A stretch of 39,558 bases of DNA from Planctomycetota bacterium (lineage in GTDB: Bacteria > Planctomycetota > UBA1135 > GCA-002686595): assembly GCA_004357655.1 (NCBI GenBank), contig SMVQ01000087.1:1-39558 (forward strand), in the 5' to 3' direction. The first letter of the stretch is position 1; every line of letters begins with the position of its first letter. Shown here piece by piece: positions 1-39,558 of this stretch. The position numbers and the translations under genes were made by a program. The notes below the pieces were generated by a model. The model was given only the letters and a program-made list of their open reading frames with translations, was not told the DNA's origin and did no database searches.

Positions 1-1200
1 CTGCAGCACGGACTCGCGCACGAGTTGACCGCCGACGAGGAGCGTGCCGCCACCGAACGGAACGTTCGCCATCTGGTCCCCGCTGAAGAGCACGCCCGTC
101 CCCGTGGACGGCCCGCTGACGACCCGGATCTGGAAGCCGCCCATCATCGTGCTGGGCAACCCGACGGCGCTCACCACGGGCACAGAGCCGGAAGAGGTCG
201 GCTGCGACGTGCCGTACGAGGACGGCGCGACGCACGGCTCTGCGTCGGGATCGAACGGGAACGCATTCGAGAGCGTGGAGTGGGCCGTGCCGGGCACGTG
301 GACGAGAATGTCGCCCTCACCGGCGAGCGGCGGCAGCGTGACGTCGAGTCGCGTGCCGCCCATGCTCGCGGGCAGATGTGCGATCCGGACCGGCGAGCCG
401 ATGAGGCTCCCCGAGTTGTCCGTGAACCAGACCTCGTTGTCCGTCGCGTCGAAGTGCGCGCCGATCAGTGTGATTCCGGCGGGCCCGAGCGTGTACGTAT
501 CGATGCGCGGCTTGCTCGTCGACGCGATGCCGTAGATCGCCTGCACGCCCGCCATGTCGTCGGCCTCGATCGATCGCATGGGGATCCCGAAGGCGCTCAG
601 GTTCGTGGCCATGGTCGCACCGAGAACGCCCGAGTGGTTCAGGCCGAGGGCGTGTCCGTACTCGTGGGCCATCACGCCCTGGATGTCGAACGAGCTGGGG
701 TTGCTGCCATCGATGAGGCCCGGGCCGTCTTCCCACACCTTGGGATCTTCCCAGAACCGGATTCGCCAGCCGTTCGAGGATGGGATTTCGGTGAACGCGA
801 GCGTCGCTCCGCCGAACCCGTCGATCTGCGAGACGATGTTCCGGTTGGGCCCACCGGGCGCGCTGGCGAGGCCCTGGAACATGGCGTCGAAGTTCGCCCC
901 GCCCGAGCCGAGGACCGGCTGGGTCGGGTCCGTGAGCCCGGTCCCGTGGGGCCGGCTGCCCCACTCGGCCACGCCCTTCCAGATGGCCAGCACCGCGCCC
1001 GTGGCCCCGGGGTAGTCGGGGTCGGGCACGTGATTATCGTTGGCCTCGGGGTCCGTGAAGTTGTTGAACACGCGAAAGTCGCGCTGCGTGAGCTCGAGCA
1101 CGTCGCCCGTCAGGACGTACCCGGCCACGGGGGCTGGCTGGAGGATGAGCGCGGCGGCCGCCAGGCCCGCCACGGCTAGCGCGGAGTCGGAGAGTCGCAT
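1..1200 (-). CDS. Secreted matrixin-type zinc metalloprotease, C-terminus cut by window edge
   Basis: The minus frame opens with ATG at 1200 and stays open to base 1, so 400 codons are visible and the 3' end is missing. Residues 1-28 are a signal peptide (short n-region, Ala/Leu core). The zinc site HEYGHALGLNH lies at 634-666, residues 179-189: His179, His183 and His189 bind zinc and Glu180 is the base. A Met-turn candidate (GATMATN) follows closely. This is the HExxHxxGxxH signature of M10/matrixin peptidases, so an exported protease is the expected product. After the catalytic domain comes a beta-rich segment (PRIDTYTLGPAGITLIGAHF) and then a module with PFGGGTLLVGGQLVR that resembles the C-terminus of the protein at 8592-9701. 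Transcribed divergently from htpG. Natural substrate unknown. Confidence 0.85.
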   Translation of the reverse strand, partial: MRLSDSALAVAGLAAAALILQPAPVAGYVLTGDVLELTQRDFRVFNNFTDPEANDNHVPDPDYPGATGAVLAIWKGVAEWGSRPHGTGLTDPTQPVLGSGGANFDAMFQGLASAPGGPNRNIVSQIDGFGGATLAFTEIPSSNGWRIRFWEDPKVWEDGPGLIDGSNPSSFDIQGVMAHEYGHALGLNHSGVLGATMATNLSAFGIPMRSIEADDMAGVQAIYGIASTSKPRIDTYTLGPAGITLIGAHFDATDNEVWFTDNSGSLIGSPVRIAHLPASMGGTRLDVTLPPLAGEGDILVHVPGTAHSTLSNAFPFDPDAEPCVAPSSYGTSQPTSSGSVPVVSAVGLPSTMMGGFQIRVVSGPSTGTGVLFSGDQMANVPFGGGTLLVGGQLVRESVLQ

Positions 1201-1379
1201 TGCGGTGTTCCTGCCTGCGGCCTGGGCCGGCCGCGCCCCGCGCGTCTCGACGCGCAGGGACCAGCCAAATCTATCGCGTTTCCCGGGGCACGGGTGGCCC
1301 GCGGGCGCCATTCCGACCCGAGCAGCGGGGGAGGGCGGGTCCATGGGGTTCGTGGGGCTTGCATGTGGCGTCGGACGCA

Positions 1380-1390
1380 GAACAATGTTC
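1380..1390. promoter_or_regulatory. Short inverted repeat upstream of htpG
   Basis: GAACAATGTTC has perfect 5-bp arms around one central base, about 60 bp upstream of the htpG ATG and inside the 249-bp divergent spacer with the metalloprotease. It is an AT-richer island in GC-rich sequence and could be an operator. No CIRCE element was seen. A single short palindrome may be chance. Confidence 0.2.
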
Positions 1391-1449
1391 CGCCCGTTCC
1401 GGTGGCGGACGGCCGCGCCGGTACCGAATCCAGAGCCCGTGGGAATCCG

Positions 1450-3384
1450 ATGACGAGCCAGATCGAGAAACACAAGTTCGAGGCCGAGGTCCAGGAAGTC
1501 CTTAGCCTCGTGGTCCATTCCCTCTACGCCAACCGCGAGATTTTCTTGCGAGAGCTGATCTCCAATGCCAGTGACGCCCTCGACAGGCTGCGGTTCGAGG
1601 CCCTGACGAACCCCGAGCTGCTCGAGGAGGGCGAGACGCTCGGAATCGCGATCGAGCTCGACGCCGAAGAGCGGACGATGAAGATCGCTGACAACGGCAT
1701 CGGAATGTCACGCGATGAGCTCGTCGAGAACCTCGGCACGATCGCGAGCTCGGGAACGCGCAAGTTCCTCGACGCGTTGAAGGAGCAGAAGGCCGAGGGC
1801 AGTCCCGATCTGATCGGTCAGTTCGGAGTCGGGTTCTACTCCTCCTTCATGGTCGCGGACGCGGTGTCGGTCGAAACACGGCGGGCCGGAGAAGAGCAAG
1901 GCTGGTGCTGGCGCTCCAAGGGCGACGGCGAGTACGAGATCGAGCCGATGTCCGATCTCCCGCGCGGGACTGTGGTCCGGCTCCACATGAAGGATGACGA
2001 AGGCGCGGAGGCGAAGGACCTCCTCTCCGAGTACGCCGTCCGCGAGCTCGTGAAGCGCTACTCCGACTTCGTCGAGTACCCGATCCAGATGGAAGTGGAG
2101 CGAGATGAGCCCGTGCTGGACTCGGAAGGCAAGCCGTTCGAGGGAAAGACCGAGACGGTCACCCGCACGGAGACCCTGAACTCGATGAAGCCCCTCTGGG
2201 CGCGATCCAAGGACGAGATCACGAGCGAGGAGTACACCGAGTTCTACCACCACCTCACGCACGACTGGAACGATCCGGCCGAGTCGATCCACTTCAAGGC
2301 CGAGGGGACGCTCGAGTACACGGCGCTGCTCTACCTGCCGAGCAAGCGTCCGATGGACCTGTTCGATCCCTCGCACGCGAAGTCGCGTGTGAGCCTCTAC
2401 GTGCGCCGGATCCTCATCATGCGCGAGTGCGAGGACCTGCTTCCCGCCTGGATGCGATTCGTGCGTGGGGTCGTCGAGTCGTCGGATCTGCCGCTGAACG
2501 TCGCGCGCGAGTCGCTGCAGGACAACCCGCGCGTACGACAGATCAAGAAGCGGCTCGTCAAGAAGGTGCTCGAGACCCTCAGGGAGCTGCTCTCGAACGA
2601 GCGCGAGAAGTACGAGTCTTTCTGGGGTGCCTTCGGCCAGATCCTCAAGGAGGGCATCTACTACGGCGAGGACGACGACCAGCGCATCAGCGGGCTCTGC
2701 CTCTTCGAGAGCTCGACCCACGATGGGTTGTCGACGCTCGCCGAGTACGTCGGTCGGATGCCCGAGGAGCAGGAGGCGATCTACACCATCCACGGTTCCG
2801 ACCGGAAGACCGTCGAGTCGTCGCCCCACCTCGAGGCGCTCACGGCCCGGGGCTTCGAGGTGCTCTTCCTCATCGATCCCGTCGACGAGTGGATGCTCCA
2901 GCGCCTCCAGGAGTTCGACGGCAAGCCGCTGAAATCGGTCGAGCGGGGCGAGATCGATCTCGAGGGCGACGAGGCGGAGAGCGAGCGCAAGAAGAAGCAG
3001 GAGGAGTACAAGGACCTGCTCGAGGCGATGCAGGCGACGCTCGAACAGGACGTGAAGGAGGTGCGCTTCTCGAGTCGCTTGAAGAGCAGCGCCGCCGTCC
3101 TCGTCACCGATGAGGGCGGACTGTCCCCGAACCTCGAGCGCATGCTCAAGGGCTCCGGGCAGGATGTCCCGAAGCAGAAGCGAATCCTGGAGCTGAACCC
3201 CGACCACGCGCTCCTCGGCGGGCTGAAGCGGCTGTTCGACGTCGACGCGAAGTCGCCGCGGATCGGCGAGTACGCCGAGATGCTTCTGGGTCAAGCGCTG
3301 CTCGCCGAGGGCTCCGCGCTGGAGGACCCGGCGCGGTTCACGCGCCTCGTGACGGACCTGATGGTGGACTCGGTCCAGAGTTAG
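1450..3384 (+). CDS. htpG: Molecular chaperone HtpG (Hsp90 family)
   Basis: Bacterial Hsp90: an ATP-dependent homodimeric cytosolic chaperone. The product is 644 residues, near the usual 620-640. The N-terminal GHKL ATPase motifs are intact: ELISNASDALDRLRFEAL (ATP-binding Asn), DNGIGM and GQFGVGFYSSF. The middle domain holds RESLQDNPRVRQIKKRLVKK, including the conserved Arg region that contacts ATP phosphate. The C-terminal dimerisation domain is complete. I chose ATG at 1450 because MTSQIEKHKFEAEVQEVL is the normal HtpG N-terminus; the same frame is open upstream to 1294 but that part looks non-coding. GGGAA at 1441-1445 is a weak ribosome site. Single gene, divergent from the metalloprotease. 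Confidence 0.97.
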   Translation: MTSQIEKHKFEAEVQEVLSLVVHSLYANREIFLRELISNASDALDRLRFEALTNPELLEEGETLGIAIELDAEERTMKIADNGIGMSRDELVENLGTIASSGTRKFLDALKEQKAEGSPDLIGQFGVGFYSSFMVADAVSVETRRAGEEQGWCWRSKGDGEYEIEPMSDLPRGTVVRLHMKDDEGAEAKDLLSEYAVRELVKRYSDFVEYPIQMEVERDEPVLDSEGKPFEGKTETVTRTETLNSMKPLWARSKDEITSEEYTEFYHHLTHDWNDPAESIHFKAEGTLEYTALLYLPSKRPMDLFDPSHAKSRVSLYVRRILIMRECEDLLPAWMRFVRGVVESSDLPLNVARESLQDNPRVRQIKKRLVKKVLETLRELLSNEREKYESFWGAFGQILKEGIYYGEDDDQRISGLCLFESSTHDGLSTLAEYVGRMPEEQEAIYTIHGSDRKTVESSPHLEALTARGFEVLFLIDPVDEWMLQRLQEFDGKPLKSVERGEIDLEGDEAESERKKKQEEYKDLLEAMQATLEQDVKEVRFSSRLKSSAAVLVTDEGGLSPNLERMLKGSGQDVPKQKRILELNPDHALLGGLKRLFDVDAKSPRIGEYAEMLLGQALLAEGSALEDPARFTRLVTDLMVDSVQS

Positions 3385-3584
3385 CCCGGGTCATTCATGA
3401 AGTATCCGGGTGGGCTCGCCTGCGGAGCCTGCGTCACTCCCCGCCGAGCGAGACCGCGCGGTCCGCGCTCATGACCTTGGTGGCGAGCCCGACGCCCTGT
3501 GATCCAAACCGGCGGCAGACGCGACCGCGGCCCGACGGGTTCGTGTTCTTCCGGTCAGGTCCGCCCAGGACCTGCGACGGCCGA

Positions 3585-4490
3585 TCATGGAAGGCGTAAG
3601 ACCGTACCTTCGCGCGCCGTCAGGACGCCGTATGCCGCGCTGAGCCGGCGCGTCATCGGGCCGATCTCGCCCGTGCCGATCGTCCGGCCGTCGACCTTTG
3701 TGATGCCCGCGAGCTCGCCCATCGTGCCCGTGCAGAACATTTCGTCGGCGCGGTAGACCTCCGTCAGTGAGATGTCGCGCTCCTCGCAGGGGATGCCTTC
3801 CTCGGCGCAGATGGCGATCACGGTATCGCGCGTGATGCCCTCGGGGCAGGCGACGAGCCGGCTGGTGGCGAGTTTTTCCTTGTGCACGAGGAAGATGTGC
3901 GTCGCGTTCGTTTCGGCCACGAAGCCGCGCTGGTCGAGCATCAGTGCGTCGTCGGCACCGGCGGCATTGGCCTCGAGCTTGGCGAGGATCGATTGGATGA
4001 GGTTCGCGGAGTGGATCTTCGGGTCCATGCAGTCCGGTGGAAAGCGGCGGATCGAGCTCGTGGCGAGGGTGAGCCCGGCCTTGCCGTACACCGGCGGTTT
4101 GTGCTCGGCAAGGATGATGAGTGTCGGTCCGGACTGGTTGAGGCGCGGGTCCATGCCCGAGGTGATCTTCTCGCCGCGCGTGAGCGTCAGGCGGATGTGC
4201 ACGCCGTCTCGCATCCCGTTGGCGGCCAGGGTGCGCTCGAGCTCCGCGATGATCTTCTCGGGGGCGGGGATCTCGGCGAACGCGAGCGCGAGCGCCGAGC
4301 TCCGCAGGCGATCGAGGTGTTCGTCCAGCTTGAAGATCTTGCCGTCGTAGAGCCGCAGGCCCTCCCACACTGCGTCGCCGCCCTGTACGGCCGAGTCGAA
4401 GGGACTGATGCGCGCCTGGTCGCGATGGACGAGCTCGCCGTTGACGTTCACGACGAGGTCGCGGTTCTTCTCGTTGAACTTCTGGAGCAT
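3585..4490 (-). CDS. Class IV PLP aminotransferase (branched-chain / D-amino acid type)
   Basis: A 301-residue fold-type IV PLP enzyme of the IlvE / D-amino acid transaminase / aminodeoxychorismate lyase superfamily, probably moving an amino group between an amino acid and a 2-oxoacid in the cytosol. The likely PLP lysine is Lys158 in DPKIHSANLIQ, with the PLP-contacting Glu193 in FVAETNATHIF and the CTGTMGELAGITKVDGR segment further on. Start ATG 4490 gives MLQKFNEKNRDLVVNVNGEL; the frame continues upstream but runs into the preceding gene. It lies 13 bp after the sulfotransferase-like gene and is the last of three co-directional genes. Branched-chain, D-amino acid or ADCL activity cannot be separated from sequence alone, so no gene symbol is given. 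Confidence 0.88.
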   Translation of the reverse strand: MLQKFNEKNRDLVVNVNGELVHRDQARISPFDSAVQGGDAVWEGLRLYDGKIFKLDEHLDRLRSSALALAFAEIPAPEKIIAELERTLAANGMRDGVHIRLTLTRGEKITSGMDPRLNQSGPTLIILAEHKPPVYGKAGLTLATSSIRRFPPDCMDPKIHSANLIQSILAKLEANAAGADDALMLDQRGFVAETNATHIFLVHKEKLATSRLVACPEGITRDTVIAICAEEGIPCEERDISLTEVYRADEMFCTGTMGELAGITKVDGRTIGTGEIGPMTRRLSAAYGVLTAREGTVLRLP

Positions 4491-4503
4491 GGTTGCGTGG
4501 GGG

Positions 4504-5238
4504 TCAGGCGACGATTCGGTGCTCGTGGAGGCGCTCGTAGAGTCCGGCGCACTCGCGCTCGAGCGCCGCCATCCTCGCGGGCACGGGGCGCGTCCGGGCG
4601 CGATGGGGCCCGAAGCCCGTCGAGGCCAGGGCCTTGCCGTACCAGGCCTCGGCCCAGCAGCCGTCCGTCTCGCGCAGGCCGGGCTCCCACGACAGCATGC
4701 CCGTGTCGAAAGCGAGACCCATGCGTGCACACAGCTTCGCGAGCACCCCGGGTGGGTCCTCGAGCAGATCCTGGGAGTCGACGACCGGGGGCACCGCGCC
4801 CGTGAGTCGCGCAACTTGCTCGAAGAGCTCGACCTGTTGGGGCAGGCCCGTGTCCGCGAGCGTGGGGTTCGGGATCATGGCGTCGAGCGACATGAGCATC
4901 GCGCCCGGCTCGCGGATGAGGAAGGCGTGCGAGAAGTCGCGCAGCCACTCCCGCTCGATGTCCGGCAGGAGGTGGTGGGCCATGTGCTTCTGGTAGAAGA
5001 CGGACTTGCCCTCCGGCAGGGGGCCCTGGAGCCAGCGCGCGACCGCACGCCAGTCGCTCTCGTGCCGGGCGATGATCTCGGCCGCCATCGGATGCTCGAA
5101 CCCCGTCTGTTCGAGGTAGTACGCGTACAGGGGCTCGTCGCAGACGACGGTGTCCGCGCGGCTCCCGAACGCGCGCATCAACGCGGTCGAGACGTTGCGC
5201 GGCCCCGACCACATGGCGACACGGAGGGTATTCGTCAT
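4504..5238 (-). CDS. Sulfotransferase-like P-loop protein
   Basis: 244 residues. The N-terminus RVAMWSGPRNVSTALMRAFG (about 6-25) has the form of the PAPS 5'-phosphosulfate-binding loop of sulfotransferases. HAFLIREPGAMLMSL further on fits the 3'-phosphate-binding segment (usual pattern RdPxxxxxS). No signal peptide is visible, so it is probably cytosolic. ATG 5238 is the start that puts the P-loop at the N-terminus. It sits between the large lipoprotein (25-bp gap) and the class IV aminotransferase (13-bp gap). As I recall, land plants have proteins joining such a sulfotransferase-like domain to a class IV aminotransferase domain, so the pair may act on one substrate. The sulfate acceptor is unknown, and a kinase-like role is not excluded. 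Confidence 0.7.
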   Translation of the reverse strand: MTNTLRVAMWSGPRNVSTALMRAFGSRADTVVCDEPLYAYYLEQTGFEHPMAAEIIARHESDWRAVARWLQGPLPEGKSVFYQKHMAHHLLPDIEREWLRDFSHAFLIREPGAMLMSLDAMIPNPTLADTGLPQQVELFEQVARLTGAVPPVVDSQDLLEDPPGVLAKLCARMGLAFDTGMLSWEPGLRETDGCWAEAWYGKALASTGFGPHRARTRPVPARMAALERECAGLYERLHEHRIVA

Positions 5239-5263
5239 CGTGCAGGTCTCGCGCTCATCGCCT

Positions 5264-7996
5264 TCATTGCCCGAGGGCCTGGAGGCGCCCCACGAAGCCG
5301 GCCCAGTTGCCGGAGTTGTCGGAGGAAGGCTTCGCCGCCTCGGTGAACTGCAATTCCATGAGCGCACGCCAGTTGGGAAAGGTCTTCCAACAGTCGAGCG
5401 TCCGCCGCAGGTACTTGTTCTCGAGCCCGGACCCGAACTTCGGCTCGGTGATGAGCATCCCGTACTCGAGGGCCGACCAGCAGTGGAAGAACTCCACTCC
5501 ACCGTGCGTGCCGTCCGGGGGGAGATAGTTTGGCCCCCAGCGAGCTGCGTCCGAGAACGGCGGCTCCACGTACCCGTCACGCCGGCCGACGGCGAACGCC
5601 CACCGCGGACCGCAGGTCACGAGCGGTTCCTCGATACCCTGCGGCTGGTACCGCGCGCGGTCGCGGGAGTAGAGCGGGGCCCAGTACAGGTACTCGAGGG
5701 CGCGGAGGTAGACGCCCTCGAGCTCGCTCTGCAGCCTTGGATTCCTGCCGCGCAGCACCGACTCGGCGATGCAGCGCATGCCGTGCAGGATGAAGAGGCA
5801 CTCGTACGACTGCGCCGCCTGATACTGCTCGTGACCGAGGAACTTCTTCTGGTCCTTGCGCTGGATGATGCCGTTCGGCATGGCGGCGCTCACGAGCGCG
5901 CTGCCGACGCGCTCGAACCAACGGTAGTTCCGTTCGCGCCATTCCTCGCTCGCCACCGAGTACGCCGCAGCCATGGCGTCGAAGCCCCAGGCCTGATCGC
6001 GGCCGATGCCCGCGCCCTGGTGGGGATACTGCGCAACGTGCTTCTCGAGCACGCGCAGGGTCACGCCCTCCGACCAACTGGCTGCCTTGTGCGGGCTCTC
6101 GTGGAACATCAGGTGGAAGAGCTCCGCCGTGTGGAGCATGTCGTCCCGCGCGAGCGCGTCGTTCCCCAACCAGACCAGGGCCTGAGGCCCTTTCATGTAC
6201 CGGACCATGTGTTGCCCGTCGTGCGGCATCCACGCAAAGATGTTTTCGTCCCGGTTCGTGAGCTCGCCGTTCGGCAGGGCCGCCGTGCCAAGGTCGTAGG
6301 CGGGGCGCAGTCCTTCGAGGTCCACCTCGCGCACGTGGGCCGAGGGGGGCGGGCCGTGGTACATCGGCAGCTTGAAGCTCGCCGGAACGACGCGGCCGTT
6401 CGTGCGGAAGTCGAAGGGAATCCTGCCCACCGAATCGAGCCATGAGTGGTACCCGACCGCATCGCCGAAGCGGTCGTACTGCGTATCCGGTTGGCGGGAA
6501 GCGTTCATCCGGTGCAGCAGCATGCGGCGCGCGAACCCCCGCGCGGACGCCGCCGCGGCGACCCGGTGGCCGGCGTAGATCTGGATGCCCACGCCGCCGA
6601 CCCCGCCCTGCACCTTGATGTACCAGGGGTGGGCCCAACCCATCACCCGGGCCCGGACGTTGCCACCGTCCGATTGGCCCGAGCGCACCAGGTCCCTGAG
6701 CTTCTCGAACTCCTCGTTCAGCCTGCCCGCGAGACCCACCTTGCCGCGGAAGTCGCCGCGCCGGAACTTGCCCCATGTGGCGAGGATGCCGTTCTGCGCG
6801 AAGTAGCGCGCGGTGTGCGGGGAGAACCACGACCAGAGCGCCGGCCCAGGCTCGCAGAAGGCGAGTCCATCGATGAACGCGTGCGATGTGCGCGACCCGG
6901 CGGCGACCTTCGGAACGAGCGTGAGCCGACGATGGAACTGGGCCTGCGGGGGCATCATGTGCAGCCTGCCGTCCTTGTTCGGCCGGACGAGGGGCACGAC
7001 CGTCCGACCGTCCTCCTCGTAGGGCTCGCCGAAGAACGGATCGCGGACGAAGGGCAGGGCCGTCCAGCCCTCGGGCAGGACCAGCTCGACGCTCTTCCAA
7101 TACACGATGCCGAGTGGCAGCTCCTCGCGGGTGGGTTCGCGGCTGCCGGGCGTGGCGCCGTTGTTCAGGCGCAGATCGAGGGAGATCCGCTCGTCGCCCG
7201 CCCACTCCGTGACGTAGGCGTGCACGCCCATCATGTGCGGGAGCGGGTCGCCCCCACGCTCCGTGCCACGCGCGCCGCTCTCGCTGAGCGGCACGAGCGT
7301 GCCGTAGGTGCGCCGCGTGCGGACGGCGACGCCATTCTTCAGGGTGCGCGCACTGCCGAAGCCCGGAGCGCCCTCCAGCCCGCCGAGGTCGACGGCGTAG
7401 ACGTTGCCAAAGACGTCCTCGGTGCGGATGAGGACCGGTTCCGGGCCGCCCGCGACCGAGAGCTCGCGCACGGACTCGGGCGTGGCCGGCCCCGGCGCTG
7501 CGTCGCAAGGGTCGGCGACGACGTCGAAGTGCACGCGCCGGCCCCGGGCGTCCTTTGGGCCGAGCTCCACGAGCGCGAGGATCTCGACGACGTCCGCCGA
7601 GCCCGTCGGATACCGCGAGACGATCTCGACCTGAGCGGGGACTCGCGTGCGGGCCTCGTCGTGGCTCACGACCCGGAACGGCGACCGGCCGTCCGGGCGG
7701 GGAAAGACCCCTTCCGGGATCGGCATCGTCCCGTGGAGCACGAAGGGCGAGGTGGGGGGCGTCGCGAGCTCGAAGCGCGCGACGACGTCCTCGTTCCGCA
7801 CCTCGATCGCCTCCTTGCCGGGGAACTCGAGCACCGGCGTACCGTGATCGGCAAGGTCCGCGAAGCGGTCGGGAACCTGGTAGGCCGGCCGTTCCGGGCG
7901 CTCGGCGTGGGCGCACCCCAGCATGGGCAGCGCGACGAGGATCGCGCCGGCGAGGAAGCGTTGGGTAGGAGGCTGGATGGTCTTGGGAAGGCTCAT
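5264..7996 (-). CDS. Large lipoprotein of unknown function
   Basis: 910 residues from ATG 7996. It starts MSLPKTIQPPTQRFLAGAIL and reaches a lipobox LPMLGC with Cys28, so it should be an exported lipoprotein. The N-terminal half looks beta-rich. The C-terminal half is rich in Trp, His and Tyr and looks helical (AWGFDAMAAAYSVASEEW, ECLFILHGMRCIAESVL, FHCWSALEYGMLI), which recalls alpha/alpha-barrel glycosidase or lyase scaffolds; no catalytic motif could be fixed. Starts at 8011, 8032 (GAGG four bases upstream) and 8047 are in frame and would only lengthen the n-region. First gene of a three-gene run with the sulfotransferase-like and aminotransferase genes. I do not recognise the family. Confidence 0.75.
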   Translation of the reverse strand: MSLPKTIQPPTQRFLAGAILVALPMLGCAHAERPERPAYQVPDRFADLADHGTPVLEFPGKEAIEVRNEDVVARFELATPPTSPFVLHGTMPIPEGVFPRPDGRSPFRVVSHDEARTRVPAQVEIVSRYPTGSADVVEILALVELGPKDARGRRVHFDVVADPCDAAPGPATPESVRELSVAGGPEPVLIRTEDVFGNVYAVDLGGLEGAPGFGSARTLKNGVAVRTRRTYGTLVPLSESGARGTERGGDPLPHMMGVHAYVTEWAGDERISLDLRLNNGATPGSREPTREELPLGIVYWKSVELVLPEGWTALPFVRDPFFGEPYEEDGRTVVPLVRPNKDGRLHMMPPQAQFHRRLTLVPKVAAGSRTSHAFIDGLAFCEPGPALWSWFSPHTARYFAQNGILATWGKFRRGDFRGKVGLAGRLNEEFEKLRDLVRSGQSDGGNVRARVMGWAHPWYIKVQGGVGGVGIQIYAGHRVAAAASARGFARRMLLHRMNASRQPDTQYDRFGDAVGYHSWLDSVGRIPFDFRTNGRVVPASFKLPMYHGPPPSAHVREVDLEGLRPAYDLGTAALPNGELTNRDENIFAWMPHDGQHMVRYMKGPQALVWLGNDALARDDMLHTAELFHLMFHESPHKAASWSEGVTLRVLEKHVAQYPHQGAGIGRDQAWGFDAMAAAYSVASEEWRERNYRWFERVGSALVSAAMPNGIIQRKDQKKFLGHEQYQAAQSYECLFILHGMRCIAESVLRGRNPRLQSELEGVYLRALEYLYWAPLYSRDRARYQPQGIEEPLVTCGPRWAFAVGRRDGYVEPPFSDAARWGPNYLPPDGTHGGVEFFHCWSALEYGMLITEPKFGSGLENKYLRRTLDCWKTFPNWRALMELQFTEAAKPSSDNSGNWAGFVGRLQALGQ

Positions 7997-8058
7997 CGGT
8001 CTGGCGTTCATGGAACCCGACTCGACCATCATTCCGCCTCGCGCCATTCACGTCTACG

Positions 8059-8080
8059 CCGAGGCGCCCGGGCGCCTCGG
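8059..8080. repeat. 22-bp perfect palindrome
   Basis: The half-site CCGAGGCGCCC is followed directly by its exact reverse complement with no spacer. It lies 12 bp beyond the longest possible start (8047) of the lipoprotein gene and 63 bp upstream of the chosen start. Lack of a loop and of a T-run argues against a terminator; an operator is possible. Confidence 0.5.
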
Positions 8081-8084
8081 ATCC

Positions 8085-8124
8085 GTGCCGCCGTGCCGCC
8101 GTGCCGCCGGGCCGCCGGGCCGGC
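8085..8124. repeat. Octamer tandem repeat
   Basis: GTGCCGCC occurs three times in a row (8085-8108), then the variants GGGCCGCC and GGGCCGGC, giving five 8-bp units. The repeat begins four bases after the palindrome at 8059-8080, in non-coding DNA. Copy number may vary by replication slippage. Confidence 0.7.
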
Positions 8125-8217
8125 GGACTGGCGGAGGCCCGGGGGTATCCTCTTCGGTGGGCTGTTCGGAGTCGGCCTCCGGGCGACCGGGAGCAGCGTC
8201 CCCGCGGCCGCGAGGCA

Positions 8218-8424
8218 CCTGCCGCGGGGCTTCGCTTCGACCCGAACGCGCCGCAGTTCGAGCGCGATCCGGACGAGCCGGGGACCTTCCGGCCCCTGTT
8301 CGAGGAGGCTCGGCGCCACGACATCCGAAGACCGCCCGAGCGCGAGGCACTCCGGGTGCTCCAGTTCGGGGGCTCCGGCACGGAGAGCTTCCCCAACCAG
8401 TCAGTACTCGACGGAAGCTGGATG
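8218..8424 (+). pseudogene. Possible remnant of an SGNH/GDSL-hydrolase-like gene
   Basis: One plus-strand frame reads as protein-like sequence, including LRFDPNAPQFERDPDEPGTF and later ALRVLQFGGSGTESFPNQ. The second piece resembles the block-I region of SGNH hydrolases (RVLxLGGSTTxG), but the catalytic Ser position is not convincing. Before and after this stretch the frame degenerates, with no start, signal peptide or family C-terminus. The rest of 8048-8591 holds only the two repeats and the hairpin listed separately. Chance coding in GC-rich DNA remains possible. Confidence 0.25.
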
Positions 8425-8540
8425 AGCGCGGGGGGCGGGGGCGCTTCGAGGTCTTCAGTCTCGGGCGGTCGGGTTACGGCAGCGAGCGCGAGTCGGCGCG
8501 CTCTCGTTAACGGACGGGCCCGAACGGCATCGGGGCTGGA

Positions 8541-8569
8541 GCCCGGGGACGGGTTCCCGCGCCCCGGGC
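8541..8569 (-). terminator. Hairpin downstream of the lamin-tail-like gene
   Basis: GCCCGGGG (8541-8548) pairs with CCCCGGGC (8562-8569), and GGG/CCC in the loop can extend the fold. It lies 22 bp past the stop of the minus-strand gene ending at 8592. There is no T-run, so intrinsic termination would be atypical. Confidence 0.4.
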
Positions 8570-8591
8570 CGTATCGGTGGGTAGCACTCGC

Positions 8592-9701
8592 TCAAGGAAA
8601 AATACAGATCCCGATCCCGTCGGAGAGGTTCGAGCCGGTCCCGACGCCGGGGTCGCGGTTCCAACGCTGGAAGTAGTGCGTCGTGCCCGCGATCACGTTG
8701 ATAGGGCCGGAGCCCAGGAGCGCCTGCGCGCCATTCAGGAAATCGACGGCGATCGTGGCGACGCCCGCCGCGCTGGCGGTCGTGATCGGGAGCAGGCGTT
8801 GGAGGGCACTGGGATCGATGCAGAGGAAGCCGTTCTGGAACGGAATCTGGGCCGGCGCCGCGCCGCCGATGAACTGACCGGGCTGCGGCGGCAGGTTGTT
8901 CGCCGAGATGGTGAGGTTGTTCGCCAGGATCGAGACCGACAGCTGGTTCGCGGACATCATCGAGGGGAGGCCCGTCGAGAACGGCGTGTTGAGGCAATAG
9001 TTGCCGGGGAACGCGCCGTCGCCGCAGCCGCCGCCGCAGGCGACATTCATGCTACCGGGCGTCCGCGGCTGACTCTGGTTGGCGACGTCGTCGAAGTCCA
9101 GGAAAGCCGTGCCGCACCACGCGCCGGGGTAGTCCGCGTCCCGGAAGATCCCCGCGGGTAGGAACGGGCCGTCAGGACCGACGATCGCCGCACCGTCGTA
9201 GATGTGGTCGGTCGCGTCTCCGTCGATCATCGCGATGATGTCGATGATCGTCGCCACGCCGACGATAGAGGTCACGAGGTCCCCGTCGGGATCGACGTCA
9301 GTGCCGAGGAGCGACATGAGCACTGCAGGCTGGCTGGTGGTCACGAGGTAGAAAGTCTCGGTGCCGTTCTCGATGGTGTTGTCGAGCCCGAGGTCGAAGT
9401 CGAGGGTCGGGACCGCGGTGTCGCCGAGGACGAAGTAACCATCCGCGGGCATCGTGAATCCGGAGAGGTCCCAGGCCCGATCCAGGCAACCGAGACAGCT
9501 GCTGTTGAGGTCGCCCTCCACGATCAGGACGAAGTGAGAGTCGAGGCTCGCGCCGGGGGTCCCGATGATCTCGATGTGCTCCTGGTCGTCCGTGCCGGAG
9601 TGGGAGGCATAGATCTCGTTCAGGTGGAATCCCTGGCCCAGGCTGGTCCCTGCGAGGAGGGCTACGGCCGCGCCGGCCGTCAGTTTCTCAATGGTGCACA
9701 T
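8592..9701 (-). CDS. Secreted lamin-tail-like protein with a planctomycete-type C-terminal module
   Basis: 369 residues with a signal peptide at about 1-22 (MCTIEKLTAGAAVALLAGTS). FHLNEIYASHSGTDDQEHIE followed by GYFVLGD fits the start of a lamin-tail (LTD-like) beta-sandwich: 'x-NEIxxx...D-x-E-x-IE'. Asp-rich loops (DVDPDGDLVTS) could bind calcium. A Cys/Gly linker ACGGGCGDGAFPGNYC leads to a C-terminal beta module ending FQRWNRDPGVGTGSNLSDGI, a pattern I associate with secreted proteins of some Planctomycetota. Part of it aligns by eye with the C-terminus of the metalloprotease at 1-1200. ATG 9701 has AAGGA five bases upstream. Likely extracellular or surface protein; function unknown. Confidence 0.75.
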   Translation of the reverse strand: MCTIEKLTAGAAVALLAGTSLGQGFHLNEIYASHSGTDDQEHIEIIGTPGASLDSHFVLIVEGDLNSSCLGCLDRAWDLSGFTMPADGYFVLGDTAVPTLDFDLGLDNTIENGTETFYLVTTSQPAVLMSLLGTDVDPDGDLVTSIVGVATIIDIIAMIDGDATDHIYDGAAIVGPDGPFLPAGIFRDADYPGAWCGTAFLDFDDVANQSQPRTPGSMNVACGGGCGDGAFPGNYCLNTPFSTGLPSMMSANQLSVSILANNLTISANNLPPQPGQFIGGAAPAQIPFQNGFLCIDPSALQRLLPITTASAAGVATIAVDFLNGAQALLGSGPINVIAGTTHYFQRWNRDPGVGTGSNLSDGIGICIFP

Positions 9702-9800
9702 GATGTCCTTCTGTCGATACGAGAGTGTCAGTCGATTGGAGGGGGTTCGTGTGGGAGCGATTCTACCCGACGGCGGGGAGGGGCTGGGCGCGGAAGCGAG

Positions 9801-10262
9801 CTACGCGCCCGAGCCCGCCTCGAGGAGCACGCCCTCGACGAAGATGCGATGCCGTTCGATCCGGAAGTCGGCCCGCAGGGCGCCGCGCACCACGCCGTCC
9901 ACGCCCACGAGGAACGTGGCGCGCCGGACGCCGGCACCGAAGGGACCGTCGACGCCCCACGCGCGGATCGTGCGCTTGTCCTCGTCGGCGAGGAGCGGGA
10001 AGGGCAGCTCGTGCGCCGCGCGGAATCGGGCGTGGGATTCCGCGCCCTGTGGGCTGATGCCGACGAGCCCGAGGCCGGCGGCGAGGATCCGGGCGTGCTC
10101 GTCACGGAGCATGCGCGCCTGCTTCGTTCAGCCCGGCGTGAAGTCGGCGGGGTAGAAGTAGACGAGCAGCGGCCCCTCCGCGAGCAGCTCGGCGAGTCGC
10201 ACGAGCCGCCCCTCCTGATCGGGCAGCTCGAAGGCGGGCGCCCTGTCTCCGCGCTTCAGCAT
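9801..10262 (-). CDS. Selenocysteine-containing peroxiredoxin (BCP/PrxQ-like)
   Basis: Thiol peroxidase family that reduces hydrogen peroxide and organic hydroperoxides. Read from ATG 10262 to TAG 9801-9803 the frame gives 153 residues with one internal TGA at 10128-10130. It falls exactly on the peroxidatic residue: YFYPADFTPG, TGA, TKQARMLRDE, where BCP/PrxQ proteins have TPGCT. I read it as Sec45. The TxxU context, downstream VGISPQ and conserved Arg in VRRATFLV are intact, and both halves are normal family sequence. A bacterial-SECIS-like hairpin follows (10093-10116). There is no other Cys at all; the PrxQ resolving-Cys position is Arg50, so this would be a one-Sec enzyme needing an external reductant. 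Ordinary gene callers would split or drop it. Divergent from the 10351-17164 gene run with an 88-bp spacer. Confidence 0.88.
10093..10116 (-). promoter_or_regulatory. Candidate bacterial SECIS element
   Basis: In the mRNA, starting 12 nt after the UGA, GCG pairs with CGC, then a CA bulge, then UGCUC pairs with GAGCA, closing the six-base loop CGUGAC. The loop begins 22 nt after the UGA and has G at its second position. As I recall, bacterial SECIS rules ask for a stem of at least about 4 bp and a loop of 3-14 nt with G in its first two bases, about 16-37 nt after UGA. All are met. SelB binding is inferred. Confidence 0.7.
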
Positions 10263-10350
10263 GCGAGGAGCTTGGCACGCGGACCTGCGGGCGGGAAGGT
10301 CGCTGGGCAGGAAACGGGCATGCCACCGCGCTATCATCCGACGCTTCCTG

Positions 10351-11901
10351 ATGAGCGAGCATCGACCGGATCGGATCGTGCGCGGCGTCGCCTGGGTGCT
10401 CGCCCTGGCGCCGTTCCTATGGCTCGTGCACCGGTTCGACTTCGTGTGCGACGACGCGTACATCAGCTTCCGGTACGCGCGCAACTTCGCCTCGGGGCTC
10501 GGGCTCGTCTTCAACCCCGGCGTCGAGCCGCCGGTCGAGGGCTACAGCGAGCTGCTCTGGGTGCTCGCGATGGCCGTGGTCGAGCGCCTCGGCCTCGATC
10601 CGGGCGTCTGGTCGCGCGTGCTCTCGGTCGCCGCGGGGGTGGCGGTGGTCGGCCTCACGCTAGGCCTCGTCGGGCGGCGGCTCGCGGCGAGGCCGGCGGC
10701 GTTCCTCGGCGCGGCCCTCTTCCTCGGCTGCCTGCCGCCGCTCGCGGTCTGGTCGACGGGCGGGATGGGGACGATGCCGTTCACGCTCGCGGTCCTCGGC
10801 TGTTTCGCCGCGCTGTTCTGGCGCGAGGGCGCGCCGCGCCCCGTGGCCGCCGGGCTCGCGGCGGCGCTCGCCGTGCTCCTGCGCGCGGACGGGATGGGCT
10901 GGATCGCCGTGCTCCTCGGCGGCACCCTCGCGGCCGGTCTCGCGGGCAAGCAGCGCGCGCTCGTGCGCGCGGCCGTGCTCGCCGCCCTGCCGGCGCTCGC
11001 CGTGTTCCTCGCGAGCCTCGTCTGGCGCCGCCTCACCTACGGGGACTGGTGGCCGAACACGGCGCGCGTCAAGGTCGGGCTCTCGCCGCTGGCGTTCGAG
11101 CGTGGCGCCAACTACCTCGTGCACTTCCTGCTCACGTTCCCGGCGCTCGTCCTCGTCGCGCTCCTCGCGCTCCCGGCCTTCCGGCGCTTCCGCGACGCAG
11201 CGTCCTTCGTCGCCCTCCTGCTCATACTCGTGACGGCGGCCTACGCCGTGGTCGTGGGCGGCGACTTCATGTGCTTCGGGCGGTTCCTCGTGCCCGCGCT
11301 ACCCTTCGCGGTGTGGTTTCTCGCCGGCGGGCTCGCCGCGCTCGAGGGCCGGGCGGGGCGGGTCGTCACGGGCATCGTGGCGGCCGCGCTCGCCGCGCTC
11401 TCCCTGCTGCCCGCCTTCGACGTCCACGCCGTGCCCGAGTCGGTGCGCGGGCGGTTCCGGTTCCGGTGGAACCTGCCGACGTTTCTCTCCGAGTACGACC
11501 AATGGCACAACATGCGCGCTCAGGGGCTCGTGTGGGCCGAGCTGGGCAAGGCGCTCGCGGCGCACACATCCCCCGGGGATTCGCTCGTGTACGGTGCGAT
11601 CGGCGGGATCGGCTACTACTCCAACTTGTTCATGTACGACAGGAACGGCCTGGTGACGCGCGAGGTGTCGGAGCGCGATCCGCTCGCCAAGCCGACCTCG
11701 CCCGGGCACGACAAGGCCGTGCCCAAGGCGTTCTTCAAGAAGGACCGGCCCACGTACCTCGACGCGTTTCTCTGGCCCGCGGACGAGCCGCTGCCGGCGG
11801 GCCTCGAGGCGGAAGAACTCATCGCGATCCCGCTCGACGCCGAAGCGCTGGGAATCCGCGCGGGTTGGACGCTCTGGCTGGAACCGTACGACGGGCATTG
11901 A
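10351..11901 (+). CDS. Polytopic GT-C glycosyltransferase-like membrane protein
   Basis: 516 residues with about 9-11 hydrophobic segments between residues 12 and 370, then a soluble C-terminal domain. The first large extracytoplasmic loop carries CDDAYISFRYARNFASGLG (DD at 34-35), followed by NPG and VEGYSELLW. This is the acidic loop-1 motif of GT-C enzymes that use polyprenyl-phosphate sugars (GT39/ArnT-like and mycobacterial arabinofuranosyltransferase-like proteins). The expected role is sugar transfer on the outer face of the inner membrane; donor and acceptor are unknown. ATG 10351 is preferred, because the ATG at 10261 would overlap the divergent peroxiredoxin start. It begins the plus-strand run, six bases before the transporter ATPase, so cotranscription is likely, but a link to selenium is not evident from the protein. 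Confidence 0.75.
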   Translation: MSEHRPDRIVRGVAWVLALAPFLWLVHRFDFVCDDAYISFRYARNFASGLGLVFNPGVEPPVEGYSELLWVLAMAVVERLGLDPGVWSRVLSVAAGVAVVGLTLGLVGRRLAARPAAFLGAALFLGCLPPLAVWSTGGMGTMPFTLAVLGCFAALFWREGAPRPVAAGLAAALAVLLRADGMGWIAVLLGGTLAAGLAGKQRALVRAAVLAALPALAVFLASLVWRRLTYGDWWPNTARVKVGLSPLAFERGANYLVHFLLTFPALVLVALLALPAFRRFRDAASFVALLLILVTAAYAVVVGGDFMCFGRFLVPALPFAVWFLAGGLAALEGRAGRVVTGIVAAALAALSLLPAFDVHAVPESVRGRFRFRWNLPTFLSEYDQWHNMRAQGLVWAELGKALAAHTSPGDSLVYGAIGGIGYYSNLFMYDRNGLVTREVSERDPLAKPTSPGHDKAVPKAFFKKDRPTYLDAFLWPADEPLPAGLEAEELIAIPLDAEALGIRAGWTLWLEPYDGH

Positions 11902-11907
11902 CGCGAC

Positions 11908-12648
11908 ATGCTCGAGCTCATTCAGGTATCGAAGCGCTTCGGAGCGACGACGGCGCTCGAGCCGACGAGCCTCACGTTCGAGCGTGACGCGACGACGGTC
12001 CTCATCGGCCCGTCGGGATGCGGCAAGTCGACCCTCCTCCGGATCGCCATCGGGCTCGTCGAACCGGACGCGGGCGCCGTGCGCCTGGACGGGACGCGGC
12101 TCGAGCCGTCGACGGCGCGCGCCCTCCGGCGGCGGATGGGCTACGTGATCCAGGAGGGCGGGCTCTTCCCGCACCTCACTGCGCGGGACAACGTGACGCT
12201 CATGGCCCGCCACATCGGCCGGTCCGCGCGCGATGTGGGGACTCGGCTCGAGGAGCTCTGTGCACTCACGCGCTTCCCCGCGGACGGTCTCGAGCGGTTC
12301 CCCGCGGAACTGTCCGGCGGTCAGCGCCAGCGCGTCGGATTGATGCGCGCGCTCATGCTCGACCCGGACGTGCTGCTCCTGGACGAGCCGCTGGGCGCCC
12401 TCGACCCGATGATCCGCGCCGAGCTGCAGGACGACCTCAGGGATGTGTTTCGGGAGCGCGGGAAGACCGTGGTCCTCGTGACCCACGACATGGGGGAGGC
12501 GGCCTTCCTCGGGGATCGCGTGGTGCTCTTCCGCGCGGGCCGCATCGTGCAGTCGGGCACCGCGCGGGAGCTCCTGCACAGCCCGGCCGAGCCGTTCGTG
12601 GCCGAGTTCGTCCGGGCGCAGCGCAGCATCCTGGAGGACTACCGGTGA
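11908..12648 (+). CDS. Betaine/ergothioneine-type ABC transporter ATPase (OpuCA/EgtUA-like)
   Basis: 246 residues with a complete ABC ATPase: Walker A GPSGCGKST (34-42), signature LSGGQ (135-139), Walker B VLLLDE (155-160), and the H-loop in VLVTHDMGEA. The sequence VIQEGGLFPHLTARDNV is typical of the quaternary-amine uptake subfamily (OpuCA, ProV, EgtUA). It lacks the C-terminal CBS domains of osmoregulated OpuCA/ProV, so no osmotic gating is expected. Its stop overlaps the GTG of the next gene by 4 bp, so it should power the fused binding-protein/permease encoded there. Substrate is discussed with that gene. Confidence 0.88.
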   Translation: MLELIQVSKRFGATTALEPTSLTFERDATTVLIGPSGCGKSTLLRIAIGLVEPDAGAVRLDGTRLEPSTARALRRRMGYVIQEGGLFPHLTARDNVTLMARHIGRSARDVGTRLEELCALTRFPADGLERFPAELSGGQRQRVGLMRALMLDPDVLLLDEPLGALDPMIRAELQDDLRDVFRERGKTVVLVTHDMGEAAFLGDRVVLFRAGRIVQSGTARELLHSPAEPFVAEFVRAQRSILEDYR

Positions 12649-14126
12649 TCGCGCCGATCCTCCTGCTCTGCGCGGTGCCGTGGAGCCAGGGTCCGATCCA
12701 GGTGGGCTCGAAGGGTTTCACGGAGTCCGTGATCCTCGGCGAGGTCGTCGCGCAGTTGCTCACCGTCGAAGGCATGCCGGCGGAGCACCGCGCCCAGCTG
12801 GGCGGGACGCGGATCCTCTGGGACGGGCTGGTCGCGGGCGAGCTCGACGTCTACGTCGAGTACACCGGCACCCTGCGCGAGGAGATCTTCGCGGGCCGCC
12901 CCGTCGCGTCCGACGCGGCGTTGGCAGCCGCGCTTCGGGACGCGGGCGTCCGCGCGTCGCGGCCGCTCGGTTTCGACAACACCTACGCGCTCGGCATGCT
13001 CGCGAGCTTCGCCGCGGAGCGGGGCATCACGCGGATCTCGGACCTTGTGGGAAACAGGGACCTCGCATTCGGATTCTCGAACGAGTTCATGGAACGGGAC
13101 GACGGCTGGCCGAGCCTCTCCGCGCGCTACGGCCTCCCGCACACGAACGTGACCGGGCTGGATCACGACCTCGCCTACCGCGGGCTCGCCGCCGGAGACC
13201 TGCACGTCATCGACCTCTACGCGACCGACGCGAAGATCCGCACGCTCGCGCTGCGCGTCCTCACCGACGACCTGGAGCACTTCCCGCCGTACGCCGCGCT
13301 CGTCCTGTGGCGGGCCGACCTCGAGCAGCGGACACCGGGGATCGAGGCGGTCCTGGCGCGCCTCGAGGGCCGCATCGATGAGCCGCGCATGAGCGCCATG
13401 AACGCGCGCGTCGAGGCGGACGGCGAGTCGGAGGCGGCGGTCGCCGCGGCCTTCCTGCGGGCGGAGCTCGGGCTCCGTACGCGCGTCCGGGAGGAGCGCC
13501 GCGCGGCACGTCTGCTGCGGCTCACCGGGGAGCACCTCTTCCTGGTGGGCGTGTCCCTCGCCGCGGCGATCCTCGTCGGCATCCCGCTCGGCGTGCTGGC
13601 GGCGCTGCGCCGCAGGCTGGGACGCGGCGTGCTGGGCGTCGTCGGCGTCGTGCAGACGATCCCGGCCCTCGTGCTCTTCGTCGTGTTCATCCCGTACCTC
13701 GGGATCGGCAGGGCGTCGACGATCGCGGCGCTGTTCCTGTACACCCTGCTGCCGATCGTGCGCGGCACGTACGCCGGTCTCGCGGGCGTCCCGCGCGAGC
13801 TCGTCGAGTCGGCGATCGCGCTCGGGCTGTCGCGCAGCGCCCGGCTGCGGCTCGTCGAGCTGCCCATGGCGATGCGGTCGATCCTCGCCGGTATCCAGAC
13901 GGCGGCCGTGATCGATGTCGGACTCGCGACGCTGGGCGCGATCATCGGGGCCGGCGGCTACGGTCAGCCCATCCTCACGGGCATCCGGCTCAACGATCCG
14001 GCCCTGCTCCTGGAAGGGGCCGTGCCCGCCGCCGTGCTGGCGTTGCTCGTGCAGGCGCTCTTCGAATGGATCGAACGTCGCGTCGTGCCGCGCGGGCTGA
14101 GGCTCGAGACCGAAGGGCTCGATTAG
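12645..14126 (+). CDS. Fused substrate-binding protein and permease, betaine/ergothioneine type
   Basis: 493 residues from GTG 12645. Residues 1-15 are a short signal sequence (MIAPILLLCAVPWSQG). An OpuAC/OsmX-type binding domain follows: GSKGFTESVILGEVV, ALGGT-like LGGTRILWDGL, then GELDVYVEYTGTLREEI, ending near 285. From about 295 there are five or six membrane helices with the permease EAA-like region (ELVESAIALGLSRSARLRLV and GLATLGAIIGAGGYGQPI). The family imports quaternary amines such as glycine betaine, choline, carnitine or ergothioneine. In the EgtU ergothioneine importer the permease comes first and the binding domain second, as I recall; here the order is reversed. It lies two bases before senB and shares a run with egtD, so a trimethylammonium-histidine betaine (ergothioneine, selenoneine, hercynine) is an attractive but unproven substrate. 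Confidence 0.88.
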   Translation: MIAPILLLCAVPWSQGPIQVGSKGFTESVILGEVVAQLLTVEGMPAEHRAQLGGTRILWDGLVAGELDVYVEYTGTLREEIFAGRPVASDAALAAALRDAGVRASRPLGFDNTYALGMLASFAAERGITRISDLVGNRDLAFGFSNEFMERDDGWPSLSARYGLPHTNVTGLDHDLAYRGLAAGDLHVIDLYATDAKIRTLALRVLTDDLEHFPPYAALVLWRADLEQRTPGIEAVLARLEGRIDEPRMSAMNARVEADGESEAAVAAAFLRAELGLRTRVREERRAARLLRLTGEHLFLVGVSLAAAILVGIPLGVLAALRRRLGRGVLGVVGVVQTIPALVLFVVFIPYLGIGRASTIAALFLYTLLPIVRGTYAGLAGVPRELVESAIALGLSRSARLRLVELPMAMRSILAGIQTAAVIDVGLATLGAIIGAGGYGQPILTGIRLNDPALLLEGAVPAAVLALLVQALFEWIERRVVPRGLRLETEGLD

Positions 14127-14128
14127 CC

Positions 14129-15082
14129 GTGCGGGTTCGAATCGTCACGCCTGCGCCGGAGGGCTCGACCGCGGGCAACCGGATCACCGCGGAGCGTTGG
14201 GCAGGGCACATCGCCGCGCTCGGACACAGCGTTACGATTGACACGGGGGTGGGCGCCGAGGCCGACGTGCTCGTCGCCCTGCACGCGCGGCGCAGCCACA
14301 CCGCGATCCGGGCCTGGGCGGAATCGCGCGGCGGCGCGCCGCTCGTCGTCGTGCTGACGGGGACGGACCTGTACGGCGACATCCTCGCGGACGAGGACGC
14401 GCGGCGCTCGCTCGAGCTCGCGACGCGGCTCATCGTGCTGCAGCCCGAAGGGCTGGCCGCGCTGCCGGAGAGTGTGCGCGCCAAGACGCGCATCGTCGTG
14501 CAGTCGGCCGAGGCGCCGCCGCGCGTCGATGCTCCGGACGAGAGCGCGTTCGAGGTCACGGTCGTCGGGCACCTGCGCGCGGTCAAGGACCCGTTCCGGA
14601 CGGCGGAGGCGGCGCGACTCCTCCCGCGGACGTCGCGAATTCGCGTGCTGCACCTCGGTGCCGCACTCGACGCGGACCTCGCTGTGCGCGCGCGGCGCGA
14701 GGAGCACGAGAACCCGCGCTATCGCTGGCTCGGCAGCCGGACCCGGGACGACACCCTGCGGATCCTCGCGCGCTCGCGGCTCATGGTCTCGAGCTCGCGT
14801 GTCGAGGGCGGCTCGAACGCCGTCGTGGAGGCGCTCGCCTGCTCCGTCCCCGTGCTCGCGTCGCGCATCCCCGGCACGCTCGGCCAGCTCGGCGCGGCGC
14901 ATCCGGGCTACTTCGAGGTGGGGGACACGGCGGGGCTCGCGCTGCTCCTCGAGCGCGCGGAGTCCGAGCCTGTGTTCCTCGAAGACTTGCGCGCGAGCGG
15001 GGCGCGCGCCCGCGAGCGATTCTCGCCCGAACGCGAGTTGGAGGCCTGGCGCGCGCTCCTCGCGGAGCTCGCGGGCGCGTAG
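14129..15082 (+). CDS. senB: SenB-like selenosugar synthase (GT-B glycosyltransferase)
   Basis: 317 residues from GTG 14129, two bases after the transporter stop. In selenoneine biosynthesis SenB joins selenophosphate and a UDP-sugar to make a selenosugar, which SenA then couples to hercynine. The match rests on motifs I associate with the SenB family (TIGR04348 as I recall): GNRITAERWA (16-25), VLVALHARRS (47-56), LVVVLTGTDLY (72-82) followed by DARRSLELATRLIVLQPEGL, then VGHLRAVKDPFR, RYRWLGS and SRVEGGSNAVVEALACSVPVLASRI with the GT-B nucleotide-sugar Glu. The N-terminal half, not shared with ordinary GT4 enzymes, is the most specific part. No signal peptide. It is followed after 52 bp by a secreted-protein gene and then egtD. 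SenA and SenC are not in the window. Confidence 0.82.
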   Translation: MRVRIVTPAPEGSTAGNRITAERWAGHIAALGHSVTIDTGVGAEADVLVALHARRSHTAIRAWAESRGGAPLVVVLTGTDLYGDILADEDARRSLELATRLIVLQPEGLAALPESVRAKTRIVVQSAEAPPRVDAPDESAFEVTVVGHLRAVKDPFRTAEAARLLPRTSRIRVLHLGAALDADLAVRARREEHENPRYRWLGSRTRDDTLRILARSRLMVSSSRVEGGSNAVVEALACSVPVLASRIPGTLGQLGAAHPGYFEVGDTAGLALLLERAESEPVFLEDLRASGARARERFSPERELEAWRALLAELAGA

Positions 15083-15134
15083 GCCCGGCTGTGGTACGCT
15101 CCCGGCTCGATCCCTCCGACGAAGCGGGCCCGCC

Positions 15135-16136
15135 ATGATCCGAAACGCCACCCTCGCCGCGGCGACCATCCTCACGCTCTCGGCCGCCTACGCAGTCGGG
15201 CTGGAGGAGAAGCCGTTCCCGACGAGCTCGACGACGCTCAGGACGGACGGCGCGCTGTACTTCGTCCGCGGCCGCCAGGCGATCCCGCGCAACGCGAAAA
15301 TCGTCTCGCTGCGCAAGATGAAGGTCCACGGCCTGGGCGAGGAAGCCGTGCTCGAGGTCTCCGGCATTCTGGAGCTGAAGGCCGTGACGGGCGGGGAGGT
15401 GATCCTGGAGGACGTCTGGCTCGAGCTCACCCCGGAGTGCCGGTCGCTCTACTTGTCGCACGTCTCCTTCACGGGGAAGGGCGGCATCCGACCCTCGCCG
15501 AGAGGGCCGAGCAAGGCCAAGGTGTTCGTCGAATCGACGAAGTTCACGAACGGTGCCCAGCTGTTGATGGACTGCACGGGCGGGAGCATCTCGCTCAACG
15601 CGGTCCATGCGACCGAGCCGGTCGTGATCCGCGGAATCCCGCGCTCGGACAAGGCCGGGAGCACCCTCGAGCTCCAGATCCTGAGCTGCCAAGGCAAGGA
15701 ACGGAACGGACCGTACAAGGGGTTCACCGCCGGGCTCATCGTGGAGGGCGTGAAGGAGGTGCTCGTCCGCAACAACTACCTCGGCGGCAAGCTCAGCCGG
15801 TTCTTGAACAACGGCGCCGTGGATTTCGACGGGAACAACGCGCGGTCCGTGGACCTCGAGTTCATCATGGAGTACCCCAAGGATTTTAAGCGCGTCAAGG
15901 TTCACAACTGCGACTTCCGTTCCCAGCGCGTGAAGTTCTACGCTCCCGGGACGGGCAAGAAGGCTCAGCGCCTCGTCATCGACCACAGTTGGTTCGACAC
16001 CGGCACCGAGGCCGCGGTGATCAAGGCCGCGCAGATCATCGACAACGACGTCGACCCCTCGAACGGGGTGCTCGTCAAGTTCAAGAAGATCGTGCCGATC
16101 GCGATGGGGCTCGGCGGGCGGGCCGGGAGCAAGTAG
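15135..16136 (+). CDS. Secreted protein of unknown function, right-handed beta-helix-like
   Basis: 333 residues with a signal peptide at about 1-20 (MIRNATLAAATILTLSAAYA). The body shows irregular short strands with repeated Asn/Gly/Val turns (LEVSGILELKAVTGGEVILE, LIVEGVKEVLVRNNYLGGKL, RVKVHNCDFRSQRVKFYAPG), as in right-handed beta-helix proteins such as pectate lyase-like or NosD-like folds. I see no catalytic motif and only four Cys. It is inserted between senB (52-bp gap) and egtD (35-bp gap) on the same strand, so it is probably cotranscribed. Whether it has any part in selenometabolism is unknown. Confidence 0.7.
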   Translation: MIRNATLAAATILTLSAAYAVGLEEKPFPTSSTTLRTDGALYFVRGRQAIPRNAKIVSLRKMKVHGLGEEAVLEVSGILELKAVTGGEVILEDVWLELTPECRSLYLSHVSFTGKGGIRPSPRGPSKAKVFVESTKFTNGAQLLMDCTGGSISLNAVHATEPVVIRGIPRSDKAGSTLELQILSCQGKERNGPYKGFTAGLIVEGVKEVLVRNNYLGGKLSRFLNNGAVDFDGNNARSVDLEFIMEYPKDFKRVKVHNCDFRSQRVKFYAPGTGKKAQRLVIDHSWFDTGTEAAVIKAAQIIDNDVDPSNGVLVKFKKIVPIAMGLGGRAGSK

Positions 16137-16171
16137 CGAATAGTCTGGGTCGGGTGGCTGGACGACTCACC

Positions 16172-17164
16172 ATGAAGGCCGCGACGGACCGCTTCGAGCT
16201 CGTCACCGCGCCCTCCGGCGCCGATTCCGAGGATCTCGGGGCCGCCGTGCTCGCGGGTCTCGGCACCGAGCCGAAGAGCCTCCCGTCGCGATTCCTCTAC
16301 GACGAGCCGGGCAATCGATTCTTCGAGCGGATCTGCGAGCTCCCGGAGTACTACCTCACGCGCGTCGAGCGCGAGCTCCTCGATCGGAACGCTGCGGCGG
16401 TCGCCGCGGGCTTTCAGGGCGCCATCGACATCGTCGAGTTCGGGAGCGGGACGGCGGAGAAGACGGAACACCTGCTCGCCGCGTTCTTCCAGGGCGGACG
16501 CGACGTGCGCTACGTGCCCGTGGACATCTGCCGCGAGGTCCTCGTCGCCAGCGCCGAGCGGCTCCTGGCGGACTTCCCCAAGCTTTCGATCATGGCCCTC
16601 GAAGCGGAGTACGAGGCGGGGCTGGGGCTGCTCGCGGCCCGCGCGCGAGGCCGGAAGCTCGTGTGCTGGCTCGGATCCAGCATCGGCAACCTCGAGCGTG
16701 CGGATGCGGGCCGGTTCCTGGCGCGCGTGCGCGAGTGGCTGGGCCCGGACGACAGGTTCCTGTTGGGCGTCGATCTGCGGAAGGGCAAGGCCGTGCTGGA
16801 GGCCGCCTACGACGACTCGCAAGGCGTGAGCGCGGCGTTCAACCAGAACCTGCTCGAGCGGGTGAACAAGGAGTTGGGCGGGCGCTTCCAGCTGGACGCG
16901 TTCGATTACGAAGCCGTGTACGACGACGTGCGCGGCTGCGTGGAGATGTCTCAGGTGAGCCGGTACGACCAGGCGGTTCGCATCGAGGCGCTCGAGCGCT
17001 CGTTCACGTTCGCGGCCGGCGAGAAGATCCTCATCGAGGTCTCCGTCAAGTACTCCGAGACGGAGCTCGACGTGCTCGGCCGGCAGGGCGGGTTCGAGCG
17101 CGAACGGATCTGGCGCGACCCGGGCGCCGGCTACGCCCTCGTGCTCCTGCGACCCGTGCCGTGA
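16172..17164 (+). CDS. egtD: L-histidine N-alpha-methyltransferase EgtD
   Basis: EgtD transfers three methyl groups from SAM to the alpha-amine of histidine, giving hercynine, the precursor of ergothioneine and selenoneine. The 330 residues fit the family (about 320). Landmarks: YDEPGNRFFERICELPEYY (43-61), SAM-binding VEFGSGTAEKT (88-98), YVPVDI (114-119), LGSSIGNLE (167-175, Asn173), AAYDDSQGV (211-219, Tyr213) and LIEVSVKYS (287-295). The Asn, Tyr, Glu289 and Ser291 correspond to histidine-binding residues of mycobacterial EgtD as I recall. No EgtB or SenA is adjacent. ATG 16172 is chosen; an in-frame GTG at 16153 would add only a few residues. It is the last gene of the plus run, followed by a strong hairpin. 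Confidence 0.93.
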   Translation: MKAATDRFELVTAPSGADSEDLGAAVLAGLGTEPKSLPSRFLYDEPGNRFFERICELPEYYLTRVERELLDRNAAAVAAGFQGAIDIVEFGSGTAEKTEHLLAAFFQGGRDVRYVPVDICREVLVASAERLLADFPKLSIMALEAEYEAGLGLLAARARGRKLVCWLGSSIGNLERADAGRFLARVREWLGPDDRFLLGVDLRKGKAVLEAAYDDSQGVSAAFNQNLLERVNKELGGRFQLDAFDYEAVYDDVRGCVEMSQVSRYDQAVRIEALERSFTFAAGEKILIEVSVKYSETELDVLGRQGGFERERIWRDPGAGYALVLLRPVP

Positions 17165-17182
17165 GCCGGAGCCCGCGCGGCG

Positions 17183-17205
17183 CATGAATCATGCCATGAA
17201 TCATG
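17183..17205. repeat. Tandem 11-bp near-palindromic repeat after egtD
   Basis: CATGAATCATG occurs at 17183-17193 and again at 17195-17205, one base apart. Each copy is almost self-complementary. It is a marked AT-rich island between the egtD stop and the terminator hairpin. A protein-binding site is possible. Confidence 0.6.
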
Positions 17206-17216
17206 CATGGTGAAGA

Positions 17217-17245
17217 GCCCCCGGAGCGCGCGGCGCTCCGGGGGC
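17217..17245. terminator. Strong bidirectional hairpin between egtD and the convergent small gene
   Basis: A perfect 13-bp stem (GCCCCCGGAGCGC against its complement) with a 3-base loop GCG, 52 bp after the egtD stop and 49 bp after the stop of the convergent gene. No T-run follows on either side, but position and stability fit a shared terminator. Confidence 0.65.
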
Positions 17246-17294
17246 CCAGCGAGCAGGGCCCATCCACCGTGTCCCGCTCGGTTCGGCGGCGGAT

Positions 17295-17822
17295 TCAGTG
17301 ATGATGTCCGCCGCTGCACTGCCAGTTGCCGGGCACCCACACCTGCTTGTGCAGGGTCTTCCAGTGCCCGTGACCGGGGACCGTCTGCCAGACGCCTCCG
17401 GCGATCCGATTGCGCTGCAAGACGCCGTGATGATCCGTCCACACGTGGAACTCGGGCTGGATCCAGACTCGCAGGCTGTGGCCCGGGACCCAGACCTGCT
17501 CCTTCACGGTCTCGTAGCGACCGGGGACGAAGAAGCACGACGGGCTCGCGTAGGCGCGGTAGCCGTGGCTCGTTCCGTACCGGGGCGACCCGTACCCGTG
17601 CGACCCGTACGCGACCGAGAGGCCGAAGCTCGAGTGCTTGGACCGCTTGCCGTAGTGCGCGCCGAAGCTCACACCGTGCGATCCGAACTGGACGCTCACG
17701 CCGCTGTGCTTCGCACTCTTCGACGAGTACCTCTGGGCGCTGGCCGTCGGAGTGAAGGTGGCGAGAGTCGCGAGAGCCAGGGCCAGGGGGAGGCCAAGCT
17801 TGCGGATGCGTGAAGTGAACAT
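17295..17822 (-). CDS. Small secreted His/Tyr/Gly-rich protein with VWVPG repeats
   Basis: 175 residues with a clear signal peptide (MFTSRIRKLGLPLALALATL, cleavage near TASAQ). The middle is rich in Ser, Gly, His and Tyr (YGSHGYGSPRYGTSHGYRAY). The C-terminal third has two similar units: VPGRYETVKEQVWVPGHSLR and VPGHGHWKTLHKQVWVPGNW, with a His-rich end (CSGGHHH). Such VPG-x-Y/W-x-x-x-x-x-x-VWVPG repeats occur in small exported proteins I have seen in Planctomycetota; function unknown. The His/Cys tail suggests possible metal binding. AGGGG eight bases upstream supports ATG 17822. Convergent with egtD. Confidence 0.75.
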   Translation of the reverse strand: MFTSRIRKLGLPLALALATLATFTPTASAQRYSSKSAKHSGVSVQFGSHGVSFGAHYGKRSKHSSFGLSVAYGSHGYGSPRYGTSHGYRAYASPSCFFVPGRYETVKEQVWVPGHSLRVWIQPEFHVWTDHHGVLQRNRIAGGVWQTVPGHGHWKTLHKQVWVPGNWQCSGGHHH

Positions 17823-18174
17823 GTCGAGACCCCTTTCGGTTGGCGCGCGTCGGCGGCGAGCTCGTGGTCGGCGCGGTGTCGGCCGTATCGATGCACACAC
17901 CCAGATGCACATGCCGTTCCAACCCCGATTCGACGGGAACGGCTCCCAGGGGGCCTCGGGGGCGGTCCGCGTGCCGGCGATCGAGCCGATCGGACCCACG
18001 CCGAGGACGGAGTGTCCCCAGGAGGGGGCAGCCGACGCGGGCATCGAGCGCCCCCGGCGCTCCTCCGGGGCCTTCCAGGCCGAGATTCCAGTGGCGGAGG
18101 CAGCGATCGTCGTGTCTGTTGTGGAGGGCCCTACGCCGGGCGCGTCCGAACCGGCCTCGCGCCCCGAACCGACC
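17823..18174. other. Divergent intergenic region
   Basis: 352 bp between the small minus-strand gene and the DUF1553 gene. It should hold both promoters, but I see no convincing -35/-10 pair, repeat or RNA. The plus frame is open through it but reads as low-complexity Arg/Ala/Pro sequence. In-frame GTG codons at 18091, 18112 (GGAGG 11 bases upstream) and 18121 are alternative starts of the downstream gene. Confidence 0.4.
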
Positions 18175-21100
18175 TTGATCCGCCTCACGATCCGCTCCCT
18201 GGCTGCCCTGTCGCTGGCGGCTACGCCATTCGCATCCACCCCGCAGGCGTCGGGTCCGGACGTCGACTTCGCGCGCGACGTCCGCCCGATTCTCGCGCGG
18301 CGCTGCTTCGAGTGCCACGGGCCGGACAAGCAGAAGGGCAGCCTGCGGCTCGACGTGCGCGACAGCCTCTTCCGCGGGCCCGACCCGGACTTTCCGCCGG
18401 TCGTGCCCGGCGACCTCGAGGCGAGCGGGCTCTTCGAGCGCGTGACCCTGCCGGCGGACGATCCCGACGTCATGCCCGCGAAGGGCGAGCCGCTCTCGGT
18501 CGACGAGATCGAAGTGCTGCGGAAGTGGATCACGGCCGGCGCGCCGGCCCCGGCGTCCGCGTTCACCCCTGTATCGGAGACCGGCGCCGCCGGGCTTCCA
18601 CCCGCCTCGCCGGAGCGTATCGCGGAAGCGCTGGCCGCACTCGATGACGCCGGCGGGCCGGTCGACTTCAACCGCGACGTGCGGCCGATCCTGGCGGCGA
18701 ACTGCTTCCAGTGCCACGGGCACGATCCGGAGCACCGGAAGGCCGGGCTCCGCCTCGACACCTACGAGGGAGCGTTCGCGGAGGGCGATGGAGCCACGGC
18801 GCTGATCGTGCCGGGGGACGCGGCGCGGAGCATCCTCGTGCACCGCATCCTCGCCGCGGACGAAGACGACCGCATGCCCCCGGCCGATTCGGGCCGCGAG
18901 CTCGACGAGCGCGAGCGCGGGCTCCTCGTGCGCTGGATCGTAGACGGGGCGAAGTGGGAGGAGCACTGGTCGTTCATCGCGCCGGAGGTTCCGCCCCTGC
19001 CCGAGGTCGAGGGCGAGCACTGGCCGCGCGGAGCGATCGATCGCTTCATCCTCGCCCGCCTGGAAGCCGAGGGCCTCGCGCCCTCCGCCGAGACCGACCG
19101 CCGCAGCCTGATCCGCCGGGTGACCCTGGACCTGACCGGCCTGCCGCCGACGTTGGAGGAGGTCGAGAGCTTCGTCGCCAGGGACGACCCGGACGCGTAC
19201 GAGCGGCTCGTCGACCGCCTCCTCGACTCCCCGCGGTACGGCGAGCACATGGCGCGGTACTGGCTGGACGCGGCGCGCTACGGCGACACCCACGGCCTGC
19301 ACCTCGACAACTACCGCGAGATGTGGCCGTATCGGGACTGGGTCATCGATGCCTTCAACGCGAACAAGCCCTACGACGAATTCGCGGTCGAGCAGATCGC
19401 CGGCGACCTCCTGCCCGACGCGTCGCTCGCGCAGCGCATCGCATCCGGCTTCAATCGCGCGCACGTCTCGACCAACGAGGGTGGGTCGATCTCGGAGGAG
19501 GTGTACGTCCGCAACGTCGTCGATCGCGTGAGCACGACGGGTACCGTGTTCCTCGGCCTCACGGTCGGCTGCGCGGTCTGCCACGACCACAAGTTCGACC
19601 CCGTCACGCAGAAGGAGTTCTACCAGCTCTTCGCATTCTTCAACAACCTCGACGCCAACCCGATGGACGGGAACGCCAAGGCGCACCCACCGGTCGCGAA
19701 GGTACCGTCCGAGGCGCAGACGACGCGGATGGCCGCGCTGCGCGGCGACATCGCGGACGAGGAGGCGGTGATCGCGGTCGAGCTCGCGAAGGTGGTGTAC
19801 GTCGAGCCCGACGAGATGCACGCGACGGCGGACGCGCCGCGGCGCGAGATCGTCTGGGTGGACGACGAGCTGCCCGCCGGCGCGGAGCCCGAGGGTGACG
19901 GCCTCGTGTGGCAGGAGTCGCCCGCGCGGCTCGTCCACTCCGGCCGGCTCTCGATGAAGCGCACGAGCGTCGGATTGCAGCAGCACTCGTTCCGGAACGC
20001 CGCGAAGAAGCTGCGGATCGGCTACGGCGACACGCTATTCGCCTGGATCTACCTCGATCCGGCCGCCCCGCCGCGGGAGGTCATGCTGCAGTACAACACC
20101 GACGGCGCGGGCGCCTGGGGACACCGCGCCTACTGGGGCGAGAACCTGATCGAGTACGGCAAGGACGGGACGACGGAACGCGTACGCATGGGGGAGCTCC
20201 CACCCGCCGGCGAGTGGGTGCGGCTCGAGGTGGACGTCGCGCAGGTCGGTCTCGTGCCGGGGATGGTCGTGCACGGCATGGCGTTCACGCAGTTCGACGG
20301 CACGGCGTACTGGGACACGGTCGGGATCGACTCGGCGATGCCGGAGGAACCCGAGGACTTCGCCTGGATCCACGACGACGTGCCGAGCGGCGCGAAGCTT
20401 GCCGGAAACGGCGCGACGTGGCGGTGGGTCGGCGGCGCGGAGCACCCGGTGAAGAGCGGCTTGCGCAGCCTGCGTCGCAGCGGCGGCGACGGACTCAATC
20501 AGGACTACTTCACGGAAGCGCGGCCGCTTCGGTTGCACACGGGCGACGTGCTCTACGCGCACGTGTGGCTCGACCCGGACGACCCGCCGCGCTCCGTCCA
20601 GCTCCAGTTCAACGACGGCGGCTGGGGGCACCGCGCGCGCTGGGGGGCGCCGGCGCACGGCGCGGGGGCCGACGGCGGGGCGGACTTCGTCGCGGGCGAT
20701 CTGCCACCCACCGGCGAGTGGGTGCGGCTCGCGGTCGACCTCGCCAGCGTGGGGCTGAAGCAGGGCAGCGAGCTCAATGGCTGGGCGTTCACGCAAGTCG
20801 GCGGGACCGTGTATTGGGACGAAGCCGGCGTGCGCACCTGGAGCCCGCCCGACGACCGCTACCTCCAATCCCAGCGCATCTGGGAGCGCATCGCCGCGGG
20901 TGACAAGGGCGTGCCGCAGGACGTGCGGGACGCGCTCGCGATCGATCGCGAGGCGCGCGATGCGGCGCCGGCAAAGCTCGTTCGCGATCACTACCTGCGC
21001 TACGTCTACGGCGGCACGCGCCAGGTGTTCGACGGGCTCGAGGGCAGGGTCACGGCCCTGCGCGACGAGCTGAAGCAGGTCGACGACGCGGTCCCGACGA

Positions 21101-22185
21101 CGCTCGTCATGAAGGAGCTCGCCGAGCCGCGTCCCGCCTACCTGCTCCTGCGCGGCGACTACGAGGCGCGGGGCGAGGAGGTCGTGCGCGCGACGCCGGC
21201 CGTGCTGCCCGCCATGGATCCGGACTTGCCGCGCGACCGCCTGGGCTTCGCGCGCTGGCTCGTCGACCCGGGCCATCCCCTGACGGCGCGCGTCGCCGTG
21301 AACCGACTCTGGCAGCAGGTGTTCGGCACGGGGATCGTGAAGACAGCTGAGGACTTCGGCAACCAGGGCGAGCGACCGAGCCACCCGTCGCTGCTCGACT
21401 GGCTCGCGACCCGCTTCGTCGCCGACGGCTGGGACGTGAAGGGCACGATGCGCCGCCTCGTGCTCTCGTCGACGTACCGGCAATCGTCGCGCGTGACGCC
21501 GGAGCTCAACGCGCGCGATCCGGAGAACCGGCTCTACGCCCGCGGCCCCCGCTTCCGCCTGGACGCGGAGGTGCTGCGCGACCAGGCACTGTTCGTCAGC
21601 GGGCTGCTCGTCGAGACGCTCGGCGGTCCGAGCGTCAAGCCGCCGCAGCCCGCGGGCCTGTGGCACGCCGTGGGCTACACGTCCTCGAACACGGCCCGGT
21701 TCGAGGCGGACGAGGGTCCGGACAAGGTGTACCGCCGGTCGCTCTACACCTTCCTCAAGCGGACCTCGCCGCCGCCGCAGATGACCACGTTCGACGCCCC
21801 CAGCCGCGAGACGTCCTGCGTGCGACGCGAGCGCACGAACACGCCCCTGCAGGCGCTGCTGCTCATGAACGAGCAGGAGTACGTCGAGGCCGCGCGGGGC
21901 CTCGCCCTGCGTACCCTGAATTCAGCGGAGACCGCGCCCGACCGCGCGCGTTATGCCTTCCGCCTCGGTACCGGTCGCGATCCGGACGAAGGCGAGGTCG
22001 GTGCGATCCTCGAGCTGTTCGAGGGCGCGCTCGCCGAGTACCGCTCGAATCCGGCGGCGGCGTTGGCCCTTCTGGGGGCGGACGAGTCGGACAACGATCC
22101 CGAACGCGACGCCGCCGAGCTCGCGGCGTGGACGATGGTCGCCAACCTGATCCTGAACCTCGACGAGGTCATCACGAAGTCCTGA
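18175..22185 (+). CDS. Planctomycete cytochrome / DUF1549 / DUF1553 protein
   Basis: About 1336 residues from TTG 18175, chosen because it starts a good signal peptide (IRLTIRSLAALSLAATPFAS); GTG at 18112 or 18121 is possible. Domain order: two PSCyt1 units with CFECHG (44-49) and CFQCHG (177-182), DUF1549/PSCyt2 (about 285-510) with a third CxxCH in VGCAVCHDHKFDP, an insert of two homologous beta modules (about 560-890), then DUF1553/PSD1 (about 940-1320). PSCyt domains are thought to bind c-type haem; this family is expanded in Planctomycetota and often linked to periplasmic polysaccharide breakdown, but no activity is certain. The DUF1501 gene follows three bases later, the usual pairing. 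Confidence 0.92.
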   Translation: MIRLTIRSLAALSLAATPFASTPQASGPDVDFARDVRPILARRCFECHGPDKQKGSLRLDVRDSLFRGPDPDFPPVVPGDLEASGLFERVTLPADDPDVMPAKGEPLSVDEIEVLRKWITAGAPAPASAFTPVSETGAAGLPPASPERIAEALAALDDAGGPVDFNRDVRPILAANCFQCHGHDPEHRKAGLRLDTYEGAFAEGDGATALIVPGDAARSILVHRILAADEDDRMPPADSGRELDERERGLLVRWIVDGAKWEEHWSFIAPEVPPLPEVEGEHWPRGAIDRFILARLEAEGLAPSAETDRRSLIRRVTLDLTGLPPTLEEVESFVARDDPDAYERLVDRLLDSPRYGEHMARYWLDAARYGDTHGLHLDNYREMWPYRDWVIDAFNANKPYDEFAVEQIAGDLLPDASLAQRIASGFNRAHVSTNEGGSISEEVYVRNVVDRVSTTGTVFLGLTVGCAVCHDHKFDPVTQKEFYQLFAFFNNLDANPMDGNAKAHPPVAKVPSEAQTTRMAALRGDIADEEAVIAVELAKVVYVEPDEMHATADAPRREIVWVDDELPAGAEPEGDGLVWQESPARLVHSGRLSMKRTSVGLQQHSFRNAAKKLRIGYGDTLFAWIYLDPAAPPREVMLQYNTDGAGAWGHRAYWGENLIEYGKDGTTERVRMGELPPAGEWVRLEVDVAQVGLVPGMVVHGMAFTQFDGTAYWDTVGIDSAMPEEPEDFAWIHDDVPSGAKLAGNGATWRWVGGAEHPVKSGLRSLRRSGGDGLNQDYFTEARPLRLHTGDVLYAHVWLDPDDPPRSVQLQFNDGGWGHRARWGAPAHGAGADGGADFVAGDLPPTGEWVRLAVDLASVGLKQGSELNGWAFTQVGGTVYWDEAGVRTWSPPDDRYLQSQRIWERIAAGDKGVPQDVRDALAIDREARDAAPAKLVRDHYLRYVYGGTRQVFDGLEGRVTALRDELKQVDDAVPTTLVMKELAEPRPAYLLLRGDYEARGEEVVRATPAVLPAMDPDLPRDRLGFARWLVDPGHPLTARVAVNRLWQQVFGTGIVKTAEDFGNQGERPSHPSLLDWLATRFVADGWDVKGTMRRLVLSSTYRQSSRVTPELNARDPENRLYARGPRFRLDAEVLRDQALFVSGLLVETLGGPSVKPPQPAGLWHAVGYTSSNTARFEADEGPDKVYRRSLYTFLKRTSPPPQMTTFDAPSRETSCVRRERTNTPLQALLLMNEQEYVEAARGLALRTLNSAETAPDRARYAFRLGTGRDPDEGEVGAILELFEGALAEYRSNPAAALALLGADESDNDPERDAAELAAWTMVANLILNLDEVITKS

Positions 22186-22188
22186 GCC

Positions 22189-23655
22189 ATGAACTCATTC
22201 GCGGAGTACGAGCAGCAGACGCGCCGGCAGTTCTTCGGTCGCGCGGCGTCGGGCCTGGGGGCCGCGGCGCTCGCCTCGCTCCTCGGACCGCGGGCGCTCG
22301 CCGCGGCGGCGCCCCGGAGGATCGGCACGGGCATCCCGGGTCTGCCGCACTTCGCGCCCAAGGCGAAACGCGCCATCTACCTCTTCATGGCGGGGGCGCC
22401 CTCGCAGATCGACACTTTCGACTACAAGCCGAAGCTGCGGGAGATGTTCGACGCCGACCTGCCGGAGTCGATCCGGATGGGTCAGCGCCTCACCACCATG
22501 ACGTCGGGTCAGGCGCGCTTCCCCCTCGCCCCGTCGATCTACGAGTTCGGGCGCTACGACAACGGCGGTGACGGCGCGTGGGTGAGCGAGCTCCTGCCGT
22601 ACACGGCCTCGATGGTGAAGGACATCGCCATCGTGCGCTCCGTGTACACGGAGGCGATCAACCACGACCCGGCGATTACTTTCATCTGCACGGGACGTCA
22701 GCTCCCCGGCTGGCCGAGCCTCGGCGCCTGGCTCTCCTACGGCCTCGGCTCCGTGAACGACGACCTGCCCGCGTTCGTGGTCCTGAACGCGACCTGGACG
22801 GGGCGGAAGGAAGCGCAGGCGCTCTACAACCGGCTGTGGGGGAGCGGGATCCTACCCAGCGAGTACCAGGGCGTCGCCCTGCGTTCGGAAGGCGATCCCG
22901 TGCTCTTCCTGCACGACCCGCCCGGTGTCAGTCGAACGGGCCGGCGCCGGATGCTGGACGCGCTGCGGCGCCTGAACCTCGCGCAGTTCGAGCGGGCCGG
23001 AGACACGGAGACGCAGGCGCGCATCGCCCAGTACGAGATGGCGTTCCGGATGCAGAGCTCGGTGCCCGATCTGACGGATCTATCGGACGAGCCCGACGAG
23101 GTCTTCGAGCTGTACGGGCCGGACTCGCGCAAGCCGGGCACGTTCGCGGCGAGCTGTCTCCTCGCCCGCCGCCTCGCCGAGCGCGGCGTGCCCTTCACGC
23201 AGATCTTCCACCGCGGCTGGGACCAGCACGCCAACCTGCCGACCGACCTGCCCAACCAGTGCCGCGACATCGACCAGCCGGCGACGGCGCTCGTGCAGGA
23301 CCTGAAGCGGCGCGGTATGCTCGACGACACGCTCGTCATCTGGGGCGGGGAATTCGGCCGGACCGTCTACTGCCAGGGCACTCTCACGAAGACGAACTAT
23401 GGTCGCGACCACCACCCCAAGTGCTTCACGGTGTGGCTGGCGGGCGGCGGTGTGCAGGGTGGTGTCGTGCACGGGGAGACCGACGACTTCAGCTACAACA
23501 TCGTGCGCGACCCGGTGCACATCCGCGACCTCAACGCCACGATCCTGCATTGCCTCGGGATCGACGACGAGCGGTTCAGCGTCAAGCATCAAGGGCTCGA
23601 CGTGCGGCTGACCGGCACCGAGCAGGCGCACGTCGTGCGCGACATCCTCGCATGA
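22189..23655 (+). CDS. DUF1501 protein, Tat-exported
   Basis: 488 residues. The N-terminus has a twin-arginine motif [18 protein letters not shown] (RR at 12-13) followed by an Ala/Leu core, so it should be exported folded. The DUF1501 body includes [20 protein letters not shown], a central DQHANLP segment, [10 protein letters not shown] and a closing [23 protein letters not shown]1501 proteins belong to the alkaline phosphatase/sulfatase-like superfamily and almost always accompany DUF1549/DUF1553 genes in Planctomycetota; their substrate is not established. It starts three bases after the DUF1553 stop, and its TGA overlaps the next ATG, so the three genes should be one operon. Confidence 0.93.
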
Positions 23656-24296
23656 GCGCGAGTGCCTGCCGTCGAGCCCAGGTCGCGCCGGCGCTCCTCG
23701 TGCTCGCGGCCGTCCTCCCCGCCTGCGTGACGGAGCCGGTGGACGAGGCCCGCCCGGTCGCCGTCCGGCGGCCGATGACGCCCCACGAGGCCATCGTCGA
23801 GGAGATCGCGCTCCAGCGCGCCCTCCATCAGCCCGATGACCACCATCTGCGGCTCGACGGCTTCGTGGGCCAGTGGCTCGTGCTGGTGCACTCCTGTCCG
23901 TCGGACGGGAGCGAGCCCGTGCTCATCGCGCGCGGCCACGCGACCATCGATTGGATGCTGGGCCGTCGCTACCTCGAGTGGAAGATCCAGCTCGACGTCG
24001 GCGAGACGACGAACGTCGTCAGCGGACACATGGGCTACGACGTCGTGGCCGACGAGTATCAGGCGCTCTGGATCTCGGACATCACGACCGGCATGAGCAT
24101 CGTCTACGGCAACGGCAACCCGCAGGGCCGCGGTCTCGTCATGGTCGGAACGGGCACGCGGGGTGGCCGGACGGTCGTCGTGGCCCGCAGCGTCCTGCGC
24201 TTCGTGGGGCAGGACAGCTTCGTGATCGAGCGCTACGGCGCACAGAGCGAGGTCGTGATCCAGCGCTCGACGTACGTTCGACGCAGCGACAGGTGA
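23652..24296 (+). CDS. DUF1579-family lipoprotein
   Basis: 214 residues. The start ATG 23652 overlaps the DUF1501 stop (ATGA). A lipobox LPAC puts the lipid-modified Cys at 25, so this is an exported lipoprotein. The body matches DUF1579: [52 protein letters not shown], then [20 protein letters not shown]. It is a lipocalin-like beta-barrel family often found near planctomycete hydrolase genes; ligand unknown. Last gene of the DUF1553 operon. Confidence 0.82.
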
Positions 24297-24339
24297 CCTC
24301 GCGGAGCGCGGGGGGAGGCCTCTACTGGGCCTGGGGGAG

Positions 24340-24355
24340 GAGCGCGCGGGCGCTC
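24340..24355. terminator. Weak hairpin between convergent operons
   Basis: GAGCGC and GCGCTC form a perfect 6-bp stem with loop GCGG in the 83-bp space between the DUF1579 stop and the stop of the minus-strand ABC operon. No T-run. Position suggests a shared terminator, but such short GC stems are common here. Confidence 0.3.
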
Positions 24356-24379
24356 TCGCCAGGTCCGCGTCTCTACCGC

Positions 24380-25165
24380 TCAGGCGGTGAGCACGTACTG
24401 CCGCCGCGCGATTCCGAGCGCGCCGACCACGAGCGTGACGATCGCGACCACGGCCAGGGTGCCGAGCGCTTCACCGGGGCTCGAGAACGAGTCGATGTTC
24501 AGGATCTCCGCGCTCTGCCAGCACGTCTCGGTCGCGTCGACGAGGATGCTCCGGAGGTGGTACTGGATCGTGAGGCTCTGGCTTCCGCCGGGCACGTTGG
24601 CGATCGCCATCTCGAACGCGAACGTGTAGCCGAGGCCGACGATCATGGGGTGGCGGAGGAACACGCCGATCGTCGCGAACAGGATCGTGTACACGGTGCC
24701 GCCCACGATGTTGGCTGCGAAGACACGCAGGGCCAGGCCGTCCGGTAGCTCGCCGGTGCGCTGGGCGGCGGCGAGTGCGATCGCGATCGCACTCGACCCG
24801 AGCAGCAGCCAGACGAGGACGAGCGTCGCCAGCAGGCGGCCGAAGAGCAGCGCAGGGCGCGGGATGGGTCGCGTGAAGAGGTAGGTGATCGTGCGGTTCT
24901 CGATCTCCTCGGTGACGACGGCCGAACCGGCGACGAGCGCGAGGATCGGGACGATCACCTGGAGGTTCAGCCAGAACGAGATGCTGGCGAGGATCTCGCC
25001 TGGCTTCACGTCGCCGGGCGCGAACGTCGCCACGATCAGGGCGATGACGGGCGGGATCGCGGCGAGGAGGATCGCGAGCAGCATGCGCCGCGAGCGCATC
25101 ACCATCGTGAGCTGCATCCGGAAGAGGAGCCAGGTCGCGCGCAGGAGCTCAATCATTCCATTCAC
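24380..25165 (-). CDS. ABC-2 type permease
   Basis: 261 residues with about six membrane helices. The N-terminus (LLRATWLLFRMQLTMVMRSR) and SAVVTEEIENRTITYLFTRP are typical of ABC-2 permeases of the NatB/NosY type: 'xxExxxxTxxyLxxrPixR'. GTG 25165 overlaps the stop of the ATPase gene (GTGA), so translation is probably coupled; ATG 25156 is an alternative. It should form the membrane part of an exporter with the ATPase at 25162-26082. Substrate unknown. Last gene of the eight-gene minus-strand ABC run. Confidence 0.85.
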   Translation of the reverse strand: MNGMIELLRATWLLFRMQLTMVMRSRRMLLAILLAAIPPVIALIVATFAPGDVKPGEILASISFWLNLQVIVPILALVAGSAVVTEEIENRTITYLFTRPIPRPALLFGRLLATLVLVWLLLGSSAIAIALAAAQRTGELPDGLALRVFAANIVGGTVYTILFATIGVFLRHPMIVGLGYTFAFEMAIANVPGGSQSLTIQYHLRSILVDATETCWQSAEILNIDSFSSPGEALGTLAVVAIVTLVVGALGIARRQYVLTA

Positions 25166-26082
25166 CCCACGAGGTAGTCGAAGATCGCCTCGAGGTCCGC
25201 GTCCGGGCTCTCGAGACTCTTGATCCCGACCCCGAGCTCGGTCGCGAGCGCCGGCAGGTCCTTGAAGAATGTCTCCACGTCGCGCGTCTCGACGTCCAGG
25301 CCGTCGTCGTCATGGAACCGGATCGCGCCGACGTGGTCGAAGCGCAGGAACGCCTCTGCCAGGCGCCGCGGCTCGCGCACGGTCAGGCGCACGCGGCGGG
25401 GGTGGCGCGAGAGCAGGCGGCGGACGTCGCCGACGCTGCCCTGCGCGAGGAGGCGCCCGCGGTGGATGAGCACGATCTCCTGGGTGAGGCTCTGCACCTC
25501 GTGCAGCACGTGGCTCGACAGGAGCACGTGGGTGCCCGCCTCGCCCAGCTCCTTGAACAGCTCGAGCGTCTCGTGCCGCGCGACCGGATCGAGGCCGGAG
25601 AGCGGCTCGTCGACGACGAGCAGCTCGGGCCCGTGGGCGATCGCCTGGGCGAGCCGTGTCCGCTGGCGCATGCCCTTCGAGTACTCGCCGACCTTGCGCT
25701 CCATGGCGTCCTCGAGGTGAACGCGTTCCAGCGCTCGGATGGCGAGCCTATTCGATTCCTTCGCCGAGAAGCCGTAGAGCCGGACGAGCGCCGCGACGAA
25801 CTCGCGCCCGCGCATGTGGTCGTAGAGGGCGTCCTGCTGGGGGCAGAAGCCGATGCGCCGGTACAGCCGGAGATTCGCGAACGGCGTCTCACCGAGGACG
25901 GTGAGCGCGCCGCGCGACGGGCGGATCTCGCCGACGAGGAGCTTCATGAAGGTCGACTTGCCCGCGCCGTTCGGTCCGACGAGTCCCGTGACGCCGCCCT
26001 CGATCGAGACCGAGAGGTCGGAGAGGCCGACGACCTCGCCGTACCAACGCCCGACGTCCTTCGCGACGATGATCGCGCTCAC
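25162..26082 (-). CDS. ABC transporter ATPase of an ABC-2 export system
   Basis: 306 residues from GTG 26082, which overlaps the upstream permease stop (GTGA). Walker A GPNGAGKST (36-44), signature in EYSKGMRQRTRLAQA, Walker B LLVVDE, and H-loop VLLSSHVLHEVQ are intact. The extra C-terminal domain (about 230-306) is usual for DrrA/NatA/CcmA-type ATPases that work with ABC-2 permeases. It lies between two ABC-2 permease genes and probably pairs with the downstream one. Transported compound not predictable. Confidence 0.88.
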   Translation of the reverse strand: MSAIIVAKDVGRWYGEVVGLSDLSVSIEGGVTGLVGPNGAGKSTFMKLLVGEIRPSRGALTVLGETPFANLRLYRRIGFCPQQDALYDHMRGREFVAALVRLYGFSAKESNRLAIRALERVHLEDAMERKVGEYSKGMRQRTRLAQAIAHGPELLVVDEPLSGLDPVARHETLELFKELGEAGTHVLLSSHVLHEVQSLTQEIVLIHRGRLLAQGSVGDVRRLLSRHPRRVRLTVREPRRLAEAFLRFDHVGAIRFHDDDGLDVETRDVETFFKDLPALATELGVGIKSLESPDADLEAIFDYLVG

Positions 26083-26984
26083 GCGACCTCCTCCATGCGC
26101 CGCAGGCGCCACCACAGGACGAACAGCGTCGAGGCGAAGAGCATGGACACGGCGCAGAGCGACGCCTCGGGCGCCCAGTCGTACGACGTCTTTCGCGCGA
26201 ACGCCCAGTCGGCCAGGCGGTCCGTGTTCCGGAACAGGCTGAGCAGGCGATAGCGCGACTCGTGGGTGAGCTGGAAGAGCACGTTGCTGACGGCTTCCGT
26301 GAGGAACACGAGCCCGAACACGGCCGCGAGCGCCAGGGTCTTGCGCTCGACGAGGCTCGACACGGCCAGCACGAGCGCCGTGATGATCGCGATCCAGGCC
26401 GCGGAGAACGCGACGGTCTTCAGGATGACGTCCCACTGGTCCTTGACGTACGACCAGTCCGGCGACGAAAAGGCAGCGATCGTGTTGATCGCGATGGCCG
26501 GCACGAGCAGGGCGAGGCATCCGAACCACGCCGTGGCGAGGAACTTGCCCAGGAGGTAGTCGAGCCGCGTGATCGGACGCGAGAAGTAGAGCAGGTGCGC
26601 TCCGAGGCGCCGGTCCTCGGCGATCATTCCTGCGCCAAACCAGGCTACGGTGAGCAGCACGAAGCCGCGCACGAGGGGGAACGTGAGGAAGCTAACGATC
26701 TGCTCCGCGACCTCGGTGTTCTTCCCCGCCAGGGCGAGGACCATCTGCGCCTGGCCGGCGTCGATGCCCGGCACCTCGCCCTTCTGGAGAGCGTAACTCG
26801 CGTACACGATGAAGCTGAAGATGATCGCCGCCATCGCGGGCGGGCCGAGCATCACGAGCAGCGGGAGCTTCTTCTTGGAGGCCAGCCGGATCCCCGACCA
26901 GGCGATCGTGAGGAAGCGGAACGACCGGGTCGAGAGCGTGCCCTCGAACGGGCGGTAGATCTCGGTGTGGGTGGTGGCCTTCAT
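26079..26984 (-). CDS. ABC-2 type permease
   Basis: 301 residues with about six membrane helices and the ABC-2 pattern GMIAEDRRLGAHLLYFSRPITRLDYLLGKF cut here as GMIAEDRRLGAHLLYFSRPI plus TRLDYLLG. It starts with MKATTHTEIYRPFEG, a longer cytosolic N-terminus than the other permease. ATG 26984 overlaps the preceding ATPase stop (ATGA), and its own stop overlaps the next GTG. Likely partner of the ATPase at 26981-27937. Substrate unknown. Confidence 0.85.
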   Translation of the reverse strand: MKATTHTEIYRPFEGTLSTRSFRFLTIAWSGIRLASKKKLPLLVMLGPPAMAAIIFSFIVYASYALQKGEVPGIDAGQAQMVLALAGKNTEVAEQIVSFLTFPLVRGFVLLTVAWFGAGMIAEDRRLGAHLLYFSRPITRLDYLLGKFLATAWFGCLALLVPAIAINTIAAFSSPDWSYVKDQWDVILKTVAFSAAWIAIITALVLAVSSLVERKTLALAAVFGLVFLTEAVSNVLFQLTHESRYRLLSLFRNTDRLADWAFARKTSYDWAPEASLCAVSMLFASTLFVLWWRLRRMEEVA

Positions 26985-27937
26985 GCGCTCGCCGTCTTCC
27001 CGGCCTGTTCGTGCTCGTTCACGGCCTGGAGGAACACTTGCTCGAGGGTGGAGCGCACGGGCGCCAGCGCGGTCACCGAGGCGCCCACCCGCGCGGCGAT
27101 CGCGAAGATCGGGTCGGCGTCCTCGGCGCGGCCGTCGAGCTGGATCGTGAGCGTGCCCAGCTCGCCGCTCTCGCAGCCGTAGCCCGCCTCGCGCAGGGCG
27201 GCGGTGAACCGCTCGGTCTCGCCCTCGACGCGCGCGCTCAGCAGCAGGCCGTCGGATCGCGTCATCTCCTCGATCGCTCCTTCCGCAGCCACCTGCCCGC
27301 GGTTGAGGACGACGATCCGGTCGCAGGTCTTCTCCACATCGGGCAGGAGGTGCGAGCAGAGCAGGATGTTCTTCCCCTGTGCGTGGCCGAGGTCGTGCAC
27401 GAGCTCCAGCATGTGCCGCCGCCCCTTGGGGTCGAGCCCGTTCGTCGGCTCGTCGAGGAGCAGGATGTCCGGGTCGTGGACGAGCGCCTGCGCGAGCTTC
27501 AGGCGCTGCTTCATGCCCGTCGAGTACTCGTCGAGCCCGCGGTAGCGCGCCTCCTCCAGCTCGACGTAGTTGAGCGCCTCGTGCGCGCGGGTCATCGCGT
27601 CCTGCTTCGACATGCCCGTGATGCGCCCGAGCGTCGCCACGAGGTCGACGCCCGTCATGCCGGGCATGAGGCAGTCGCCCTCCGGCATGTACCCGACGAC
27701 GCGCCGCACGGCCAGGCGGTCGGCGCGCTTGCGTGGGTTGAAGCCGGCGACGAGCGCCTCGCCCCCCGTCGGCTTCAACAGTCCCAGCAGAAGTTTTATG
27801 AGCGTCGTCTTGCCCGAGCCGTTCGGGCCGAGCAGGCCCACGGCGCCGCGTGGAATGTCGGCGGTCACGCCGTCCAGGGCGCGTACGTCCCCGAAGTGCT
27901 TCTCCAGCCCGCGCAGGGTGATGATCGGGTCGGTCAT
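26981..27937 (-). CDS. ABC transporter ATPase of an ABC-2 export system
   Basis: 318 residues from ATG 27937 (MTDPIITLRGLEKHFG). Walker A GPNGSGKTT (37-45), signature EYSTGMKQRLKLAQAL, Walker B ILLLDEPTNGLDPKGR and H-loop LLCSHLLPDVE are complete, with the C-terminal domain of the NatA/CcmA type. The frame continues upstream to 28039 but that part is Ser/Pro-rich and overlaps the importer permease. The gene starts 28 bp after the last PhnE-like gene, so the importer and exporters may share one transcript. Confidence 0.9.
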   Translation of the reverse strand: MTDPIITLRGLEKHFGDVRALDGVTADIPRGAVGLLGPNGSGKTTLIKLLLGLLKPTGGEALVAGFNPRKRADRLAVRRVVGYMPEGDCLMPGMTGVDLVATLGRITGMSKQDAMTRAHEALNYVELEEARYRGLDEYSTGMKQRLKLAQALVHDPDILLLDEPTNGLDPKGRRHMLELVHDLGHAQGKNILLCSHLLPDVEKTCDRIVVLNRGQVAAEGAIEEMTRSDGLLLSARVEGETERFTAALREAGYGCESGELGTLTIQLDGRAEDADPIFAIAARVGASVTALAPVRSTLEQVFLQAVNEHEQAGKTASA

Positions 27938-27965
27938 GTGGGGCGGGGAGCTCGGCGGGTCGAGG

Positions 27966-28928
27966 TCAAGAGCCCCGTCGGGCGGAAGCGCGTGCCAGGG
28001 TGGAGAGGATGTCGCTCGCGATGACGATGCACGCTCCAAGCGCTACGAGCAAGAGCATCTCGTCATACCGGTGTCGTGCGCGCGCGTCCTGGATCCAGTA
28101 GCCGAGCGAGACGACGCCCAGCATCCCCAGTACGGTCGCCTCGCGCACACATGTCTCGAATCTATAGAAGAAATAGAGCAGGAGCCGCGGGAGGGCCAGG
28201 GGCAGGATCGCCACGCCCGTGAGCTGGCGCCGGCTCGCGCCCAGCATCCGGAGCGCACGCAAGGGCGCGGCGTCCAGGTTCTCGATCGTGTCGGCCCCGA
28301 GCCGTCCGAGGATTCCGGCGTTATGGATGGCGAGCGCGAGCACGACCGGCCAGGCGCTGGGGCCCAGCATGGCGAGCAGGAGGAACGCCCACACGTACTC
28401 GGGCACCGCGCGCAGTGCGACGAGCAGGAGGCGCGTGAGCGTGGTGAGCGCGCGCCAGCCGGGCCCGTGCCGGCAGTTGTCGCCGCAGAGCTGGTAGGGA
28501 TCGCGCGTGGCGAGCGTGCGCGACGCGAGCGGCGCGAGGAGCGTGGCCACCGCCGCGGCCAGCACGACGGCGAGGATCGAGATCCACAGCGTCGCGAGCA
28601 TCGCGCTCCACCCGTGGTCGGCGAGGATCGCGCCGGCCCAATCGAAGAGCCCACGCCACGAGAAGCCGGCTTCGCGCAGGGGCGCGGGCATCGCCTCCTC
28701 GGTGAGGAAGCGCTCGAGGTTGGCGCGCCGCCGCGCGCTGAACAGCTCGCCCGTCGCGATTTCGCCCGAGCCGAAGCGCACGCCCAGGACCTCCACGCGC
28801 GGGCTCCAGGCCCAGGCGGCGAGCAGCGCGAGGCCGGCGACCGTCCAGCGCACGAGTCGGCTGCGCGGCCGCCGCCGATGGAGCGCGCGGATCGCGCTGC
28901 GCGGGTCGAGCTCGCGTGCGCCGTTCAT
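27966..28928 (-). CDS. PhnE-like ABC importer permease (second subunit)
   Basis: 320 residues, about six membrane helices after a basic N-terminus (RSAIRALHRRRPRSRLVRW). The EAA-type loop reads DTIENLDAAPLRALRMLGAS, followed by FYRFETCVREATVLGMLG, which matches PhnE of phosphonate/phosphite-type importers (usual: FEVNVRxATVLGxVG). A short CGDNCRHGPG loop between helices is unusual. ATG 28928 overlaps the stop of the other PhnE-like gene (ATGA). Two different PhnE subunits imply a heterodimeric channel. Partner proteins are at 28925-31518. Confidence 0.87.
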   Translation of the reverse strand: MNGARELDPRSAIRALHRRRPRSRLVRWTVAGLALLAAWAWSPRVEVLGVRFGSGEIATGELFSARRRANLERFLTEEAMPAPLREAGFSWRGLFDWAGAILADHGWSAMLATLWISILAVVLAAAVATLLAPLASRTLATRDPYQLCGDNCRHGPGWRALTTLTRLLLVALRAVPEYVWAFLLLAMLGPSAWPVVLALAIHNAGILGRLGADTIENLDAAPLRALRMLGASRRQLTGVAILPLALPRLLLYFFYRFETCVREATVLGMLGVVSLGYWIQDARARHRYDEMLLLVALGACIVIASDILSTLARASARRGS

Positions 28929-29803
28929 GCGACGAACCTCTGGCGCAGGCGCGTGCTCCAACTCTCGAGCACGAGCGCGAGGATGAGCAGCGCGTACAGG
29001 TACGTCCAGACCTCGCGGTAGTGCAGGTTCTCGAACGAAGCGCGCAGGTAGTAGCCGAGCGTCGGGTAGCCGAAGAACCCGAGGATCGCGGACGAGCGGA
29101 TGGCGCACTCGTAGCGGTAGAAAGCGTACGCGGTCATGTCGGGCAGGGCGCGCGGCAGGATCCCGTGCAGGAAGACCTGCACCGGCGCGGCGCCCGTGGC
29201 GCGCAGGCCCGCGGCCGAGTCGCGCGGCGCCTCGTCGAGCATCTCCGAGAAGACCTTCGCGAGCGTACCCGTGTAAGGGATCGCGATCGCCAGCACCGCG
29301 CTCGCCGTGTTCAGTCCGAAAGCGACGAGAAACAGCACGGCCCAGAGCAGCTCGTGCACGGAGCGCATCCCGATGATGAGCGTGCGCGTCGCGCCTTGGA
29401 CGCTGCGGGCCAGGGTGCGCGAGAGGCGCGACGCGCGCGTGGCGGGGTCGCCGCTCCACCCGACACTCGAAGCGAGGAAGCCGAGCACGAGCCCGATGGG
29501 GAGCGCGAGGCTCATCGCCGCTGTCGCGAAGACGATCGTGCGCACCGTCGCGTCGAGCACCTTCAGCAGGAACGGCCGCGCCCCGTCGGGGACGCCGGCG
29601 CCCTCGTAGTCGAGCGCCGGCCGCCATGCCGCCGCGAAGAAGTCGCGCGCGATCCCCGCGCCGCCGGTCGGCACGAGTTGCGCGGGGGAGAGGCCGAGCG
29701 CGAACCACGCGACCAGCCCGGCGGCGACGATGGCGAGGATCGTGCGTCCGCGCCGCCCCAGCGGAAAGGGCCGTCGCTGCCTGCTGGTGCCCACTCCGAC
29801 CAC
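28925..29803 (-). CDS. PhnE-like ABC importer permease (first subunit)
   Basis: 292 residues from GTG 29803, directly after the TAG of the ATPase gene. About six membrane helices. The coupling loop reads MLDEAPRDSAAGLRATGAAP and is followed by YAFYRYECAIRSSAILGFFG, the PhnE pattern. It should pair with the permease at 27966-28928, the ATPase at 29804-30601 and the PhnD-like binding protein at 30619-31518. Confidence 0.87.
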   Translation of the reverse strand: MVGVGTSRQRRPFPLGRRGRTILAIVAAGLVAWFALGLSPAQLVPTGGAGIARDFFAAAWRPALDYEGAGVPDGARPFLLKVLDATVRTIVFATAAMSLALPIGLVLGFLASSVGWSGDPATRASRLSRTLARSVQGATRTLIIGMRSVHELLWAVLFLVAFGLNTASAVLAIAIPYTGTLAKVFSEMLDEAPRDSAAGLRATGAAPVQVFLHGILPRALPDMTAYAFYRYECAIRSSAILGFFGYPTLGYYLRASFENLHYREVWTYLYALLILALVLESWSTRLRQRFVA

Positions 29804-30601
29804 CTAGGACCTCGCCGAATCGTCGGCGCTGCTCAGCTCCGATTCCAGCTCGTCCGCGAGCCGGAACAGCGCCGTGAGCTCCGTTTCCGCCACGTTATCC
29901 GACGGTGCGTCGAACACCGTCCGCCCCGCACGGAGCCCCACGATGCGCGGGAACATGCGGGCGAGGTCCAGGTCGTGCAGGGAGACGACGAGCGTGAGCC
30001 CGCGCTCCGCCGCCACGCCGGTGATCAGCTCCACGAGGTCGAGCGCCCGGGCCCGGTCGACCGACGCGAAAGGTTCGTCCGCGAGGAGCGCGCTCGGATC
30101 CTGGAACAGCGCGCGCGCGAGCGCCACGCGCTGCTGTTCGCCGCCCGACAGCGTGTCCGTGCGCTCGAACAGCTTGTCGGGAATGCCGACGCGCTCGAGC
30201 AGGGCGTACACGCGATCGATGTCCGCGCGCTTCGGGAACAGCATCGAACGCGCGGCCGCGAAGAGTCCGCGCTCCCCCAGCTTGCCCGCGACGACGTTCT
30301 GCGACACGCGCAGGTTCGGGACGAGCGAGTGGTCCTGGTGCACGAAGCCGACGTGCGATCGCACCCGGCGCAGGGCGCGCACCGGGAGCGCGCCGAGGTC
30401 CTGACCGTTCACGAGGACCGTCCCCGACGATGCGGTCACCGTCCCATTGAGCAGCCGCAGGAGCGTGGTCTTGCCCGCCCCGCTCGGCCCCACGAACGCC
30501 ACGGCTTCACCCGCGGCGATCGTGAGCTCGATGTCCGTCAGGACCGGGGTCCCGTCGAATGCGACGGAGGCGCCGCGGATTTCGAAGGCTGCGTGGGGCA
30601 G
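29804..30601 (-). CDS. PhnC-like ABC importer ATPase, probable CTG start
   Basis: 265 residues if read from CTG 30601. Walker A GPSGAGKTT (38-46), LSGGEQQRVALARAL, Walker B ALLADEPFASVD and H-loop VVSLHDLDLA are intact, as in PhnC ATPases. The first ATG/GTG/TTG in frame is GTG 30502, which would leave only four residues before Walker A and remove strand 1 and the A-loop Phe. The frame is open upstream to a stop at 30650-30652 and codes normal family sequence (FEIRGASVAFDGTPVLTDIE). CTG 30601 has GAGG seven bases upstream; CTG 30622 overlaps the binding-protein stop (CTGA) like other junctions here. Either is a non-canonical start. Confidence 0.85.
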   Translation of the reverse strand: MPHAAFEIRGASVAFDGTPVLTDIELTIAAGEAVAFVGPSGAGKTTLLRLLNGTVTASSGTVLVNGQDLGALPVRALRRVRSHVGFVHQDHSLVPNLRVSQNVVAGKLGERGLFAAARSMLFPKRADIDRVYALLERVGIPDKLFERTDTLSGGEQQRVALARALFQDPSALLADEPFASVDRARALDLVELITGVAAERGLTLVVSLHDLDLARMFPRIVGLRAGRTVFDAPSDNVAETELTALFRLADELESELSSADDSARS

Positions 30602-30618
30602 GGGTTCGCCTCGGCGGA

Positions 30619-31518
30619 TCAGCGGAGGAACTCGAGCTCCACCGCGATGTCATGGATCGGTTGGAAGTCGGCGTTCGTGGCCTCGATGAGGCCCTCCTCA
30701 CGCTGCATGGCGGCGAGGAGCGCGGGGTCCCGGGCCGCCACGAGCGCCGCCTGCAAGCGGTCGATCGTGCCCGGACCGAATCGCTCGTCGAGCACGGGGT
30801 GCGCCGTCCAATTGTAGTCGGGGTACTCGGGCGTGACCCAGATCACGCGGCAGAGCTCGGGCTCGAGCAGGCCCTCGGCCACCATCGCGTCGTAGCGCTT
30901 GTAGCTCAAGGCGCCGGCCTGGAACGTCCCGGCCTCCACGAGCTTGGCCGTGTTGTCGTGGTTGCCCGAGTAGGTATTCGGCGCGCCGAAGAACTCCGGG
31001 GGGGACTGCTGCGTGTTCTGGCGGATGAAGTACTCCGGCATCAGGCGGCCCGAGGTGGAGGTGTCCGAGCCGAACGTGAAGCGCATGCCCGCGAGCTCCA
31101 TCGGGAACGTCTCGCTCAGGGTGAGGGCGGTGCTCGCGTGGGCGACGAAGTAGCTCTTGAAGGCCGGGTCGATCCGGCCCTGCGCGATCGCCCGGGCGCC
31201 CGGCACCGCGGCGCGGGCCTGTGCGCCCGTGAGGCCGCCGAACCACGCGAGCTGGACGTCCCCGTTCCGGAAGGCCTCGACGGAGGCGGAGTAGTCCGCC
31301 GCGGGGACGTACTCGACGGGGATGCCGAGCGTCTCCGCGAGGTAGCGCGCGACGACGTCGTACTTCTCGGCCAGCTCGGTCGTGTTCGCGTCGGGGATGG
31401 CGCTGAACCGCAGCACCGCGGGTTTCGTGGAGCTCTGGACGGTGCAGGCCGCGAGGGCGAGGAGGCAGGCGACGGCGGTACGCCGGCACCCGGGAGCGGT
31501 GTGTTCTGGTCCGACCAT
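30619..31518 (-). CDS. PhnD-like lipoprotein, putative selenate/oxyanion ABC binding protein
   Basis: 299 residues from ATG 31518, with a lipobox LAAC (Cys25). The mature part begins LRFSAIPDANTTELAEKYDV and continues VEYVPAADYSASVEAF, DVQLAWFGGLTGAQAR, FGSDTSTSGRLMPEYFI, YSGNHDNTAKLVEAG and PDYNWTAHPVLD. This is the PhnD fold. The combination of SAIPD..TEL, LAWFGG.T.xQAR, SxTSGxLMPxYF and DYNWT is what I recall for the family named putative selenate ABC transporter substrate-binding protein (TIGR04553), rather than classical phosphonate binders. Nearby selenium genes support that reading, but phosphite or phosphonate remains possible. First gene of the eight-gene run; 220 bp upstream separates it from the divergent molybdoenzyme operon. 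Confidence 0.83.
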   Translation of the reverse strand: MVGPEHTAPGCRRTAVACLLALAACTVQSSTKPAVLRFSAIPDANTTELAEKYDVVARYLAETLGIPVEYVPAADYSASVEAFRNGDVQLAWFGGLTGAQARAAVPGARAIAQGRIDPAFKSYFVAHASTALTLSETFPMELAGMRFTFGSDTSTSGRLMPEYFIRQNTQQSPPEFFGAPNTYSGNHDNTAKLVEAGTFQAGALSYKRYDAMVAEGLLEPELCRVIWVTPEYPDYNWTAHPVLDERFGPGTIDRLQAALVAARDPALLAAMQREEGLIEATNADFQPIHDIAVELEFLR

Positions 31519-31611
31519 GGATGGACGGCGACCGGTGGAGACGGGGCACGGACCCCGGTCGTCGGGGGCGGAATGTAGCAAACGCGGCGCGTCGGGCCGC
31601 CGCGAACGTAA

Positions 31612-31635
31612 GGGAGGAGTCGGGACGATCCTCCC
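31612..31635. promoter_or_regulatory. Inverted repeat in the divergent spacer of importer and molybdoenzyme operons
   Basis: GGGAGGA (31612-31618) pairs perfectly with TCCTCCC (31629-31635) across a 10-base loop, about midway between the two divergent starts. It could be an operator for either side or a leader hairpin. Confidence 0.3.
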
Positions 31636-31660
31636 GGTGGCGGGGACCCCGGCAGGGCCC

Positions 31661-31666
31661 TAGAAT
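31661..31666 (+). promoter_or_regulatory. Possible -10 box of the PaoABC-like operon
   Basis: TAGAAT, an AT-rich hexamer in GC-rich sequence, 73 bp upstream of the start at 31739. No clear -35 hexamer is seen at 17 bp. Weak evidence. Confidence 0.2.
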
Positions 31667-31738
31667 CCTGGCAGGACTCGCGCACCGCGGCCCTCGCTCC
31701 CCGTCGATCCCCACTCGTCGATTCCCACCGGAGAAGGC

Positions 31739-32392
31739 ATGGCTGAACCCAAGGACCCGGCGCCGACCAGGGACACCCTGTCGCGCCGGACGTTTCTCAA
31801 GAGCGCCGGAGGCGTGGCCGCGGGCGGCATGCTGACGAGCCAGCTCGCGGCCGAGCCGGAGGCGACGCCGCTCAAGGCGACAGCCGGACGGACGCTCGCC
31901 GGCGACGTGACGATCGAGCTCGACCTGAACGGCCGCAAGCACGAGGTCACGGTCGAGCCGCGCACGACCCTGCTCAGCGCTCTGCGCCACCGCATCGAGC
32001 CCCCGCACACGGGGACGAAGGAGGTCTGCGACCAGGGCAACTGCGGCGCGTGTACGGTGATCGTCGACGGGCGCCCCGCGTACGCGTGCATGCTGCTCGC
32101 CGTCGACCTCGTCGGGCGGAAGCTCCGGACGGTGGAGGGCCTGGGCTCGGTCGAGAACCTGTCGCCCGTGCAAGCGGCCTTCTGCGAGCACGACGCGCTC
32201 ATGTGCGGGTTCTGCACGCCCGGGTTCGTCGTGGCGACGACGGCCTGCCTCGAGCGCAGACCCGACGCTGACCTGGCGACGATCAAGCGCGAGCTCTCCG
32301 GCAACCTCTGCCGCTGCGGCACCTACCCGTTCATCTTCGACGCGGCCGAGACCGCCCGGGCTGCCATGGCCCCGAAGAAGGGAGGCAAGTGA
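31739..32392 (+). CDS. PaoA-like [2Fe-2S] subunit of periplasmic aldehyde oxidoreductase, Tat-exported
   Basis: 217 residues. The N-terminus LSRRTFLKSAGGVAAGG carries a Tat motif (RR 16-17), as in E. coli PaoA. The plant-ferredoxin-type cluster is bound by Cys97, Cys102, Cys105 (CDQGNCGAC) and Cys117; the helical-domain cluster by Cys156, Cys159 (CGFC), Cys191 and Cys193 (CRC). These two [2Fe-2S] centres carry electrons between molybdenum and FAD in xanthine-oxidase-family enzymes. GGAGAAGG just upstream supports ATG 31739. Its stop overlaps the start of the large subunit. The only Tat signal in the trio means the complex is probably exported as one folded unit. Confidence 0.92.
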   Translation: MAEPKDPAPTRDTLSRRTFLKSAGGVAAGGMLTSQLAAEPEATPLKATAGRTLAGDVTIELDLNGRKHEVTVEPRTTLLSALRHRIEPPHTGTKEVCDQGNCGACTVIVDGRPAYACMLLAVDLVGRKLRTVEGLGSVENLSPVQAAFCEHDALMCGFCTPGFVVATTACLERRPDADLATIKRELSGNLCRCGTYPFIFDAAETARAAMAPKKGGK

Positions 32393-34542
32393 TGCGCGCC
32401 CGCTCGGAACCCGCCTGGAAGCCGAAGAAGGACCTGACCGTCCTGAACCGGGACATCCCGCGCGTCGACGGCCCGGAGAAGGTCACCGGCGCCGCTAAGT
32501 ACACGCACGACATCCGCCTGCCGCGCATGGTGTACGCGCGCTTCTGGATCCACCCGTACCCGCGCCTCAACCTCACCAAGGTCGACGTCGCGCCAGCCCT
32601 GAAAGTGAAGGGCGTGGTGTACGTCAAGGCGCTCAAGGAGGCCGGCGAGGACGTGCGGTACCAGGGCGCGGACGCGGCCATCGCCGTCGTGGCGGCGGAG
32701 ACGCCCGAGGCGGCTGAGGACGGGCTGCGCGCGATGATCATCGAGGCGGAAGAGCTGTACCCGCCGATGGTGACGGCCGAGCAGGCGCTCGACGAGAGCT
32801 CGCCGAAGATCGGTCGGGGGGGCAAGAACGTAAATGTGCGCGAGGAGCGCGGCGACGAAGAGGCGGCGAACATCGCGCTCGACACGGTCGACGTGCTCAT
32901 CGAGGAGTCGTACTCGCTCCCCGTCCAGCACCACGTCTGCCTCGAGACGCACGGCAGCGTCGTCGACTATCGCGGAGGCGACGAGGCGACGGTGTACACT
33001 TCGATCCAGAATGTGAGCGGCACCAACGCTTCGGCTGCCCGCGCGCTCGAGCTCGACGCCGACAAGGTCAATGTGATCACCCACCACATGGGCGGGGGCT
33101 TCGGCTCGAAGTTCGGCATCGGCATAGAGGGTTCGACGGCGTGCCGCATCGCCAAGGAGCTCGGCCGGCCCGTGCACCTCATGCTCACGCGCGGGGACGA
33201 GTTCCTCATGGGCGGCAACCGCAGCGGCTCGCAGCAGACGATCGTGGGGGGCGCCTCGAAGGACGGCCGGCTCGTCGCGCTCGTCGCCAAGGCGGACCGG
33301 TTTGGCGGCACGGGTGGCGGGGCGTTCGCGGGCCTGCCCTACATCTACAAGGTAGAAAACTCGTTCTTCGAGTCGCGCTCGATCTACACGGCGACGGACA
33401 GCAGCCGCGCGATGCGGGCGCCCGGGCACCCCCAAGCGTCCTTCGGCATGGAGTCGATGGTCGACGAGCTCGCGTTCGCCGTCGGCATCGACCCCTTGAC
33501 CTTCCGCAAGCAGAACCTCGAGGACCCGGTCTACCACCGCCAGCTCGACCGCGTCGCCAAGGAGATCGGCTGGGACGCGCACCCGAACAAGACGGAGCCC
33601 GGCGCCGTCGATGGCACGCGTCAGGTCGGGATCGGATTCGCGATCTCGCAATGGGGTAGTCGCTCGCGGCCGGGCTCGCAGTGCGAAGTGAGGATCGAGC
33701 CCGACGGCCGGATCACGTCGACCACGGGCACCCAGGACCTCGGGACCGGCTCGCGCACGTACGTGGCGGCGATCGTGGCCGAGGAGTTCGGGCTCGAGGT
33801 CGGCGACGTGACGGCCCGCATTGGCGAGAGCGCCTTCCCGACCTCGGCGGGCTCGGGTGGCAGCGTGACGACGGGCTGTTCGGCGCCGGCCATCAAGGAC
33901 GCCGCGCACAACGCGCGCGAGGCGTTCGAGGCAAGGATCGCGCCGATGCTCGACGCGGAGCCCGGCCAGCTCGTCTGGCGCGGGGGCGAAGTGATCTCCG
34001 CGCAGGACCCGCAGAAGTCGCTGACCTGGAAGCAGGCCTGCGCCGCGCTCGGTTCTGAGCCGCTGTCGGCGATGGGGGAGTGGCAGGAACACCTCCGGAG
34101 CCAGGGCGTCCACGGCGCGCAGGCCGCGAAGGTCGAGGTGGACACGGTCACGGGCGAGCTGAAGGTCCTGAAGATGGTGTTCATCCAGGACTGTGGCCTC
34201 GTCCTCAACCGGCTCGCCGCGCGCAGCCAGGTGAACGGCGGCCAGATCCAGGCGCTCTCGTACGGGCTGCTGGAGGCGCGCGTGCACGACCCGGACCTCG
34301 GGCTGATGCTCACCGACAACCTCGATGACTACAAGATCGCGGGCGTGCAGGAGATCCCCGAGATGATCTCGATCATGGACGACGACGACGACCGCCTGGC
34401 GGTGATGGGCATGGCCGAGGCCAACTGCATTCCCGGCCACGGCGCGATCGCCAACGCCCTTTTCAACGCGTGCGGGCTGCGCCTGCGCGACCTACCCCTC
34501 ACGGCCGACAAGATCATCATGGGCCTCTCGGATAGGAGCTGA
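32392..34542 (+). CDS. Molybdopterin-binding large subunit, xanthine-oxidase family (PaoC-like)
   Basis: 716 residues from ATG 32392 (GGAGG six bases upstream). It binds the molybdenum cofactor and holds the active site for oxidation of an aldehyde or N-heterocycle. Landmarks: VDGPEKVTGAAKYTHDI at the start, HMGGGFGSKFG (first MPT-binding Gly loop), SRAMRAPGHPQASFGMES (substrate Arg region), TGTQDLGTGSRT, AGSGGSVTTGCSAP and near the end GMAEANCIPGHGAIANAL, whose Glu is at the position of the catalytic Glu. The CODH motif AYRCSFR is absent, so it is not CO dehydrogenase. No signal peptide; export would depend on the Tat subunit. The exact substrate cannot be told. Confidence 0.92.
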   Translation: MRARSEPAWKPKKDLTVLNRDIPRVDGPEKVTGAAKYTHDIRLPRMVYARFWIHPYPRLNLTKVDVAPALKVKGVVYVKALKEAGEDVRYQGADAAIAVVAAETPEAAEDGLRAMIIEAEELYPPMVTAEQALDESSPKIGRGGKNVNVREERGDEEAANIALDTVDVLIEESYSLPVQHHVCLETHGSVVDYRGGDEATVYTSIQNVSGTNASAARALELDADKVNVITHHMGGGFGSKFGIGIEGSTACRIAKELGRPVHLMLTRGDEFLMGGNRSGSQQTIVGGASKDGRLVALVAKADRFGGTGGGAFAGLPYIYKVENSFFESRSIYTATDSSRAMRAPGHPQASFGMESMVDELAFAVGIDPLTFRKQNLEDPVYHRQLDRVAKEIGWDAHPNKTEPGAVDGTRQVGIGFAISQWGSRSRPGSQCEVRIEPDGRITSTTGTQDLGTGSRTYVAAIVAEEFGLEVGDVTARIGESAFPTSAGSGGSVTTGCSAPAIKDAAHNAREAFEARIAPMLDAEPGQLVWRGGEVISAQDPQKSLTWKQACAALGSEPLSAMGEWQEHLRSQGVHGAQAAKVEVDTVTGELKVLKMVFIQDCGLVLNRLAARSQVNGGQIQALSYGLLEARVHDPDLGLMLTDNLDDYKIAGVQEIPEMISIMDDDDDRLAVMGMAEANCIPGHGAIANALFNACGLRLRDLPLTADKIIMGLSDRS

Positions 34543-34544
34543 CG

Positions 34545-35531
34545 ATGAAGGCCTTCGAACTACAGAACCCCGTCACGCTCGCGGAGGCGGCGCGGCTGCT
34601 CCCGACGAAGGAAGGCGACGAGAGTGCGCGTCTGCTCGCGGGGGGCCAGGACCTCCTCACCGAGCTGAAGCACCACCTCGTCGAGCCGGACCGCATCGTC
34701 AACCTGAAGCACGTCCCGGGGCTCGACGCGATCGAATGGGGCGCGGACGGGGGCCTCACGATCGGCGCGCTCGTCACGCTCCAGGATCTCGCCGAGGACG
34801 AGCGCGTGCGGCGCGAGCTCCCGATCCTCGCCGAGGCGGCGGAGAGCGTGGGCAGCCCGCAGATTCGCGCCATGGGCACGGTCGGCGGCAACCTGAACCA
34901 GCGCCCGCGCTGCTGGTACTACCGCAACGAGCACGCGGTCTGCCTCAAGAAGGGCGGTACCGAGTGCTTCGCCTACGAGGGCCGCAACAAGTACAACGCG
35001 ATCCTCGGCGGCGGGCCGTCGTACATCGTGCACCCCTCGGACCTCGCGCCTGCGCTCGTCGCGCTCGGGGCGCAATTAATGCTCGCGTCGCCGGACGGCC
35101 AGCGCCAGGTAGCGGCCGAGGACTTCTTCACGCTGCCGTCGGAGGGCAACGTCCTGCGCGAGACGGTGCTGGCGCCGAACGAGATCCTCGCGCGCATCGT
35201 CGTGCCCCCGCCGGCGTCGGGCATGAAGAGCACCTACCTGAAGTTCCAGGAGCGAAGCTCCTACGACTTCGCGCTCTCCGCCGTCGCCGTCTGTATCTGG
35301 ATGGACGGGAAGAAGGTCAAGGAGGTGCGCATGGTGCTCGGTGCGGTCGCGCCGAAGCCGTGGCGCGTGAAGCGCGCGGAGGCGCTCCTCGCGGGGCGCG
35401 AACTCGACGCCGACGCGCTGAAAGCCGTGGGGGAAGAGGCGCTGCGCGGCGCGGAGCCGCTGGCGGAGAACGGTTACAAGGTTCCCCTGACCAAGGGGCT
35501 CATCGTCCGGGCCCTCCAGAAACTCTCCTAG
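34545..35531 (+). CDS. FAD-binding subunit of PaoB type with incomplete [4Fe-4S] ligand set
   Basis: 328 residues, starting two bases after the large subunit stop. FAD-binding motifs are LAGGQDLLTE (31-40) and MGTVGGNLNQRP (110-121). Like E. coli PaoB and 4-hydroxybenzoyl-CoA reductase beta it has an insert that in those proteins binds a [4Fe-4S] cluster. Here Cys123, Cys133 and Cys141 are present, but the fourth position, before IVHPSD, is Ser159. The only other Cys is far off near residue 265. The cluster may be lost, be [3Fe-4S], or use Ser. It passes electrons from FAD to the external acceptor. Confidence 0.9.
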   Translation: MKAFELQNPVTLAEAARLLPTKEGDESARLLAGGQDLLTELKHHLVEPDRIVNLKHVPGLDAIEWGADGGLTIGALVTLQDLAEDERVRRELPILAEAAESVGSPQIRAMGTVGGNLNQRPRCWYYRNEHAVCLKKGGTECFAYEGRNKYNAILGGGPSYIVHPSDLAPALVALGAQLMLASPDGQRQVAAEDFFTLPSEGNVLRETVLAPNEILARIVVPPPASGMKSTYLKFQERSSYDFALSAVAVCIWMDGKKVKEVRMVLGAVAPKPWRVKRAEALLAGRELDADALKAVGEEALRGAEPLAENGYKVPLTKGLIVRALQKLS

Positions 35532-35539
35532 GTGGCTCG

Positions 35540-35773
35540 ATGGAACAACGAACCAAGCCGACTATCAGTCCCTTCTGCACCCACCTCGCGAGCAAGAAGA
35601 TGACCCTCATCGAGGGCCTGCCGATGACCACGAGCGACGTCATGGATGCCAGCGAGCACTGCTGGTGCGAGCAGACGATGCAGGTGCTCGGTCCCGACCG
35701 CAACGTGAGCCACCCGGAGGACTGCAAGAAAGGGCGGACTTGCTTTGAATCGCCCTTCGAGTCGATGCTATAG
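35540..35773 (+). CDS. Small Cys-rich protein of the PaoABC-like operon
   Basis: 77 residues, starting eight bases after the FAD subunit, with AGGTGG five bases upstream of ATG 35540. Cys at 13, 41, 43, 62 and 68, including HCWCEQT and EDCKKGRTC, suggest a bound metal or iron-sulfur cluster. No signal peptide. Similar short genes, as I recall, lie next to this type of molybdoenzyme in other Planctomycetota. A role in electron transfer or assembly is plausible; no function is established. Confidence 0.75.
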   Translation: MEQRTKPTISPFCTHLASKKMTLIEGLPMTTSDVMDASEHCWCEQTMQVLGPDRNVSHPEDCKKGRTCFESPFESML

Positions 35774-35829
35774 ACGAAGGCGATCCGTGCCTCGAACCCG
35801 CCTGGAGGCCCCCCGGCCAGGAAACCCCC

Positions 35830-36594
35830 ATGAAGACACTCCTCATCACGCTCCTCTGCGCCAGCCCCGCTCTCTACGTCGGCGTCCGCTCCATCTGCGG
35901 CCCCTGCGGCGCCGGGGATGAGACCGCACGGGCGGACGTCGTCCGCGGCCGCTACCTCGAAGCGCGCGACGCGAGCGTGTTCGCCGGCCCCTGCCACATC
36001 AATGGCGAGGCGCTCGCCCATGGGCGCAGCGCGCTCGTCGCCTGGAGCATCGAGGGCGGCGAGTTCCAGGGCGTATCGCTCGCGGGCGTGCAGGTCGTCT
36101 GCGCCGTGTCGTCGACCGCGAATCTGGCCGACGATGGAGTCCGCTCCACGGTCGTCTACCTCGACGAGTCGCTCGAGCCCGAGCGCCGCGCCGCGGCCGT
36201 CGACTGGCTGCGCGCGCGCCACGCGGAGACCATCGGCGAGATCAGCGCAGTGAAGTCCGTCTCGCTCGCGCTCGTCTTCGAAGGTGATGCGTACGCGCTC
36301 GAGATCCCGGGTGTCGCCAGCTTGCGCGGCCTCGCTCTCGCGGACAGGAGCTGCTGCACGATGAAGTCCGAGGTCTGGTACGAGCCGCTCGCCGAAGTCG
36401 ACGGGGCCGTGGTCGGCAACAGCGAGGTGTGCCGCTTCGACGGCGACGCGGGAGTCGAGAGTTGGACCTACCAGCACGAGAACAACTCGTTCGTCGCGTA
36501 CTTCCGCGACGAACCCAGCTCGTGCTGCGCCAGCGCGCCGCAGGCCCTCTGCTGCGAGGCGTCGGTCGTGTCGGAGCCGGTCGTGTCCGAGTAG
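35830..36594 (+). CDS. Exported DUF1326-family protein
   Basis: 254 residues with a short N-terminal hydrophobic segment (MKTLLITLLCASPALYVGV), so exported or membrane-anchored. RGRYLEARDASVFAGPCHIN, then ALVAWSIEGGEFQGVSLAGV and a strand-rich body match DUF1326. Three adjacent-Cys pairs occur (SCCTMK, SSCCAS, LCCEAS) together with ICGPCGAG near the N-terminus; together they suggest metal binding or disulfides. DUF1326 has no agreed function. It lies 56 bp after the molybdoenzyme operon and may be cotranscribed or separate. Confidence 0.8.
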   Translation: MKTLLITLLCASPALYVGVRSICGPCGAGDETARADVVRGRYLEARDASVFAGPCHINGEALAHGRSALVAWSIEGGEFQGVSLAGVQVVCAVSSTANLADDGVRSTVVYLDESLEPERRAAAVDWLRARHAETIGEISAVKSVSLALVFEGDAYALEIPGVASLRGLALADRSCCTMKSEVWYEPLAEVDGAVVGNSEVCRFDGDAGVESWTYQHENNSFVAYFRDEPSSCCASAPQALCCEASVVSEPVVSE

Positions 36595-36627
36595 CGCGGG
36601 TCGCTACTGCTCGAGTCGATTCTTGGC

Positions 36628-36656
36628 CCGCACCTGAGCCTGGGCCCGAGGTGCGG
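36628..36656 (+). terminator. Hairpin after the DUF1326 gene
   Basis: CCGCACCT (36628-36635) pairs with AGGTGCGG (36649-36656), 8 bp perfect, loop 13 bases, 33 bp after the stop and before the lon leader. No T-run. Fits a terminator separating lon. Confidence 0.45.
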
Positions 36657-36733
36657 CGCGCGCGGATCGAACACGGTCGTTGAGATGGCCGGCGCGGGCC
36701 CGCATACTGCCCCGCCCGTAGGGAGAGGCCGAC

Positions 36734-39202
36734 TTGGTTCGCAAGAAGACGATCGACAAGACCCGCAGTCGCCCCGCCGCGGTCGACGAGAAGCCCGCCA
36801 GGACGTCGAAGAAGAAGCGCCGCACGTCGCAGAAACTCCGTTCGCGTCGGCCCCCATCCGGAGCCAAGCGGGAGCCCAAGCGGGAGGACGTGATGGGGGA
36901 GATGCTGATCATCCCCGTCCGGAACATGATCCTGTTTCCGGGCATGATCCTGCCCGTGATGGTGGGCCGTGAGCGGTCGATCCGCGCCATTCAGGAAGCC
37001 GTGCGCGACAGTCGACCCGTCGGTCTGCTCCTCCAGAAAGAGGAGCTGGTGGAGAACCCGGCTCCCGGCGATCTGTACCGCGTCGGGACCCTGGCGGAGA
37101 TCGTCCGCTACCTGCAGGGTCCCGATGGTCGCCACCACACGATCTGCCAGGGCACTCAGCGTTTCCGCGTGCTCGCTTTCACGCAGACCGAACCGCTGCT
37201 CGTCGCCCGGGTCGAGCCGATCGAGACGAAGGAGCCCGAATCGCGGGCGATCGAAGCCCGTTTCGTGGCCCTGAAGCAGCAGGCCCTGGAGATCCTCCAG
37301 ATCGTGCCCGGCATCCAAGAGGATCTCGCTCAGACGCTCGAAGCGGTCGAGTCGCCATCGCTCCTCGCGGACATGGTGGCGACTTTCGTGGAGGTCCCGG
37401 CGGCCGAGAAGCAGGACGTGCTCGAGACTTTCGACGTGAGGAAGCGGCTCGACAAGGTCATAGAGATGCTCGGGGAGTGGTCGGAGGTGGTGAAGCTCTC
37501 CCATCAGATCCGCCAGCGGACGAAGGGCGCGTTGGACAAGGCGCAGCGGGAGTACTACCTGCGGGAGCAGCTTCGGGCGATCCAGAAGGAGCTCGGAGAG
37601 GGCGACGAGAAGGATGCGGAGATCGCGGAACTCTCGGGCAAGATCGCCGCTCTGACGTTGCCGGAGGATGTCGAGCAGGACGTGCGCAAGGAACTGCGGC
37701 GCCTCGAGCGCACGCCCGAGCAGGCGGCCGAGTACTCGATGCTCCGGACGTACCTCGACGTGTTCACCGAGCTGCCATGGAACACGGCGACGAAGGACAG
37801 CCTCGATCTCGTCCGCGCCGCGCGCATCCTCGACGAGGACCACTACGGCCTCGAACAGGTCAAGCAGCGCATCCTCGAGTTCCTCGCCGTCCGCAAGCTG
37901 AACCCGACCGGCCAGGGTCCGACGCTCTGCCTCGTCGGGCCGCCCGGCGTGGGCAAGACCTCGCTGGGCAGGAGCATCGCGCGCGCCATGGGCCGCAAGT
38001 TTGCGCGCATCAGTCTGGGCGGAGTCCACGACGAGGCCGAGATCCGCGGCCACCGCCGGACGTACGTCGGGGCGATGCCGGGCGCGATCCTCGCGGGTCT
38101 GCGCAACGCGGGCGTGAACAATCCCGTGTTCATGCTCGACGAGCTGGACAAGCTCGGCGCCGGGCTCCACGGCGATCCCTCGGCGGCGCTCCTGGAAGTG
38201 CTCGACCCCGCGCAGAACAACACATTCCGCGACAACTACCTGGGCGTGCCGTTCGACCTATCGAGCGTGCTCTTCATCGGCACGGCGAACGTCCTTCAGG
38301 CCGTGCCCGGCCCGTTGCGTGACCGGCTCGAGGTGATCGAGCTGCCGGGCTACACCGAGGAGGAAAAAGTCCAGATCGCGCGGCGCTACCTCGTGAAGCG
38401 CCAGGTCGCGGCTTGTGGGCTGAAGGCAAGCCAGTGCCGGATCGGCGTGACGGGTCTGCGCGAGATCATCCGCTTCTACACGCGCGAGGCCGGCGTGCGG
38501 AACCTGGAGCGCGAGATCGGCGCCATCTGTCGCCGCGCAGCCATGCGCGTGGCGCGCCGGCGCTCCGCGAAGCCCCTCGTCGTCGGACCGAAAGAGGTTC
38601 GCAAGATCCTCGGCGCCCATCGGTTCGAGCGCGACGTGGCGATGCGCACCGGCCTCCCGGGCGTCGCGACCGGCCTGGCGTGGACACCGGTCGGCGGCGT
38701 GATCCTGTTCATCGAGGCGTCGCGGATGCCCGGGCGCGGGCGCTTGACCCTGACCGGCCAGCTCGGCGACGTGATGCAGGAGAGCGCGCGCGCCGCGATC
38801 ACGCTGCTCAAGACGAACGCGGACCGGTACGGGATCGACCCGAAGGAATTCGAGCAGAGCGACATCCACGTGCACATCCCGGCGGGCGCCGTCCCGAAGG
38901 ACGGCCCGAGCGCGGGCGTCGCGATGTTCACGGCTCTCGTCTCGCTCTTCACGGGGCGCTGCGTGAAGAGCGACCTCGCCATGACGGGCGAGATCAGCCT
39001 GCGCGGCCTCGTCCTGCCGGTCGGCGGGATCAAGGAAAAGGTCCTGGCGGCGCTCGCGGCGGGCGTGAAGACCGTCATGCTCCCGGCGCGCAACAAGGCG
39101 GACCTCGAGGACATCCCGGTGGCCTCGCGCAAGCAGTTGCGGTTCGTGTGGCTCACGAACGTGGACGACGCGATCACTGGCGCGCTTCAGAAGACATCTT
39201 AG
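36734..39202 (+). CDS. lon: ATP-dependent protease Lon
   Basis: Cytosolic AAA+ serine protease that degrades damaged and regulatory proteins as a hexamer. From TTG 36734 it is 822 residues. The Lon N domain starts at [20 protein letters not shown], Walker [10 protein letters not shown] lies near 401, Walker B is [10 protein letters not shown], and the Ser-Lys dyad is Ser726 ([10 protein letters not shown]) and Lys769 ([10 protein letters not shown]), 43 apart as in E. coli Lon. The first 53 residues are a Lys/Arg-rich extension ([16 protein letters not shown]) absent from typical Lon. An in-frame ATG at 36893 with GGGAGG five bases upstream gives a standard 769-residue Lon; TTG 36734 also has GGGAGAGG five bases upstream. 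Either or both starts may be used. Confidence 0.96.
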
Positions 39203-39203
39203 G

Positions 39204-39254
39204 GCCCGTCCGAGAATAACTGAGCGCCCGCCGCCTTGGGTTCTCGGTCCGGGC
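39204..39254 (+). terminator. Hairpin after lon
   Basis: CCGAGAA (39210-39216) pairs with TTCTCGG (39241-39247) and GCCCG (39204-39208) with CGGGC (39250-39254) across a small internal loop. It begins two bases after the lon stop. Long 24-base loop and no T-run, so moderate evidence only. Confidence 0.35.
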
Positions 39255-39315
39255 GGGTCGACGAATCGAGGCAATCGGTTGCACGCGCCCCCTGCGACGG
39301 CTCTATTGAGCCCGC

Positions 39316-39558
39316 ATGGCCTGGACCGTGGTGCTACTCGCTCTGCTCGCGCACCCGAACTCCCTCTCCTTCTCGAGTCTGACGGTGGAGGGGCGGGAGG
39401 TGCGGCTCGAACTGCGGTGCCAGGCGCTCTCGCTCTTCGAGGTCATCGGGGGCATCGACGCCGACGGGGATGGGTTCCTCTCCCGGAGCGAGACGGAGGC
39501 CCGGGCGAGCGACATCCTTGCCTACACCTTCGAGCACTATCGCCTGTTCGCCGGCGAC
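39316..39558 (+). CDS. Start of a secreted EF-hand protein, cut by window edge
   Basis: 81 codons from ATG 39316 to the window end, no stop. A hydrophobic N-terminus (MAWTVVLLALLA) is a signal peptide candidate. Then SFSSLTVEGREVRLELRCQA, and an EF-hand-like calcium loop DADGDGFLSRSE. The arrangement of beta-strand region then Asp-rich loop resembles the N-terminus of HupE/UreJ-related membrane proteins I have seen in Planctomycetota, but the membrane part would lie outside the window. Only the signal and calcium loop are firm. Confidence 0.6.
   Translation, partial: MAWTVVLLALLAHPNSLSFSSLTVEGREVRLELRCQALSLFEVIGGIDADGDGFLSRSETEARASDILAYTFEHYRLFAGD

Follow-up and report, generated by a model that had tools for sequence, protein, structure and literature searches.

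Do selenium-linked gene sets that lie close together on one bacterial contig work as a single functional region, or does only part of them belong to one pathway? The question is raised by a window of 39,558 nucleotides (the whole stretch of DNA analysed here) from a planctomycete draft genome that is 78% complete. A sequence-only reading of this window had described a 22-kb region covering selenium uptake, a selenometabolite branch, its possible re-import, and a selenoprotein user. The reading preferred here, with a probability of roughly 0.7, is narrower: the gene row at 11908-17164 would serve selenoneine and include a histidine-betaine importer, and the Sec-peroxiredoxin and the TIGR04553 importer would be separate genes in a genome that uses selenium anyway. 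The features concerned are:

9801..10262, minus strand: Sec-containing peroxiredoxin (BCP/PrxQ-like); AhpC-TSA, 110 bits; TGA at 10128-10130
10261..11901 (start possibly 10351), plus strand: membrane protein with the look of a glycosyltransferase (by eye), which would open the row
11908..12648, plus strand: opuA-type ATPase of a betaine ABC transporter; NCBIfam proV, 221 bits (subfamily; below its cut-off of 326.6), and Pfam ABC_tran
12645..14126, plus strand: fused substrate-binding protein (N-terminal) and permease (C-terminal) of an egtD-linked family; Pfam OpuAC at residues 17-272, BPD_transp_1 at 312-480
14129..15082, plus strand: senB, predicted selenosugar synthase; TIGR04348, 382 bits, cut-off 300
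15135..16136, plus strand: ORF in the senB/egtD interval, no family match in Pfam and NCBIfam searches
16172..17164, plus strand: egtD, histidine N-alpha-methyltransferase (hercynine supply); TIGR03438, 330 bits, cut-off 290.9
27966..31581, minus strand: PhnE2, PhnE1, PhnC and TIGR04553 binding protein, oxyanion ABC importer by TIGR04553 match and nearest structures, made up of the next four genes
27966-28928, minus strand: PhnE-type permease
28925-29803, minus strand: PhnE-type permease
29804-30601, minus strand: PhnC-type ATPase
30619-31581, minus strand: TIGR04553 binding protein; 289 bits, cut-off 250

The senB row and the selenoneine pathway

The four gene sets were found where they had been described, with PSD1/DUF1501 genes and ABC-2 exporters as the unrelated genes in between. 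They are not chance matches, since three curated cut-offs are passed (SenB, EgtD and TIGR04553), nine SenB residues are kept, and the in-frame TGA at the peroxidatic position of the peroxiredoxin recurs at the same codon in all 21 TGA-bearing relatives inspected. Gene identities, the completeness of the known pathway and the recurrent linkage of transporter and egtD are established at the level of sequence.

From 11908 to 17164 (plus strand) the genes for the ATPase, the fused binding protein/permease, SenB, the ORF and EgtD run in the same direction and probably form a single operon; the fused gene overlaps the ATPase gene by 4 bases, and senB starts 2 bases past the permease stop codon. The membrane protein gene at 10261..11901, which ends with a gap of 6 bases before 11908 and has no family match, may also belong to the row, judged by spacing only. 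A relative of it lies immediately upstream of senB in genome G016. The ORF at 15135..16136 begins, by eye, with something like a signal peptide, and tblastn of 60 senB loci and 20 transporter loci gave no match to it.

SenB, placed by HMM in TIGR04348, has RsSenB (8k5u, 212 bits) as its best PDB match and retains all nine residues for selenophosphate and UDP-sugar (substrate/catalytic; N20, T23, H58, R61, T83, T85, R155, K158 and E231, VpSenB as reference), a set taken from PMC10891094. The best PDB match of EgtD is likewise an EgtD (4uy6, 204 bits), and in two other genomes (G039 and G043) SenB and EgtD are joined within one ORF. Elsewhere in the genome, SenA is encoded on contig C18 (489 bits, cut-off 420) and SelD on contig C20 (329 bits, cut-off 125). 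With SenB and EgtD in the window, the known selenoneine gene set is thus whole and, as predicted genes, is spread over several contigs (senB on C258), and the selenometabolite branch of the sequence-only reading is borne out. That reading had named a genome devoid of SenA and SelD/SenC homologues as its refutation, and SenA and SelD are both encoded here. No second SenA/EgtB-type gene appears in the draft genome at 1e-60, so that SenA is its sole known user of hercynine. In the proposed pathway, EgtD would supply hercynine, SenB would make a selenosugar from a UDP-sugar and the selenophosphate provided by SelD, and SenA would join hercynine and selenosugar to selenoneine, which this bacterium presumably produces.

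Compared with the senA-senB-senC cluster of Variovorax paradoxus, the likeness consists of a SenB with all catalytic residues and of a genome that also encodes SenA and a selenophosphate synthetase. The differences are that the genes are dispersed here rather than adjacent, that the senB row includes egtD and a betaine ABC transporter, and that the only selD over the cut-off stands on another contig and carries an in-frame TGA. Side-by-side senA and senB do occur in the genomes of relatives. As a counterpoint to the assignment of the row to selenoneine, SenA is encoded outside the window.

An end product other than selenoneine was considered, namely ovoselenol, for which the distant SenA would have to be an OvsA. 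Among solved structures, the C18 protein does score best with OvsA (316 and 307 bits), followed by EgtB (236) and SenA (227). Nonetheless, it exceeds the SenA family cut-off, and its C-terminal active-site segments, YREYSAPWF and RNFF, are SenA-type as in VpSenA (Y, N-F), whereas the OvsA chain 8u41 has M and Q-A. Hercynine, moreover, needs EgtD, whose gene is part of the senB row and, in the two relatives, forms one ORF with senB. Ovoselenol is therefore rejected as improbable, the active-site signature of the C18 protein being the deciding point, and selenoneine is retained as the likely product.

The egtD-linked transporter and its ligand

The transporter recurs beside egtD and sen genes well outside this genome. 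Within the order, it is near egtD in 11 of 23 examined loci (12 are without egtD), and the opuA-type ATPase adjoins the fused gene in 22/22 other loci of the order and in 79 of the loci of its best 80 relatives in named genomes. Among these best 80, egtD is near 24, from many phyla, compared with 0-1/80 for each of twelve control genes (1e-15). SenA, SenB and egtD are all near three of the 80, two of them titled Nitrospinae/Nitrospinota and one 'ODZ_NOB7a'. The arrangement varies, for instance opuATP-opuSBPperm-senA-senB-egtD in G087, senA-senB-egtD with opu in G013, opu-senA-egtD in G057, and senA-egtD with opu in G004. For the other 56 relatives, those of Myxococcus included, the flank that was fetched contains no egtD; contig ends do not account for them, since of the 30 loci among the best 80 that span at least 19 kb only 8 contain egtD. 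In the genomes of the order, SenA is over its cut-off in 9/12 of those with a near transporter (>440 bits) and in 18/142 of the others (Fisher p 7e-6, kinship uncorrected); a limit of 410 bits, picked post hoc, gives 10/12 and 22/142 (p 2e-6, kinship uncorrected).

The best PDB matches of the fused protein are EgtUC (134 bits) and AfProX (128 bits). The latter, the ProX of Archaeoglobus fulgidus, reportedly binds proline betaine. With EgtU of Streptococcus pneumoniae the transporter shares the fusion of binding domain and permease, an aromatic cage suited to a quaternary amine (N339, Y341, Y419 and Y443 in EgtU numbering, with Y replacing F293), and K242, T296, E375 and R379. In contrast, F and Y stand in place of the specificity residues G244 and F293, here and wherever the 107 aligned relatives have a residue at these positions. 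The two domains also come in the opposite order, the binding domain (17-272) preceding the permease (312-480), while that of EgtU occupies 233-506. EgtU uptake has been described for cells that do not synthesise ergothioneine (PMC9732360), whereas the present transporter often adjoins hercynine-making genes. The proposal of an EgtU-like re-importer therefore stands in part: linkage to egtD and sen genes across phyla speaks for it, and an EgtU in the strict sense is rejected on both specificity residues and domain order. AfProX has F and Y at the positions equivalent to 244 and 293 (PMC9732360), as here; it differs from the present protein, which is fused to a permease and linked to egtD and sen genes.

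This pocket lends some credit to a plain osmoprotectant importer, for glycine or proline betaine, with egtD merely as a neighbour: F 244 and Y 293 are of the AfProX type, the cage, K242, E375 and R379 are kept, and 56 of the 80 relatives are those without egtD in the fetched flank. It is, however, difficult to reconcile with a mere neighbour that egtD occurs at 24/80 loci of many phyla, against 0-1/80 for the control genes, and in differing gene orders, which leaves the osmoprotectant possible but rather doubtful. The EgtU-numbered pocket residues do not separate egtD-linked from unlinked transporters in the alignment of relatives. Instead, the importer encoded by the ATPase gene and the fused gene would take up a histidine betaine, be it hercynine, selenoneine or ergothioneine, as a precursor or for salvage.

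What is new, as far as can be read from sequence, is an egtD/senB row together with a betaine-type importer that recurs beside such genes in several phyla. We know of no selenoneine importer. In the literature searched, with most subscription papers (including those on the discovery of selenoneine and ovoselenol) lying outside it, none joined selenoneine with planctomycetes, and none brought together egtD, ergothioneine biosynthesis, a gene cluster, glycine betaine and an ABC transporter. Should histidine betaines be the cargo of the egtD-linked transporter, bacteria that make selenoneine and ergothioneine would import them as well, and these compounds would become shared goods in microbial communities. 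A wider proposal is put forward tentatively, at somewhat less than even odds: the unnamed family of fused importers, found in many phyla, may be a dedicated histidine-betaine carrier of selenoneine and ergothioneine makers, forming with SenA, SenB and EgtD a 'make and retrieve' locus in this probably planctomycetal order and in Nitrospinota, and the SenB of SenA-less relatives may be a selenoprotein for another selenometabolite. SenB genes with a TGA occur in G080, G079, G037, G006 and G010-G012. Eight hairpins 3' of SenB TGAs gave z values of +0.4 to -1.4 against simple shuffles, none standing out, and gene-neighbour clustering of 60 senB loci found no partner common to SenA-less SenBs.

The peroxiredoxin, the TIGR04553 importer and the 22-kb neighbourhood

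The claim of a selenoprotein user is supported. The TGA of the peroxiredoxin is read as U in TPGUT, 28 rows of relatives have a TGA (at the same codon in the 21 inspected), and SelA, SelB, SelD and tRNA-Sec are all over cut-off in the genome. The best-scoring relatives are without TGA, and folding of the stretch after the TGA, in search of a SECIS-like hairpin, gave no signal (-13.2 kcal/mol, z -0.08 against simple shuffles). The protein resembles the bacterial Sec-peroxiredoxins listed in PMC1794560 in being a peroxiredoxin selenoprotein, with no essential difference known. It is probably a chance neighbour of the senB row.

The importer at the other end had been called selenate-type. The TIGR04553 match stands over its cut-off; the substrate is weakly founded, coming from the curated NCBI family name, putative selenate transporter, and the pocket is of the phosphite type. 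The nearest solved relatives are phosphite/phosphonate-type binders, and by eye, in the HMMER alignment, the protein keeps Y46, S126-T127-S128, H158, D205, Y206 and D13 of the phosphite-binding Pm_PhnD, with S for N176 as the one exception. Set against the family name, these residues give even odds that the operon would import phosphite (or selenite, taken as having the same shape) rather than selenate.

A single functional island of uptake, Sec-peroxiredoxin, selenoneine and re-import could be argued from the presence of the four sets on one 39.6-kb contig, and from genome G029, in which opu-egtD and a TIGR04553 operon are retained about 12 kb apart. G029, however, keeps the entire hsp90-to-coxM block, hence proximity there is synteny, and no peroxiredoxin or SenB match was found in that block. 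Among the 60 surveyed of 73 other strong senB loci, none has a TIGR04553 match in the flanks that were fetched, which reach up to 8 kb, or less where a contig stops sooner, and in seven genomes (G013, G004, G063, G087, G061, G062 and G064) senB and TIGR04553 are on separate contigs or >100 kb apart, although separate draft contigs do not measure distance. A relative below the cut-off lies about 10 kb from senB in G040. Gene order in relatives, which the sequence-only reading had proposed to compare, thus upholds the transporter-egtD linkage and not a coherent 22-kb region; the island, quite unlikely, is rejected. The neighbourhood looks like chance plus synteny, with the TIGR04553 importer probably a syntenic neighbour.

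The Mo hydroxylase at 31739-35531 was rejected as a selenium-dependent enzyme: no YqeB (TIGR03309) match occurs in the 78% draft, and it scores 183 bits with Se_dep_XDH (TIGR03311), against a cut-off of 830. The end of the neighbourhood as first given, 31518, falls on an in-frame ATG within the TIGR04553 binding-protein gene, whose longest frame begins at 31581.

The senB gene row and probable selenoneine synthesis

The favoured reading of the region (probability about 0.70) is that the row of genes around senB serves the making of selenoneine, together with a betaine importer. The features concerned are:

9801-10262 (-), Sec-peroxiredoxin (Prx), TGA at 10128-10130
10261-11901 (+), membrane protein without family match
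11908-12648 (+), OpuA-type ATPase
12645-14126 (+), fused OpuAC binding protein/permease
14129-15082 (+), SenB
15135-16136 (+), ORF
16172-17164 (+), EgtD
18271-23652, PSD1, PSCyt1, PSCyt2 and DUF1501 domains (family search)
27966-31581 (-), TIGR04553 operon (PhnE2, PhnE1, PhnC, binding protein)
31739-35531, Tat-signal xanthine-dehydrogenase-like Mo hydroxylase (2Fe2S, MoCo and FAD subunits)

All genes named in the sequence-only reading are present, and family searches place SenB, EgtD and the TIGR04553 binding protein above curated cut-offs. The window (contig C258, high GC) belongs to a draft genome of 4.45 Mb in 357 contigs, 77.8% complete. The window's PSD1, PSCyt1, PSCyt2 and DUF1501 domains are in keeping with an origin in Planctomycetota. 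The senA and selD genes, which that reading had proposed to look for elsewhere in the genome, were both found: SelD scores 329 bits, above cut-off, and SenA, on contig C18, 489 bits (cut-off 420). A PDB sequence search with this SenA ranks OvsA (316 and 307 bits) above EgtB (236) and SenA (227). OvsA is the ovoselenol enzyme (chemistry of SenA and OvsA partly after PMC9814287, PMC10702425, PMC11448449 and PMC13188914). The C18 protein carries the segments YREYSAPWF and RNFF, and VpSenA has YRDYSAPWF and RNFF; at these SenA-distinguishing places M and Q-A stand in the OvsA chain of 8u41, and Y and N-F in the chain of 8ux5, which looks to us like an engineered variant. These active-site segments speak for a putative SenA rather than OvsA. 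No second EgtB/SenA-type gene was found at 1e-60 in the 78% complete draft. All nine SenB residues assigned to substrate binding or catalysis in PMC10891094 are kept. A second class of SenA-like matches (~330-390 bits, below the SenA cut-off; EgtB or OvsA candidates) is common in the 154 genomes of the order.

For SenB, TIGR04348 lies above cut-off in 46 of these 154 genomes and above 200 bits in 74. Of the 73 other strong loci, 60 were searched by tblastn at 1e-8 with the window's proteins as queries; their flanks measured at most 8 kb per side and were often shorter at contig ends. SenA (>300 bits) shares the same small cluster in 8/60 (genomes G013, G138, G039, G087, G053, G061, G081, G056), EgtD is found in five (G013, G087, G041 and, in one ORF with SenB, G039 and G043), and the transporter (G013, G087) and SelD in two each. 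The fusion ORFs of ~645 residues (loci L054 in G039, L070 in G043) belong to two genera, which is strong evidence that SenB and EgtD act together. The membrane protein gene at 10261-11901, judging by its spacing, probably opens the senB row, and a relative stands directly before senB in G016 (L100). A gene resembling that of a B12-binding radical SAM enzyme (one example, by eye) recurs in 8/60 loci, either close to senB or immediately upstream of it (G004, G014, G015, G025, G030, G031, G034, G080; loci including L063, L065, L068, L071, L073).

The fused importer and its ligand

The fused transporter protein occurs in 34/154 genomes at 1e-30, and loci were inspected for 23 of the 34. In the 20 fetched around the transporter, egtD is near in eight (G029, G061 at 6 kb, G004, G057, G086, G055, G141, G044), or in 11/23 when the window, G013 and G087, met via senB, are added; two of the eight, G004 and G057, also have SenA, and G044 has a weaker gene that resembles EgtB. 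Named species genomes scanned by peptide patterns gave at least 542 relatives, the best 80 of which were analysed with flanks of up to 9 kb. Among these best 80, egtD is found in 24, a SenA/EgtB-type gene in 16 and SenB in three (L287, Nitrospinae; L349, Nitrospinota; L350, 'ODZ_NOB7a'). As controls at 1e-15, hsp90, Lon, CoxL, CoxM, aminotransferase, DUF1501, TIGR04553, Prx, SelD, SelB and DnaG each gave 0/80 and RpoD 1/80; at 1e-6 TIGR04553 gave one weak match (L290). Thirty of the 80 loci reach at least 19 kb and eight of them hold egtD, so its absence from other loci is not accounted for by contig ends. Of 13 weaker SenA-type matches in this set, the ten long enough to align all carry GEYNGKFM and are probably EgtB, judging by this motif. 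EgtB-like genes beside the transporter indicate that it goes with hercynine makers generally, for selenoneine or ergothioneine. SenA is above cut-off in 9 of the 12 near-transporter genomes (>440 bits) versus 18 of 142 others (Fisher p 7e-6, kinship ignored); with a limit of 410 bits, picked after the table had been seen, the counts are 10/12 and 22/142 (p 2e-6, kinship likewise ignored).

The sequence-only reading had called this transporter EgtU-like, and in the PDB EgtUC is indeed the best match (134 bits), followed by AfProX (128 bits). In EgtU, G244 and F293 determine ergothioneine affinity, and G244F weakens binding ~100-fold (both as described in PMC9732360). An alignment of 107 transporter sequences (four short ones dropped) has, in contrast, F at position 244 in 106, with one gap, and Y at 293 in all 107, which rules out EgtU. 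K242, T296, Y341, Y419, Y443, E375 and R379 are kept save for that one gap, and N339 is D in six. By its pocket the protein is a predicted quaternary-amine importer. The gene linkage favours histidine betaine as ligand, with slightly better than even chances. A plain osmoprotectant importer for glycine or proline betaine, which the pocket chemistry would also suit and to which the presence of egtD at only 8 of the 30 long loci (best 80 of at least 542) lends weight, is the less probable choice, since that linkage points to histidine betaine. It is a tentative proposal, held at somewhat under even odds, that the family is a dedicated histidine-betaine carrier of selenoneine and ergothioneine makers, forming, in this order and in Nitrospinota, a 'make and retrieve' locus with SenA, SenB and EgtD.

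The TIGR04553 operon, the peroxiredoxin and the wider block

Sec-peroxiredoxin, SenB, EgtD, the transporter and a selenate-type importer had been taken for one selenium neighbourhood of 22 kb. The selenoneine genes and Sec machinery are present in the genome, but the joint island gives way to inherited synteny, since G029, from another genus of the order, has the same order: hsp90 ... opuATP-opuSBPperm-egtD ... ABC-2 exporters - PhnE2-PhnE1-PhnC-TIGR04553 - 2Fe2S-coxL-coxM. Prx, SenB, DUF1501 and the products of the 10261 gene and the 15135 ORF all gave no match in its block at 1e-8; senB (and Prx) would thus have been gained into or lost from an inherited block, and the block was rejected as evidence of joint function. 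TIGR04553 is near senB in 0/60 loci within flanks of up to 8 kb; in G040 an under-cut-off relative lies ~10 kb off. The Mo hydroxylase adjoining the operon is also found in G029, and YqeB gave no match in the 78% complete draft.

The supposed selenate importer does pass the TIGR04553 cut-off, as do proteins in 68/154 genomes, but its selenium link is the family name alone. Selenite and phosphite are alike in shape, so selenite uptake by the operon is conceivable by analogy. The nearest solved relatives of the binding protein are 7s6g (203 bits) and Pm_PhnD (5lq5, 174 bits). Compared with the Pm_PhnD phosphite ligands listed in PMC5700983, it keeps Y46, STS, H158, D205, cap Y206 and D13, and differs in having S at N176.

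The peroxiredoxin was correctly recognized: an AhpC-TSA domain extends on either side of the TGA, which occupies the peroxidatic Cys position. Prx matches occur at 1e-15 in 81/154 genomes; 28 rows besides the window's hold one TGA, at the same codon (TPGU) in 21/21 inspected. Against the Sec reading, most rows are TGA-free, including the best-scoring relatives (G115, G028, G006, G010; ~44% identity). The fold downstream of the TGA has -13.2 kcal/mol (z -0.08 versus simple shuffles). Besides SelD, the source genome has SelA (485 bits), SelB (346) and tRNA-Sec (73.7), all above cut-off. Since SelB is above cut-off in 139/154 genomes of the order, Sec use is ordinary among them and hardly bears on whether there is a special selenium island. 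The tRNA-Sec and SelD genes lie ~3 kb apart on contig C20 (L020, G000), and SelD has one in-frame TGA.

In-frame TGA codons in SenB

Eight of the 74 strong SenB matches contain one in-frame TGA, and none TAA or TAG. In seven of the eight, from three genera, its distance to the catalytic Lys downstream is the same, 22 residues (L057 in G080, L058 in G079, L061 in G037, L074 in G010, L076 in G006, L089 in G012, L097 in G011), and it falls in what we take to be the interdomain linker. At this site the remaining 54 aligned SenBs show P, V, A and further residues, and Cys in none; a partial SenB of G068 (166 bits) has one TGA close to it. SelB is present in six of the seven genomes and was not found in the G010 draft. 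SenB of these seven genomes may, from its reading frame, be a selenoprotein. We know of no Sec-containing SenB described previously, and the accessible portions of the literature on SenB selenosugar synthesis and selenoproteins held no mention of one. No SenA-type match was found at 1e-60 in six of the seven; G037 has two, below cut-off. SenA of at least 410 bits was not found in 46 of the 74 strong-SenB genomes, some being incomplete drafts, which suggests that SenB may serve selenometabolites besides selenoneine. In the eighth SenB (L107, G005) the TGA is at residue 25, elsewhere than in the others, as recoding or sequence error. A moaA-like gene (by eye) stands directly upstream of the TGA-bearing senB in L074 (G010), L097 (G011) and L057 (G080).
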